A stretch of 46,608 nucleotides of DNA, from IMG/VR virus record IMGVR_UViG_3300004369_000030, positions 1-46,608 of that record; one strand, given 5' to 3'. Shown here one piece after another: positions 1-46,608 of this stretch (within the stretch, counting starts at the first letter, position 1; every line of letters starts with the position of its first letter). The notes under the pieces are model-generated. The model searched no databases and was not told the origin of the DNA. It saw nothing but the letters and a program-made list of their open reading frames with translations. This DNA is from a virus. The position numbers were made by a program, and so were the translations under genes.

Positions 1-477
1 GATGGTGTCCTCCCGTAGGGCTTTGATCGTGTCGGCTGCCTCCCTCAGTAGGGACGGCATGACATCGACGTGGATGGCGTCCTGATCCATCAGGTCAGCG
101 AGTAACGTCAGCGTGTCCTCCACGGGTTCCTCTCTCTCCACCTCCTCCGAGTTCTCAGGCGCACACTGGTCACACAGCGTCTTGTACCACATGAGGTGCT
201 TCCTCAGCACGCCGGGTTCGCCACACCTCTCACAATGGTAGGCAGATCGCCTCTCGGTCTCGTCGATCAGACGATGGAACATCCTCTTGGCTGTCTCTGT
301 ACGGTGATGGTATGGCTCATCATCAGCACTAGGTACATACTCTGCGTAGTACCTGAGAGTGCCGAACTTCTCTTTGATCTGATGGGTGACGTAGGCGGGT
401 GACAAGTAGTGGAGGTGTTCCTCTAACTCGTCGATCAGTGTGTCCCAACCAGTGTGGCACTCTCTCGGATGATTCAT
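1..477 (-). CDS. Zn-ribbon phage protein, partial (C-terminus off the window)
   Basis: Reading the minus strand from the ATG at 477 gives an uninterrupted frame to the window edge, about 159 residues. The protein begins MNHPRECHTGWDTLIDELEE, then has an EKFGTLRYYAEY block near residue 37, a LIDETERRSAYHCERCGEPG block near residues 72-91 and a WYKTLCDQCAP block near residues 97-107. The CxxC...CxxC pairs suggest a zinc ribbon. The pattern GW..LI..L / KEKFG.LRYY / CE.CG..G / WYKTLCD.C is one I associate with a widespread uncharacterised phage and bacterial family; function is unknown. The start lies 13 bases after the stop of the LysM-like gene, so the two are probably co-transcribed. The ribosome-binding site is weak, and the TAATCT seven bases before the ATG could instead be a -10 element. 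Confidence 0.75.
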   Translation of the reverse strand, partial: MNHPRECHTGWDTLIDELEEHLHYLSPAYVTHQIKEKFGTLRYYAEYVPSADDEPYHHRTETAKRMFHRLIDETERRSAYHCERCGEPGVLRKHLMWYKTLCDQCAPENSEEVEREEPVEDTLTLLADLMDQDAIHVDVMPSLLREAADTIKALREDTI

Positions 478-490
478 GGAGCCGAGATTA

Positions 491-766
491 TCACGGCTCA
501 GACGGCAGGTAGATCCACTGATTCGGGTGGACTGTAGGCGAACCACCATTGAGATCGATCATGTCGTACACGGCGTTACGAATGTTGCCATCACAGTTGT
601 CCTCAGCGATTCGCCACATGGTGTCGAACGTTGTGACTTGAGCCATCGTCACACGACACTCATACTGCTCGGAGGCTTGGACACGATCAACGAACACCAT
701 GATGACAAGTAGGCCGACGAATGCGAGAGCGACGTACATGAACAGTTGCTGGATGCGGTAGGTCAT
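491..766 (-). CDS. Membrane-anchored LysM-like protein
   Basis: A 91-residue protein from the ATG at 766. Residues 9-26 (FMYVALAFVGLLVIMVFV) form one hydrophobic segment preceded by a short N-terminus, so it is probably a single-pass membrane anchor. Residues about 38-88 resemble LysM: TTFDTMWRIAEDN matches the usual GDTLW.IA start, and IDLNGG...VHPNQWIYLP matches the ...LN......I.PGQ.L.IP end. LysM domains bind peptidoglycan, so a cell-envelope role is inferred (lysis, superinfection control or envelope binding). The start is supported by a promoter whose predicted transcription start falls on this ATG. A longer upstream reading is possible but has no recognisable initiation signal. Confidence 0.7.
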   Translation of the reverse strand: MTYRIQQLFMYVALAFVGLLVIMVFVDRVQASEQYECRVTMAQVTTFDTMWRIAEDNCDGNIRNAVYDMIDLNGGSPTVHPNQWIYLPSEP

Positions 767-802
767 GGTGTCAATGGTACACAACTCACGCAACCATGTC
801 AA
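767..802 (-). promoter_or_regulatory. Sigma-70-type promoter giving a leaderless mRNA
   Basis: On the minus strand TTGACA (802-797) is followed by exactly 17 bases and TACCAT (779-774), then seven bases and the ATG of the LysM-like gene at 766. The predicted transcription start coincides with the A of the ATG, so the message would have no 5' leader. The same geometry occurs at 8201-8236. Confidence 0.65.
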
Positions 803-833
803 GCATTTCTTTGAGATCATGTACCACACAGTA

Positions 834-1481
834 TCAGTAACGATTACCCGTGGGCCTCTCCGGCTTACCATCCCCAGTGATCGGCTCACGACGACCACCA
901 CCAACACCAGTCACATTGCCCTTCCCCTCAGGGCCAGCCTCACGAACACGACGACCAGCACGCTTCGCCTTCTCAGTGTTCGCCACAAACTGCCTGCCCT
1001 CACGAGAAGCCTTCCGCTTCTTACGATTAGTCGCCTCACGTTCACCCGTGGACAACTTGCGCCAAGCCTTCTTCGGCAAATACCTCGTCGTCCCACCAGC
1101 ACGACGAGCCGGCTTCCCATCCGAGGTCGTCCACTCCTCACGAGTCCACTTCGACAGCGACCTCTGACGCTTCGACTTCCCCCCACGATAACCGCCACCA
1201 GCCTTGCGATACGCCTGAGCCAACAACTGAGCCTTCCGAGCAGACCACTGACCAGCACGACCCCCCTTGTCACCAGCCATAATGCGACGCTTCAACCGCT
1301 CACGCAACTCAGGCTTCGTGTAGTTCATCCCCTTCAGATGGACACCACCAGAAACGAACACCTCAGCAGCAGCCTCACACCAAGCAAACGAACGACCTCG
1401 CGAATCACGAACACGGGACTCAAACGGGTCATACTCGACCTCAACACTGTCAATATCCACACGATCATCCATAACACCCAT
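834..1481 (-). CDS. DUF5872-like basic protein
   Basis: About 215 residues, strongly basic. The central part (SLSKWTREEWTTSDGKPA, then TTRYLPKKAWRKLSTGERE, then ATNRKKRKASREGRQFVANT) matches what I remember of the DUF5872 family in phages and large DNA viruses: K-W-T..W.T..G...RYLP..AW..LS..E..AT..KK..G.QFV. Function is unknown; nucleic-acid binding is a guess from charge. The C-terminus is rich in Gly and Arg. Two ATGs compete as start: 1481 (MGVMDD) and 1472 (MDDRVD). The second lies seven bases after GACAAT, a possible -10, so a leaderless start at 1472 is plausible. LexA-box-like sequences lie directly upstream. Confidence 0.7.
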   Translation of the reverse strand: MGVMDDRVDIDSVEVEYDPFESRVRDSRGRSFAWCEAAAEVFVSGGVHLKGMNYTKPELRERLKRRIMAGDKGGRAGQWSARKAQLLAQAYRKAGGGYRGGKSKRQRSLSKWTREEWTTSDGKPARRAGGTTRYLPKKAWRKLSTGEREATNRKKRKASREGRQFVANTEKAKRAGRRVREAGPEGKGNVTGVGGGRREPITGDGKPERPTGNRY

Positions 1482-1492
1482 TGTCCCACACC

Positions 1493-1506
1493 CGAACACC
1501 TGTACG
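1493..1506. promoter_or_regulatory. LexA (SOS) box-like site 1
   Basis: CGAACACCTGTACG fits the CGAAC-N4-GTTCG form of Gram-positive and actinobacterial SOS boxes with one change in the right half. It lies immediately upstream of the DUF5872-like gene, where the -35/-10 spacer of that gene's promoter would be, a position suited to repression. It could instead be bound by a phage-encoded repressor. Confidence 0.45.
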
Positions 1507-1507
1507 A

Positions 1508-1521
1508 CGAACACCTGTACG
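1508..1521. promoter_or_regulatory. LexA (SOS) box-like site 2
   Basis: A second exact copy of CGAACACCTGTACG, starting 15 bp after site 1, so the two form a tandem direct repeat. Such close spacing would suit co-operative repressor binding. Confidence 0.45.
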
Positions 1522-1528
1522 ACACACA

Positions 1529-1561
1529 ATATCCACAGGGTTACCCCCAACCTGTGGACAA
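1529..1561. repeat. Inverted DnaA-box-like pair
   Basis: ATATCCACA (1529-1537) and, in the opposite orientation, TGTGGACAA (1553-1561), whose complement TTGTCCACA is the preferred actinobacterial DnaA box. The arms CCACAGG and CCTGTGG form a perfect 7-bp inverted repeat around an 11-base loop. It may be a replication element or just a hairpin between the LexA-like sites. Confidence 0.4.
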
Positions 1562-1572
1562 CCACGACCAAA

Positions 1573-1586
1573 CGAACACCTGTTCG
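1573..1586. promoter_or_regulatory. LexA (SOS) box-like site 3, perfect dyad
   Basis: CGAACACCTGTTCG is a perfect dyad (CGAACA and TGTTCG around CC). Its complement CGAACAGGTGTTCG matches the core I remember for the mycobacterial recA SOS box. It is the best of the three sites in this gene-free stretch. Confidence 0.5.
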
Positions 1587-1616
1587 AGCCGGGCCGAGAG
1601 TCCCGAAAAACTTTTT

Positions 1617-1645
1617 GGCTCAGCCAGACGCTGCTGGGGGGAGCC
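1617..1645. terminator. Possible hairpin terminator downstream of the HNH gene
   Basis: GGCTC (1617-1621) pairs with GAGCC (1641-1645), with an inner CCAG/CTGG pairing. T-rich tracts lie on both sides (AAAAACTTTTT to the left, ATTTTTTA to the right). It follows the stop of the HNH gene. The U-tract is not directly adjacent to the stem in either direction, so this is a weak call. Confidence 0.3.
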
Positions 1646-1657
1646 GTGCCAGATTTT

Positions 1658-2170
1658 TTATCCTATGTCGTTCTGGTTGGATTTATCTGAGCGGTTGCTG
1701 TTGTGTTTGCGCCAGTATTCGCGGTTGTATTCGGTGCGTGGTGGGCGTTTTTTGTTGTTGTTTCGTCGGCATTCTCGGCAGAGGCGTTGGTTTGGTTTGG
1801 AGGGTTGGCGGTAGGTGTTTTGTTCGGTGTATTCGTGGCCTTGGGGGCAGTGTGTGACGGCGTGTTCTGGGTGTCGGCCTTTGTTGACCATGTCGCGCAT
1901 GTTGTAGGTTGCTGTTCCTGCGATGAGGTGGTTGGGGTTGACGCATTGTCGGTTGTCGCAGGTGTGGGTGATTTGGTAGCCGTTTGGGATTGTGCCTTTG
2001 TTGAGGTGGTATGAGTAGCGGTGGGCGAGCCATTTTTGTTTGTTGGCTTGGAGGCTTCCGTAGCCTTGGCTGTTGAGGGCTCCGGTCCAGTTCCAGCATT
2101 CGTTGTGGTTGGTGGTGCGGGCGACTTTTTTCCAGAAGAGTTGTTGGGGTGTGGCGTTTGGTCGTGGCAT
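1658..2170 (-). CDS. HNH endonuclease
   Basis: A 170-residue protein. Residues 24-30 (ECWNWTG) and about 49-82 (AHRYSYHLNKG...ITHTCDNRQCVNPNHL) are the classic phage HNH layout, with H69, C71, C76, N78/N80 and H81 as catalytic or zinc-binding residues. A second cysteine/histidine cluster follows (HCPQGHEYT near 107-114 and LCREC near 130-134). It is probably either a free-standing homing endonuclease or a nuclease aiding packaging; the sequence does not decide. Its position in a compositionally odd stretch favours a mobile origin. TATACT sits seven bases before the ATG, so the gene may have its own leaderless promoter. Confidence 0.85.
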   Translation of the reverse strand: MPRPNATPQQLFWKKVARTTNHNECWNWTGALNSQGYGSLQANKQKWLAHRYSYHLNKGTIPNGYQITHTCDNRQCVNPNHLIAGTATYNMRDMVNKGRHPEHAVTHCPQGHEYTEQNTYRQPSKPNQRLCRECRRNNNKKRPPRTEYNREYWRKHNSNRSDKSNQNDIG

Positions 2171-2175
2171 GGTTT

Positions 2176-2250
2176 TCAGTATAGGTAGGGGGGTTTGTGT
2201 TTGCGGGTGATGCGGTTCCAGATGTGTTTGATCCAGTGTTTTAGTGCCAT
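2176..2250 (-). CDS. Small basic peptide, 24 aa
   Basis: The ATG at 2250 lies inside the last codons of the SGNH-like gene 1. A 24-residue frame (starts MALKHWIKHIWNRI, ends PPYLY) closes with TGA five bases before the HNH start. GGAG lies about 10 bases upstream of the ATG. It is basic and aromatic-rich and I recognise no family. The overlap and its CA-rich codons, like those of its neighbours, support translation, but the length is short enough for chance. Confidence 0.35.
   Translation of the reverse strand: MALKHWIKHIWNRITRKHKPPYLY
2178..2183 (-). promoter_or_regulatory. -10 element for leaderless HNH transcript
   Basis: TATACT on the minus strand followed by seven bases and the HNH ATG at 2170. 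No good -35 is visible. It matches the TANNNT-N7-ATG geometry seen at 774-779 and 8208-8213. Confidence 0.35.
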
Positions 2251-3083
2251 GGGATTGGTTCTCCGTGGTGTGTTTCTGCGATGTGGTGGTGTGGGTGTGT
2301 GCCGGGGTGGTTGCAGCAGTTGGGGTGGCCGATGGGGGTGTTGGGGTTTTGGGGGTTGTGGTGTTTGTAGTTGGGGTGGTTGTGGAGTGCTTGGTGGGTG
2401 TTGTTGTTGTGTGTGGTGAGTGTGAGTTGTGTTTTTAGTGTTTGGAGTGTGTTGGTGAGGTGTTGGATTGCGCGGATGTTTTCGTTGAGGGTGGTTTGTA
2501 GGGGTGGGGTTTTTTTTGTTCCGTCGGGGGAGGTTTGTTTAAATTTGTGGGCGTTTTTTTGGTGTGTGTAGTAGTTGGTGGTGGTGGGGTCGTACCAGAT
2601 TGGTTGGTTTTGGTTGTTGTGGGTTGCCCATGATCGGGTGATGTCGGGGAGGCAGATGTGGATGTGTTTGGGGGTTCCCCAGTGGTGGATGTGGTTGTAG
2701 GTGATGTGGATGGTTTGTGCGATGCTGGCGCCGGGCCAGCCGATGTTGTTGAGGGTTTGGTTGGTGTGGTTGGCGAGGGTGTGTGGCCATGTGTGTTGGT
2801 GGTTGAGGGCGTATCCGGCGGTGATGCTGTCGCCTGCGGTGAGGAGGTCGGGGTTGGTGGTGAAGTTGGTGCCGTGCCAGTTTTGTTGGTTGACGGTGTA
2901 GTTGTGGTTGGGGATTGGGGGGTGCCAGTTTTGGCCTTGCGTCGTCCGGGTGCCGTTTAGATTTATCTGAATGTGTTCGTCGGTGAAGTGTTGGTAGACG
3001 ATGTTTTTGTGGTGTTCCCATGCGCTGTGGTAGTCGAAATCGATGATTTCTGGGATGGGTTGCTTCAGGTATTCAGAGAGCAT
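2241..3083 (-). CDS. SGNH-hydrolase-like protein 1
   Basis: A 280-residue protein. Block I is LTAGDSITAGYAL near residue 83, with the canonical G-D-S; block II is NNIGWPGAS near residue 112. The C-terminus has THPHHHIAETHHGEPI, which aligns with the block-V-like HYHLHFAELFLG of paralogue 3. SGNH enzymes remove or transfer ester-linked acyl groups, mostly on glycans; the substrate here is unknown. Of the three neighbouring paralogues this is the only one that keeps GDS. Its codons are extraordinarily CA-rich (many His, Asn, Thr, Gln), unlike the genes to its right. The start overlaps paralogue 2 by 19 bases. Confidence 0.65.
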   Translation of the reverse strand: MLSEYLKQPIPEIIDFDYHSAWEHHKNIVYQHFTDEHIQINLNGTRTTQGQNWHPPIPNHNYTVNQQNWHGTNFTTNPDLLTAGDSITAGYALNHQHTWPHTLANHTNQTLNNIGWPGASIAQTIHITYNHIHHWGTPKHIHICLPDITRSWATHNNQNQPIWYDPTTTNYYTHQKNAHKFKQTSPDGTKKTPPLQTTLNENIRAIQHLTNTLQTLKTQLTLTTHNNNTHQALHNHPNYKHHNPQNPNTPIGHPNCCNHPGTHPHHHIAETHHGEPIPWH

Positions 3084-3880
3084 GGTTCGTCGAGTTGTTC
3101 AAGTGTTGATGGTGAGATCGGGTGACCGAGGAATGTTTCTGCGAAGTGGAGTTGGTCGTGAAATCCGCCGTGGTGTCCGTCTGTCGAGTAACTCCACCAG
3201 TGACGTTGCGTGTCGTTGACGGGTTCGTGGCCACATTCTGTTGAGAGCGGCGTGTAGTCGGCTAATCCAAGTTCGGTGAAGGTGTGGTGAGCGGGTTTCC
3301 ACCATGTGGATAGTGTAAATCCGATTCCGAGGCGTTTTGTCCACCGGGAGATGCGCTGTACGGCATCAATGTTCATGCCGGTGATGATGCTGTGGTGTGG
3401 GCGAATATTTTTTCCGTCGTATTGGCGCAGTTTAAATTTATCTGAACCGTTTGAGGCGTAGCACTCTCTGATCGGATCCCAATTCAACCTATGTTCCGCA
3501 ACATCGTTGGTTTCGGGTGGCATCTTCGCGTACAAGCGATGAAGGTCAGGCCCAAGGAACATTATTTTCTGAGGTAAACCCCGAACAGCAAGATGCGACC
3601 AAATCGTATTCTCCATGGTCACATAGCCCATCCCCGTGAATCCAAGGACGTTCACTTTAAGACCAGTTTCGAGCGCAACGATGTGAGGCCACGATAATTC
3701 GACCGGAATGCAGTGCCCGGAAGTAAAACTGCACCCAACACAGATGATGTCTGGCTCTGGCCATCCGGACGTTCGTTCCGGAAAATCGCTTGACAGTTTG
3801 TGGTCAAAATTTGTGGTGTCTGGGCCCGGCCAGAATTGTGGAAAATCTTCAGTCGGCTGGTTCAAGGCTTGTTCCTTCAT
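3065..3880 (-). CDS. SGNH-hydrolase-like protein 2
   Basis: A 271-residue paralogue of its neighbours. IICVGCSFTSGHCIPVELSW (near residue 45) is block I, with GCS in place of GDS. VLGFTGMGYVTMEN corresponds to block II, and HGGFHDQLHFAETFLGHPIS near the C-terminus corresponds to the HxxHxAExFLG block of paralogue 3. The start overlaps the upstream gene by 32 bases, typical of a tightly coupled operon. I infer an SGNH fold; activity is uncertain because the usual Asp of the GDS motif is replaced. Confidence 0.6.
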   Translation of the reverse strand: MKEQALNQPTEDFPQFWPGPDTTNFDHKLSSDFPERTSGWPEPDIICVGCSFTSGHCIPVELSWPHIVALETGLKVNVLGFTGMGYVTMENTIWSHLAVRGLPQKIMFLGPDLHRLYAKMPPETNDVAEHRLNWDPIRECYASNGSDKFKLRQYDGKNIRPHHSIITGMNIDAVQRISRWTKRLGIGFTLSTWWKPAHHTFTELGLADYTPLSTECGHEPVNDTQRHWWSYSTDGHHGGFHDQLHFAETFLGHPISPSTLEQLDEPCSLNT

Positions 3881-5054
3881 GCCACGCCGTGATTTCGGCT
3901 AGATCGTCGTTGCTGATCTGTCGACCGAGGAACAGTTCTGCGAAATGTAGGTGATAGTGCATTCCGGGATGCGGATAGAAGCGGTCATGTTTGATGTCGA
4001 GCCCATGATCCCAGAATCTGTCCTGCCAGTTGTTTTGGGGTTTGCGGTCACAGCAATTTGTGCGTGATCCCATTGGTGACATTTCGTGTGGTGCGCCCCA
4101 CTCGTTGTACTCGTCGTCGGCGAAGAGGTACTGCTCATGTTGACGCTGATCACGTCGGAGGAAGTCTGGGATTCCAGCAAGATTCTCATATCCGATAAGT
4201 TTCAGGTGCATATGGGTGCGTCGACACCACGATGACATGCGAAATCCGATTCCGTTTGCTTCGCAGTACATCATCAACGTCTCGATCATCATGAGATTGT
4301 GGTGAGCGACAACGTCCACGGGGATCTGGGTTTTGTTGCCATCGATTGATTGATGCTTGTAAGGCTTTTGGCTACCCACTGTGCCGTTGTGGTCGATGTA
4401 GTACTGCAGTTCCGGGAAGTAGTGGATTCCTGTGACCGGCCAGATTTTGTCCCTAATGGTGCCGTCATCAATTTTTGTTTCCCGTGGCCCCCAGTACCTG
4501 TCGAGTGGAGGGACGAGAAACATGATGTTTCCGGGATTTCCATATTTACGAATGTGCGCGAATGCGGCGTAAACGCACTGCGATGGTGACGCTCCGGGCA
4601 TTCCGATGTTGTTGACGGTGTTGCGGGTCATGTGGCGAACGAGGGATGGCCAAATGAAGTTATCGACCATGCCGATGCCGCTTGTAACGGAACATCCCAA
4701 CGCTAGGACGGCAGGGTTTTTCTCAAATTCTGGCCCGTTCCAGTTGTCGCTGTTCACTCGGTGGATGAGTCCGGGGAGTTGATCTTCCGGGGAACGCGGC
4801 TTGGTGAATTCTTCGTACCACCTGTTGCCGTGCGTCCATCGAATTCCATCTGTTTCGTGAATCTTGTCGGTGAAGTGGCACATATCCACGGTGGGGTATA
4901 AGTGTCCCAATTGGTCGTCGACTCGGAGACGATGTAGTGGCGTGCTACTCCACCATCCGTCGCCAATAACTTCGGTGATGTATTCCTCTTCTTGGACGAT
5001 TTGGAAATTCCTGTGAATCACCCGATTTCGGTGGGCTATTTCGTCTTCGTTCAT
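3849..5054 (-). CDS. SGNH-hydrolase-like protein 3
   Basis: 401 residues from the ATG at 5054, which overlaps the carbamoyltransferase stop in an ATGA junction; a further in-frame ATG at 5099 lies inside the upstream gene and is less likely. Block I is LALGCSVTSGIGMVDNFIWP near residue 118, block II is NNIGMPGASPSQ, and a block-V-like HPGMHYHLHFAELFLG lies near residue 365. It is about 120 residues longer than its two paralogues, mainly through an N-terminal extension of roughly 90 residues and an insert rich in Trp, Arg and His. The three genes probably arose by tandem duplication. Role inferred: esterase or acyltransferase on a glycan or modified base. Confidence 0.65.
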   Translation of the reverse strand: MNEDEIAHRNRVIHRNFQIVQEEEYITEVIGDGWWSSTPLHRLRVDDQLGHLYPTVDMCHFTDKIHETDGIRWTHGNRWYEEFTKPRSPEDQLPGLIHRVNSDNWNGPEFEKNPAVLALGCSVTSGIGMVDNFIWPSLVRHMTRNTVNNIGMPGASPSQCVYAAFAHIRKYGNPGNIMFLVPPLDRYWGPRETKIDDGTIRDKIWPVTGIHYFPELQYYIDHNGTVGSQKPYKHQSIDGNKTQIPVDVVAHHNLMMIETLMMYCEANGIGFRMSSWCRRTHMHLKLIGYENLAGIPDFLRRDQRQHEQYLFADDEYNEWGAPHEMSPMGSRTNCCDRKPQNNWQDRFWDHGLDIKHDRFYPHPGMHYHLHFAELFLGRQISNDDLAEITAWHEGTSLEPAD

Positions 5055-6508
5055 GTTGCGCCAATCGTGTGAACCTGACGCCCGTATCGGCGATTCCACT
5101 CCTCGGCGTCACGCATGTCGTTAATGATTGGTTGACCCTTGATGTTGAGGCTGGTGTTGAGAAGCATGGGGATACCTGTGACGTCATGCCACTTTTTCAA
5201 AAGTTGGTAGAGGTCTGGGTGCTGCATCTCGTTTACTGTTTGTACGCGAGATGTACCATCTCGATGAACGATTCCCGGCACTCGATCGGGTTGAAGGCAT
5301 TTCACTGCGTATTGCATGTATGGAGATGGCCTGTCGATTGCGAACCAGTCATGAACGTGATCTTCCATGACGACAGGGGCGAACGGTCTGAACTGTTCGC
5401 GATGTTTGATGTCGTTAACTCGGTCTTTGATGTGAATGCTAGAAGGGTCGGCGAGAAGGCTTCTGTTTCCCAGAGATCGTGGGCCGAATTCTGCGCGACC
5501 TGATGCCACTGCCGCTACGCCATCAAGAACTAGCGAATCGTAGATTTCTTGAACTGGCCAAGGTCCACCGATGTCGTGCCCCAAGTATGGGCCTCGCCAT
5601 TCGACGTGGTGGCCGTATATGGAAAGTGCTGCACCAAGGCTTGATCCCGCGTCTCCGGGGTTTGGCATAATCCAGACTTCTTCCCAGATGCTAAGAAGTT
5701 TTGTGTTTGCTAAGCAGTTGAGGGCGCATCCACCCATGAAGACAAGGTTCGTCGACTTGCTGTCACGGCGTGCGTGTTGCATGAATTCAATGAGTCGTCG
5801 CGTGTAGACGAGTTGTGCTGCGGCGGCGATGTCGAATTTGTCTTGTTCTGTTTCGATCGGGTGTGGCCAGTCCGGAACCCCGTTGTGGAATGAGGCGGTT
5901 TGGAAGTCCCATCGCGGGAAGTAACTTTCGACATCATTGAGGAACCGGCGTTTATCGCCGTATGCGGCCATCCCCATGAGAATGTATTCCTCTGTTCCGG
6001 CTTTGAGCCCAACAAGATTTGTAAATGCGCTGTAGAAAAGACCAAAACTGAAGGGGTATTTGAATGATTCTCTTTGGTTGATGTATGGCCCTGAAGCATC
6101 CCAAATGCTTGCTGTTTCAATCTCGCCGATTGCGTCGAGGACGACGATTGTTGCGTCTTCGAAGCCCGATGTCAGGTATCCGGCTGCTGCGTGGCTGCGG
6201 TGATGCTTTACTTGTTTTTCGCGCGCATTGAGTACATGTTTATGCATTCTCTTGTATAGGAAACTGTACTCGCCGTTAATCCCTCCCCACATCATGCGTC
6301 TCAACCATTTGAGGTTGCGTTTTTCGAAATAGCAGATGATGTCGGGCGGGCCGAATTGAAGCGCTTCGTCGAGAAGTGAGCGATCAAGGTAGAACGTGTT
6401 TTTTTGTTTGTTGTATCTCTCACTGTGGGCAGCGAAAACTATCTCCCCATCTTCAATGATGGAGAGGGCGGCATCATGGCTGGAGTCGTTGATGCCATAG
6501 ATCCTCAT
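5051..6508 (-). CDS. NodU/CmcH-family carbamoyltransferase
   Basis: A 485-residue protein with the hallmarks of the family. The N-terminus MRIYGINDSSHDAALSII is the ATPase-like first strand. KHHRSHAAAGYLTSGF (residues 101-116, H102/H103/H106) is the metal and carbamoyl-adenylate site. MGGCALNCLAN lies near residue 258, AEFGPRSLGNRSLLADP near 338 and LLNTSLNIKGQPI near 448. These enzymes move a carbamoyl group from carbamoyl phosphate to a hydroxyl group, via a carbamoyl-adenylate. In phages, relatives have been tied to 5-carbamoyloxymethyl-cytosine in DNA; other relatives act on sugars and antibiotics. Flanking oxygenases could supply the hydroxyl acceptor. It is somewhat shorter than many family members but has all the blocks. 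ATGA overlaps occur at both ends. Confidence 0.9.
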   Translation of the reverse strand: MRIYGINDSSHDAALSIIEDGEIVFAAHSERYNKQKNTFYLDRSLLDEALQFGPPDIICYFEKRNLKWLRRMMWGGINGEYSFLYKRMHKHVLNAREKQVKHHRSHAAAGYLTSGFEDATIVVLDAIGEIETASIWDASGPYINQRESFKYPFSFGLFYSAFTNLVGLKAGTEEYILMGMAAYGDKRRFLNDVESYFPRWDFQTASFHNGVPDWPHPIETEQDKFDIAAAAQLVYTRRLIEFMQHARRDSKSTNLVFMGGCALNCLANTKLLSIWEEVWIMPNPGDAGSSLGAALSIYGHHVEWRGPYLGHDIGGPWPVQEIYDSLVLDGVAAVASGRAEFGPRSLGNRSLLADPSSIHIKDRVNDIKHREQFRPFAPVVMEDHVHDWFAIDRPSPYMQYAVKCLQPDRVPGIVHRDGTSRVQTVNEMQHPDLYQLLKKWHDVTGIPMLLNTSLNIKGQPIINDMRDAEEWNRRYGRQVHTIGAT

Positions 6509-7251
6509 CGCGGATCGTCGATATTCCAGTCAGGCGGAATCTTTGCCGGGTCGACATTAGGAACCTGCTCATAGGGAATCATGTTCATGATTTCCCTGTA
6601 GTTGCCGAAACGTTTCCACCAGTCGTTGGGGAGTTGTGGGAGGAGGTTGTGAATGAGCGTTCTTGCGTACGGCCAGAACGATGTCATCACAAACCTTTCG
6701 CCGGACTCGACCGGTGTGACTCCGTGCAAGTATTGGTGTGATGCTGGGAAAGCGATAAGCATTCCCGGTTTGGGCCTGATTTCGATGCCTTGATATTCGA
6801 AGTATGTTTGCCCACCGGTAAAATCGTCATTGAAGTAGAGGACCGAGGCAATGTCGTACTGGTGGAGACTTAGAGGCCCGTGCTCCTCTTTCACAGGGCT
6901 GAAGATGAGCATTCCGTTGGAGTGCCCGACGTCAGAATGGGCCGCTTGACGGTCTCCAACAATCCACTTCCTCATCGCCCATACGTTCGGCTGAAGGAGC
7001 GTTTCTCCAAAGAACCCTTCAAATGCGATCTTCGATCGCGCAGAGAATTCGTCGAAATAGTCGGCGAGGTACTTCCACTCTTGTTTCGTGTCTAAGACGT
7101 TTGTGTCTTGAGACCAGTGGGAACGCTCTTGGTGATCGGCCCCATCGGGTTGAACCCATGGGCAGTCTCCCCGGAAGAAGTTCATGAAACTTCCGCATTC
7201 TTCCTCTGTCAGGAAGTTGGGCGCCACAAAAAGTTGAGGGGCGCTGCTCAT
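6505..7251 (-). CDS. 2-oxoglutarate/Fe(II)-dependent oxygenase (prolyl-hydroxylase type)
   Basis: A 248-residue double-stranded beta-helix enzyme. Iron ligands are visible as H105-x-D107 (AAHSDVGH) and H176 (YLHGVTPV), with R186 (SGERFVMTSFW) as the 2-oxoglutarate anchor. The segment ASVLYFNDDFTGGQTYFEYQ followed by PKPGMLIAFPAS is typical of the P4Hc/PHM-like family. These hydroxylate proteins or small molecules; TET-like base oxidation would need a different subfamily, so a DNA substrate is not shown. It overlaps the carbamoyltransferase start (ATGA), which suggests hydroxylation followed by carbamoylation, an inference from context only. Confidence 0.85.
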   Translation of the reverse strand: MSSAPQLFVAPNFLTEEECGSFMNFFRGDCPWVQPDGADHQERSHWSQDTNVLDTKQEWKYLADYFDEFSARSKIAFEGFFGETLLQPNVWAMRKWIVGDRQAAHSDVGHSNGMLIFSPVKEEHGPLSLHQYDIASVLYFNDDFTGGQTYFEYQGIEIRPKPGMLIAFPASHQYLHGVTPVESGERFVMTSFWPYARTLIHNLLPQLPNDWWKRFGNYREIMNMIPYEQVPNVDPAKIPPDWNIDDPR

Positions 7252-7252
7252 G

Positions 7253-7606
7253 TCACTCTTCTTCGGCTGATTCGTCTTCCGTCGAGTTCAGTCCGTCGTG
7301 GTAGGCGGCGATGAGGACCTGTGCCTGACGCTCCATGGTGACGGGATCAAGAAGTTTGGGGAGACTGACTTCGAGGTGGCCAAGAATCTTGTAGGTGATG
7401 AGGGCCTTCTCGGTGTCGATGGAGAATGGCTGCATGAGTCGCAGGAATTCACCATCCCACATCACCACGTAGATTCGGGAGTCTTCGGCGTCGCCGTACG
7501 TGAGGGTACACATTTGGGTGTGTGCCGCTGCGGTGACTGCGCTGATCTCGGTGACCTGATCGCTGTCAACTGTCGGAATTTCTGTTTCGTCGCTCATGTC
7601 GTCCAT
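7253..7606 (-). CDS. Hypothetical acidic protein
   Basis: A 117-residue protein with acidic ends (SDETEIPTVDSD at the start, STEDESAEEE at the end) and a compact middle (CTLTYGDAEDSRIYVVMWDG). I recognise no family. A second in-frame ATG at 7597 is possible. It sits between the nuclease-like gene and the first oxygenase with gaps of 6 and 1 bases, so it belongs to the same operon. Confidence 0.65.
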   Translation of the reverse strand: MDDMSDETEIPTVDSDQVTEISAVTAAAHTQMCTLTYGDAEDSRIYVVMWDGEFLRLMQPFSIDTEKALITYKILGHLEVSLPKLLDPVTMERQAQVLIAAYHDGLNSTEDESAEEE

Positions 7607-7612
7607 GTTAGA

Positions 7613-8200
7613 TCAGTCGGTTGCCTTCCATTGGTTGATTGCGTAAAAAATTGGTGCGAGTTGGTGGATGTACAGATTCCAGCAGTCCGTCCAAAAAACG
7701 GTTCCGTTAGTGGGATCTTGCTGACCTGCCTTCCAAAACTTCTTGTGGCGGTCGAAGATTGTTCGGTTGGCTACGCCAACAACCCATGCGCTGTGGAATC
7801 TCTCAATTCCGGCTGTTGAGTTACGACCTCTCTGTAAGGAAACGAATCCGTAGTAATCAGCGATTTGGTGATCGTGGTTGTACGCAGGAAGTGTCGCCTC
7901 GTAGTTTGGCCGTGGGGCCACGGTTCTGTCCTTGGTTTTAACCTCTAGGGTTTTCTCCACAGACAGCCCGTTTACGATTCGTAAATCATGCTTTGTTGTA
8001 TACAACGGTGTGAATGGGACTTCGGAATCAGACAGGAGTTTTTCGAAGATGACCTCGCCAAGACAGCCGACGATGTTGGCGTCTTCCTTGCGGTGGGAAC
8101 CGGGAAGGATTGGAAGGCTCTCTGCACGCTCCATAGCCCTTTGATAGATATCAGAAGTGATATGGATACGGACGAAACTGTCGTTTTTGACCGTCGTCAT
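7613..8200 (-). CDS. PD-(D/E)XK nuclease-like protein
   Basis: 195 residues from the ATG at 8200. The order GCLGEVIFEKLL (E49), TKHDLRI (D72) and TLEVKTKDR (E86-V-K88) followed by HDHQIADYYGFVSL matches the restriction-endonuclease-like fold: an acidic helix, then D...ExK. No named family comes to mind. The start is chosen because the promoter at 8201-8236 predicts a transcript beginning on this ATG; a longer reading from 8236 would start inside the -35 box. As first gene of the operon holding oxygenases and carbamoyltransferase it might cut DNA lacking the phage modification, but that is speculation. Confidence 0.65.
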   Translation of the reverse strand: MTTVKNDSFVRIHITSDIYQRAMERAESLPILPGSHRKEDANIVGCLGEVIFEKLLSDSEVPFTPLYTTKHDLRIVNGLSVEKTLEVKTKDRTVAPRPNYEATLPAYNHDHQIADYYGFVSLQRGRNSTAGIERFHSAWVVGVANRTIFDRHKKFWKAGQQDPTNGTVFWTDCWNLYIHQLAPIFYAINQWKATD

Positions 8201-8236
8201 ATGCCATACCCTATCAAACGGGTATGACGCTGTCAA
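8201..8236 (-). promoter_or_regulatory. Strong sigma-70-type promoter of the modification operon
   Basis: TTGACA (8236-8231), a 17-base spacer, TAGGGT (8213-8208), seven bases, then the ATG at 8200. The message would be leaderless. It drives leftward transcription into the nuclease, oxygenase, carbamoyltransferase and SGNH genes. Confidence 0.7.
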
Positions 8237-8239
8237 GAG

Positions 8240-8920
8240 TCATTCGTAGAAAAATTGACCAGTGCTGAGCGCTTGTGGAGTTTGGTCTCGATGCCACACG
8301 TTGATGACGATGACCTGCTTGACGCCGGACTCGATTGGGGTGGTTTCGTGAAGCCTGTGCCCCGCATCGAATACCACAAGGCGGTCTGGCCTGTAGGCGA
8401 TTCTCTCTCGCCTTTCGATTGGCGAGACCAATTTGTCCGTGTTGGCGGCTTCCAATTGTTGGAAACCCTCATCGATTCCGCTTTCGTGGATTTCGAGGAA
8501 TGATCCACTCGCCTCACTGAATCCGTACCACACGCACCCGATGTGAGGCCCATGGAACCACTGGAAGTCAGCGTACATAAACGTATCTTCGTCAACGTGA
8601 CGGCCAAGAAATTGACCGGGAAGAAACGTGCGTGTCCAGTACTCGAATCCCAGAACTTCGTCTTCGGGGAAAGGTAGAAGACCCGTTCCTCGCCAAACTT
8701 TCTCTATGAGCCGTTGACGTGCGGTGCGAGCCTCATCGTTCATCCACCCGGACCAAAACATGTACGGCGCTTGGCAGTCAGCCTGATCGTAGTGAAACTC
8801 GTTGAGCGTTTTGCCGATATTTTCTCCGGGCATCGCCTCGGGGAAAAACGTGTTATCTGCGCGTATCTGGCTTTCGAGTTCCGTCCCAGCGACAAAATTG
8901 TCGAAAACAAATAAGGTCAT
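8240..8920 (-). CDS. Second 2-oxoglutarate/Fe(II)-dependent oxygenase
   Basis: A 226-residue protein. Iron ligands appear as H108-x-D110 (GRHVDED) and H191 (GHRLHETTPIESG), with K201 or a nearby basic residue as the 2-oxoglutarate anchor; VFDAGHRLHETTPIESGVKQ is the recognisable distal block. It differs clearly from the oxygenase at 6505-7251, so it is unlikely to be a recent duplicate. The start overlaps the histone-like gene stop (ATGA). Substrate unknown; a hydroxyl-generating role in the same pathway is inferred. Confidence 0.75.
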   Translation of the reverse strand: MTLFVFDNFVAGTELESQIRADNTFFPEAMPGENIGKTLNEFHYDQADCQAPYMFWSGWMNDEARTARQRLIEKVWRGTGLLPFPEDEVLGFEYWTRTFLPGQFLGRHVDEDTFMYADFQWFHGPHIGCVWYGFSEASGSFLEIHESGIDEGFQQLEAANTDKLVSPIERRERIAYRPDRLVVFDAGHRLHETTPIESGVKQVIVINVWHRDQTPQALSTGQFFYE

Positions 8921-9201
8921 TTACTGAAGATGCTGACCAGACGTGCGCGCCAAGACGGCTTCTCAAGGATCGTCACTTCTGGGGCTGGGGCAGCGGCCAC
9001 GGGTGCCTCGGGCTCTTTATGCTCTTTCGGGGTTGGGTCCAATTCAGAGTACGGGCCAACAACCTTCTTGGGGGCTGCTTTCTTGGCAGGAGCCTTCTTG
9101 GCTGGGGCCTTCTTCACTGCCTTTTTCGCGCCAGCCTTCTTGGCTGCGGGCGTCTTCTTCGTCGCCTTCTTTGCGGCTTTCTTGGGCGGGTTGTTGGTCA
9201 T
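8917..9201 (-). CDS. Histone-H1-like Lys/Ala-rich protein
   Basis: 94 residues from the ATG at 9201, which has TTGGAG about 12 bases upstream. Residues 6-46 are an almost pure run of Lys, Ala and Pro in KKA, KKT and AKK units, like bacterial H1/HU-tail proteins that bind DNA. A short conserved-looking end follows (GPYSELDPTPKEH, then SWRARLVSIFSK). It is probably a DNA-compacting or nucleoid-binding phage protein. Confidence 0.7.
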   Translation of the reverse strand: MTNNPPKKAAKKATKKTPAAKKAGAKKAVKKAPAKKAPAKKAAPKKVVGPYSELDPTPKEHKEPEAPVAAAPAPEVTILEKPSWRARLVSIFSK

Positions 9202-9234
9202 TTTGGTGTTACTCCAAATTCTGGTTTGCTGAAC

Positions 9235-9247
9235 TATTGTACTGGAT
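9235..9247 (+). promoter_or_regulatory. Overlapping divergent -10 elements
   Basis: TATTGT (9235-9240) is followed by seven bases and the rightward GTG at 9248, the leaderless geometry seen elsewhere. Its complement contains TACAAT, a good -10 for the leftward histone-like gene, which has a Shine-Dalgarno sequence and so a short leader. The two promoters therefore share the same bases and should compete. No clear -35 is visible on either side. Confidence 0.4.
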
Positions 9248-9874
9248 GTGGAATCATATCCCGACACATATTCGAAGATCGCATTAGCCCTTACAAGTGC
9301 TCAGGTGGCCAAGGAAAGTCTGGTTGCCGAGCAGGGGGCTGGGAGCGACGTGCCTTTCAACTTTTTTGGCTGGGATGAAGCCACGCTCTCGATGATAGTC
9401 CAATTGGACCCAGAGAAGATGAAGTTGCCGATGCCTCAGCGTTTCGAGTTGTGCTCGGGGGCGATGCAGGCGATGAGGTCCTATTTTGGATGCACAGAGT
9501 TGACGTTTGTTGCGGAGGGATTTCATTCCAGCAAGCCAGAACTCACCAAAAACGAGAATCTAAAAGAATTATTTGACGCTGGCTCTGCCCATGTTCGTGA
9601 ATGTCTCACCGTGTGCCATGTCTCGCTAAACGATTGGCGGGAGCCTGAAGCGACCTTCGTCTCCGTCACCTTCCAATACCTAGCGGATTTCGTGATATGG
9701 GATGATGAAAGGGCCTACACGCGCGGCGTCGGTCGAGTTTTGCGCGACGTCCCATTCCCCGCTATGATGGCCGCATCCCTCAGGGCGCCGTTCGAAAATC
9801 CGGATGAAGAAGAAACATACCGGGTCATAGAACTACTACTGAACAAGGGATTCAATGTAAACCAGTTCGTATAA
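9248..9874 (+). CDS. Hypothetical protein
   Basis: 208 residues from a GTG; an overlapping ATG at 9246 is in another frame and soon stops. Contains DVPFNFFGWDEATLSMIVQL near the start and a C-terminal FNVNQFV. Mixed alpha/beta, soluble, no signal peptide or membrane segment seen and no family recognised. Start of the rightward block that carries the ribonucleotide reductase. Confidence 0.65.
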   Translation: MESYPDTYSKIALALTSAQVAKESLVAEQGAGSDVPFNFFGWDEATLSMIVQLDPEKMKLPMPQRFELCSGAMQAMRSYFGCTELTFVAEGFHSSKPELTKNENLKELFDAGSAHVRECLTVCHVSLNDWREPEATFVSVTFQYLADFVIWDDERAYTRGVGRVLRDVPFPAMMAASLRAPFENPDEEETYRVIELLLNKGFNVNQFV

Positions 9875-9896
9875 GTAATAGTAGTAAGATGGGGGA

Positions 9897-10208
9897 ATGG
9901 AACATCCTTTTCATAGGTCGGGGAATCTGTGGGTTGACGGGCTGGAAGTGTCATTTGCCCGTGCTCAGCGAGAGCCGTGTCCTGTTTGCGGACACCCGAC
10001 TGGGGATTGTTCTGGTGACCTCCCTGCACCGGAAAAGATTGCTGGCTTCAACACAATTGAATCGTTGGTGCCTGAGCAAACGTTCCTTCTTGAGGAGGAT
10101 ATTTACGAGGACCGCCAGATAACACCTTTCACAACCGCCCGCGTTTTGAAGTATGCAAAGGGAAAACACATCCCGCTTCAAGAAGCGAGAAATCTAGGAT
10201 TGGCTTAA
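9897..10208 (+). CDS. Small Zn-binding actinophage-type protein
   Basis: A 103-residue protein with CPVCGHPTGDCSGD near residues 28-41 (three Cys and one His, a zinc-knuckle-like cluster). A C-terminal block follows: FLLEEDIYEDRQITPFTTAR, then VLKYAKGKHIPLQEARNLGL. That block is one I associate with a conserved protein of actinobacteriophages of unknown function. GATGGGGGA just before the ATG can act as ribosome-binding site. It lies 90 bases upstream of the reductase and is probably co-transcribed. Confidence 0.7.
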   Translation: MEHPFHRSGNLWVDGLEVSFARAQREPCPVCGHPTGDCSGDLPAPEKIAGFNTIESLVPEQTFLLEEDIYEDRQITPFTTARVLKYAKGKHIPLQEARNLGLA

Positions 10209-10232
10209 CGTTTTCCGTATTTGTCGACCTAG

Positions 10233-10238
10233 TACAAT
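10233..10238 (+). promoter_or_regulatory. GTACAAT-type -10 upstream of the reductase
   Basis: AGTACAATC in the 90-base gap before the ribonucleotide reductase, sharing the GTACAAT core with three other gene-free spots. The predicted start near 10245 leaves a leader of about 54 bases. The gap is far too short for a cobalamin riboswitch. Confidence 0.35.
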
Positions 10239-10298
10239 CAATAAACGGGCGATACTAACCCGATCAAGACCATCCAATTAAATCGAAAGAGTCCCACT

Positions 10299-12224
10299 AT
10301 GACCCTGCTCACGGAAGAATTCCTAGCCTCGTACGCCCCAAAATCGCCTCCGTGGGGGTTCAACGGCATGGGGGAAATCGTCTACCTCCGCACCTACAGT
10401 CGTCCCAAGGATGACGGAACAATCGAAACATGGCCTGAGACCATTCGGCGCGTCATCGAAGGTGCGGCAGAGATCGGCGTCCCCTACACGCAGAAGCAAG
10501 CCGAAGCGCTTTTTGATCACATGTTCAACCTCCGATGCTCTTTCTCCGGTAGGGCGCTCTGGCAGTTGGGAACTCCTCTGGTCAAGGCTTTCAACGCAGC
10601 ATCGTTGAACAACTGTTACTTCGTGAATATCGAGAAGATCGAAGATTTCGAGTTCTTGTTCGACCACCTGATGCTTGGTGGCGGTGTCGGTTTTTCTGTT
10701 GAGCGTGCGAAGATCCACGAACTTCCAAAGGTCAAGGCGGGAGTCTCCATCAGTCACGAGAGGAGCAACGACGCAAATGTCATTGTTCCGGACAGCCGTC
10801 AGGGCTGGTCACGTCTCGTGCATTCGGTGCTGAAGTCATACTTCTACACGGGCAAGTCCTTCTCGTATTCGACGATCCTGATTCGTGAGTACGGCGCTCC
10901 ACTCAAGACTTTTGGTGGAACCGCGTCAGGCCCGGGTGCCTTGATTGACGGAATTGCCGATATTTGCAAGGTGATGGATGCCCGAGTTGGCAAGAAGTTG
11001 CGCTCCATTGACGTTCTCGACATTTGCAACATTATCGGTCGGATCGTCGTGTCGGGTTCGTCGCGCCGTTCTGCACAAATCGCCATTGGCGACCCAGACG
11101 ATGTTCTTTTCTTGCGGGCAAAGAACTGGTCCACTGGTTCGATTCCAGCGTGGCGAGCAAACTCCAACAACTCCATTTACGCGGACTCTTGGGATGAGAT
11201 TGTTCCCGAGGTGTGGAAGGGTTACGACGGTTCAGGCGAGCCTTACGGTTTCGTGAACCGAAAGTTGGCCCGCCAGTTCGGTCGGCTTGGCCACAAGAAG
11301 CCGGATCCGACGATTGAGGGCTACAACCCGTGCGCCGAGATCGCCTTGGGTGACGGCGAGTCGTGCAACCTTGCGACGGTATTCCTCCCGAATGTTGAGT
11401 CCCTCGCTCAGTTCCGTGAAATTTCCGAACTTCTCTACATGTGTCAGAAACACATCACGAGAATGGACTACCCGTACGAGAAGACGACCAAGATTGTGTC
11501 GAAGAACGCTCGCCTCGGGCAGTCAGTAACGGGAATTCTTCAGTGCTCGGAGAAGCAGTTGTCGTGGCTCGACCCGGTGTACGAGTATCTGGAAGGTCTC
11601 GACGAGAAGTACTCAGCCGAGCATGGTTTCCCCAAGTCCGTTCGTCTGACAACGGTTCAGCCATCAGGAACACTTGCCCTTCTTCCGGGCGTAACTCCGG
11701 GCGTGCATCCCGCATTCGCTCGCTTTTATATCCGTCGTGTTCGTTTCGGTTCTTCCGACCCGTTGGTGGACGCATGCCGCAAGCGGGGATACCCCGTCAA
11801 GTGGGATGTCGGAATTGACGGACGCGAGGATCGCACACGTTACGTCGTGGAGTTCCCTTGCGAGTCGCCCGAGGGTGCGGTTCTTGCTGCCGACATGACT
11901 GCCGTCGAGCAGTTGGAGTGGGTCAAGAAGATGCAGACCGACTGGGCGGACAATGCGGTTTCAGTGACCGTGTACTACCGGCTTGAGGAACTTCCGGAGA
12001 TCAAAGAGTGGATGTCGAAGAACTACACCAATGGACTCAAGTCGGTGTCGTTCCTTCTCCATTCAGACCACAACTTCCCCCTGCCTCCCTACGAGGAATG
12101 CAGCAAGGAAGAGTACGAGAAGATGCTCGGAAAGATCAACTTTTCCGTACCGTTGGTCCAGACCTCATTCACGGATGAGTTGACGCTCGACGATTGTGCT
12201 ACCGGAGCGTGTCCTATTAAGTAG
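10299..12224 (+). CDS. nrdJ: Adenosylcobalamin-dependent (class II) ribonucleoside-triphosphate reductase
   Basis: 641 residues of the monomeric Lactobacillus leichmannii RTPR type. C106 (NNCYFVN) and C356 (ESCNLA) are the active-site thiol pair; C345 and E347 in NPCAEI are the thiyl-radical cysteine and catalytic glutamate. VQPSGTLALLPGVTPGVHPA is the phosphate-binding and substrate loop. The extreme C-terminus CATGACPIK carries the reducing CX4C pair (C633, C638). It makes deoxynucleoside triphosphates for phage replication without oxygen or a second subunit, but needs host cobalamin. The length fits one-subunit enzymes slightly trimmed relative to bacterial ones. A weak GAAAGAG ribosome-binding site precedes the ATG. 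Confidence 0.93.
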   Translation: MTLLTEEFLASYAPKSPPWGFNGMGEIVYLRTYSRPKDDGTIETWPETIRRVIEGAAEIGVPYTQKQAEALFDHMFNLRCSFSGRALWQLGTPLVKAFNAASLNNCYFVNIEKIEDFEFLFDHLMLGGGVGFSVERAKIHELPKVKAGVSISHERSNDANVIVPDSRQGWSRLVHSVLKSYFYTGKSFSYSTILIREYGAPLKTFGGTASGPGALIDGIADICKVMDARVGKKLRSIDVLDICNIIGRIVVSGSSRRSAQIAIGDPDDVLFLRAKNWSTGSIPAWRANSNNSIYADSWDEIVPEVWKGYDGSGEPYGFVNRKLARQFGRLGHKKPDPTIEGYNPCAEIALGDGESCNLATVFLPNVESLAQFREISELLYMCQKHITRMDYPYEKTTKIVSKNARLGQSVTGILQCSEKQLSWLDPVYEYLEGLDEKYSAEHGFPKSVRLTTVQPSGTLALLPGVTPGVHPAFARFYIRRVRFGSSDPLVDACRKRGYPVKWDVGIDGREDRTRYVVEFPCESPEGAVLAADMTAVEQLEWVKKMQTDWADNAVSVTVYYRLEELPEIKEWMSKNYTNGLKSVSFLLHSDHNFPLPPYEECSKEEYEKMLGKINFSVPLVQTSFTDELTLDDCATGACPIK

Positions 12225-12444
12225 TCCTGCGGTATTGCTGGCGGAACAGTTCGACTTTTTCGAGTGGTTCCGCCAGCAGTATGCCGTCTTGTTCGCATAC
12301 CCAGCATTTCGGTTCGTCAACCCAAAAGACGAGGCATTTTGCGCATCCGTAAACCGTTGATGTCCAAGGCATCAGCGCCAGCGCCCTGAACTCTACTTGT
12401 ATGAGGTAATCCCTCAAGCCTTCCTTGACGGAAGAGTACTTCAC
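12217..12444 (-). CDS. Small Cys-rich protein
   Basis: 75 residues from a GTG overlapping the nuclease stop (GTGA), with AAGAGG just upstream. YGCAKCLVFWVDEPKCWVCE (CxxC...CxxC) looks like a compact zinc ribbon. The last eight bases overlap the end of the convergent reductase gene. No family recognised. Confidence 0.6.
   Translation of the reverse strand: MKYSSVKEGLRDYLIQVEFRALALMPWTSTVYGCAKCLVFWVDEPKCWVCEQDGILLAEPLEKVELFRQQYRRTT
12236..12278. repeat. 12-bp perfect inverted repeat after the reductase stop
   Basis: TGCTGGCGGAAC (12236-12247) and GTTCCGCCAGCA (12267-12278) are perfectly complementary around a 19-base loop. It starts 12 bases after the reductase stop and lies inside the 3' end of the opposing small gene. 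No T-tract follows, so it is not a standard intrinsic terminator; it may stabilise the reductase message or slow convergent transcription. Confidence 0.5.
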
Positions 12445-12803
12445 CTCTTGCCGCCAAAGTATTCAGTGGCGTGGCCAGAATCGACGAGTTGTTCGTTGAG
12501 AGAGAACTCGCACTTTTCGTCTGGGTAGACCTTCGCAAGTAGACGACCGTACTTGCCCTTGCCGTCTTTGATGGTTTGAACAAAACAGTCTTTGTTCCAG
12601 TTGAACCAATCTTCCACGTAAGCCTTGGCCGCTAAGCCAAGTTTCTTCTCGGCAAGATCCTTGGTGCGGCTCTCGGGGGTGTTGATTCCATATAGCCGGC
12701 AGCGAACTTTGTGGTGAATATCGAAGCCAAGATCGATTACTAGGTCAACGGTGTCTCCATCAACAACACGCTCAAGTCGAGCCTTGTATGTGTACATGCT
12801 CAT
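12441..12803 (-). CDS. Staphylococcal-nuclease-like (TNase) nuclease
   Basis: A 120-residue protein with the OB-fold nuclease signature. VVDGDTVDLVIDLGF (residues 13-27) holds the metal-binding acidic residues, CRLYGINTPESR (35-46) has R36 and E44, and GKYGRLLAKVY carries the second catalytic arginine. The usual Asp in GIDAPE is Asn here, a common variant. No signal peptide, so it acts inside the cell or virion, unlike many secreted relatives. ATGA overlap with the upstream gene. Confidence 0.85.
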   Translation of the reverse strand: MSMYTYKARLERVVDGDTVDLVIDLGFDIHHKVRCRLYGINTPESRTKDLAEKKLGLAAKAYVEDWFNWNKDCFVQTIKDGKGKYGRLLAKVYPDEKCEFSLNEQLVDSGHATEYFGGKR

Positions 12804-12970
12804 TCGTCAATATACCTTCCGCCGGAATCCTTGTTCTTCTTGCGAAGAAGTCGGACACTGTCGGCTTCAACCACGAGATCTTCTAGATCCTCTGGTGCGC
12901 CACGGAAGTCTCTACCATGACGTTTGTACTCGTCCCAGTAATCGTTATCTGAGTTCGCATTCTTAGTCAT
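12800..12970 (-). CDS. Small acidic hypothetical protein
   Basis: 56 residues from the ATG at 12970, highly charged (YWDEYKRHGRDFRGAPEDLE). The ATG lies nine bases downstream of TACAAT, so the message would have almost no leader; a longer frame from 12997 would begin inside the terminator region and is unlikely. First gene after the capsid-operon terminator. Confidence 0.55.
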   Translation of the reverse strand: MTKNANSDNDYWDEYKRHGRDFRGAPEDLEDLVVEADSVRLLRKKNKDSGGRYIDE

Positions 12971-12979
12971 ATTAATCAC

Positions 12980-12986
12980 ATTGTAC
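12980..12986 (-). promoter_or_regulatory. GTACAAT -10 for the small nuclease operon
   Basis: GTACAAT on the minus strand nine bases before the ATG at 12970, directly after the capsid terminator, which is where a new promoter is needed. No -35 is recognisable. Confidence 0.45.
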
Positions 12987-12989
12987 ATA

Positions 12990-13021
12990 AAAAGCAAAAC
13001 CCCCGGGTGTTACCCCGGGGG
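12990..13021 (-). terminator. Intrinsic terminator of the virion operon
   Basis: CCCCCGGG (13000-13007) and CCCGGGGG (13014-13021) form a perfect 8-bp GC stem with a 6-base loop. On the minus strand it is followed by TTTTGCTTTTT. It ends leftward transcription about 40 bases after the capsid stop. Confidence 0.9.
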
Positions 13022-13061
13022 CCTGCTTCACGGCTCTAGGCCGTTATGGTTGCTGTGCTGA

Positions 13062-14384
13062 TCAGGGAGCAGCAGGCGCGCCGTCGAAGGTGACCTTCAC
13101 GAAGGCCTCCGGACGCTTGACCGCGAGGGCCAGACGCTGCTCAGCGAGCACCACGATCGCGTTGCGAACGAAGAAGTCCGAGTGCTGCTCGGAGATCCGG
13201 ATGTTCGCCTGCTCGCGGTCGTACAACTGGGCGCCGGTACCGAACGCACCGACGAGAGCGGTGCCCTCGGCGATAGCGGGGGTCTCGACGACCGGGAGAC
13301 GCCAGACGCGCGGCTCGCCACCCATCGCGACCGAAACCGCGACGAGGTACTGGCCGTTGCTGTCCTTCGTCAACTCGATGTCCTCCCAGTCGTTCGGGTG
13401 AAGAACGACGCCGGTCGGCTCGTAGTAGGCGAGGAACGAAAGCGTGGCGGCGCGACGAATCGCGTCAGCCTTCGTGTCCGGAACCGGGGTGAGCGCACCG
13501 TCGGACCAGTCGTAGGTCTGGATGCCAGAGGTCTGGAGCACACCCTCAAGGTTCTCACCGGTGCCATCGCCAGCGAGGATCTGAGCGTCCTCCTGAAGGC
13601 GGAGGCCGTACATCAACTCGTTGTCGATGATCGAGCGCAACTGCGGCTCGTCGGCGAGGACGTTGCGGTGAGCGGCCTCCCAGTGGGCGATGGTCCGCAC
13701 GGGCGCCTGAACGCCGGTGAAGGTCATCGTCGACTGCGGCTTCGCCGCGAACGTCTCGGGTTCGCCACCACGCTCAGCGACGGTCGCCGCGTTGTTGGTG
13801 AAACCGGTCATCCGGAAGTACTCGATGATCGCAGCCGAAGTGGTGCGCACCGGGAACAGGTCGCGAACGCGCTTGGTGCGCTGCGGCGGGATGACGATCG
13901 GGTCACGCTGGATGGCGCCGAACTGGCCGGGGGTGCCGGAAGGCATCGCGGAGTAGATGTCCTTGACGCCATAACCGTTCGACGTGGTCAACGACCCGGC
14001 GTACTGGAACGGCGACGGCATGTTGGCGCCATTGCGGCCACCCTGAAGGCTCTTGAACTCCTCGGAACCGAGGAACGCCTCACCGACCGACTTGAACTGA
14101 GCGCGGGCCTCACGGAGACCTTCGCCAGCGGCGGCGGCAGCAGCGACGGAATCGCCAGCGGCCTCGGCGCCCCAAGCCTCAACGCTCTCCAGCGACTGCA
14201 GACCAGAGATCAACGACTTGATCTCCTTGATGTCTGACATGTTCTGGTCGAAGGCCGACTTCTGGGCCTGATCGACAACGACGACGCCGTCCTCGATCTT
14301 GAATGAATCTGCGATCGCCTTGTTAGCGGCGGTCTTCTCTTGGAGCGCGGACTGCAACTCCTTGATGCGGCTTGCATCTGCCAT
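13062..14384 (-). CDS. Major capsid protein, HK97 fold
   Basis: 440 residues. The ATG at 14384 has a strong CGAGGAGGAG ribosome-binding site; upstream in-frame codons lack one. Residues 1-110 are a charged coiled-coil-like, alanine-rich segment (KELQSALQEKTAANKAIAD and an AAAAAAGEGL stretch), resembling the delta scaffold domain. FKSVGEAFLGSEEFKSLQGG (97-116) marks the junction to the shell domain and offers K-S bonds as candidate prohead-protease sites. The rest (RTIAHWEAAHRNVLADEPQL, LAGDGTGENLEGVL, TGVVLHPNDWEDIEL and a QHSDFFVRNAIVVLAEQRLA end) is characteristic of phage_capsid family proteins. Last gene of the virion operon and, by its codons and signal, likely the most expressed. Confidence 0.95.
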   Translation of the reverse strand: MADASRIKELQSALQEKTAANKAIADSFKIEDGVVVVDQAQKSAFDQNMSDIKEIKSLISGLQSLESVEAWGAEAAGDSVAAAAAAGEGLREARAQFKSVGEAFLGSEEFKSLQGGRNGANMPSPFQYAGSLTTSNGYGVKDIYSAMPSGTPGQFGAIQRDPIVIPPQRTKRVRDLFPVRTTSAAIIEYFRMTGFTNNAATVAERGGEPETFAAKPQSTMTFTGVQAPVRTIAHWEAAHRNVLADEPQLRSIIDNELMYGLRLQEDAQILAGDGTGENLEGVLQTSGIQTYDWSDGALTPVPDTKADAIRRAATLSFLAYYEPTGVVLHPNDWEDIELTKDSNGQYLVAVSVAMGGEPRVWRLPVVETPAIAEGTALVGAFGTGAQLYDREQANIRISEQHSDFFVRNAIVVLAEQRLALAVKRPEAFVKVTFDGAPAAP

Positions 14385-14533
14385 ATTGATCTCCTCCTCG
14401 GGAGAGTTTGTGTGAATGGATGTTGTTGCAAAGACTACGTAAGCACGCGCCCTCTTACATAAAATAATAGACCACACACATGCTGCTACATAGTAACTAA
14501 CAGCCTTTTTTCGGATTTCTCTTTCGGGGGTTT
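14385..14533 (-). promoter_or_regulatory. Upstream region of the capsid gene with possible promoter
   Basis: A 149-base gap holding TATTAT (14469-14464, minus strand), a good -10 without an obvious -35, and a leader of about 70 bases ending in the strong GGAGGAG site. A separate capsid promoter would explain higher capsid output than the giant upstream genes. A run of A residues after the Zeta-like gene is not a convincing terminator. Confidence 0.3.
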
Positions 14534-16162
14534 TTATTGGTTATTTTTCCAATAATCCCTGACAAACTGGGCGCCGCGTGGACCGAGGAAGTCATCAAAC
14601 GCAGCATCATCGTTGATCTCGAATGCGCCATCTCTTGTGCGCTTAGCAATCAACGACGGGGGTTGGACATTGTTATTCCAGAGGTAGAAGTCGTCGTACA
14701 GGCCACGAGTGATCTGTCGGGGGACAATCGGCTGCAATTCTCCAGCGATCTGACTGCCAAACCAGCCGGGTAGAACAGGACCACCCTCGGCCTTGTTTAT
14801 TGCGTTTCGGCTTGCGACTCTTTTATCCGCTTCAGCGCCCGGAACATATACAAAATGCCCGACCGTGGCATATCCGTGGCGCTTGGCCCATTCAAGGTGT
14901 TCGGTTCTTTTGCCGGTTCCGGTGACCACTACGTCTGTTCCTGCTTCGCGACCAGCATCCATCGCTCGGTCCGTAACGTCTCGGGATGCCGGGTGGACGG
15001 CTCCAGCGCCACGTCCATTATCCCAGCCCTCTAACTGTGTTTTAATCCAGTCGGGGTCGATGAATGCCGCCTCATTTGAGCGAGGCACATCGAGCGTTCC
15101 GTCTTCGATAAGGGATGTTTTTCCCGCCCCCGTTGTTCCACCAACAAAATGCAGGGTGCGGGATCCTTCTGGCTTATTTCTGTGTTCGGGCGCAACCTTG
15201 TTAATTATTGCTGCAGTTGCTGCGCGTCCACCAGAGCCAACTCTCCCTGATCGCATGCCACTGCGGAGATCACGGAACTGTTGCATCGAATTTTCGGATA
15301 GATTTTTCCGAACAGAGAGCGGAGCCTCCGGATACCAGCCCGGATCATTTTCCAGCAACTTCTCCCAAGAGGCTTTCGACGGCTTCTTTGGCTTCACGGC
15401 CTTCTTGACTGCCTTGCCGACATTCCTTACGACGGCAGGACGCTCAAACGGTGTTGAATCCTGAATAATTCCGTCGTTATCACCATCAACGGCGTTGGGG
15501 TCGTATGGCTGAGCAGACCGAAGCATCCGGCCAAGAGACTTGCCGTACAACTCTTCATGTAGGGAAACTTTCCGGCGCAACTTGCGCTTTTTCAGTTTTG
15601 CTTGCTCTTCTTCGAGAAGTCGACGTGCGCGCTGACGATCCATGCGGTCACGGTATCTGCGTCCAAGCGACGTTGATCCAGACCTACGGGCATAATCGGT
15701 GATGTTGGTGCATGGCGTCCAAACCGTGTTCCCTCCAGTAGAGCGTCGACGGGCCACTCCGATGCACCCCATCTGGCGAGCCCTACGTCGCGCGGAGTTG
15801 ATGTCAGTAAAAACATCCTCATCGCCATCGAAAGGAATTGCTGACGCTGCTTTTCCGCCAATCGCACCAGAAACCAGACCGGCGGAGATGGTGTCAATAG
15901 AGACGACGCCACGTTCGCCAAGTTTTTCCCAATTCTTTTTGTTCTTGGCTTTTTTCTTGCGGCCCTTGCGTTCGCGAACACCTTGAAAATCTCGAACCTT
16001 AGAAAGTACGGATTTTTCTTCCTGTTCCTGTTCGAGGCGCTCGTACTCTTCATGAGTCTCGCAGGCCATCCAACCACCATCGGGGTGCTGATGCGCGCCA
16101 GAGCAACCAAGTTCCTTGGCGCGCCGCAATGCGGCGGCTTTGCTCGCGGCGCCACCAGACAT
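14534..16162 (-). CDS. Zeta-toxin-like kinase with capsid-operon repeat modules
   Basis: 542 residues from the ATG at 16162, one base after the upstream stop. Residues 4-42 and 120-160 are two copies of a roughly 40-residue module (A..RA..(L/M)GC.G......GW..C....(E/D)Y.R). Residues about 205-240 hold the shared KSLGRMLRS plus VDGDNDGIIQDS...FERP module, and GMRSGR follows near 304. The C-terminal domain (about 330-510) is a P-loop kinase: GGTTGAGKTS with K348, IDPDWIK as substrate-side acid, VVVTGTG, then ADKRVASR. This order matches Zeta/UDP-GlcNAc kinases and their phage relatives. Zeta toxins phosphorylate UDP-sugars and block wall synthesis; the substrate here is unproven. No antitoxin gene is evident next door. 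Its place in the capsid operon suggests virion packaging. Confidence 0.8.
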   Translation of the reverse strand: MSGGAASKAAALRRAKELGCSGAHQHPDGGWMACETHEEYERLEQEQEEKSVLSKVRDFQGVRERKGRKKKAKNKKNWEKLGERGVVSIDTISAGLVSGAIGGKAASAIPFDGDEDVFTDINSARRRARQMGCIGVARRRSTGGNTVWTPCTNITDYARRSGSTSLGRRYRDRMDRQRARRLLEEEQAKLKKRKLRRKVSLHEELYGKSLGRMLRSAQPYDPNAVDGDNDGIIQDSTPFERPAVVRNVGKAVKKAVKPKKPSKASWEKLLENDPGWYPEAPLSVRKNLSENSMQQFRDLRSGMRSGRVGSGGRAATAAIINKVAPEHRNKPEGSRTLHFVGGTTGAGKTSLIEDGTLDVPRSNEAAFIDPDWIKTQLEGWDNGRGAGAVHPASRDVTDRAMDAGREAGTDVVVTGTGKRTEHLEWAKRHGYATVGHFVYVPGAEADKRVASRNAINKAEGGPVLPGWFGSQIAGELQPIVPRQITRGLYDDFYLWNNNVQPPSLIAKRTRDGAFEINDDAAFDDFLGPRGAQFVRDYWKNNQ

Positions 16163-16163
16163 G

Positions 16164-16526
16164 TCAGTCCCCGTAGTCGTAGTCCATCGACAATCGAGCA
16201 ACTTTCGAATCGCTGATTTCGATTTTCTCTAATTCTGCGGCAGCCTTCTGGGCCTCGAACTTTTCCTTGCCGTACCGCTTCTGGTACATCTCCGCTTCCT
16301 CGATCTGCTCCGTGTACTCATCAACGATGGGGGCATGTGGATCAGAGTCCGGGTCGGCATTTCCTGCCTCGCGAACTTTCTTCAGAAACTCTTCACGCAT
16401 CTCTGCGTCAATCGAGAATGGCGGATAGTCGGCAGCAACCGAAAGACGCTGGTGACTATCACCAAAGGTCTTTCGTGCGTTTACCTGATCTTCGTCGAGA
16501 TCTGAAGCGTAATAATTTTCTGCCAT
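16164..16526 (-). CDS. Hypothetical acidic protein
   Basis: A 120-residue acidic, probably helical protein (QIEEAEMYQKRYGKEKFEAQ, then AAAELEKIEISD). The ATG overlaps the stop of the giant upstream gene (TAATG), so it is translationally coupled. No family recognised; as a small partner between two putative effector proteins it might be an assembly or immunity factor, which is a guess. Confidence 0.65.
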   Translation of the reverse strand: MAENYYASDLDEDQVNARKTFGDSHQRLSVAADYPPFSIDAEMREEFLKKVREAGNADPDSDPHAPIVDEYTEQIEEAEMYQKRYGKEKFEAQKAAAELEKIEISDSKVARLSMDYDYGD

Positions 16527-19500
16527 TACTGTCCCTTCGCTGCGTTGACAATGATGTCGGCTTGATTCCCATTGATTGCTTCTGGAAGATCCAGAAGTGC
16601 AACCGTTCCACGGTTGTGGACAAGGATAACTCCACCATGGTCAATGTAGTCGATTCCCAGAAGTGGGGCGTAATAGCCCTCGTCGTACTTGCGCATCTTC
16701 TGCATGTACATAAGGGCGTCCCACATCTTTTCACGCCGCGAATCATCTGGCTTCATCTTGGCGTACATGTCCAGCCACTGGTCGTAAATACGACCCATAT
16801 CGGACTGCTCCAAGAGGCCAGCAGTGCCGAGGCGTTTTTCCGTCTCGTCAAGCCTCGTGCGGATTTGAGCAACGGCGTTTGCCGGGTCCTCCAACCTGAG
16901 CGCATCCTCGCCGACTTCCCTCATGAGGTCGTCGATGTGGTTGGCGAAGTTCTGGTGATCGCTCTTGATTTGGGACATTTCCGCAGCAGTTTTCTTCACT
17001 CCGCTAGGGTCAACGAAGCCGACGACACCATCACCGTAGTGGCCCCAGTGGCCGCCACGCTGAGTGGCCCAGTATTCACCAACGCCATAGGCGCGACCGC
17101 CCTGAGCAGGGATGAACCTGTCTGAGTCTTCCTTGTAGGAATCAACGTACCCTTGAGTGTCCTTGCCACGACCCATGCCTCGGTGGATGGGGGTCCATCC
17201 AGCATCGATGAGGGCTTGGAACTCATCCTGATCGAGCAGTACGGGTGAGCCGTTCATTTCGCCGTTTTCCCAAAGGTTGAGAAGAACGTCATCTTGAGTT
17301 TTGGCGCTGATTTCTCCAGACTGACGCTTCAGAATCTGGGCATTAATAAACCCAGCAAAGTCGACAAACTTGTCGTCAACAATCGGCGTTCCATCAGCGG
17401 CACGACTCAAAGGAAGTTTCTTGCGCCGTGATTCGTATTCCTTGCGAATCGCACCCTCATCGCGCTTGCCACGGAGTTTGCGGCGCGCACGACGGAGAAG
17501 TCGAGCAAGTTTACGCCGCGCGGTCTGTGTCGCCGAAACGTCGGCCTCGGTCGCTCGACGACCACTCTGGCCGGTCCGACGCATACGTCGGTTTTGACGG
17601 CGTTGCTTACGTTCGGGATCTGGACGAAGGATCCGGTCCGAAAGAGGGACCCTGCGCTTGCCCTTGCGCTTTGCTGCGCGCTCGGCGACGGCTTCAGTTT
17701 GTGCCTGTGCCCCCGCCCCTGCCTCGGACGAGTAGAACGACGACTCTGAGTTGAGGCCAAGTTTGGCTGGAGTGGGAATGGTGTCGTCTTCTTTGCGTGA
17801 ATCCCCAATAATTCGCTTCTTTGAAGCGGCATGGAGATGCTCAAGCATCGAATAATCGTTGTCGCGACGCATTTGTGAAAGCGTCTTAAGGTCGTCGAGT
17901 TGCTGCTGTACTGAGGTATGGGCAGTAGCAGTGATCTCGCCGTCCCTCAGGGCGCGGTCAAGTTCCGCTTGCATGATTGGAAGAAGATCGTCGGGTGGAG
18001 CAACCTGTTTCAACTCCTCCTCGGACATGTCATTTCGCCACAACCCATCGTCAATCATGTTTTGGCGGGCACCATCAAGAGGCGTCTTGCGAGTGATGTC
18101 CCAGAACAGGCGACCCTGACGATCCTTGGCGGCTTTTTCGACGACAGCGCGCTGCGTGTCACTCAATGACTCCCATGCCTGACCGTCAGTATCTGACATC
18201 TTCGTTTTGCCGGCGATTCCACGCCGTCTACGGGAGCGCATTCCGCCACCCAGACCGCTGGTTCCGGTTACATCCATTTGTGCCGCACGTCGGTCTGATC
18301 GCGTGATGCCTCGATCAGGGTTACGCCTTGAAGACGACATCCGAGTGGAGCGAATTCCCACCAAATCTTCCCTGCCGAGGGCTGCTCCGTACTGACGTCG
18401 AAGATCATCTTCGCTGGGCACGTAGCCAACTTTGCCGCGCCCACCATTTTTGGCGTTGCGCTTCAAGTCGTCAATTACGTCAGGACCCCAAATCTTTTTA
18501 AGCCACTGTTCGACTTCACGGCCAAACGACATTTTCCTTGAAAAGTGGGTTGTTCGATATGCAACACCAGAACCGGGAGGGGCTTGGAATCTTCCATGAC
18601 CGTCCGGACGGGGCCAACCTGAAATCACATCGCGACCCTGAGTTTTTGACCACAAATACAGGCGATCAGGAACAATAATTTTTCCGCCTTCACCGCCATC
18701 GCCGAGGTCCAAAACAAAATTGTTAGCAACCAAGAGTTCAAACAGGGGGCGGTCTTGGGCGGTCATTGGGACGTTGGTCTTGGGTGCCCCTCGACCATTT
18801 TCGCCGAAACCTAGAACCTTAAGGACATGCGCGTTGCTCGTTTCGCTGAACTCAGGTACTCCCGCGCGCGCTCGCTGCTCGGCGTTGGGTCGTCCGTTGC
18901 CGCCACCTTTGGGCTTTTTCTGGTTGCCCTTACGCTTCGCCCTGAGACCGGACATTCCCGCTTTGCGGCGATCGACCAACTCGTCAACCGCATCCTGAAG
19001 CATGTTGGACAGGTTTCCACGGTCCTCTTCGCTGATTCCCGTGAGGCGACCATTGATCTCTAAATCTCGGATTGAATCCCGAAGGTCGTTCATCAGGCTG
19101 CCTGCTGATCCCGTGTGGCCGTTGCCATTCAGAACCTGCGCCGCTTCCATGATATTGGACCTCATCCGATCGTCAAGATCCGCATAGCCGCCGTTATGAC
19201 GATCGATTCCGTCAACGAGTGTCCACATTTCTTTGCCGGTTGCGCGAGTCGAGCGCATTCCGCCCGCTTTGTGGATGTCTTCAAGGCCCAACTCGTCTTC
19301 GATATCACCTTCAAATCGGTACATCGTGCCGTTAGGGGTTTCAACGTAAAGACTGTGGTGGCCCCCAAGTGTTTCTGAAGGATCGTTGAAAGTACTTTCA
19401 GACCATGTTTGTTCGCGGAAGTACTCGTATGTTGCGCCCTTTAGTGGACCTTCGGTGATTCGACCTCTAGTGGTCTCTTCTTCGTTATTGATTCTTGCAC

Positions 19501-22081
19501 CCCATCCGGTGCGCCTACGGCTCGGCGTGTACATACTGCGAGAGTTGTCGTCGTCAATTTCGCCGGGGAAATCTCCTCGGAACTCGTCGATCTTTTCAAG
19601 AATTTCATCGAGGACGAGTTCGGCTTCGTCAGGATCGAAACCTTTTTCTTCGGCAAAATCTCGAATGTAGTCAGCACGACGGTTTCGGCGTCGGAGGGTT
19701 GCCGCGTCGCGCCGCATTTGGGATCGTCGACCCATCATGTCGCGCCCTAGAGCGCGCTGCCGGCGAATTTCGTCAGCGATTGCCATTCCGTCGGCGAAAT
19801 CTCCGTCGAAATTGTTTCGGACCCAGTTGTCCCATCCCTCTGGGTGGGCTTCGAAATAGGACTCCCAGAACTTGTCGATTCCGAGTTCTTCACGCAGTTC
19901 ATCGACTCGTTCTTTGACGAATGCGAGTCCGGAGTCGAGTTCCTCTTCTGTCATGCTGTCGACTGCTCGACGATTGCGTAGACCTTGGGTCAGTTGAGCA
20001 ATCTGATCGTCATCAAATCCGAGTTCACGGAGACGATTATCACGACTCTCCGCCAAGCGATTCATGCGATCGGAATCTTCAGGGATGATGTTGCCTCTAG
20101 AATCGCGGCGCACCTGACCGTCACCACGAGCAAGCCTCGTGGAGCGTGCTCCTTCTCCAACCGATAGGCGGGTTCCGCCGTTGTCTTCGATTGAGGGAGA
20201 AACCCAAGTTCCATCGGGCGAGTCAATCGCTCGTCCCAGAAGGTCGAGAACGTCGCCCTCTTCTGGCGATGGGTTGCCTTGCTCGACCTCTGCATTGTAA
20301 ATATCTTCGAGCATTTCGCGAAGTCGTTCCGCGTCAGCGCGGTCGAGACGAACAACGTCAACTCCAGCGGCAGCATCGTCGATCGCGTCAGAGAACTCTT
20401 GCCATAGTTCGTCTGCTTCAGAGTCATTGGCCGCCGCGATGTCATCACGGATACTGTCGACGATGTCAGACAGGTAGCCGACTTCTTCCATTGTTAGGTC
20501 GATGTCAACAAAATCACCCTCTGGCACCGACCCATCGTCGTTTTGCTCTCGGCGCGATGCTAGACCGCCGCTTCCTTCGAATTGTGAGCGGCTGTCCATT
20601 TCTGCCACTCGCTGAACCTCTTCCGCCGTGTCAAACTGAGTGTTGCTGTTGTTGTTGCGGTCACGGATCGAAATGCCTTCGACATCCATGTCGGAAAATC
20701 CAGATTGGCGACCTTCGAATTTTCCGGTTTCGTTGTTTTTGTAGATTTCTTCGATGCGTCCAAACTCGTCTCGACGACGTGAGACAAGTTCATATTTATC
20801 GTCGTTGCGCAGGTAGAAGGGGCGGTTCGTGTCGCTGCTCTCCCAGTCAGTTCTTTGGGACTGCATTTCGCGTTGCGAACGCATTCCGCCTCTATCGCGT
20901 GCCGGCGGTTCTGGGATAACCCGACCAGAGCGCTCGCGAACAGCACGACGTGACGGGCCGCCATCAGCACCCGGGGTGTTCACAATCCGGTTTTGACGTG
21001 CGCGCCCAGACGGGCTGGTTTCTGGAACAAAACGCTCACGGCGCAGGCGATCCACTGTCTCTGGGTCCATGCGAGGGTAGTCAGCCTCGCGATTACGCCG
21101 TCCAGCGCGACGCGATTGCAAACCCTGCCCGTCAATGCGGCGAATCAGATTCGCTTGATCACCGAGAAGTTCCTGCAAGCGTCCTTCGTCGATAGCGGCA
21201 TTGGCGTTACCCGCGCGACGCTGCTTCTCGATCTCCATTGAATCGCCATCAACGAGAGCGGAGATACGTCGCGCCATGTTCTTGGGAACCATGAACCTCG
21301 GGATGATTGGGCGTTCCATTCCGGGAACACCCTCAAAAACAATCCCGTCACTATCTCCGTCAACGCGACCAGTGATGTCGACGAACGACATTCCGCGAGG
21401 CGCAGAACGAAGACCGCCACCCAGTTTCGGTCCAAGAGCCTTTACTTCTGGTTCGAATGGGCTAAGACTGTAGCCAGAATGGTCGTGGCGGGCTTCAGCC
21501 TTTGCTTCGAACACTTCTTTAACGGTTCGGCGAAGCAGCCCTGAGCCATTTGCCATATTGGCAAGATCATCACTTAAGTATTCGTTATCGTCACGAGACT
21601 TGAAGGTTAGTCCTTTCAGTTCAACCCCAAGACGATCGAGTCGCACTTTCGCCATGACTGATGAGCGCGATGACTCATTAAGAAATGAACGCACTTTGAA
21701 CTCGACAGCGTCCTGAAAATCGTTGTCGTTGAAGAATGACAGGGGTGCTCCGGATACGTCGAGGAGCAGCGAATTTGCCCCGGTCTTCTTTGATCCGGCA
21801 TAAATCATCGACTCGCGATTGGGTAGCGTCACATCTCGGTTTCCGTCAATCATGTCCGCAATAAGAATTTCCTCATTGCTCGACATTCCCCGGAAGTCTC
21901 CGACTTCAACGCCATAAGGAAGTTCGTCCTGAAGGCTCTTTGTTTCCAGTTCGTTGTACGACTCCGCCCATGCTGTGCCTTTGGCGGAAAGGCCATAACA
22001 AGTGTCCAACATGTTGTCTCGAACAACTAGACCAAACGGCTCACCAGAGATCTGGTCTTTAACAATGGCGTATTGCTTCAC
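16526..22081 (-). CDS. Giant modular virion-operon protein with C-terminal ART-like domain
   Basis: 1851 residues from a GTG with a good GGAGGTAAC site, overlapping the upstream stop (GTGA). Residues 1-190 form a distinct N-terminal domain. EVKALGPKLGGGLRS and VDGDSDGIVFEGVPGMERP (near 215-255) are the shared module. The middle is long, charged and poorly ordered in appearance, with G[MI]RSxR motifs at about 20.88, 19.26, 18.35 and 18.24 kb. The C-terminus resembles ADP-ribosyltransferases: WTPIHRGMGRG (R near 1629), then GRAYGVGEYWAT (near 1660) and GVVGFVDPS, ending with GVILVHNRGTVALLD. The glutamate usual in R-S-E enzymes is not clear to me, so activity is uncertain. I infer a capsid-delivered effector; a structural role is the alternative. 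Confidence 0.75.
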   Translation of the reverse strand: MKQYAIVKDQISGEPFGLVVRDNMLDTCYGLSAKGTAWAESYNELETKSLQDELPYGVEVGDFRGMSSNEEILIADMIDGNRDVTLPNRESMIYAGSKKTGANSLLLDVSGAPLSFFNDNDFQDAVEFKVRSFLNESSRSSVMAKVRLDRLGVELKGLTFKSRDDNEYLSDDLANMANGSGLLRRTVKEVFEAKAEARHDHSGYSLSPFEPEVKALGPKLGGGLRSAPRGMSFVDITGRVDGDSDGIVFEGVPGMERPIIPRFMVPKNMARRISALVDGDSMEIEKQRRAGNANAAIDEGRLQELLGDQANLIRRIDGQGLQSRRAGRRNREADYPRMDPETVDRLRRERFVPETSPSGRARQNRIVNTPGADGGPSRRAVRERSGRVIPEPPARDRGGMRSQREMQSQRTDWESSDTNRPFYLRNDDKYELVSRRRDEFGRIEEIYKNNETGKFEGRQSGFSDMDVEGISIRDRNNNSNTQFDTAEEVQRVAEMDSRSQFEGSGGLASRREQNDDGSVPEGDFVDIDLTMEEVGYLSDIVDSIRDDIAAANDSEADELWQEFSDAIDDAAAGVDVVRLDRADAERLREMLEDIYNAEVEQGNPSPEEGDVLDLLGRAIDSPDGTWVSPSIEDNGGTRLSVGEGARSTRLARGDGQVRRDSRGNIIPEDSDRMNRLAESRDNRLRELGFDDDQIAQLTQGLRNRRAVDSMTEEELDSGLAFVKERVDELREELGIDKFWESYFEAHPEGWDNWVRNNFDGDFADGMAIADEIRRQRALGRDMMGRRSQMRRDAATLRRRNRRADYIRDFAEEKGFDPDEAELVLDEILEKIDEFRGDFPGEIDDDNSRSMYTPSRRRTGWGARINNEEETTRGRITEGPLKGATYEYFREQTWSESTFNDPSETLGGHHSLYVETPNGTMYRFEGDIEDELGLEDIHKAGGMRSTRATGKEMWTLVDGIDRHNGGYADLDDRMRSNIMEAAQVLNGNGHTGSAGSLMNDLRDSIRDLEINGRLTGISEEDRGNLSNMLQDAVDELVDRRKAGMSGLRAKRKGNQKKPKGGGNGRPNAEQRARAGVPEFSETSNAHVLKVLGFGENGRGAPKTNVPMTAQDRPLFELLVANNFVLDLGDGGEGGKIIVPDRLYLWSKTQGRDVISGWPRPDGHGRFQAPPGSGVAYRTTHFSRKMSFGREVEQWLKKIWGPDVIDDLKRNAKNGGRGKVGYVPSEDDLRRQYGAALGREDLVGIRSTRMSSSRRNPDRGITRSDRRAAQMDVTGTSGLGGGMRSRRRRGIAGKTKMSDTDGQAWESLSDTQRAVVEKAAKDRQGRLFWDITRKTPLDGARQNMIDDGLWRNDMSEEELKQVAPPDDLLPIMQAELDRALRDGEITATAHTSVQQQLDDLKTLSQMRRDNDYSMLEHLHAASKKRIIGDSRKEDDTIPTPAKLGLNSESSFYSSEAGAGAQAQTEAVAERAAKRKGKRRVPLSDRILRPDPERKQRRQNRRMRRTGQSGRRATEADVSATQTARRKLARLLRRARRKLRGKRDEGAIRKEYESRRKKLPLSRAADGTPIVDDKFVDFAGFINAQILKRQSGEISAKTQDDVLLNLWENGEMNGSPVLLDQDEFQALIDAGWTPIHRGMGRGKDTQGYVDSYKEDSDRFIPAQGGRAYGVGEYWATQRGGHWGHYGDGVVGFVDPSGVKKTAAEMSQIKSDHQNFANHIDDLMREVGEDALRLEDPANAVAQIRTRLDETEKRLGTAGLLEQSDMGRIYDQWLDMYAKMKPDDSRREKMWDALMYMQKMRKYDEGYYAPLLGIDYIDHGGVILVHNRGTVALLDLPEAINGNQADIIVNAAKGQ

Positions 22082-24036
22082 TTGTTACCTCCAAGCGCCC
22101 GCACGATCTGCTCACGCTGGTTTTGAAGAACATCGATCCGGTTCTCGATAATCGTTGTGACGATATTTAGATGGGTTTTCTCCCCATCCGTCAGTTGACC
22201 GTCTCTGTAAAGCCGATCCCTATATCTTGTGAAGTTGAACTCCCGCGCTTTTTCCAGAAGCCGGAAAACCTGCTGCTGCATCTGGCGTTTTTGCTCGTCT
22301 TTCAACTCTCTATAATACTTGCTGTACAAGCCGGCACTGTTGACCGATTGGAAGTTTCGGATTGCCGCCTTGGTGCGTTCACGGATCTTGAGGTCTGAGA
22401 GATCTTGAAGTTCCGATTGAGCAAAAAGAGGAACAATCGACGTTGTGTCGCCTTTTCTGACCAAAGCGATCGAGTTTCTCTTTCTATCGGTTACATCTGA
22501 AACCAGATCGGAAACCATTAGCGCAGCCATAGTGTCAACATTTACAGTAGAAAGATCTGTGTCAGTTGACAGTTTTCCACCGTCGATCACCGATTCTGGG
22601 GACTCGATAAGAAGATTTTTCTTGGGCCCGCTTCCCACAATCCCATAATCTGGAGCATCAATTCCCAAGAATTTCTGAACTTCAGCGGAAAATCCATGGT
22701 TGATGTGATCGTTTGGCTTTGATGAACGCTTCAATCCATAAGATTTACCGGAGGAAGATGTGTAATTTCCGCCTTGACGCTTGAAAAGATTCACTCTACG
22801 TAGGGCTTCTTGCAAAACAGACGGGCTGATTTGGGATAGAGACCCGCCCTTGCGAATGATCGCTGCTGCCTCGTCTACGTTGGTGACATCTTCGCTTCCA
22901 GTTGGCTTCGGTGCTGAAGCCTTTCGGGCTTTTTTGGCCTTTTTCTTAAACGAATCGGCAAGCGTCTGGCCTTTCGGCAGTTTTTCGGTGTACGACATTC
23001 CGTCGCCAGTCTCGTTTACGAGGTACTTGGCGCGGGCGGCTGGGTCTGAACTGTTGTCAGTCTTGATTGCTTTGTTGACCGTTCTTCCAAGTTTGCGGCG
23101 CTCACCAACCGTCAACTTGCGCACCTTCTTCACCTCAACGGTTCCTCCGTTGTTGAGAACGTAGGTGAGATTGGTAACGCCGGTGTTGGAAAGCATCCCG
23201 AGTTCTTCTCCGCCGAAGTTGTCTACGCTTCGAAGACGCATCACGTAGGTGGCGTCTTCCATGTCTCGGTTGTCGGGAATGGTTCGGAGGACGGCAGGGC
23301 TGACGACAGGTTCGAGTACGAAACCATCTCGCCGAATGAGTCGGGCGACGTCGTCGTCTACGGTTTCCATACCTTTGATGATTTCGCCAACGGCTTTATC
23401 TCGCGCCACGGCGTTGGTCTTTGGTGATACACGGGGGATTTGTGGAGCGCGAGTTGTTGTTACTCCACCTTGGACTCTGCTTCCCCGAATGGGGTCGCCT
23501 TGCACCTCATCGGGCTGGATTCCGCGTGGCCCTCTAAGCGCTCGACGTATTGCGCCGATTGCCCTACCGAGCGGGCTAGGAAGGTCAAATAATTTCGCAC
23601 CGCAGGTTGACAGTCGGTTGTCGGTGAAGCGACCTCCGTATTGGTATCCCTCTGGACAGCGACTCGTTCCGCCTCCGGGTCCACGGCGACGCCCGCCGCC
23701 ACCGCCGCCGGGGGTAAGTGCGCGAGCGATTCCGGATCGAATTGGGCTTCGGTAGGGAGAAATGTTTCCCGGGAGAGCAATGGAGCCGATGGCTTGAGCG
23801 GCCTGACCGAGTCGGCTACCAGATCCAAAAGCACCTACACGCTTAACCCGGTAGTTGCCGTTGCGCATCGACATTCCCTTGTACTCAATTATCTCTTCGC
23901 GACTCGCTCCGACCCCCCTGATGTATGACCTGTTTGTTTTGGTTGACAGATCAGCAAGAATTGTCCGCTTGACGATGATCGAGGGGCACTGTTCGCATCC
24001 CGTCTCTTTCTCGTACAGAAATGATTCAACCATCAT
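22078..24036 (-). CDS. Large virion-operon protein with two-Cys module and possible kinase-like domain
   Basis: 652 residues from the ATG at 24036 (ATGA overlap with the upstream stop); a GTG two codons earlier is also possible. A CxxC (GCEQCPS) lies near residue 15. Residues about 90-165 contain a Gly/Arg linker and CPEGYQYGGRFTDNRLSTC, the two-Cys module also found in the 2483-residue protein, followed by SPLGRAIGAIRRALRG. The C-terminal third has NLLIESPESVIDGG, then DVTDRKRNSIALVRKGD and IVPLFAQSEL (about 517-540). D-R-x-x-N followed by a hydrophobic strand and LxPLF recalls the catalytic loop of HipA-type kinases. That comparison is tentative. Confidence 0.65.
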   Translation of the reverse strand: MMVESFLYEKETGCEQCPSIIVKRTILADLSTKTNRSYIRGVGASREEIIEYKGMSMRNGNYRVKRVGAFGSGSRLGQAAQAIGSIALPGNISPYRSPIRSGIARALTPGGGGGGRRRGPGGGTSRCPEGYQYGGRFTDNRLSTCGAKLFDLPSPLGRAIGAIRRALRGPRGIQPDEVQGDPIRGSRVQGGVTTTRAPQIPRVSPKTNAVARDKAVGEIIKGMETVDDDVARLIRRDGFVLEPVVSPAVLRTIPDNRDMEDATYVMRLRSVDNFGGEELGMLSNTGVTNLTYVLNNGGTVEVKKVRKLTVGERRKLGRTVNKAIKTDNSSDPAARAKYLVNETGDGMSYTEKLPKGQTLADSFKKKAKKARKASAPKPTGSEDVTNVDEAAAIIRKGGSLSQISPSVLQEALRRVNLFKRQGGNYTSSSGKSYGLKRSSKPNDHINHGFSAEVQKFLGIDAPDYGIVGSGPKKNLLIESPESVIDGGKLSTDTDLSTVNVDTMAALMVSDLVSDVTDRKRNSIALVRKGDTTSIVPLFAQSELQDLSDLKIRERTKAAIRNFQSVNSAGLYSKYYRELKDEQKRQMQQQVFRLLEKAREFNFTRYRDRLYRDGQLTDGEKTHLNIVTTIIENRIDVLQNQREQIVRALGGNK

Positions 24037-24683
24037 GCACACTCGCTACAGTCATCGTCTTTGCTGAAATCGTTGACAAGCACGGTGCCGTCGGTCATTT
24101 CGACCTCAAGTTCCCAGTTGTCGTAGTCGCGCAGATAGTTGGCAAACGTTGGCTCCATGGCGACAAAGTCGGCCAACACAGAAAAGGCGTGCTTGTAGTC
24201 CAATTCGGTGACAACGGGGTTGTCCCCATCATCGAAACCCAAACTTTTTAGTTCCGGGAAATCGCCGAAGAAGACATCGTCGTCGTCAATCCAGTAACCA
24301 TCAAGCGACTTCTTGCCCTTCTTGAACCGCTTTTTCATCCTGCGGCTGAAATCTGCATCTGACCAGTTCTTGAGTTTTTTGAGTTTCCCTTTACAGTTCT
24401 TCATGCCGGGGTGGTGACACCCCTCGTTCGGCCACAACCCAGTAGTTTCGTGGTGCAACCATGCGCAAATTCGGCTGAGCGGGTACAACTCTGGGTGGTT
24501 CTTCAGGATGACTCGGCAACGCCTAAACCCACCGGGCTTTTTCATGATGGGTCGCCAATAACGCAGCAATCGCTCCAGATTTCCCCTTCGGGGACCGCGC
24601 CCTTTAAGGATGTCGCCGGTAATGCGCTCCTGAGGGAGGTCTAAAAGGACATCCTGAATTGCTTTGATCTCTTGATCACCCAT
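24033..24683 (-). CDS. Conserved phage protein of unknown function
   Basis: A 216-residue protein. The first 95 residues (RGNLERLLRYWRPIMKKPGG, FRRCRVILKNHPELYPLSRI, then CAWLHHETTGLWPNEGC) match a pattern I associate with actinophage virion regions: LLRYW.....GF.RC...L......LCA.LH....G.WP. A Cys/His cluster (GCHHPGMKNCKGK) and a second, acidic domain ending DDDCSECA follow. Function unknown. It sits inside the giant-protein operon and overlaps the next gene. Confidence 0.7.
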   Translation of the reverse strand: MGDQEIKAIQDVLLDLPQERITGDILKGRGPRRGNLERLLRYWRPIMKKPGGFRRCRVILKNHPELYPLSRICAWLHHETTGLWPNEGCHHPGMKNCKGKLKKLKNWSDADFSRRMKKRFKKGKKSLDGYWIDDDDVFFGDFPELKSLGFDDGDNPVVTELDYKHAFSVLADFVAMEPTFANYLRDYDNWELEVEMTDGTVLVNDFSKDDDCSECA

Positions 24684-24700
24684 GATACCTACAGTTTAGT

Positions 24701-25123
24701 TTATTCAGTGCCGTCTTTGGCGCTGGAAGGTGGTTGAAGTCCTTTGGGAACTTTTCCACCAGACTTCTGAAACCGTTCAAACGATTCACGTTTCTCACGT
24801 TTGGAGGAACCAATTTTCTTTGGCCTCTGAGACTTCGGTAAATCTAACAGACCGAGATTGAAACTAACCCATATTTCTTCGTCAATCTCGTCCCTGAATG
24901 GGTCTTGAAAAGACGTGTAAGCCGTCGAGTACGTCTTTGCCATTTCCTCTATGAGAGACATTCGTTTTTTTGCGTGCGGATCAGAACCGAACTCAATTTT
25001 GCGGAAGGTGCCAATGATCTGATCTTTCGACAACTTTTGTTTGGCTTCTATGCGAGTCATGCCCAGAGCGGCCTCGACTTTCAAATCCCAATCTTTTTTC
25101 CATTTAGCAATGCCAGAACTCAT
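24701..25123 (-). CDS. Hypothetical protein
   Basis: 140 residues from the ATG at 25123, seven bases after the upstream stop with GAGGAAATC as ribosome-binding site; an upstream ATG at 25153 lies inside the previous gene. Basic C-terminus (RPKKIGSSKREKRESFERFQ). No family recognised. Between two large putative effector genes, so possibly an accessory factor for one of them. Confidence 0.6.
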   Translation of the reverse strand: MSSGIAKWKKDWDLKVEAALGMTRIEAKQKLSKDQIIGTFRKIEFGSDPHAKKRMSLIEEMAKTYSTAYTSFQDPFRDEIDEEIWVSFNLGLLDLPKSQRPKKIGSSKREKRESFERFQKSGGKVPKGLQPPSSAKDGTE

Positions 25124-25130
25124 GATTTCC

Positions 25131-27674
25131 TCACTTGAATCTGATTGGCGCATCTGGGAAGAGCCACTTGTGAACTTTTGCGACCACAGCCTTTTCCTTG
25201 TCGTTCAATGGTCTTGTACCATCACCCCAACGCAGGAAAATTTCGTTTCCCGCACCATTTGCTGCCGCTATCTCTGCGAATAGTTCCATGTCATGGAAAT
25301 CAAATAGGACATCCCAGTCTTGAGCGATGTGTGCGGCCATGTAACTGGCCCACTGCCCCTGTGTTCCCAGTTCTGCGATGGCGCGTACGATTTCACGCTC
25401 CCCGGGGGTGAGGTCGTCGAAACGTTTTGTCGTCGTGAACATTTGCTCCAACACTTGACGCACCAAGTTGCGACTCTGACCACTCATCCCTGCATTCAGA
25501 ATTTTCTGCAGTTCCTCCATCATTTCTTCCAAAAGAAGTTCACGAGTGTCAATTGATCCGAACCCTGCATCTAGAAGGTCGGATGGAGTCACTTTGCCGC
25601 CCGTCATTGGAACACGCAGGGGACGGGTCATGTCGGGTGCGGGTTTTCCAGCGGCAAGTTGACCGGAAATATCTCCCATCCGCATTATTGCCTCAACCAG
25701 TGGCTTTGCGTCTTCAGCGCTTACTGCGGGAGTCATCGGTGTTCGAGGCAATCCGTGTTCCAAAATTAAGGCAAGGTCGGGTGCCGAAACACGATCGCCT
25801 GTATTCGTCTTTAGTTGTGGTGCGACGGTTCTGCCCTTCCACGGAAGGAATCTGGTGTATGGCATGCCCTTATCACTAAAGAGTGGGTATTGCCCACCAG
25901 CGCTCATATAGAACAATGTCTCAATAGAGTCCCACGTGATTGGGTCACCATCTCGCCACCTGCTGCCTGTTGGGTTTGGAAACAGATTACGTCCTACAGC
26001 ATTTAAAAAATCTGCAATTCCCTGTGTAACGGAAATAGGTCCGGTCCCATCAGATTTTTGAATTGGTCCCCAGCGCAAAAAGTCTGCATTTGCTGGCATT
26101 CTTTGTCCCAACATCTGCATGACCATTAGGGTCTGGAAATAAGATTTCGAGTATTCGCGGCTAAGGAGGCGTTCACGAAGCGTGCGAGCAACTTCCTTGT
26201 CAGATAGTCCGCTATTGACGAAATCGTCGAGGCGTTTCCTGAGGTCGATCATTGTTAAGTCGTCGTCGGCGCCAAGACCAACGGCACGAAGAGCATCATC
26301 CATGGAGGAGGAGTGATGCGCGACATGGCCCATTTCGTGAATGGTTATATTTCGTGCAGCCATGCGACGTGCTTCAGCCCACAATTTTTTTGCTTCGTCA
26401 TCAGCCTCAGGATTATCAACCAGACGTCCAGAATCGTCTAGGATTTGTTCTGGCGCTATACCGTCAAGCATGGTGAAGAACAGTTTGTGTGTTTCGAGTT
26501 GGAAGTTGCCGAACTGATCGAGAATGCCAACCTTGTCATAACTCACTTCTTCTTGATACATAAGGTCAAACTTGATACTCGGTTTTTCCCTTGAAGGCTG
26601 AAAATCAATACCATTCGGTGATACTGCTATTCTTTGACGACCCCTGTAGCCAGTTGCGCCATCGGCGTTGTCTGGAAAGTCCTCACCCCTTGCCCTGACT
26701 GTGTCTGCGCTTTCGATGTTGAATTTGTGTTCAGCAAGGCGCGGGTTCCAACTGATGGCAAGCATGAAACCCATCGCGTGTTCATAATGAGAGGGTTTGA
26801 TGTCGTCGTCATCATCCATCAAATAATCTGCTGTGGATGATCCGTCAAGAAAACCGCGATTAGCGCGTTGCATCGCAGACTTCAGATCCCTATATGTTTT
26901 GATTGGCTTTCCGCCGTGAAACATGTCGAGAACTCGCTTTGTGTCCTCTTCATAAATTTTGCGATAGTGCTCGCGAGATCTTTGTACAAAACGATCTCTT
27001 GATGATCTTGGCAAATAATCACGTCGAGATCTCATGCCCGTCCGTTGACGATCCGCAAGTCTCTCTTGGGCACGTCTGACCTTCTTGGCACGACGCACCT
27101 GACGACTGGCACCCTGAGCGGCGCTTTCTGTTACTCGACGGGCAAACTGTGTTCCTTCTTGAACAAATCCGTCGCCGTCAGCATCTTCTGCTCTCGGATC
27201 AAATACTGCCCCACGGACAAATCCGCGAACACCACCAGTCGCCTGACGGCCTGCCCAACCGACGGAACGACGCAAGGCACGGCCTAGTGCTTTCTCATTG
27301 TTTCCGGATGCAAGTAGCGACTTGAACTCAATCGCTCGATCGTCTTTATCGACGGTACTGGCAAGATGAGATTTTTTCGACATCTTGGGCATTTTGTCGA
27401 TGAAGTCGACGCCGGCCATCATGCTGTCTGGGATCGGCTGAACTCGGGATTCAATAATGTTGCGCCACTTATCGTTAGGTGCGTCAACACCATCCCATAA
27501 AAAGTTATGGAATTCGGACGACATGATTCGCTTGATGGGTTTTTTTGCTACGAATGAAAGAAAATCAACCTTGTGTGTTTTCTTATTTTTGTCAATGACG
27601 ACAGCCGTCGACTCACCATCTACAACAAAGTAGAGGGTGCCAACGCCGGTGCGTCCAACCGGTATTGCTTTCAT
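25131..27674 (-). CDS. Large virion-operon protein with HEMGH metalloprotease-like domain
   Basis: 847 residues. An N-terminal domain of about 115 residues is followed by EFKSLLASGNNEKALGRALR and the EF-hand-like DADGDGFVQEGTQF (near 163-177). A basic helix follows (RQVRRAKKVRRAQERLADRQ) with GMRSRR near residue 214. The zincin site is ITIHEMGHVAHH with H446, E447 and H450; a downstream third ligand is not certain. The final 150 residues include LTPGEREIVRAIAELG. The site suggests a zinc peptidase or a degenerate relative; zincins are a recurring part of phage polyvalent proteins. The ATGA overlap and GGTTGGAGA site support the start. Confidence 0.75.
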   Translation of the reverse strand: MKAIPVGRTGVGTLYFVVDGESTAVVIDKNKKTHKVDFLSFVAKKPIKRIMSSEFHNFLWDGVDAPNDKWRNIIESRVQPIPDSMMAGVDFIDKMPKMSKKSHLASTVDKDDRAIEFKSLLASGNNEKALGRALRRSVGWAGRQATGGVRGFVRGAVFDPRAEDADGDGFVQEGTQFARRVTESAAQGASRQVRRAKKVRRAQERLADRQRTGMRSRRDYLPRSSRDRFVQRSREHYRKIYEEDTKRVLDMFHGGKPIKTYRDLKSAMQRANRGFLDGSSTADYLMDDDDDIKPSHYEHAMGFMLAISWNPRLAEHKFNIESADTVRARGEDFPDNADGATGYRGRQRIAVSPNGIDFQPSREKPSIKFDLMYQEEVSYDKVGILDQFGNFQLETHKLFFTMLDGIAPEQILDDSGRLVDNPEADDEAKKLWAEARRMAARNITIHEMGHVAHHSSSMDDALRAVGLGADDDLTMIDLRKRLDDFVNSGLSDKEVARTLRERLLSREYSKSYFQTLMVMQMLGQRMPANADFLRWGPIQKSDGTGPISVTQGIADFLNAVGRNLFPNPTGSRWRDGDPITWDSIETLFYMSAGGQYPLFSDKGMPYTRFLPWKGRTVAPQLKTNTGDRVSAPDLALILEHGLPRTPMTPAVSAEDAKPLVEAIMRMGDISGQLAAGKPAPDMTRPLRVPMTGGKVTPSDLLDAGFGSIDTRELLLEEMMEELQKILNAGMSGQSRNLVRQVLEQMFTTTKRFDDLTPGEREIVRAIAELGTQGQWASYMAAHIAQDWDVLFDFHDMELFAEIAAANGAGNEIFLRWGDGTRPLNDKEKAVVAKVHKWLFPDAPIRFK

Positions 27675-27877
27675 TCTCCAACCTCACGTAACGCATCCTC
27701 ATATGCTTTACGGTGAATTTCCAACACTTCACTTGCGGGAACGCGAGAGGTGAAAGCGGACGCCAAGTACGACTTCGAACCTTCGTGTTTCCGAAGATGC
27801 TCTTTTACAACCTCGGTGTCAAGGAGGGTGCGAACGCGATCATCTATTCCCCACGAACGACTCTGTTCATCAAGCAT
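27671..27877 (-). CDS. Small hypothetical protein
   Basis: 68 residues from the ATG at 27877, which has GGAG seven bases upstream and overlaps the upstream stop by eight bases; a TTG at 27910 is a weaker alternative. Helical and charged (DTEVVKEHLRKHEG, then LEIHRKAYEDALREVGE). No family recognised. It lies between the 2483- and 847-residue proteins. Confidence 0.6.
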   Translation of the reverse strand: MLDEQSRSWGIDDRVRTLLDTEVVKEHLRKHEGSKSYLASAFTSRVPASEVLEIHRKAYEDALREVGE

Positions 27878-30800
27878 AGAGAGACTCCAATCGTCGTTGT
27901 GTTTCAGCAAGGATCCACTGTGTTTTTTCTTCTGGTGACATATTCACAGGGATGTCCATATCTTCTGCAAGTTTAGTTGCTCTCTCTTGCAGTCGCTCCC
28001 AAGGCTTCATTTCGGTATATTCACTTGCCGTGTGCATTGTTCTAGACACCGCAACGGAAGTGCGGTTGTAAAGAATGACCCTGTTGTCGCCGCTCTTTGC
28101 TGCGTAACTTGACAAGCCGTCATAACCCATGAGGATCGCAGCGATCGACGTTGCGTTGTTGAATTCTCCACTGTTATCGGCGCTGCGGAACATCATGTTC
28201 TCGAAAGCCTCCAAAGCCTTGGCATTTGCAGGATCAGCCTGAAGGGCCCGATGAAGAGCAACAATCGGGTTTCTTTCTTCGACGTTCGCATCAAGTGTTT
28301 CGCCCCTCCAACCGAGTCGCGCTTCCTCGACCATTTTTGAAACGACAGTGACGCTTCCCATTCTTGCAGTGGGAGACATAACTGCTCTGATAACTCCGCC
28401 CTGTTCCCCAGCGTAGACAGATGCGTCGAAGTGCTCTACGACTTCCCTCTCGGGATTCGCTCCCTGAACAGCGAAATAAAGTCCGGCGCCATCGACTCCT
28501 TCACCGATGGGGAGACCGTCATTTTCGATAGTCATCCTTTGCGGCTCAATGCTTCCCCCTCGCGTCAGAGGGACGAAACCATGCACAGCCTGAAGAAGGT
28601 CAATTTCCTCTTCGGTTAAGCGCAGTGCTCCTCCGTCATAACCGCGAGCACTGATAAGCGCATCCACGATCATTCTTCCAGCGTATGCCGTCCCCTCGCG
28701 GGCATCCATGTCGTTTGTTTCGCCTTCGTACATGCCGTATGGGTTGTCGATTCTCTGTTGCAGAACCTCAAAAGCCTGCTGAAGTTCTGGGTTATTCACG
28801 AGCAGGTCAATGAGTTCTTGTCGATGCTTTTCGCTTGTTAGATCATCAGCAACGGCATGCGTTTGTGGCATTAGTTCTTGCAAATCTTGTGGTGGTCTAG
28901 TTACACCATCTTGAGGCTCGTGATCAGCAATATCTTGCGCTGCTGACTTCGCACGAGTTGCTTGACCGACCTCAGCGGAGGGGTCAACCTCAATTCGTTC
29001 AGGACCGTATCGCTGTTGACGTTCATACTCGTACATTCTGTTTGTTAGTTCAGTTTCAATTTCTTTTGCTTTTGCCTTACGCTCAACCCTGTTCCGTCGA
29101 ATTTCCAAAGCATCACGCAGTCGCTCGTCAAAATCTTCAGGAGCATTAGACAGCACTTCGTCAATTCGACTTTGGAGTTCCGCTACGGTCGGCGGCTCTG
29201 GTTCCGGTAGGGGATCGCCAAATGGATCATCGTTGCGTTGGCGACCCGGAGGTTTGGGTCTAGTTGCATAACTGACTCTGCCTATTTCAGCAACAGCACC
29301 AACAAATTTGAGATCGTCAATTACTTGCTGTTTTACATCTGGATCCAAATCACTTGCCTCGACCGAGGTAATCATGTCCAAAGCACCTTGTTGCGAATAC
29401 ACCGCTAGGTACTTATTGTCGTCCCAACCTTGCTCCAACATTTCCCTAAGCGGTTTTGTGGATCCACCACCCCACCCATCGTCAACTTGGAAGTCATCTC
29501 CAAGGGTTTCCAGAACGCGACGCAATGTGTCTTGTGTGATGTCATCGTCGGAAATGCCGAATTCGCGGTGGAACCGGTGAAGACCCTCGAAATTGCCGTC
29601 TTCTGGAATTGTTAGTTCAGGGAAGCGTTCTTTCGTGGTGGAGACACGAGTAGACCGCAAACCAGTTGACGAGAACGGATCCCAAGTTGCCGATCCACCA
29701 AACGGATCATCCGGAGCAATATCTAGTGCAGGCGTACTGCTTTGCTCTCCACCAACACCAAGTCGACGCCGAATCTTGTCACGAGCGGACTCGACTCGAT
29801 CGCCAATGCCAATCTCACGTACACGTTCCGTTACGGCGTCCGCGAGAAGTCTGGCCCTATCTCCCGCCTCGCTGTCGACAACTTTGTCGACTGCATCACT
29901 CATCGCATCCGTTACAGCATCAGGCAATCCCTCAGGTGCAACCCGGTCGGCAGCGGCAAGAATTTTTCGTGACTGCTCAGGGGACAGCCAGCCTTGAGCG
30001 ACTGCTTTTTCTACTGCGAAGTCAATTCCCTCACGACCTGCCCGGCGGGCAATGACGGCAGCGACACCTGCCGGACCACCGGAACTAAAACCGATGGCCA
30101 TTTCTCCGACAAGTTGAATCATTTCGATGTTGTCATCTTCAAGGCCGGATTGCCGCATGAGACGTTCAACGCGATCTGAACTCAACAGCCTTTGAACAAC
30201 ACGTCCTCGGCGGTTCGGGGTTACTGTCGGTATGCGTTCAGCAACACCACCAATGCGAGTTGCCGCCTCATCCGAAACGCGCTCGCTTATCCGGTCTTGA
30301 ATCTGGCGCCGGAAACTGCGCATTCCTTCTTGTACGACAGGTCTAAGTGTCGCTTGACGTGCGCCAACCTCGTCGTTCAGGCGGACCAGCAACGCTTCTT
30401 CGACGTTCCTCACACGCCCGATTCGAGCGCCGGAGTCGGTCGATGTTGTCAGGTCTCGACGACTAAATAGGTCGATGCCTTCAGAGTTCGTGTAGCGGAC
30501 ATTCAGACCGAGGCGGTCAAAGCGAATCTTGTCAGCATCAGCCACTCGATGCTGTCGGAGAAGATTTGCGCTTTTCACGCTGGTAAGACGACCGTCGGCT
30601 ATAGACGTTGCCAAGAAGTCGATCTCAGAATTTGACCATCCAGCATTGCGTAGCACACCAGCAAGACCGGACCCTTCAAAGTCGATATCGCCGCGATTAA
30701 GTTCCAGTCGCTGCCAGCCAAGAGAGTTGATGGGAACGTCGATTCGCTCGATGTCCTGAAGGTCAAAACCTCCAGCAATCGCTGTTTCCATTGGAATATC

Positions 30801-33800
30801 TGCCGCTCCGAACGAAGACGGCAACCGTGTCATCATGCCGTTTTTCGACACTTCAGGCGGCATATTACGCATTTGGACACCACGGAAATCACCCGTCAGG
30901 CCAGCGTGAAGAAGGTTACCCATTCGCATCGCCGTGTCCCCGTCGCCGCGTCGAGAAACGCTGAGTTGAGACGCATATCGACGAGGATCGTTATCGTTCA
31001 AACGTGTGAGCGACACTGGATCACGCAAGATGTCGCCCATTCCGTATGCCGAACGCATAGAAACTTCTGGGCGCAGAACGATGTCGGATTCACCAAGCGC
31101 TGAAAGTGGTCCGTGCGGCGATTCTCCACTGTGGTCAAAGAATCCTGCGCGCCGAAGTGCAGGGAAACCACCGCGACCGTTTGCGTCCAACATGTCATCA
31201 ACGATGTCTTCGTGAACCGCGTGGGTTGCGTGTCCAAACATTGGAAGGCTCTCGCGAGGAGCACCATCTGGCCATCCGTTGTTTCGTTCAAATGCTGAAA
31301 GCACTGATGATCGTTCTGGACGGCTGGGCGCTCCGGTTTCGAGAAGTGTTGCAAGTTCATCTGATGAAATACGACTACGAACACGTCGGTCAACACCTTC
31401 GTGCCATGCTTCCGCTGCCTCTGACACCTTCTTGACGACAGCGTCGCTTCCTGACCTTTCAATAAAGTCAAGCGCCTCGGGCGTCATTGAAAACTCGACG
31501 CCGTCAGATGTACGCAGATTGCCCAAAAGGTCTCCATCGGTAAGCCGATCGGAAGCAAGAATCATGCGCGTTGCGCTCGACTGATCAAGAGACGTGTCAC
31601 GTGCAGAAAAGTCCGGGTTGAAAGGCTCAATCCCGTTTTTCGCGAAACCACGGTCGATTTCGTTTCGACGTTTGATCATCCTGTTTCTGACAGCGGAGTC
31701 TTGGCTGAAGTGAGAACGTACGTGGCGCGGTTCGCCAACTTGCCGCCCCCTGAGGACTTTCTCCAATTCGGATCGTTCGCGCATCTCAGCAACACTTCTT
31801 GGGCGACCCCATTGATCCATGTCGGAGAGGAGGCGGTCAGCAAAGTCAGATGATGACTCTTGACGTGATGGAATCAGCGTTCTCATCCCGTCCGCATCTT
31901 CAACCACGTCGAAGTCTCCGGGCGGAAGTGTCAATTTTGCATAATCGCCGTTGTCATCCTCTCGCCACATGCCACGAGATCCCTTGGGAACAACAATTTT
32001 TGTGCGCCCTTCGACACCGTCGTAATCCAAGCGGCTTTCTTCTCGTGAGGAGACGACACGCAGTTCAACGAAGCCACGTGACCTTTGGGACCTCATTCCC
32101 TCACGCAACTCCATACCGAGATCAAATTCGAATTCGCGTTTGGGTCCCCATAGGCCGCTCCCACTTCCGTCAATTGGACGAGGCCCTGTCCAGTCAGTGA
32201 TCTCGTCGGTATTGATCACGTACCCTTCAACGGTTTCTTGAACTGGGTTGCCCTCCATTGCATCTAGAACCGGAAGGATGGTTTGGCTGATTTCCTGAGC
32301 CGGAGAAGGATGCGCCTCTGTGTTGTCGTGCTTTTGACCACGAACCTTGGCGGCACGCTCAACTGCTTCTTCGAGGTCTGTTCCGCCGTGAACATACCGC
32401 TTGTTTCGTTCTTGAAGATCTTTTGTCATGGCCGCCTGCTCGGCTGCCGTCATGCGGCGACGTGCATCCATCGCCTGTTCAGACCCGTAACCATCGGGGT
32501 CGCGAGTCCACGAGCGGGGAGCATCCGGATTACGCATGGGGATGCTTTCCTCGATTTGGATCATCGCTTGACGATATTTATCCTCGTCGTAGATTTCGTC
32601 GCCATCCTTGGCGTTTTTCCTGTATGGCTTCTTTGACTTCCGGAAAATGTTTCCAGCGTCGTTCCGTTCAAACTTGTCGGAACGCCTTTGTCGGATTTCG
32701 GCGTTTGCGTTACGACGTCGAGCATTTTCGTCGGCGATTTGGGCCATACCCTTAGACGCCATCCAGAGGCGCGCAAGTTCGTCGTCGTCAAGTTGCTCCC
32801 CGGCGTCCATTCTGTCGATGAGGTTGTCCGCATCTTCTCGCAAGATTCCGAAACGACGGTCAAGTTCATCGCCGCCCAACTGCGCATATGAAACGTCTGA
32901 CCATTGCCACGTGCGAGCAATTGACTTTCTGGGAATTTCCTGATGGCCACCAGTTTTGTCGTCTGGCCTGCCTCCGAAGCGAGAAATGAAATAGCGCTCC
33001 ATGAGGTCCCACGGGCCTTGGGTCGGTTGGATTTCCCCAGTCTCTTTGTCCACCATCCACGTGATGCCGCTCGGGATGATGTCCAATTCCGTATCGTCAG
33101 GAACGGGGTCGCCGGGAGGAGCGTTCGGCGGATTCGTGGGTGGAGCACTCGGAGGTGTCGGGGGTTGAGGTTGCCCGGGGGGAGGGGGATTCCAGCGAGG
33201 GGGTCCGCCCGGTGTTCCCGGTGGATTCAGATCGGAACGATTGTTCATCCACTCAATGTTCTGATCAATAAGTTCGCTGTCAACAACACCCATCCGCTGA
33301 AGGGCGCGCAGTTCCGTCATTCCTTCCATCAGCATGACGGCAAGTGTCTGTCCGGAATCGTCCGCTAATGGACCCATCCAATCGGGGGTGTCCTCGCCAC
33401 CATGCCAATATTTTTCAACTAAATCTTGGTAATACGCTCCCGACAGGATGTGCAGCATCGAACCTTCGAAAGCAGTAATTCCTACTGGTGGGAAACCCTC
33501 CGGCAAATACTCCTGAGGGAGTGACTGAGACATTGTGGTATTGATGGCTTGCATCCACGTGAGGTTGTCCCACTGATCAGGAGGGGTCACTATGGCTTGA
33601 GGACCTTGTGAGGTGGCAAGATAAACGACACCTCGTTTATTGAAGTCCTCTAGAATCGTTTTTTGAAGAACGGAGTACTGCTGAAGGTGTCCCATCTCGT
33701 GGTACGCGGTGTGGCGCGATGAGGCTTGCAGCGATTTATGTCGAGCAGCCGACAAATCCGTCGCGTACTTGTCTTTCCATCTTTCGAGGTCAATCTGATC

Positions 33801-35321
33801 CTTGAAAAAATCCTGTATTGATTGCCACTGGGCCCCTTCACTCCCCGAACCATCAGTTGACACAATGCGAATTTTTCCGTCATTGAGGAAAAATGCTCCA
33901 TCGTCTTCGATCATCGGTCGAAGGACTTGGACCAATGGATTGAACTGCATGGTGAGTCCGAAGCCGTCGGCAGTCAACGCTCCGGGGATCAACTCTGCTT
34001 CAGTAGCCCAGTAACTTTTGAGATTGTCCTTGCTGGGTTCAAAAGCGCGGAACTCTAAAACCTTGAGGTTTCGCGCAGTGTCTGGGTCGTCATGAAACTC
34101 GTGAAGAACACCTTCGAGGAAACCTCGCATAACGTCATGATGGCGCTGGACGAGAAGATCAACCATCTGCGCTTTGGCAGCATCGTCTAAAGAAGGGTCA
34201 ATTTGGTCTAGGTAGTTTTGACGCAGGGTGGCGTCCATCTTCTGGAGGTTTTCCCACAAAGTGAGAGTGTCGTCGCCAATAGCGTTACCGAAAATGTCCG
34301 TGAATAACCCTTGCCAAGCAACGTCCCACATCCCGCTTTCGTTCAGTCGGTCAAGAGTGTCCCACAGGTCAGCGTTTAAATCTGTGTCTCCGGTTGCCCC
34401 AACCATGTTGCGCAAGGTGTCAAGGGCTGAGTCCTTGTCCATAAGACGTTGATCAAAGACAGCCTGAGGGGCAAGCATTTGCGATGCTGCCTCCATGGCG
34501 CGTCTGTTGGAGGCGAATCGTGGATCGTCCTCATTGGCATCCAAGAATTCCATGTAGCGGCCCATGGCCACGTGATTGTTGAACCAACTTCCGACACGTC
34601 CAAGCATTCGCCTTGCCGCTCGGGTCGGAACAAAGCAGTTGGTTCCGAATTCGTCGGTGAACTGGTTCGCAGCAGGGGTTCCGGGAGGACATCTAAACTT
34701 TCCAAGTTCATCGACGATGACACCTAGAGCGCTCGCCGCCCTTGAACCGATGTTTCCTCCGGGGACATAAGAAGAAAGACTTCTTCCTAGTGCCTTTACC
34801 TCAACGTCACCGGATAGGGATTTTATGTTGACGCGCCGTTTGGACTCTTCGATGCGCTTTCCCGTTCGTGGATCCGCATCGTATTCGTCTACAACAATTT
34901 TTGGTCCACGCTTACGAAAGTCAAGCGCTTCAGCCATGGCCTTCTGTCGTTCAGCGGGCCGCATTTTCTTCGGTGGGGCAACCCATCCGAAGTTCGGCTC
35001 GTTCCCCGGACGCAACATGTCCTCTGCGGTGACGTGAAGTTTTAGGACATCACCCGGGCTGCGCTTCTTATTCGGAGCAAAACGAATTTCGGGGATAGTT
35101 TCTGCAACACCGGTACCGGCAGTCCGTTTCTCAGACCCTTTGCCACCACCAACAGAATTTCCATTGAGTGCCTTAACTGACCACTCTGGATCAATTTCAG
35201 TTTTGGTGCTTGCGATAGCCGCATGGATGCGGAATCGCTGTCCGATTGCCTCGTAGTCGCGTCTCGGGCTACCTAGTACACGTTCTGAGGTTATGTGTCT
35301 GGTGGCTCGGGTTAGGGCCAT
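27870..35321 (-). CDS. Giant 2483-aa virion-operon protein with zincin and ART-like domains
   Basis: At 7.45 kb this is one sixth of the window. Order: an N-terminal domain; IKSLSGDVEVKALGRSL near residues 160-180; the two-Cys module FRCPPGTPAANQFTD (C211, C229); a zincin HEMGH at 541-545 with EGMTELRAL near 665 as candidate third ligand; a Pro-rich linker at about 697-740; then a long charged region with G[ML]RSxR motifs at about 32.09, 30.32 and 29.66 kb. A Gly/Ala-rich segment near 1740-1770 (SSGGPAGVAAVIARRAG) could touch membranes. The C-terminus is ART-like: VPLTRGG, then GVDGAGLYFAV (near 2280) and VILYNRTSVAV (near 2413), matching the end of the 1851-residue protein. I infer a multi-domain effector ejected with the DNA. 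A tail or capsid-decoration function is the alternative. Confidence 0.8.
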   Translation of the reverse strand: MALTRATRHITSERVLGSPRRDYEAIGQRFRIHAAIASTKTEIDPEWSVKALNGNSVGGGKGSEKRTAGTGVAETIPEIRFAPNKKRSPGDVLKLHVTAEDMLRPGNEPNFGWVAPPKKMRPAERQKAMAEALDFRKRGPKIVVDEYDADPRTGKRIEESKRRVNIKSLSGDVEVKALGRSLSSYVPGGNIGSRAASALGVIVDELGKFRCPPGTPAANQFTDEFGTNCFVPTRAARRMLGRVGSWFNNHVAMGRYMEFLDANEDDPRFASNRRAMEAASQMLAPQAVFDQRLMDKDSALDTLRNMVGATGDTDLNADLWDTLDRLNESGMWDVAWQGLFTDIFGNAIGDDTLTLWENLQKMDATLRQNYLDQIDPSLDDAAKAQMVDLLVQRHHDVMRGFLEGVLHEFHDDPDTARNLKVLEFRAFEPSKDNLKSYWATEAELIPGALTADGFGLTMQFNPLVQVLRPMIEDDGAFFLNDGKIRIVSTDGSGSEGAQWQSIQDFFKDQIDLERWKDKYATDLSAARHKSLQASSRHTAYHEMGHLQQYSVLQKTILEDFNKRGVVYLATSQGPQAIVTPPDQWDNLTWMQAINTTMSQSLPQEYLPEGFPPVGITAFEGSMLHILSGAYYQDLVEKYWHGGEDTPDWMGPLADDSGQTLAVMLMEGMTELRALQRMGVVDSELIDQNIEWMNNRSDLNPPGTPGGPPRWNPPPPGQPQPPTPPSAPPTNPPNAPPGDPVPDDTELDIIPSGITWMVDKETGEIQPTQGPWDLMERYFISRFGGRPDDKTGGHQEIPRKSIARTWQWSDVSYAQLGGDELDRRFGILREDADNLIDRMDAGEQLDDDELARLWMASKGMAQIADENARRRNANAEIRQRRSDKFERNDAGNIFRKSKKPYRKNAKDGDEIYDEDKYRQAMIQIEESIPMRNPDAPRSWTRDPDGYGSEQAMDARRRMTAAEQAAMTKDLQERNKRYVHGGTDLEEAVERAAKVRGQKHDNTEAHPSPAQEISQTILPVLDAMEGNPVQETVEGYVINTDEITDWTGPRPIDGSGSGLWGPKREFEFDLGMELREGMRSQRSRGFVELRVVSSREESRLDYDGVEGRTKIVVPKGSRGMWREDDNGDYAKLTLPPGDFDVVEDADGMRTLIPSRQESSSDFADRLLSDMDQWGRPRSVAEMRERSELEKVLRGRQVGEPRHVRSHFSQDSAVRNRMIKRRNEIDRGFAKNGIEPFNPDFSARDTSLDQSSATRMILASDRLTDGDLLGNLRTSDGVEFSMTPEALDFIERSGSDAVVKKVSEAAEAWHEGVDRRVRSRISSDELATLLETGAPSRPERSSVLSAFERNNGWPDGAPRESLPMFGHATHAVHEDIVDDMLDANGRGGFPALRRAGFFDHSGESPHGPLSALGESDIVLRPEVSMRSAYGMGDILRDPVSLTRLNDNDPRRYASQLSVSRRGDGDTAMRMGNLLHAGLTGDFRGVQMRNMPPEVSKNGMMTRLPSSFGAADIPMETAIAGGFDLQDIERIDVPINSLGWQRLELNRGDIDFEGSGLAGVLRNAGWSNSEIDFLATSIADGRLTSVKSANLLRQHRVADADKIRFDRLGLNVRYTNSEGIDLFSRRDLTTSTDSGARIGRVRNVEEALLVRLNDEVGARQATLRPVVQEGMRSFRRQIQDRISERVSDEAATRIGGVAERIPTVTPNRRGRVVQRLLSSDRVERLMRQSGLEDDNIEMIQLVGEMAIGFSSGGPAGVAAVIARRAGREGIDFAVEKAVAQGWLSPEQSRKILAAADRVAPEGLPDAVTDAMSDAVDKVVDSEAGDRARLLADAVTERVREIGIGDRVESARDKIRRRLGVGGEQSSTPALDIAPDDPFGGSATWDPFSSTGLRSTRVSTTKERFPELTIPEDGNFEGLHRFHREFGISDDDITQDTLRRVLETLGDDFQVDDGWGGGSTKPLREMLEQGWDDNKYLAVYSQQGALDMITSVEASDLDPDVKQQVIDDLKFVGAVAEIGRVSYATRPKPPGRQRNDDPFGDPLPEPEPPTVAELQSRIDEVLSNAPEDFDERLRDALEIRRNRVERKAKAKEIETELTNRMYEYERQQRYGPERIEVDPSAEVGQATRAKSAAQDIADHEPQDGVTRPPQDLQELMPQTHAVADDLTSEKHRQELIDLLVNNPELQQAFEVLQQRIDNPYGMYEGETNDMDAREGTAYAGRMIVDALISARGYDGGALRLTEEEIDLLQAVHGFVPLTRGGSIEPQRMTIENDGLPIGEGVDGAGLYFAVQGANPEREVVEHFDASVYAGEQGGVIRAVMSPTARMGSVTVVSKMVEEARLGWRGETLDANVEERNPIVALHRALQADPANAKALEAFENMMFRSADNSGEFNNATSIAAILMGYDGLSSYAAKSGDNRVILYNRTSVAVSRTMHTASEYTEMKPWERLQERATKLAEDMDIPVNMSPEEKTQWILAETQRRLESLYA

Positions 35322-35344
35322 TGGGACCCACTCTTTCCCGGCCC

Positions 35345-36727
35345 TCAGGCGAGACCGTCGTCGTCGCCGTCCTCGCTGGTCAGCAGTTCGAACTCAACAA
35401 GCGACTGCATGAAGTCCGCATCACTGATGGCGCTGACAGCGTCCTCCTTCTTCTTGGTCGCCCAACTGGCGGGAAGCATGTCTTCCTTGCCCATTTCGCG
35501 AGCGCGCTTCATGATGTGGCGCTTCGCCTTGTCCTTGTCGGCGGCGCGACCGTGAGCCATGATCGCATTGCGAAGGTCGTCCACATTCGAGATCGGGAAC
35601 GAACCGTCAGGAAGAGCAAGGCCCTCCTTGGCCATTTCCTCGCGCTGCTCCTCATTGAAAGCGCGCTTCAGGGCGATCTCGGCGGCTTCAGCCTCGATCT
35701 CCTCGGCCTCTTCCGGCTCGTAGGCGTCGAATCCAAGAACCTCGCCGTCGAGTGCAACGAACACGTCATAAGACTTTCCGTCAATTCCGTCGATCTCAAC
35801 GGCGTAACAGTCGAAGCCCTCGAAAGTGTCGGGCTCAACAGCCATCACGGATCCGTCAATTCCGTCAAGGCTCTTGACAGCGATGTCACACGCCTCGTTG
35901 AAGTCGATGAGTTCCGTTTCGCTGTAAAGCGACTTCTGCTCGAACACTGAATCGTCGAGTCGGTGGAAACCGAGAACCTCGCCGGTTGTGCCTTCCATGA
36001 AGACCTCAATGGCTCGGCCATCCTTCACCTGAAGATCAACGATGTAAATGTCGCTGCTCTGGGAGTAGCCGGAGTCGATGACGGTTCCGTCAAACTCTGC
36101 TTCGGCCTTGCCCTCGATCTCGATGAGTCCGGGCATACCCTTCTCCGACATGCATCCGCCCGGGCAGTCGTCACACATGCCGCTACTACCGGGATACACC
36201 TTGCGGTCAATAGCACACAAGAAGCCAGAGGCGCCAACATCGGCGCTCTTCTTGCCCATGGTCTGAAGACGGCGCTTGCGGGCCGGATCCATCCAACCCT
36301 TCTCCATGGGGGCTGGAGCCTCTTCCTCGTCTTCTTCGTCTTCCTCGTCCTCTTCGTCGCCCATTTCGGCGTCGGGAGTAGGGGCGTCCTCGGATTCGGC
36401 GGGAGTATCTTCCTCGCCAGCATCGGCTTCGCCGCCCTCTTCCTCTTCGTCTTCCTCGTCGTCGTCGTCGTCGCCCATCTCTGCGTCCATTGCCGCAAGA
36501 GCCTTCTTCACGAGTTCGTCGTCTTCGTCGATCCCTTCCATTTTTTCGTCGTCGACCTCTTCGTCATCGACGGGGACCATTTTCATGGCAACCGGCATGG
36601 CGCCACACTTGCCACAGACCTTGGCGCCAGCCTTGTAGCCACATTCGTCGCCACCCAGACCTTTTGCGCACTTCAGGACGTCGCCATCAGCGTCAATCTT
36701 GACAACTGCTTTCTCGTCGTAACTCAT
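35345..36727 (-). CDS. Acidic capsid-assembly protein with zinc ribbon, PepSY-like and DUF6582-like domains
   Basis: 460 residues from the ATG at 36727, nine bases after AAGGAG. C20, C29, C38 and C41 form a zinc ribbon. Residues about 55-150 are extremely acidic (runs of Asp and Glu). A second Cys cluster (MCDDCPGGC) follows. Two repeated segments (IYIVDLQVKDG...GEVLGF and YDVFVALDGEVLGF) resemble PepSY domains. The C-terminal part LPDGSFPISNVDDLRNAIMA, then GRAADKDKAKRHIMKRA and LPASW, matches the DUF6582 pattern common in phage capsid modules. Position between protease and capsid plus acidity suggest a scaffold or assembly role. The frame stays open 32 codons upstream to an ATG at 36823, adding four cysteines. 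Confidence 0.75.
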   Translation of the reverse strand: MSYDEKAVVKIDADGDVLKCAKGLGGDECGYKAGAKVCGKCGAMPVAMKMVPVDDEEVDDEKMEGIDEDDELVKKALAAMDAEMGDDDDDEEDEEEEGGEADAGEEDTPAESEDAPTPDAEMGDEEDEEDEEDEEEAPAPMEKGWMDPARKRRLQTMGKKSADVGASGFLCAIDRKVYPGSSGMCDDCPGGCMSEKGMPGLIEIEGKAEAEFDGTVIDSGYSQSSDIYIVDLQVKDGRAIEVFMEGTTGEVLGFHRLDDSVFEQKSLYSETELIDFNEACDIAVKSLDGIDGSVMAVEPDTFEGFDCYAVEIDGIDGKSYDVFVALDGEVLGFDAYEPEEAEEIEAEAAEIALKRAFNEEQREEMAKEGLALPDGSFPISNVDDLRNAIMAHGRAADKDKAKRHIMKRAREMGKEDMLPASWATKKKEDAVSAISDADFMQSLVEFELLTSEDGDDDGLA

Positions 36728-36908
36728 CGTGACTGGCTCCTTATAGTGCATGTTCTTGAGTAGGCAACCCTTGGGGAGACTACATCCTTCACATGGCATC
36801 ATAGTCTTGCAACCGGAGACCATGCAGAAGTATTGGGCTTATTTTTACGAGGACCGTTTGTCAAATTGTACCTTACAACAGAGTGCCTCCGTGGGAAAGC
36901 ACGCTTAA
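36728..36908 (-). promoter_or_regulatory. Gap after the protease gene with promoter-like elements
   Basis: A 181-base gap. GTACAAT (36871-36865) is the same -10-like element as at three other sites; its predicted start near 36858 would yield a leader of 35 bases to the ATG at 36823 or 130 bases to 36727. TTGACA (36864-36859) directly follows but has no good -10 at the right distance. AAGGAG lies just before 36727. The gap also encodes the optional Cys-rich N-terminal extension of the next gene. Confidence 0.4.
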
Positions 36909-39900
36909 TCAATTGTTCGGGATGTTTACCGTCCGTCCTTGCGAGTTTGTCCTTTGCTGGCTCCTACTGGTGATTTCTTCAGTTGTGCCCATGATGAAGG
37001 TTCCCATTGCCGCTTCAGCAAAAAGATCGATCAGTCGGGAGAACATTTCGACCCTTGATCCTCCTGTTTCCATTTGGCGATCAACCACAACCATCAAGGC
37101 GTCCATAATTTGGTCGACTTCATCTTGAGTGACAGTAATTGTCCCAACATTGGTGCGACGGTCAGAGATTTTCCCTGCATCTTGGCGACCCATGATTCTT
37201 TGTAGGAGCGTCAATGCGTCGGCAGTGGTGCGATCATTTGCTGAGCGCGCTTCACGGATTTCCTTTGCCAAGGAATCCTCAACTTTTTTAAAGAAGGTCG
37301 CTTCTTCAATAATCTGCGTTCGGCCTGCTCTTTCGGAGCGCATTCCACCAGAGATTCGATTTTCCGCATAATCATTAACGATCGCGCTTGGTTGGTAATT
37401 GCGGAATGAGCGCATTCCTCCTTCCGAGAGGAATCTGGCCGCACTGACCCCGGAGTTTGGAATGTCGTTTTCGTCGACCCCACCGAAGCCTCCGCCCACA
37501 CTTGTGTCGCCCTGCTCAATGACGTCGGTTCCCTTGTAGAGATCAACCATCTCGTCAACGGTATTCTTCAGCGATCGAGCAGCCTGCATGCTGGCGGATT
37601 CTTTGGCGGTCAAATCCTCGCCTTGGAACTGCTCCATGTAATCGTCAAGAATTGATTGAACAGATTCAAGCATTGACATCGTTACTTCATCACCCTCGCT
37701 GACGATATCCGACAACGAATCCCAGACTTCGCGGTGCTCCTCTGAGGCATCGCCATCAGCAACGGCTTCGCTGGTTCTGGTCTGGTTGCCAGCAACACGT
37801 TTGTCAACCTTGTTCAAGTCGCGACGACGCCGTGCGGACCATTGTTCAGCGGTCATTTCTGGCGCATCTTCTTCTTCTGGTGCGTCACCGTCGCCCTCTC
37901 GGCGAGTGGTAGCGGGCCGTGAAGGAGCCTCACGTGTGCCGTCGGCCAACTCTTGAGCAATCTGACTGCGGCGATTTCTCCGTGCTGCGCGACGCTCTTC
38001 GTCTTCGATGCGCTTCGAAATTTCTTTCGAAAGTCTTTGGAAATCAACTTCCCGCATACCACTCTTGTTGGGGTGGTAGAAAGCGTAAAGGTCATCAAAC
38101 TGCTGGTCAGCGGGTAGATCGTCCCATCCTTCCGGTTTGATGTCTTCCCACTTCTTGCCTTTGAACCGTCCATCTTCCTGAATGGTTCCCATTGGGCGAC
38201 CACGCTGGCGTTCTTTGCCGGTATCGCGGGTTTCCGCTGAAACGGTAGGTCGACCAGACCCACCATCATCACGCTCAGAACGAAGTCCGCTCATGCTGGA
38301 GGATCGCGAGTTTTGCAAGATCGCCCATCCCTTAGGGGAGATGTCGTCAACTTCAAGTCCAGCAAAACGGTCTCGAACTTCTGGCTGGCCGTCACTTTGA
38401 CCCCAGCGCAAAAGTTCACCCATGTTGCGCCTAGTCAAGCCCATCGGTGCAGGGCGACGATTGTTGAAACCGCCCCCCTTCTTCAGGTTTGGTGACTCGT
38501 ATGTGGCGTTGGGGGAAAGTGCAGCAAGGTCAATTACGTCTTTGGCCGCACGCATGACTGGATTGATCTCACCAGCCTCGTTGCGCTTGGCAAACTCGTT
38601 CAATCCACTTTGGATTCGGCGTGCGACATCAGCAGGCATTTTGTCAGAGTTGCCTTGAAGCCACTTATCAAATTCTGCGAATGCGGCAATACCTTGAGAA
38701 TTGCCTTTCTCCTTCTCTAGCACCCGACGAATATCGCCGCGTTCATCTGGCGTCAACTTGAGGGAGATCCCATTATCCGGAATGCCCGGATTGCTTCTCG
38801 GGCCCATCGTGTTTAACTTCTGTCGATCCGGGTCGAGGTTCCCGTCAACCCATCGATTGTTTTTTGCGCCATTTTTCATGCGCGACAAGAAGTCGGAGAG
38901 TTCTAGCAGTTTTCCAGATTCGTCATCTCCAATTCGAGATGTGACAGCATCGATTGCAATCTGAAGATTTGAACGATTAACGATAGAGGGGCCAGTCTCG
39001 GGGTCAATTTGAGATCCGAGTTCCCTCAAGGCGTCAGAGAGCGTCCTGTCGATGTTGGCGTTGTCTGCAAAGTCTTGCAGAGTATCGGCGTAGGCAATGC
39101 GGTTTCGTGCCGGTGCGACCAGTTCGATTTCGTCGTTATTCTTCCTAGTCGAACGCATTCCGCCCTTCTTGGGTCCCTTGATTGATTCCCAAGCGGCATT
39201 CACTCCGTCACGAAGTTTTTTGGTTTTGTCGTAACTGTTGTAAGGGTTTTCGTCGCGACCCTGAGTCGTATCAAAACGGAACTTACGAATCTCGTCCGGC
39301 GTCAATACCGAGCGTGAGTTGAACCACTCTTCGTCCTCACGGAGAAGCCGTTCCTGCAGATCAAACTCATCAGCGTCATTCATTTCCTCAATAAGAGACT
39401 GCATGTAAAATGCGTACTCTTCATCTTCGATTTCATCCGCATCAAAATTGTCGCGAAGATACTTGTCTCCTGCTGCTTCACGATCTTCCGCATTTTTTAG
39501 GGCCCTGTAGTCCTCGCGAGTCATACCAAGGCGGCGGGCGGTTTTATCGATTTCGCCGTCTGTGTAACGGCGCTCTTCAGCCAGATCTTCCAACTTTTGC
39601 TCTACGGTCTCACCGTAGTCTGCAAAATCCGCAATATGGTCGTCAATTGTCGACAGGCGATCTTCCGCCTCGTTCAGGTCACCCAGAGCACCAATGAACC
39701 ACGACTCGTAGTCATCAACGAGTCTTTGTGCATCTTCGTCGGTGACCTTGTCTGCGCCCATACGGTTGGAAAGAATTGACTTGGCCAAATCAAGATTTGA
39801 TCGGCCTTGCTCCATTTCCAGTAGAGACATTGCCCACAGGTCTTCATAGGACTTGCCGGACCGGTCCATCATGTCTTCGACAATTTTGTCGATTTCCTCG

Positions 39901-41846
39901 ATGGCCTCTTTCGCTTCAGTTTGCACTTCTTCAAAATTCATGCGCTCAAGACGTTGCTTATAGGAATTTGAACGCATGGATCGAATGCCGGTATCCGTAG
40001 TAGTTTCGCTGCCGGCCTGCCGAACACTAGGGGCAGACGGAAGTTTTGGCGTCTTGGGCGTGGCAGGACGCTCGAATGGTGAGCCTTCCTGAACTAAGCC
40101 GTCGTTGTCGCCATCAACTGCGTTTGGATCGAATCGTTGAGTGGCGGCCCGTAAGGACCTAAGTGCTTTTTTTGAACCACCCCCAAAGATGTTCTTGCTG
40201 GCGGTATAGACCGCTTCCAAGAACTCTTCGGTGGCTCCTGAAAGGACCTTGATTCCGAATTCCGTTACTTCAACTTCAGCATTGTGATACTCAAAAATTG
40301 GGTCAAGTTCTGATTTCACCCGGAAGGCTTGCGATGAATCGCACTCGATGATGATGTTCTGCTCTTCCTCGTCAAAACCCGACATGCTCGTCATGTAGGC
40401 CAACGATTTTTCCTCATCGTCGTAGTACTTCTCTCGCGGCTCAAAAATCGCCGCCATGGTCGGCTCTTCCTGACCACCAGCGTAGGCACGACTGGTCGAC
40501 TGGTTCGGCTTGACCTGCATTGGCATTGCCGGCATTTGCGAAGGAACAACCGTACTCATCGGCTGGAACGTCATTTGAGGCACAACACGCTCGGGCTTTC
40601 CGAACATGTATTGCTGAGTCTCTTGATCCCAGTGGTAAGGAAGGCGATAGTACTTCTTCATGCCTTCCTTCATTTTTGCGAAAATGACGATATTTTCAGT
40701 TGCACTCATCAACTTGATGGGGGCCTGAACTCGGGAGGCGATCTCCATTTCGAGAGAGTTGCGCTTCTCGGCGTTCAACGGTTGTGCTTCGCCTTCGGCG
40801 AAAATGTCGCGACGCGGCTCTGGCTTGCGGACGGGGACCATCCGCATCATCATGTGGCCCTTCTCGTCGAAGTCGTCGAAGTCAACGGAATCCCAAAGTT
40901 CTTCTTCGGACTGGCTCTTCACCTCGTCGAGAGCCATCTCTGTGAATTCTTCCTCGAAGAACATTTCGTAATCGGAGAAATCAAAGTCTTCCTCCCATTG
41001 AGCATCCTTTTTCTTCGAGTTTTCGTAACGCTCCAGCATTCGCCGTCCCTTGGCTGCGAGTTTTGCTGCGTCGCTGCGGTTTTGGGGAACCGGCTCACCC
41101 CACGCGGCGGCGGAAAGGGCAAGGCGCGTTGGCTTGCCGTTCGGCTTTTTCATGGGGCCGGACGGGTTGGTGAAGAAACGGGTCAAGAAAGAACCTTTGC
41201 GGCGCATTTTCTGCGGCGTGTCGGCGGCACCACGGACGCCGGGCTTCAGATTTGCACCCTCTGTACGCTTGAAATGACGACGACCGGCAGCGGTGAGGCC
41301 ACCCTTGGGGTCGCGGAGTTTTGCCTGCTTGATCGAGATTGTGCCCGTCAACTGGTTAGCACCATGAAGAACAGGGCTGACTTCGTAAAGTTCGACTTCT
41401 TTGAGAACATTGGCCTGCTTTGACGGGTCGAACACGGCGTCGAGCGTCTTGTAACCAATCGACCACTCTTGCTCTAGCCCGAAAAATTGCACGTTCGCGA
41501 ACGCTTCCCGCCCCTTTTCGGAGTTCAGGTTGAACTGGACCTTTGCATAAAGGCCACCAATTCCGGCTCGCTTCATCTTCTCGGGAAGGCGAGGGTCAGA
41601 GGGCGGAACCTCGTAAATCTCAAGGACTTTTCCAATTGGGTCGTTCCAGTTGTGACCCCAGACCACGCGCGGCTTGCGGCGCTTCAGGCTTCCGTTGAAC
41701 GCTCCGGGAGCGCAAATGTCCCCCACCGAGTCTTTATTGCCGATGCCCGCAACGAAGCATTCGACAATACCTTTCGAGTCATTTACGGAAACTTGGCCGG
41801 CTGGCGCCGCTTTGAACTCGATGTCATCGATCTGAGAATCAGGCAT
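36909..41846 (-). CDS. HK97-family prohead protease fused to DUF6321-like domain and giant tail
   Basis: 1645 residues, where family members usually have about 200. Residues 1-175 are the protease: CFVAGIGNKDSVGDICAPGAF, VVWGHNWNDPIGKV with H65, EWSIGYKT with S129, and VELYEVSPVLHGAN with an acidic third member. Residues about 182-290 match DUF6321 (GLTAAGRRHFKRTEGANLKP, RRKGSFLTRFFTNPSGP, LALSAAAWGEPVP), normally a separate small phage gene. Near 560-590 come KKALRSLRAATQRFDP and the EF-hand-like VDGDNDGLVQEGSPFERP. The remaining 1000 residues are charged, with five G[MIL]RSxR motifs (39.98, 39.16, 38.28, 37.41 and 37.34 kb). The protease would cleave capsid and, I infer, itself and the other module-bearing proteins. 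GGGAGAAACCC precedes the ATG. Confidence 0.88.
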   Translation of the reverse strand: MPDSQIDDIEFKAAPAGQVSVNDSKGIVECFVAGIGNKDSVGDICAPGAFNGSLKRRKPRVVWGHNWNDPIGKVLEIYEVPPSDPRLPEKMKRAGIGGLYAKVQFNLNSEKGREAFANVQFFGLEQEWSIGYKTLDAVFDPSKQANVLKEVELYEVSPVLHGANQLTGTISIKQAKLRDPKGGLTAAGRRHFKRTEGANLKPGVRGAADTPQKMRRKGSFLTRFFTNPSGPMKKPNGKPTRLALSAAAWGEPVPQNRSDAAKLAAKGRRMLERYENSKKKDAQWEEDFDFSDYEMFFEEEFTEMALDEVKSQSEEELWDSVDFDDFDEKGHMMMRMVPVRKPEPRRDIFAEGEAQPLNAEKRNSLEMEIASRVQAPIKLMSATENIVIFAKMKEGMKKYYRLPYHWDQETQQYMFGKPERVVPQMTFQPMSTVVPSQMPAMPMQVKPNQSTSRAYAGGQEEPTMAAIFEPREKYYDDEEKSLAYMTSMSGFDEEEQNIIIECDSSQAFRVKSELDPIFEYHNAEVEVTEFGIKVLSGATEEFLEAVYTASKNIFGGGSKKALRSLRAATQRFDPNAVDGDNDGLVQEGSPFERPATPKTPKLPSAPSVRQAGSETTTDTGIRSMRSNSYKQRLERMNFEEVQTEAKEAIEEIDKIVEDMMDRSGKSYEDLWAMSLLEMEQGRSNLDLAKSILSNRMGADKVTDEDAQRLVDDYESWFIGALGDLNEAEDRLSTIDDHIADFADYGETVEQKLEDLAEERRYTDGEIDKTARRLGMTREDYRALKNAEDREAAGDKYLRDNFDADEIEDEEYAFYMQSLIEEMNDADEFDLQERLLREDEEWFNSRSVLTPDEIRKFRFDTTQGRDENPYNSYDKTKKLRDGVNAAWESIKGPKKGGMRSTRKNNDEIELVAPARNRIAYADTLQDFADNANIDRTLSDALRELGSQIDPETGPSIVNRSNLQIAIDAVTSRIGDDESGKLLELSDFLSRMKNGAKNNRWVDGNLDPDRQKLNTMGPRSNPGIPDNGISLKLTPDERGDIRRVLEKEKGNSQGIAAFAEFDKWLQGNSDKMPADVARRIQSGLNEFAKRNEAGEINPVMRAAKDVIDLAALSPNATYESPNLKKGGGFNNRRPAPMGLTRRNMGELLRWGQSDGQPEVRDRFAGLEVDDISPKGWAILQNSRSSSMSGLRSERDDGGSGRPTVSAETRDTGKERQRGRPMGTIQEDGRFKGKKWEDIKPEGWDDLPADQQFDDLYAFYHPNKSGMREVDFQRLSKEISKRIEDEERRAARRNRRSQIAQELADGTREAPSRPATTRREGDGDAPEEEDAPEMTAEQWSARRRRDLNKVDKRVAGNQTRTSEAVADGDASEEHREVWDSLSDIVSEGDEVTMSMLESVQSILDDYMEQFQGEDLTAKESASMQAARSLKNTVDEMVDLYKGTDVIEQGDTSVGGGFGGVDENDIPNSGVSAARFLSEGGMRSFRNYQPSAIVNDYAENRISGGMRSERAGRTQIIEEATFFKKVEDSLAKEIREARSANDRTTADALTLLQRIMGRQDAGKISDRRTNVGTITVTQDEVDQIMDALMVVVDRQMETGGSRVEMFSRLIDLFAEAAMGTFIMGTTEEITSRSQQRTNSQGRTVNIPNN

Positions 41847-41921
41847 GGGTTTCTCCCTTGTTCCTGATCAATGATAAACGACAGGGTTGCTGGTTATTGC
41901 AACTATTACCAAGTAATTGCT

Positions 41922-41955
41922 GGGTTTACGTAAACCCTGACGCTATTTACGTAAA
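41922..41955. repeat. Two TTTACGTAAA palindromes, 21 bp apart
   Basis: GGGTTTACGTAAACCC (41922-41937) is a perfect 16-bp palindrome in the gap between portal and protease genes. TTTACGTAAA recurs at 41946-41955 inside the last portal codons. The centres are 21 bp apart, two helical turns, as expected for paired operator sites. The first could also fold as a small hairpin, but no T-tract follows. Confidence 0.45.
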
Positions 41956-43925
41956 CGCCAAGCCCGACGTGCTTCGGGTCCAGCAATTTTTGACGGAGTG
42001 TTGGCCAGAAGATTTACAAAGTGGCTGGTCACGGCTGCTTTTACGACGGTGGTCCGAATCTCTGGGGAGGAAATCCCATAAGACGAATGAATTTCCTTCG
42101 TGAACTCTTGTCGCGTCGAATCAACGAGAGACTTGATACGACCCAACGCAGCATTTGCAGCAACGACGAGTTCTTCGTTGTCGGTTTCAGACTTAACTTC
42201 GACGCCATCCTTCATAATTGACATCAAAACTGGACGAATGTCCTCGTCGTACTGCTTGTACCAAACGTCAGCAGGCATGAACATGTCGACATCCAGCACG
42301 CCCTCGATCAGAGCCTTCTTGCATTTGGAGCCAAAGGCCTTCTCCATCACGACACGCTGCTGACGCTCCAAAAGGCGCTCGACGGTCCTTTCGAGGATTT
42401 GAGTCCAACGCTCAAGACCGTAATCGTCCGCATCCTTAGTTTCAATGTTTTCGAAAGCGGGATCAGCCAACTGCCCTTCAGGTTGTGGGGCAACAGCGGC
42501 CTGAGGTGCGCCTTGCTCAGCAGCAATAGCACCCTGCATTGTGTTGGGGTCAAGTGGTGGCTGATTCTGAACAGCGGTTTCACCGAGTCCACCCATTTCA
42601 GGTGGTGCCGGTGGTTCTCCGGGCGCGCCGGGTGGCATTCCGGGCTGTGGGCCACCCATTTGTGCTTCCGGTTTTGGCATTTCTTTTTCGGTGTTTGCGA
42701 TCGGGGTGAGGTTCGGGTTCATCAAAAGTGAATCCGCAAGGTCGGCCTTGACCTTCTTCTTTCCGGTGGCGAGACGATACTCGTTAGGGCTGATCAAACC
42801 CTGCTGAAGTTCCTGTAGCAAATACTGCTCACGTTCTTGCTTGTAGATAACAAGAATTGGGACTTCGCTGGTATCAAAGTCGACGTAGTGGTCCTCGTCG
42901 AGTTCATCAAGCGCGCGTGCGAGCGGCTCTAGGTGCGGCATCATTGTTTCGATCCAGAAAACCCGGATTTCCTCGGCGGCGTTAGAGAATGTTCGCCCAG
43001 CCGCGTTGCCAATGACTGATTCGGGAACACCAAATGATGCCAAGATCTCTTCTTTGGTGATTTGCCGCATTTGAATGTATGCAGCGTCACGAGGATTGGA
43101 GGACGTGTCTACGTAATCGACACCATCTTCGGATGCGATAACCGTTGTTCCACCAACTCGGCCAAGGTTTCCACGGAAACGATTGGACAACTCTGCCTTA
43201 TCGTCCTCGTCGATTTCGCCCTTGAGTACGAGCAATCCTCCCGGCCTACCATCGTTGAGCAGGTAATTTCGGTTGTACAACTTCGCCAAATTCTCGATTT
43301 CGATGGCGACGCCGGCGGATTCCATTGGAGTCAACGACAGGTATGGGTCGAGCGGATGTGGCTTCCTCACCCAGATGACGTCGTTCGGCGGCATGATGAT
43401 TTTGTCGCCGTTTGGCATCAAGACTTCATAGCCGGAAACAAACCGCTTCGGATCCGGGATTGGGGCGGTGTGCTGGGGTGGAAGAAGGTTCAGCCCGATG
43501 ATTCGACCGTCCCTTCCGCGCACTTTTTCGATAAACGCGCCACGGCTGCTCATCAGAAGTTGCGACGAGAGGCGATACCTGAAAGCAAACGAGTTTTCGC
43601 CGATATTTGACTTCGTGTTCAGCAGGTCGAAAATGGTCGTGTTTTTGGCACGAGATTTTGTGACGATCTCACCCTCTGGGTCATTGTCTTTGCGAAGGAT
43701 GATCGGCAGTCGTGCTTGGTTGCCGGCAATGGCATCGATACACCGAGAAACCCATACGACTTTCGCCATGCCCTCTTTGTAGGCCCGCTCGATATCCCAA
43801 GGATCTCGATATGCCCGTCCAGCGAAATTGGCATTATTGGCAACGGGGGCGCCGACGCCAACCCTTGCTGCTTTGCTCGCCGAGTTGCCACCAAGCGACT
43901 TATTTTCCGTAGAGTTCCACGCCAT
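41943..43925 (-). CDS. Phage portal protein (HK97-type)
   Basis: A 660-residue protein. The core has VVWVSRCIDAIAGNQARLPI near residue 60, NIGENSFAFRYRLSSQLLMS, GRIIGLNLLPPQHTAPIPDP, DVIWVRKPHPLDPYLSLTPM, RNYLLNDGRPGGLLVLKGEI, then ITKEEILASFGVPESVIGNA, all characteristic portal blocks. It forms the dodecameric DNA gate and docks the terminase. The C-terminal 230 residues are an extension: a Pro/Gly/Gln-rich linker (MGGPQPGMPPGAPGEPPAPP) and a helical end. Stop TAA of the upstream gene is two bases before the ATG. Confidence 0.93.
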   Translation of the reverse strand: MAWNSTENKSLGGNSASKAARVGVGAPVANNANFAGRAYRDPWDIERAYKEGMAKVVWVSRCIDAIAGNQARLPIILRKDNDPEGEIVTKSRAKNTTIFDLLNTKSNIGENSFAFRYRLSSQLLMSSRGAFIEKVRGRDGRIIGLNLLPPQHTAPIPDPKRFVSGYEVLMPNGDKIIMPPNDVIWVRKPHPLDPYLSLTPMESAGVAIEIENLAKLYNRNYLLNDGRPGGLLVLKGEIDEDDKAELSNRFRGNLGRVGGTTVIASEDGVDYVDTSSNPRDAAYIQMRQITKEEILASFGVPESVIGNAAGRTFSNAAEEIRVFWIETMMPHLEPLARALDELDEDHYVDFDTSEVPILVIYKQEREQYLLQELQQGLISPNEYRLATGKKKVKADLADSLLMNPNLTPIANTEKEMPKPEAQMGGPQPGMPPGAPGEPPAPPEMGGLGETAVQNQPPLDPNTMQGAIAAEQGAPQAAVAPQPEGQLADPAFENIETKDADDYGLERWTQILERTVERLLERQQRVVMEKAFGSKCKKALIEGVLDVDMFMPADVWYKQYDEDIRPVLMSIMKDGVEVKSETDNEELVVAANAALGRIKSLVDSTRQEFTKEIHSSYGISSPEIRTTVVKAAVTSHFVNLLANTPSKIAGPEARRAWRLRK

Positions 43926-43927
43926 AC

Positions 43928-44146
43928 TTACTCAAGTCCCAGCAAGAAGCCGAATATGCCGCTTGTAACCCCAGCGACAACCAAGCCCCATCCGGTAGAC
44001 ACCGTGAGGCCAACGCCAACGCTGGTAAGCACTATAAATGATAGCATCAAGAGGTTGGCGGCATTCTTTCTGGTGAACAATCTTCGGAAAAACATTGCCA
44101 AGCGCAATCGCATCAGCGTGATTCGTTTAGGGCCGTCTTTTGGCAT
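43928..44146 (-). CDS. Small membrane protein
   Basis: 72 residues from the ATG at 44146. A basic N-terminus (PKDGPKRITLMRLRLAMFFR) is followed by two hydrophobic segments, about 34-50 (LLMLSFIVLTSVGVGLT) and 52-70 (TGWGLVVAGVTSGIFGFLLG), so a two-pass inner-membrane protein with the positive end inside is likely. Candidate holin-like or envelope protein, but its place at the head of the virion operon is unusual for a holin. TATGTT lies six bases before the ATG, again suggesting a leaderless start. Confidence 0.6.
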   Translation of the reverse strand: MPKDGPKRITLMRLRLAMFFRRLFTRKNAANLLMLSFIVLTSVGVGLTVSTGWGLVVAGVTSGIFGFLLGLE

Positions 44147-44204
44147 AGTCACAACATAGCGCACATCGCTGCAGTATTCTAGGAACAACCACGAAGGGAA
44201 AGCC
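44147..44204. promoter_or_regulatory. Divergent promoter region between virion operon and terminase
   Basis: The 58-base gap separates the leftward virion operon from the rightward terminase. Leftward, TATGTT (six bases before the ATG at 44146) is a -10 candidate. Rightward, TATTCT (about 24 bases before the terminase ATG) is a -10 candidate, and AAGGGAAAG is the ribosome-binding site. No convincing -35 on either side. Confidence 0.35.
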
Positions 44205-45515
44205 ATGGCCCAACCAGACTGGGGCAAGGTTCTTGACTACCTAGAACCCAAGAAGCCCCATTACTGTCCGGAAGAGGCGTCACTGACGCAAAAAGTCTTC
44301 TTGAGGACGTATGCCCTTGAGGCTCTTTTTGGTGGTGCTGCGGGTGGAGGTAAATCATCGGCCTTGCTGATGTCGGCACTTCAATATGTCGACATTCCAA
44401 ATTACAGCGCGATTCTTTTCCGTCGTACGTATGCCGACTTGGCCCTCCCCGGAGCGATCATGGACCGTTTTCAGTCTTGGATTGCAGCCGAGGACGATGT
44501 CAAGTGGAATGCGAATAACTACACAGCGGTCTTTCCGTCTGGAGCAAGAATTTCCTTCGGTTACCTGAATAACTCGCAAGACTACTTGCGCTACAAAGGT
44601 GCGGAATTCCAGTTCATCGGCATGGACGAAGTCACCGAAATTCGTGAGAGCGACTATCGGTACATGTTCTCTCGTCTTCGTCGTCCAGCCTCCGGTCCCC
44701 TCGCCAAGGTTCCGCTGCGCATGAGGTCTGCCTCCAACCCTGCTCCCAACTGGGTTCGGCAACGGTTCATTATTGAGGGTAAGGATCAGGGGCGCATCTT
44801 CGTCCCATCCAAACTGACCGACAACCCCGGAATTGACGCTCAGTCATATCGTCAAGCCCTGTCGGCTCTAGACCCAGTTGAGCGTCGTCGTCTTGAGGAA
44901 GGTGACTGGTGGTCCACGACTCTCGGAACACTTTTCGAGCGTGAAAGTATCGTTCTTCTTGATCCTCAAGAGGTGCCCCAAATCACCTCATCAGCACGGG
45001 CAGTCCGCTTTTGGGACTTGGCGGCGACTGAGCCCTCGTCGTCAAACCCTGATCCCGACTGGACCGTTGGGACCCTGATGTTGTTCGATCAAGGAATCGC
45101 CTACGTTTTGGACGTCCGTAGGGCACGGGTAAAGGGAGAAAAAGTCGAACAACTCGTGGCCCAAACGGCATACGAAGACGGTCACGCAGTGGCGATCCGC
45201 ATGGAGCAGGAGCCCGGCTCTTCGGGCAAGGCGCTCTGCGATCAGTACGCCCGGTATGTGGTTCCGGGTTACGACTTTGAGGGAATTCGTTCGACTGGCG
45301 ATAAACTGACTCGTGCTCGCCCGTTTGCTGCTGCGGTTGCAAATGGCAACGTGCGGTGTGTAAGATCCACGTGGCTGACAGATTGGCTTGACGAATTGTC
45401 ATCCTTTCCGGAAGCCGCCAACCATGACGACCAAGTCGACTCCGCTGTCGGCGCTTTTACATTTTTAACCGGATTGGGGTTGCCACAGCGGAAACGAGTT
45501 GCTATCGTCATTTGA
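44205..45515 (+). CDS. terL: Terminase large subunit
   Basis: A 436-residue two-domain packaging motor. Walker A is GGAAGGGKSS (43-52, K50), Walker B FIGMDEV (D141, E142), and SASNPAP is the coupling motif. The RNase-H-like nuclease domain starts RFWDLAATE (D271), with later acidic residues including EAANHDDQVDS near 408. It cuts concatemeric DNA and pumps it through the portal. The start has AAGGGA seven bases upstream. It faces away from the portal operon, an unusual orientation for a usually co-directional pair. No small terminase subunit was recognised in the window. Confidence 0.95.
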   Translation: MAQPDWGKVLDYLEPKKPHYCPEEASLTQKVFLRTYALEALFGGAAGGGKSSALLMSALQYVDIPNYSAILFRRTYADLALPGAIMDRFQSWIAAEDDVKWNANNYTAVFPSGARISFGYLNNSQDYLRYKGAEFQFIGMDEVTEIRESDYRYMFSRLRRPASGPLAKVPLRMRSASNPAPNWVRQRFIIEGKDQGRIFVPSKLTDNPGIDAQSYRQALSALDPVERRRLEEGDWWSTTLGTLFERESIVLLDPQEVPQITSSARAVRFWDLAATEPSSSNPDPDWTVGTLMLFDQGIAYVLDVRRARVKGEKVEQLVAQTAYEDGHAVAIRMEQEPGSSGKALCDQYARYVVPGYDFEGIRSTGDKLTRARPFAAAVANGNVRCVRSTWLTDWLDELSSFPEAANHDDQVDSAVGAFTFLTGLGLPQRKRVAIVI

Positions 45516-45549
45516 CAACCAGCCCACTCCATCTACTACCGGAGCAAAT

Positions 45550-46050
45550 ATGACTACTGTCCCTATTGAAGAAATTCGCACTCTGCGTCGCCTCGTTATG
45601 GCTCTCGATGAGATCCTCGGCGAGTACGTCAACAGCGAACCCGACCCCACGGAAGCAGCCGATCTGTTTCTGGAACTCAATCTCGCAAAACGAGATGTCT
45701 CGTATCTGTACTCGTCCGTTGAGGGCCGATTGATTTCGCTCCTCACCGAAGACATGATCACCTTGCGTGATGGCGCTGAGATTGAGCGCAAGACCGCAGC
45801 GAACCGCACGAAGTGGCAACACAAGGAGATCGCCTCCGCTGTTGTTGAGCGCATCGTTCGTTCTTCCGTCGACATGGACACGGGAGAAGTCGTCCTCAAC
45901 CCAACAGAGGTCGCCATGAAGATGCTGGACTACGTTCAGCCGTCATACTGGCGTGCAACCAAACTCGGAGAAATCGGCATCAACCCCGACATGTACTGCG
46001 AGTCCGAAGTTAGAACCAACATCGTCGTCCGAAAGGGGAACGCAAAGTGA
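45550..46050 (+). CDS. Hypothetical protein upstream of the Rad52-like gene
   Basis: 166 residues from the ATG at 45550, with GGAG six bases upstream. Predominantly helical; contains LAKRDVSYLYSSVEGRLISL, ERKTAANRTKWQHKEIASAV and NPTEVAMKMLDYVQPSYWRA. I do not recognise a named family. The stop overlaps the GTG of the next gene, which suggests a partner in recombination or replication. Confidence 0.7.
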   Translation: MTTVPIEEIRTLRRLVMALDEILGEYVNSEPDPTEAADLFLELNLAKRDVSYLYSSVEGRLISLLTEDMITLRDGAEIERKTAANRTKWQHKEIASAVVERIVRSSVDMDTGEVVLNPTEVAMKMLDYVQPSYWRATKLGEIGINPDMYCESEVRTNIVVRKGNAK

Positions 46051-46608
46051 CCATCCACTACCTGCTCCAGCAATTCTCTGAGCCATTTCCGAAGGAGGTT
46101 GAGCGCACCTTGAAGAAGGGTGGAGCCAACCTTATCTACATCCCTGTGAGCGAAGTCATCACACGACTGAATAAGGTTGTCGGACCCGACAACTGGACAT
46201 CAGAGATTATTCGGTGCGAGCGTGACAGCCTCGACCCGGATTTCATTGTTGCCCATGTTCGACTTGTCATCACTTTCGAGGGCGAGGACGGGTTCCAGAA
46301 GATGGTGGCCAAGGACGGTTTTGGTGGCCAGAAGATCAAGCGCACCAAAAACGGCGACATCGTCGATCTTGGTGATGAATTCAAGGGTGCCGTTTCCGAC
46401 GCTTTGAAGAAGGCGGCCCAGCAACTGGGTATCGGGCTGTACTTGGCTCGCACCGATGAGGCCCTTGCCATTGAGGTTGAGGAGTCAAAGCCACCGATCG
46501 ATGAGGAGATCATTGGCCTGTGGACGACGTTCCTTGGACACACGAAAGACATGGATGCCGATCAGAAGGCGGAAATTGGTCGAGTGTGGTCGGAGTATTC
46601 CGATGGCG
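46047..46608 (+). CDS. Rad52/Rad22-family single-strand annealing protein, partial
   Basis: 187 residues visible from a GTG that overlaps the upstream stop (GTGA), with AAAGGGGAA upstream; the C-terminus runs off the window. YIPVSEVITRLNKVVGPDNW (33-52) followed by VAHVRLVITFEG, a DGFGGQKI turn, and GDEFKGAVSDALKKAAQQLG is the typical Rad52 core in phages. Such proteins anneal complementary strands in phage recombination and replication. Confidence 0.85.
   Translation, partial: MTIHYLLQQFSEPFPKEVERTLKKGGANLIYIPVSEVITRLNKVVGPDNWTSEIIRCERDSLDPDFIVAHVRLVITFEGEDGFQKMVAKDGFGGQKIKRTKNGDIVDLGDEFKGAVSDALKKAAQQLGIGLYLARTDEALAIEVEESKPPIDEEIIGLWTTFLGHTKDMDADQKAEIGRVWSEYSDG

Follow-up and report, generated by a model that had tools for sequence, protein, structure and literature searches.

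In crocagin biosynthesis, a ribosomal peptide is modified by a 2OG oxygenase (CgnC), an esterase-like hydrolase (CgnD) and a carbamoyltransferase (CT; CgnI) (PMC10070186), the same trio of activities as in the viral locus described here, and among solved structures CgnD comes closest in fold to one of its SGNH-like proteins (SGNH1). However, crocagin is a released small peptide, whereas we propose a long virion-tail repeat as acceptor, and the likeness to CgnD is one of fold only. An SGNH protein (gvgA/pnp1B) and a CT (gvgF/pnp1D) are likewise core partners in the FVG (gvg/pnp1) and gvg-like clusters as these are described (PMC4010436, PMC8064604), although the FVG product is a free amino-acid antibiotic, unlike the protein acceptor proposed here. 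The saxitoxin cluster, again likened by description, unites in one pathway the CT SxtI and the GDSL protein SxtL, for which a hypothetical carbamoyl-removing role has been proposed in the literature, but this pathway yields an alkaloid. Among phages, the 5hmC carbamoyltransferase (eLife 2021) belongs to the same superfamily as the CT studied here but differs in its marker residues and in its thymidylate-synthase context, which is absent here. The 'Nol-like' CTs of T4-like cyanophages match phrog_1601, as our CT does, and sometimes lie near 2OG oxygenase and tail-fibre genes, but they form a separate CT clade and are found without an SGNH partner.

The stretch of DNA analysed (the window) is a 46.6-kb fragment from a virus of bacteria and does not include the tail region. 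A minus-strand operon in it encodes a NodU/TobZ-type CT, two Fe(II)/2OG oxygenases and three paralogous SGNH-like proteins, with the following features from the first gene to the last:

8917..9267, minus: PAKK (Lys/Ala/Pro-rich) H1/HC2-like protein, 116 aa, first gene of the operon (weak PF07382; orthologue upstream of 2OG-1 in sister phage L003 and in L093)
8240..8920, minus: 2OG-1, Fe(II)/2OG oxygenase-like, 226 aa, divergent, HVD...H (weak PF13640, homologues)
8208..8236, minus: promoter-like TTGACA-N17-TAGGGT (counterparts in sister phages)
7613..8200, minus: PD-(D/E)XK nuclease-fold protein, the ORF being called from TTG 8236 (AlphaFold model and Foldseek, invariant residues)
7253..7606, minus: conserved acidic 117-aa protein that co-travels with 2OG-2 (window, L003, L012, L013, L048, L093)
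6505..7251, minus: 2OG-2, Fe(II)/2OG oxygenase, possibly of prolyl-4-hydroxylase (P4H) type (PF13640, P4H structures)
5051..6508, minus: CT, predicted O-carbamoyltransferase of NodU/TobZ type, 485 aa (PF16861, PF02543, phrog_1601)
3849..5099, minus: SGNH1, 416 aa, overlapping CT by 49 nt; Ser137, Asp368, His377, invariant Arg201 (alignments, fold match)
3065..3880, minus: SGNH2, 271 aa, missing from L003 (paralogue of the other SGNH genes)
2241..3083, minus: SGNH3, 280 aa, window copy without the block V Asp; extreme A+C coding-strand bias
1658..2170, minus: HNH endonuclease, last gene of the run, A+C bias as in SGNH3

A preliminary description had reported an operon of the CT, two oxygenases and three SGNH-like genes, and this operon is real: every gene lies at the coordinates given there and overlaps or abuts its neighbour, with intergenic distances along the minus strand of -4, 3, 6, 1, -4, -49, -32 and -19 nt. 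The order is unchanged in L003, at 60–78% identity, apart from the missing SGNH2. The PD-(D/E)XK gene, the 117-aa gene at 7253-7606 and the Lys-rich gene at 8917-9267 had been overlooked; the 117-aa protein matches nothing in Pfam, PHROGs or NCBIfam. The HNH endonuclease probably stands outside the chemistry of the operon. The shared strong promoter that had been proposed holds up as a conserved promoter-like element, with TTGACA-N17-TAAAGT and TTGACG-N17-TACGAG at the equivalent place in two sister phages, and it was not listed by a stricter sigma-70 scan. However, it is internal to the operon: it comes after 2OG-1, which it therefore cannot drive, but it can drive the genes from 7613 on. Its -35 box takes in the TTG 'start' at 8236, and ATG 8200 is the likelier start of the PD-(D/E)XK gene.

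Both Carbam_trans domains are present in the CT (N-terminal PF16861, 9e-52; C-terminal PF02543, 7e-36), together with a match to phrog_1601 (6e-101). The Kae1-like metal-site motif (H102, H103, H106) and the active-site strip 337-350 (GRxEFGPRxLGNRS), which aligns with solved CTs, are kept among four relatives, and judged by these residues and domains the protein is a NodU/TobZ-type O-carbamoyltransferase. 2OG-2 matches PF13640 (2e-8), has prolyl 4-hydroxylases as its best solved relatives (7e-5) and keeps the HxD...H...R residues (H105-S-D107, H176, R186) in both sequences aligned, which weakly suggests a P4H-type enzyme. In 2OG-1 the HxD...H motif is invariant across six homologues, but the PF13640 match is weak (0.01) and it has no solved relative. 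For 7613-8236, the best Foldseek match of an AlphaFold model was EcoRV (E 5.6e-4, prob 0.99), followed by NhoI, I-Ssp6803I and Hjc; the invariant residues comprise GE, D, K and Q; of the acidic/Lys core, E61, D84 and K100 are invariant and E98 nearly so, and on this model it is a PD-(D/E)XK-fold protein.

The three SGNH-like proteins are mutual paralogues (BLASTP 4e-24, 1e-18, 2e-16), and SGNH3 alone matches PF13472, weakly (6.6e-4). SGNH1 has the block I Ser (Ser137) and the block V Asp and His (Asp368, His377), with equivalents in SGNH2, and the window copy of SGNH3 lacks the Asp. The block III Asn (GxND) is absent; P/T-x-x-x-Arg stands in its place, and this Arg201 is invariant in 60/60 and 51/51 sequences. 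Foldseek placed SGNH1 with CgnD, TesA and other GDSL structures (prob 1.00), the top match, CgnD, having a TM-score of 0.26/0.34, which is low because of extra regions. A profile match to GDSL structures reached 1e-7, CgnD (8a2n) was not reached by profile at E <= 10, and direct homology to CgnD was rejected. No SGNH1 relative was found in isolate phages. Across 59 dereplicated phage loci, SGNH genes make up 29% of the immediate neighbours of CT and mostly 2–4% beyond rank 2 (38% vs 0–3% farther out in a second, overlapping locus set). The pairing is also present in the nearest bacterial CTs, and CT and SGNH are a true conserved pair.

The operon of the window is connected with a second, oxygenase-rich unit in related viruses. 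In viral contigs a single-sequence query found no CT homologues and an alignment query was needed. In four contigs, L189 (=L014), L219, L242 and L250, homologues of CT, SGNH and 2OG-2 lie between or beside a gene for an XFPP-repeat protein and the oxygenase gene OGb. The repeat protein, discovered adjoining oxygenase clusters, is encoded beside a tail-fibre gene in sister phages and has a PASTA/Ig-like N-terminus and C-terminal tandem XFPP (X = His/Phe/Tyr/Trp; up to roughly 28 units). Within these repeat operons, CT homologues are 52–63% identical to the window CT and 2OG-2 homologues 30–37% to theirs, and the 2OG-1 homologue of L014/L189 reaches 47%. Altogether 83 viral loci carry the repeat gene, typically in the order repeat-OGb-OGc-DUF6065-TauD-OGa (2OG/TauD oxygenases). 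The arrangement is polarised: a same-strand oxygenase lies within 4 kb downstream of the repeat in 44/54 loci (28 of 34 dereplicated clusters, against a background of ~6% of genes) and upstream in 2/37. Neither XFPP repeat strings nor DUF6065 appeared in the literature searched; isolate phages gave no DUF6065 relative, and their OGb matches were distant and partial only.

The XFPP-repeat gene is absent from the window. Its 137-kb sister G001 has the repeat operon in full at 25.7-31.0 kb, immediately behind a tail fibre gene (phrog_454, 2e-32), and the counterpart of the window operon at 97.7-104.6 kb; since the window is collinear with 61.8-104.6 kb of G001, the repeat region falls outside the fragment. 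Both units, the repeat operon and the accessory operon, are thus observed in sister contigs, and the repeat likewise occurs on contigs of L012, L093/L094 and L276. L020/L021 have another Pro-rich repeat protein, (PAPAPIPV)n, whose gene stands first in a 2OG-SGNH-CT run adjoining probable tail genes, and in L337 a different aromatic-Pro repeat adjoins an oxygenase. A short-period repeat scan also returned PTPEP-type Pro-rich proteins near CT loci; these are distant from oxygenases and were therefore left out of the supporting evidence.

Because the cassette shares one operon with a tail-fibre-adjacent repeat in related viruses, the target that it decorates is probably a tail protein rather than the viral DNA. 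We give about an even chance (roughly 0.5) to the reading that CT, SGNH and 2OG proteins are the accessory part of a phage protein-modification system whose main acceptor is the XFPP-repeat protein. Dedicated Fe(II)/2OG and TauD-type oxygenases would hydroxylate the repeat at Pro and/or at beta-carbons of aromatics; CT would carbamoylate some of the new hydroxyls from carbamoyl phosphate and ATP; and the SGNH Ser-Asp-His enzymes may act on the resulting esters or on the peptide, in the role of a peptidase, an editing esterase or an acyl/carbamoyl transferase. Once decorated, the repeat would serve adsorption or tail-tip adhesion, and in the window lineage the accessory module has its own operon, separate from the repeat operon. 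The whole chemistry, the order of its steps, the repeat as CT/SGNH acceptor and its presence in the window phage are what we infer here. In L093 the CT is truncated and the SGNH broken, yet 2OG-1, 2OG-2 and the repeat operon remain, so CT/SGNH are dispensable; and since most CT-SGNH phages and bacteria are without a nearby XFPP repeat, the pair must have further acceptors.

This breadth also bears on a somewhat unlikely alternative, in which CT-SGNH is a general module for small-molecule or glycan O-carbamoylation (NodU- or natural-product-like) that acts on a metabolite or on a glycan of host or virion, the repeat-operon neighbourhood being secondary. The pair is found in Geodermatophilus, Nocardia, Edaphobacter and other bacteria, as well as in many repeat-less phages; among its neighbours are P450, Trp halogenase, radical SAM/SPASM, NAD epimerase and UDP-glucose dehydrogenase, the CTs of cyanophages and pelagiphages have sugar genes nearby, and the FVG and gvg-like clusters have the same two core genes. 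However, CT/SGNH sit inside the repeat operon in the four contigs, the cyanophage CTs belong to their separate, SGNH-less clade, and neither the window nor the 137-kb sister has a Glycos_transf_2 gene; among those listed, the 163 neighbours of CT-SGNH pairs include no glycosyltransferase family common to at least two. The virion-surface modification suggested in the preliminary description survives with the XFPP-repeat protein as likely acceptor, but not in its glycan form. It is quite improbable that the enzymes act instead on a protein encoded in the window, such as the PAKK-rich 8917-9267 product or the 2483-aa head protein with its Pro-rich linker. The Lys/Pro-rich gene does overlap 2OG-1 by 4 nt, an adjacency kept in L003 and L093, and a Pro-rich segment exists within 27870-35321, but no PAKK-type gene is listed with the CT/SGNH/2OG genes of L014, L219 and L250, and Lys offers no O-carbamoylation site unless hydroxylated. 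A collagen-like GXY acceptor was sought in the window and none was found.

A CT of the same superfamily produces 5-carbamoyloxymethylcytosine (PMC8670742), the operon includes a PD-(D/E)XK protein, and 2OG-2 has a sub-threshold Tet_JBP match (PF12851; 18.6 bits, cut-off 34.9), all of which would suit a hydroxymethyl- or hydroxy-base in DNA that is then carbamoylated (5cmdC-like). A separate Tet_JBP search gave no match, and its control search likewise matched nowhere. Yet 2OG-2 is closer to prolyl hydroxylases, and neither the window, as had been noted for cytosine methyltransferases, nor the 137-kb sister has a PF00145 (C5-methyltransferase) or PF00303 (thymidylate-synthase/HMase) gene; both records are fragments, and the PF00303 search matched in 9 genomes as a control. 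Identity between the window CT and the characterised 5hmC carbamoyltransferase is no more than 24%, and in the CT tree the latter lies outside, at the tip of a very long branch. Alteration of TobZ positions 408, 421 and 423 marks DNA-CTs (PMC8670742); the characterised enzyme has I/C/T and the window CT V/G/R, so that G421 and R423 are kept as in TobZ and W408 alone is altered. A new DNA modification, as first envisaged, is not supported and is highly improbable.

Returning to the tail-protein reading, we tentatively propose an undescribed class of phage system in which a tail XFPP repeat, some five to ten dedicated oxygenases and an optional halogenase, CT or SGNH may yield a chemically hardened, adhesive or metal-binding appendage, somewhat like mussel-foot proteins. 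The SGNH clade in which an invariant Arg replaces the block III Asn, and which pairs with CT in phages as well as in bacteria, is a family of enzymes still to be given a function. In aquatic phages, Fe(II)/2OG oxygenases and 'Nol-like' CTs are abundant and are usually filed as auxiliary metabolic genes (AMGs) without known use; through the recurrent, polarised operon such enzymes gain a specific candidate acceptor, encoded next to the tail fibre gene. Should the repeat prove to be hydroxylated and then carbamoylated, phages would make post-translationally elaborated tail materials, and the role of many 'AMG' oxygenases would become directly testable.

The carbamoyltransferase (CT), two Fe(II)/2-oxoglutarate (2OG) oxygenases and three SGNH-like genes named in the preliminary description are all present in a minus-strand run at 9267-1658 of the 46.6-kb window. 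This run comprises, in order, a Lys-rich gene, 2OG-1, a gene with a putative PD-(D/E)XK fold, a gene for a 117-aa protein, 2OG-2, CT, SGNH1, SGNH2, SGNH3 and an HNH endonuclease gene. CT is a member of the NodU/TobZ O-carbamoyltransferases, and the three SGNH genes are paralogues of one another. The start-to-stop overlap initially described applies to some neighbours, whereas others, through SGNH3, are separated by up to 6 nt. The proposed shared promoter corresponds to a promoter-like site (TTGACA-N17-TAnnnT, 8236-8208, minus strand) that is preserved in one sister phage and, almost completely, in another, but it does not serve 2OG-1 because it lies downstream of that gene. The TTG called as start of the nuclease-like gene is itself the -35 box; translation more probably begins at ATG 8200. 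Its assignment to the nuclease fold comes from an AlphaFold model (pLDDT 81.5) whose top match is EcoRV (E 5.6e-4).

Positions 61.8-104.6 kb of the 137-kb IMG/VR sister contig G001 are collinear with the window, with identities of 89% for RNR, 88% for the major head protein, 88% for terminase and 60-78% for most cassette genes; an orthologue of SGNH2 is missing in G001. The genes of G001 include tail sheath, tape measure and baseplate proteins, and therefore the lineage is a myovirus; the window lacks an equivalent of this tail region. Very large proteins encoded in the head-gene region of the window (14534-16201, 25131-27674, 27870-35321 and 36909-41846), which contain a P-loop (GGTTGAGKT) zeta-like segment, two HExxH-type (HEMGH) segments and, in the 1645-aa protein, an N-terminal maturation protease, are possibly packaged in the head and injected.

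SGNH3 and the HNH gene have an extreme strand composition, with about 75-80% A+C on the coding strand and third codon positions of 57-67% C, 0-2% T and 4-7% G. The bias is retained across sister phages, with upstream genes of the same operon being normal, and among 179 loci it is essentially found in this clade alone. Strand-specific deamination and selection for unstructured mRNA are guesses at its origin. The biased stretches are:
Window, 1601-3300: A+C-biased stretch
L003 (carried by G001), 9001-10800: A+C-biased stretch
L013 (viral contig stretch), 7701-10300: A+C-biased stretch
L093 (viral contig stretch), 9601-10900: A+C-biased stretch

The association of CT with SGNH is genuine. Among 59 viral CT loci including the window (dereplicated from 80 at 85% CT identity), SGNH homologues account for 29% of neighbours at rank 1, 10% at rank 2 and mostly 2-4% beyond; they lie within 2 kb of CT in 37 loci and abut it on the same strand in 18. 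A second, overlapping CT set gave 38%, 12% and then 0-3%, and an SGNH homologue was close by in 14 of 21 loci examined for the closest bacterial CTs (40-47% identity in most cases). 2OG oxygenases also occur near CT, with a shallower gradient (9-12% at ranks 1-2 vs 4-9% at ranks 3-9). In a quick tree, subject to a long-branch warning, SGNH-linked phage and bacterial CTs form one large group, outside which fall cyanophage Nol-like CTs without SGNH and, on a long branch, the 5hmC carbamoyltransferase. Cytochrome P450 genes were also observed directly beside CT in sister phages (L012 9453-9925, L013 5560-6801, L048 6700-8004), with PF00067 matches in L013 and L048 and a partial L012 ORF that starts like that of L013.

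The SGNH clade is unusual: it retains the block I Ser, block II Gly and block V Asp/His but has P/T-x-x-x-Arg in place of the block III Asn, and all aligned members share this Arg. The SGNH3 copy of the window lacks the block V Asp and may be inactive. Profiles of the clade reach GDSL esterases, and some members match DUF6071. The SGNH1 model first matches CgnD of crocagin biosynthesis (E 9e-5), followed by TesA-like esterases; since the SGNH profile does not match CgnD by sequence and TM-scores are low, the likeness is one of fold only.

DNA, proposed earlier as a possible acceptor, is not supported. The published 5hmC carbamoyltransferase differs from TobZ at three positions, where the alignment gives it Ile/Cys/Thr; window CT aligns with Val/Gly/Arg, is TobZ-like at two of the three and is only 24% identical to that enzyme. 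As previously described for the window, a C5-methyltransferase is absent, and neither this family nor a thymidylate synthase/hydroxymethylase was found in the window or G001, although these absences are not proof because both are fragments.

Gene neighbourhood instead points to a repeat protein, not encoded in the window, as candidate acceptor. On the L014 contig, where CT is 63% identical to that of the window, two genes upstream of the 2OG-SGNH-CT run lies a gene whose product has a PASTA-like domain and, after it, FFPP/HFPP units in tandem. A gene of the same kind is present in G001:
G001, 30436-31011: XFPP-repeat gene, directly after a tail fibre gene and directly before the oxygenase gene OGb

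It is followed by OGb, OGc, DUF6065, TauD and OGa, with a Trp halogenase gene and additional 2OG/TauD genes in its vicinity. The halogenase (PF04820, 1e-98; G001 (L179) 16584-18065) lies near tail genes and 2OG/TauD oxygenases; a second is found beside SGNH-CT at L041 5403-6950. The repeat DNA pattern matched 83 viral-contig stretches, with 653 HFPP, 466 FFPP, 37 YFPP and 12 WFPP units (non-dereplicated). A same-strand oxygenase lies within 4 kb downstream in 44 of 54 loci with room and upstream in 2 of 37 (non-dereplicated); after dereplication, 28 of 34 repeat clusters have one, against a background of ~6% of genes among CT loci, the oxygenase labels being jackhmmer-based with subfamilies mixed. 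In most of the exceptions, oxygenases or SGNH are present at another place on the fragment. Another aromatic/Pro repeat protein (PPPMF and PPYF units; L337 3438-4187) is encoded directly beside an oxygenase gene.

Homologues of window CT (52-63%), 2OG-2 (33-37%) and SGNH (24-31%) occur inside the repeat operon in L189 (the L014 contig), L219, L242 and L250, joined in L189 by a 2OG-1 homologue (47%); L218, L222 and L261 have SGNH and 2OG-2 there, with CT absent from the stretch covered. In L020/L021, a different Pro-rich repeat, (PAPAPIPV)n, is flanked on one side by probable tail genes and on the other by a 2OG-SGNH-CT run of the same strand. Among contigs with CTs at least 60% identical (second CT set), the repeat is present in those >90 kb and absent from some short ones. 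The repeat operon and CT cassette occupy separate places on the contigs of L003 (G001), L012, L276 and L093/L094 (CT broken). The two halves of the CT-containing operon are separable and CT-SGNH is dispensable to the rest of the system, since at L093 9714-10900 only about the first 50 codons of CT remain and lead into an SGNH3-like pseudogene with a frameshift, and 2OG-1 to 2OG-2 are intact.

A possible alternative substrate of the enzymes is the PAKK-rich, H1/HC2-like product of the Lys-rich gene (8917-9267), which overlaps 2OG-1 by 4 nt, an adjacency retained in L003 and L093. The crocagin pathway provides a biochemical precedent, as a 2OG oxygenase, an esterase-like hydrolase and a CT act on one ribosomal peptide (PMC10070186); SGNH is also paired with CT in FVG clusters, and a GDSL protein of another pathway has been proposed to remove carbamoyl. 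Gene content, conserved order and enzyme families are established. With the XFPP-repeat protein as acceptor, the oxygenases would hydroxylate the repeat, CT would carbamoylate the new hydroxyls, and SGNH would transfer, trim or cleave.

What the first reader, a model, noticed from the sequence alone, without database searches (positions are those of the whole stretch)
14534..41846. A 27-kb virion operon of giant modular proteins that looks like a capsid-packaged effector arsenal
Between portal and capsid genes lie proteins of 1645, 460, 2483, 847, 652, 1851 and 542 residues plus small partners. They carry a prohead protease, two ADP-ribosyltransferase-like ends, two HEMGH zincin sites and a Zeta-like kinase. 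They share repeated modules across genes. Phage polyvalent proteins (MuF/zincin/ART/kinase fusions) are known, but several giant ones in series, linked by common motifs and placed with the protease, would be a distinct system. I infer that the protease trims them inside the prohead and that the pieces enter the host with the DNA.
Basis: partly seen in the sequence, partly recalled or inferred. Interest (0 to 1): 0.87.

Follow-up and report, generated by a model that had tools for sequence, protein, structure and literature searches.

The report
Motif-punctuated giant phage head polyproteins
Uncultured viruses, probably of actinobacteria, carry among their head-building genes chains of enzymes fused into enormous proteins and separated by a short amino-acid signature peculiar to each virus lineage, as if many weapons were made as one string to be cut apart, perhaps by the head protease they travel with, and delivered into the host.

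Summary
The gene layout is real: between portal (41943-43925) and HK97-type capsid (13062-14477) lie five large to giant proteins plus partners, with an S78 prohead protease, a Zeta kinase, a conserved HExxH zincin family and two mutually homologous ART-like ends (ART only weakly supported). Many relatives carry their own version (RLSSG, LRSSG, GFAS, GLxSxT, ISGxM), up to 16 copies in a 4203-aa protein that starts with the protease. Sites never fall inside recognised domains (0 of 110; 17 expected), avoid protein ends (1 of 201 within 100 aa), and the five in giant 1 fall in low-confidence stretches of its model. In relatives the segments between hold UvrD, ArdC-metallopeptidase, NUDIX, DnaJ and Zeta. 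Best explanation: virion-packaged effector polyproteins with cut sites between modules, probably for the S78 protease. Packaging, injection and cleavage are inferred. Against: the protease barely varies while motifs differ; the capsid linker matches in only some lineages; 30 of 105 loci lack a strong pattern. New variant of polyvalent proteins.

The parts
36909..41846 (-). Giant 1 (1645 aa): N-terminal S78 prohead protease, DUF6321, DxDxDG tag, then three long motif-separated segments, an 18-residue spacer between two motifs and a conserved C-terminal module
41337..41768 (-). Peptidase_S78 domain (residues 27-170); WGHNW and EWSIGY stretches kept in relatives
   Evidence: Pfam E 2.7e-11; (26 of 26, sequences picked partly by loose forms of these stretches)
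40065..40130 (-). DxDxDGxVQEGxxFERP tag of giant 1; similar tags in the 847-, 1851- and 555-aa proteins
   Evidence: phrog_7924 weak hits
39972..39989 (-). motif GIRSMR (residue 620)
   Evidence: in low-pLDDT segment
39144..39161 (-). motif GMRSTR (residue 896)
38271..38288 (-). motif GLRSER (residue 1187)
37401..37418 (-). motif GMRSFR (residue 1477)
37329..37346 (-). motif GMRSER (residue 1501), directly before the conserved C-terminal module; the orthologous site differs between lineages
35345..36823 (-). Acidic 492-aa partner without the motif; C-terminal part resembles the C-terminus of the Gordonia phage GMA6 protease (read by eye)
27870..35321 (-). Giant 2 (2483 aa): zincin-like segment (HEMGH) and ART-like C-terminus
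33687..33701 (-). HEMGH of giant 2
   Evidence: H, E, H invariant in all 8 aligned sequences
32082..32099 (-). motif GMRSQR (residue 1075)
30309..30326 (-). motif GMRSFR (residue 1666); in relative G002 the protein ends about 30 aa after a matching site
29646..29663 (-). motif GLRSTR (residue 1887)
27873..29081 (-). ART-like C-terminal segment of giant 2 (name weakly supported)
25131..27674 (-). Giant 3 (847 aa): tag, motif GMRSRR at 27021-27038, HEMGH at 26325-26339
24701..25153 (-). 150-aa small partner
24033..24683 (-). 216-aa partner conserved in 9 of 9 regions, no motif
22078..24042 (-). 654-aa partner conserved in 9 of 9 regions, no motif
16526..22081 (-). Giant 4 (1851 aa): tag, four motifs and ART-like C-terminus
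20870..20887 (-). motif GMRSQR (residue 399)
19244..19261 (-). motif GMRSTR (residue 941)
18341..18358 (-). motif GIRSTR (residue 1242)
18227..18244 (-). motif GMRSRR (residue 1280)
16529..17401 (-). ART-like C-terminal domain of giant 4; model pLDDT 83
14534..16201 (-). Protein 5 (542-555 aa): DUF3721, tag, motif GMRSGR at 15242-15259, Zeta kinase
14795..15178 (-). Zeta_toxin domain (residues 342-469), beginning 22 residues after the motif
   Evidence: Pfam E 2.3e-9
41943..43925 (-). portal protein (flank)
13062..14477 (-). major capsid protein, HK97 type (flank)

Best explanation
The operon encodes a packaged effector set built as polyproteins. Each large protein begins with an N-terminal leader (in 4 of the window's 5 it includes a DxDxDG...ERP tag), which I take to carry it into the assembling head. 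Behind it come folded modules (kinase, zincin, ART-like; in relatives ArdC-metallopeptidase, UvrD, NUDIX, DnaJ, ParB-like), many of them separated by flexible linkers that hold one or two copies of a lineage-specific short motif with, in most lineages, the core hydrophobic-x-Ser. The S78 prohead protease, itself the N-terminal module of giant 1, cuts at these sites during head maturation; the freed modules stay in the capsid and enter the host with the DNA. Shown: gene order, domains, motif, its place between modules, its near-absence elsewhere, its lineage-specific versions at an orthologous site. Inferred: packaging, cutting by S78, injection, effector function.
For: Motif enrichment found de novo: R.SSG 14 vs 0.12 expected, GLAS 11 vs 0.09, G.RS.R 15 vs 0.43 (uncorrected); one shuffle each of 20 loci gave at most 5 copies of any such pattern. 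Motif almost confined to the operon: G008 19 in 11156 aa vs 1 in 36834; G002 11 vs 1 in 33926 (about 100 kb of the rest of that record); window 14 vs 0. 0 of 110 sites inside Pfam domains, 17.3 expected; words of like composition 77 of 526 inside, 82 expected. 201 sites in 45 complete proteins: 0 in the first and 1 in the last 100 aa, 9.8 expected each; the one is in G002, whose protein ends just after that site. In 18 of 18 proteins with both, the first site lies after the tag. Model of giant 1 residues 560-1645: 5 of 5 sites in segments with pLDDT under 50, which hold 246 of 1086 residues. The orthologous site before the conserved C-terminal module resembles its own genome's other sites more than the average of other genomes in 8 of 10 (4 of 6 residues) or 7 of 10 (5 of 6). 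Codons vary at the sites, so selection is on protein. ArdC cassettes are preceded within 8-19 aa by the local version in 4 of 4 proteins. Partners have none: 0 motifs in the portal, 492-, 216- and 654-aa homologues of 9 of 9 genomes and the capsid of 8 of 8.
Against: The protease domain is 73-81% identical to the window's in the 13 of 20 searched records that gave a match, including ISGxM and STRS lineages, and 79-96% in the 8 regions: a nearly fixed protease does not obviously read very different motifs (hydrophobic-x-Ser would fit most, not ISGxM, STRS or PTASM). The capsid linker before the conserved G-E-x-F block matches the lineage motif only in LSS lineages (L087, L088, L141, L147), some LRS lineages (L089, L106, L116) and perhaps L107, not in the window, L103, L120, L121, L133 or L143. 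30 of 105 loci have a best pattern score under 6, though a few of them (L002, L007, L090) still show the motif, and some others have unrelated repeats on top. 2-3 of 10 genomes fail the orthologous-site test. Not every large protein carries it: the giant 3 homologues of G004 and G005 and the Zeta proteins of G002 and G005 have none. Separation of neighbouring domains (17 of 20 pairs) is only modestly above random placement (13.8, P 0.03). Homology breakpoints near sites are about twofold enriched (119 of 707 within 15 aa vs 9.3%). No mass spectrometry exists here. The three cultured relatives looked at lack such a motif; DalanDe's own recurrent pattern, EIKS, lies mostly in its capsid protein (4 of 5).
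Confidence: 0.5

Rival explanations
1. The motif is a head-loading or tethering peptide rather than a cut site: a head component (capsid arm, portal or acidic partner) binds it, so that a chain of modules is pulled into the prohead and delivered uncut or cut elsewhere.
For: Motif versions change while the protease stays nearly fixed, which fits a binder other than the protease; the motif is confined to the putative cargo.
Against: Sites avoid both protein ends and sit between modules, sometimes as doublets, which a loading tag would not need. I did not search for a partner whose change tracks the motif.
Confidence: 0.2
2. The sites are cut, but by another protease: the zincin modules of the giants themselves (HEMGH or MPTase-PolyVal), in the head or after injection, as Iyer et al. 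proposed for metallopeptidases in polyvalent proteins.
For: HExxH zincins or MPTase-PolyVal sit in several giants; the paper discusses auto-release by such domains (PMC5512222, passages).
Against: My pattern HE[MLIVFTAG][GA]H found no zincin in the operon of motif-bearing G012, whereas the S78 protease is present in 9 of 9 regions.
Confidence: 0.12
3. The motif only marks flexible linkers: a spacer that spreads within a genome by duplication and has no reader.
For: Sites lie in low-confidence, fast-evolving linkers; linkers share composition; Ser codons at RLSSG sites are skewed.
Against: At 4 of 5 sites of giant 1 the motif columns are better kept than their flanks (0.72/0.23, 0.80/0.39, 0.60/0.32, 0.48/0.40; the fifth, 0.12/0.28, is misaligned by one residue), codons differ between copies, words of like composition do not avoid domains, and the orthologous site takes the genome's own version in 8 of 10.
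Confidence: 0.1
4. The giants are structural (tail, tape-measure or inner-core proteins) without effector role.
For: Several segments have no recognisable domain and giant 1 is mostly helical; three of the window's five large proteins give no Pfam match over its cut-off.
Against: Zeta, ArdC, MPTase-PolyVal, UvrD, NUDIX and DnaJ domains in the corresponding genes of relatives; position between portal and capsid.
Confidence: 0.08

Closest known systems
Phage polyvalent proteins (Iyer et al. 2017, PMC5512222; passages read)
   Same: Several enzyme and conflict domains fused in one large protein encoded among virion genes, inferred to be packaged and injected; shared domains ArdC-N and MPTase, perhaps ART; the authors draw an analogy to RNA-virus polyproteins.
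   Different: Here several large proteins in series, with the S78 protease N-terminal (the paper reports its assemblin-like peptidase always at the C-terminus), and a repeated lineage-specific motif between modules, which I did not see in the passages read.
Prohead-protease processing of head and ejection proteins in SPN3US (PMC10052503; passages read)
   Same: One protease, one short motif (AXE, Ser favoured next), nine head proteins including abundant ejected proteins; several cuts in one propeptide.
   Different: There mostly N-terminal propeptides are removed; here motifs separate consecutive modules, up to 16 in one protein. Cleavage here is not shown.
Virion-packaged ART, Nudix and MuF fusions (PMC9503650; passages read)
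   Same: The paper mentions Nudix domains fused to the capsid-processing serine peptidase and ARTs beside portal genes.
   Different: No punctuating motif or multi-giant operon in the passages read.
Gordonia phages GMA6 and DalanDe, Brevibacterium phage Cantare
   Same: Nearest cultured relatives listed by protease (39-42% identity) and capsid (48-60%); GMA6 and Cantare have an HExxH protein upstream of the protease (by eye); DalanDe gp27 fuses about 1100 aa ahead of it.
   Different: Protease and capsid genes are adjacent, without a giant operon between them, and no recurrent motif of this kind was seen; DalanDe has EIKS, mostly in its capsid protein.

Membership tests
Phage polyvalent proteins | two or more distinct conflict-type domains in one polypeptide | tested here: met
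   Relatives: L170 S78+UvrD+ArdcN+MPTase-PolyVal; L133 NUDIX+HTH+DnaJ+Zeta; L121 Zeta+pentapeptide+ArdcN+MPTase. In the window each protein has at most one domain recognised by Pfam as an enzyme.
Phage polyvalent proteins | encoded among virion genes | tested here: met
   Portal homologue in 9 of 9 genomes, capsid in 8 of 9; the G017 record ends first
Phage polyvalent proteins | packaged and injected | not testable with these tools
   needs virion proteomics
S78 prohead protease | Pfam Peptidase_S78 over its cut-off, with conserved His and Ser stretches | tested here: met
   44.3 bits, cut-off 21; WGHNW and EWSIGY kept in 26 of 26, but these were picked by similarity and by loose forms of the same stretches
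Prohead-protease substrates | short motif shared by several head-operon proteins | tested here: met
Prohead-protease substrates | the same motif at the capsid protein's delta-domain end | tested here: inconclusive
   matches in some LSS and LRS lineages only; full lineage pattern absent from 8 of 8 capsid proteins
Prohead-protease substrates | cleavage at the motif | not testable with these tools
   needs mass spectrometry or an in vitro assay
MuF-domain fusions | MuF domain | tested here: not met
   no MuF hit in the window's large proteins in Pfam at E 0.1
ADP-ribosyltransferase superfamily | ART fold or family profile | tested here: inconclusive
   no Pfam or PDB match; BFVD PolyVal ART rank 7 at E 0.025; invariant R-G and G-x-G-E-Y read as ART-like from recall
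Zincin metallopeptidase (giant 2) | conserved HExxH with a downstream acidic residue | tested here: met
   H151, E152, H155 and E276/E280 invariant in 8 sequences; fold not tested
Zeta toxin kinase (protein 5) | Pfam Zeta_toxin over its cut-off with P-loop | tested here: met
   37.4 bits, cut-off 22.3; P-loop

The most novel reading that the evidence does not exclude
Tailed phages have true effector polyproteins: one or a few giant chains, headed by the prohead protease, hold up to about a dozen or more modules separated by cut sites written in a lineage-specific short code, so that modules can be added, lost or exchanged once they carry the local code. The arrangement is widespread in uncultured actinobacterial phages and is the tailed-phage counterpart of the polyproteins of RNA viruses.
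Probability: 0.45. Interest if true: 0.9.

Novelty: new variant of a known kind. Interest (0 to 1): 0.76.

Why it matters
If right, it shows how a phage can load many different enzymes into one head with few loading signals, and it gives a simple rule (split at the lineage motif) for parsing thousands of residues of unannotated phage protein into candidate effector modules against bacterial defences. Hundreds of related contigs exist (308 stretches encode relatives of giant 1 and 426 of the capsid protein, overlapping sets), so the rule is testable at scale. It also poses a sharp question: which reader lets the sites in one genome change together while the protease hardly changes?

Tried and rejected
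Giant 2 as query found no relatives in viral contigs by back-translated patterns and no phage record by tblastn; the 654-aa partner neither. Profile searches of PDB sequences with the ART-like and zincin alignments gave nothing credible. Fold search of the giant 4 C-terminus: no PDB match at E 0.001 and VIA Z at most 5.6, over the helical part. No fold was predicted for the zincin, Zeta or giant 2 ART-like segments.

Internal translation starts as the meaning of the motif: rejected, since several lineage versions have no Met. DNA-level recombination sites: not favoured, since codons vary between copies. Homology breakpoints at motifs: modest enrichment, because alignments break at any diverged linker. 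A first comparison of orthologous sites used genome-specific patterns and was circular, so I replaced it by a count without them; its probes were still picked by a general hydrophobic-x-Ser pattern; uniform placement treats related genomes as independent (L170, L172 and L043 are relatives); lineage patterns were set by me; hits that I left out of its domain list (such as WYL in L170, BLOC1_2 in L043, Nop5_N in L047, HTH and ATG17_like in L169, all below Pfam's cut-off) contain no site, and three that I used (KTSC in L062 and L076, ParB_N in L076) are also below it. The capsid-site idea looked strong on the first loci seen and weakened when all were listed. Papers: eight searches listed no title or abstract start that describes a lineage-specific motif between modules of such proteins; only open-licence PMC text was searched. 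A ninth returned nothing.

Full report
What is there. The window is a 46.6-kb virus record. On the minus strand, between portal and HK97-type major capsid gene, run five large to giant proteins (1645, 2483, 847, 1851 and 542-555 aa; 'giants' 1-4 and protein 5) and partners of 492, 150, 216 and 654 aa plus smaller ORFs. Pfam finds an S78 prohead protease and DUF6321 at the start of giant 1 and DUF3721 and a Zeta kinase in protein 5; giants 2, 3 and 4 have no Pfam match over its cut-off. HEMGH occurs in giants 2 and 3; in giant 2 the H, E and H are invariant in all 8 aligned sequences. The C-termini of giants 2 and 4 are homologous and look ART-like by motif, but neither Pfam nor PDB confirms ART, and BFVD gives only a weak named match.

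The motif. Comparing the proteins with each other shows a short motif, G[MLI]RSxR, 14 times in the five and never in the window's other ORFs; the looser GMxSxR has 10 and 1. Its codons differ between copies, so it is kept as protein. In an alignment of giant 1 with five relatives, 4 of 5 sites are better kept than their flanks; at the fifth the alignment is off by one residue, and the L005 protein lacks it there.

Relatives. Giant 1 found 308 related stretches in viral contigs, best 80 kept, 79 distinct loci; the capsid protein found 426, 80 kept. In the window and eight further genomes, homologues of the portal, the S78 domain and the 492-, 216- and 654-aa partners occur in 9 of 9 and the capsid in 8 of 9 (G017 ends first); none of these except S78-bearing proteins holds the lineage motif. 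The large proteins vary more: G005 has the S78 domain as a separate 586-aa ORF without motif; G007, G008, G011 and G012 match giant 3 only in 154-174-aa ORFs; G007 and G008 match protein 5 only in 246- and 387-aa ORFs; and the giant 3 homologues of G004 and G005 and the Zeta proteins of G002 and G005 have no motif. Lineages have their own versions: RLSSG/RFSSG, LRSSG, GFAS, RGLAS, GLxSxT, GLxSxR, GMxSR, ISGxM, VSGxM, PTASM, STRS. In G007 and G008 the S78 protease heads single ORFs of 4203 and 3967 aa with 16 and 12 copies. Of 105 loci scored de novo, 30 have a best score under 6 and 38 reach 10; a few of the weak ones still show the motif, some have unrelated repeats on top, and many loci are near-identical copies of one phage.

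Modules between sites. Pfam scans of 13 large proteins from relatives place UvrD between sites in L170, L172 and L047; NUDIX, HTH, DnaJ and Zeta each in its own inter-site segment in L133; a pentapeptide block between sites in L121; and ArdcN with MPTase-PolyVal right after a site in L170, L172, L043 (RLSSG) and L121 (GMASR). L109 gave no hit, and L163 was left out of the site test because it has no clear motif. Over the other 11 plus two window proteins, 0 of 110 sites lie inside a domain (17.3 expected). 17 of 20 neighbouring domain pairs are separated by a site, against 13.8 by random placement (P 0.03); the exceptions are S78-DUF6321 twice and DUF3721-Zeta in L121. Words of similar composition do not avoid domains (77 of 526 inside, 82 expected). 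Sites avoid both ends: 0 and 1 of 201 in the first and last 100 aa of 45 complete proteins. The exception, in G002, is a giant 2 that ends 32 aa after a site behind which the window has about 800 further residues. In 18 of 18 proteins with both, the tag precedes the first site.

Structure. An AlphaFold model of giant 1 residues 560-1645 on a 10-sequence alignment (mean pLDDT 70.7, pTM 0.31) is mostly helical; all five sites fall in stretches under pLDDT 50, one of them a 12-residue dip (333-344). One further internal low stretch (743-771) has no motif. The giant 4 C-terminus gives pLDDT 83.

Concerted versions. The last site of giant 1 precedes a conserved C-terminal module, so its orthologues can be compared: GMRSER, GLRSEK, TLRSSG, GFASTS, GMRSAK, GLSSST, GFSSST, GLRSDR, GLRSER. 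Used as probes, picked by a general hydrophobic-x-Ser pattern and not by genome, 8 of 10 match their own genome's other large proteins more often than the average of the other genomes (4 of 6 residues); L066 and L057 do not. At 5 of 6 residues 7 of 10 do (not L004, L066, L057). This suggests a reader that acts on all sites of a genome.

Who reads it. The S78 protease is the natural candidate: it is part of giant 1 and occurs in 9 of 9 regions, and another phage's prohead protease cuts nine head proteins at a short motif (SPN3US: AXE with Ser favoured next; PMC10052503, passages). Against this, the protease domain hardly varies (73-81% identity to the window in the 13 of 20 searched records with a match; core identical in 26 of 26 sequences picked by loose forms of it) while the motif does, and the capsid protein's linker matches the lineage motif only in some lineages. 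A shared core, hydrophobic-x-Ser, would reconcile most but not all versions; that is inference. I therefore hold the cut-site reading at about even odds, and the motif-punctuated polyprotein architecture itself as well supported.

Context. WhiB genes occur in 15 of 20 related records (of 14 control genomes only Corynebacterium rings), so hosts are most likely Actinobacteria; the window itself was not tested. The nearest cultured relatives listed are Gordonia and Brevibacterium phages, with protease and capsid genes adjacent and no motif of this kind; DalanDe has EIKS five times, four of them in its capsid protein.

Known or new. Polyvalent proteins (PMC5512222, passages) already describe such fusions and suggest peptidase release and an analogy to polyproteins. 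New here are the punctuating, lineage-specific motif, several large proteins in series under an N-terminal S78 protease, and its abundance in uncultured phages. Paper searches listed no description of the motif; passages were read in four papers.

Noticed in passing
window 35345-36823 and L187 (Gordonia phage GMA6 Orf19): The C-terminal LPDGSFPI module of the acidic partner resembles the C-terminus of the GMA6 protease protein: one ancestral protease ORF may have been split by the giant insert. Read by eye.
   Followed up: partly
window 22078-24042; L108, L111, L117, L128: The 654-aa partner has a kinase-like look (DR...N stretch), and some relatives have a further conserved domain fused behind the ART-like domain that looks similar. 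Recalled motif, not tested.
   Followed up: no
L189 (JASLZV010000001.1): A contig in a Phycisphaerae MAG encodes an S78 giant of 2698 aa with GFRSQR before a KTSC-like segment; perhaps a mis-binned phage of this group.
   Followed up: partly
L186 (Gordonia phage DalanDe gp27 and capsid protein): EIKS recurs five times, four in the capsid protein, against 0.03 expected; no explanation.
   Followed up: partly
window 2001-4000: Sharp strand skew (GC skew 0.38, AT skew -0.36) over the ORFs 2241-3083 and 3065-3880; no explanation.
   Followed up: no
window 5051-6508 and 10299-12224: Carbamoyltransferase (Nol-like) and ribonucleotide reductase with a B12-dependent insertion domain.
   Followed up: no
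L191 (G008:C1:33795-38912, minus strand): The only R[LFMI]SSG outside the operon in G008 is in a 1706-aa ORF, perhaps another virion protein.
   Followed up: no
L170 motif sites: Serines of the 16 RLSSG-type motifs use TCN codons in 31 of 32 cases although AGC/AGT make up 30% of Ser codons in the gene; possible trace of copying.
   Followed up: no
L030, L064: Large ORFs with strong pentapeptide-like repeats (L.GA.L and A.LS.A patterns), unrelated to the motif.
   Followed up: no
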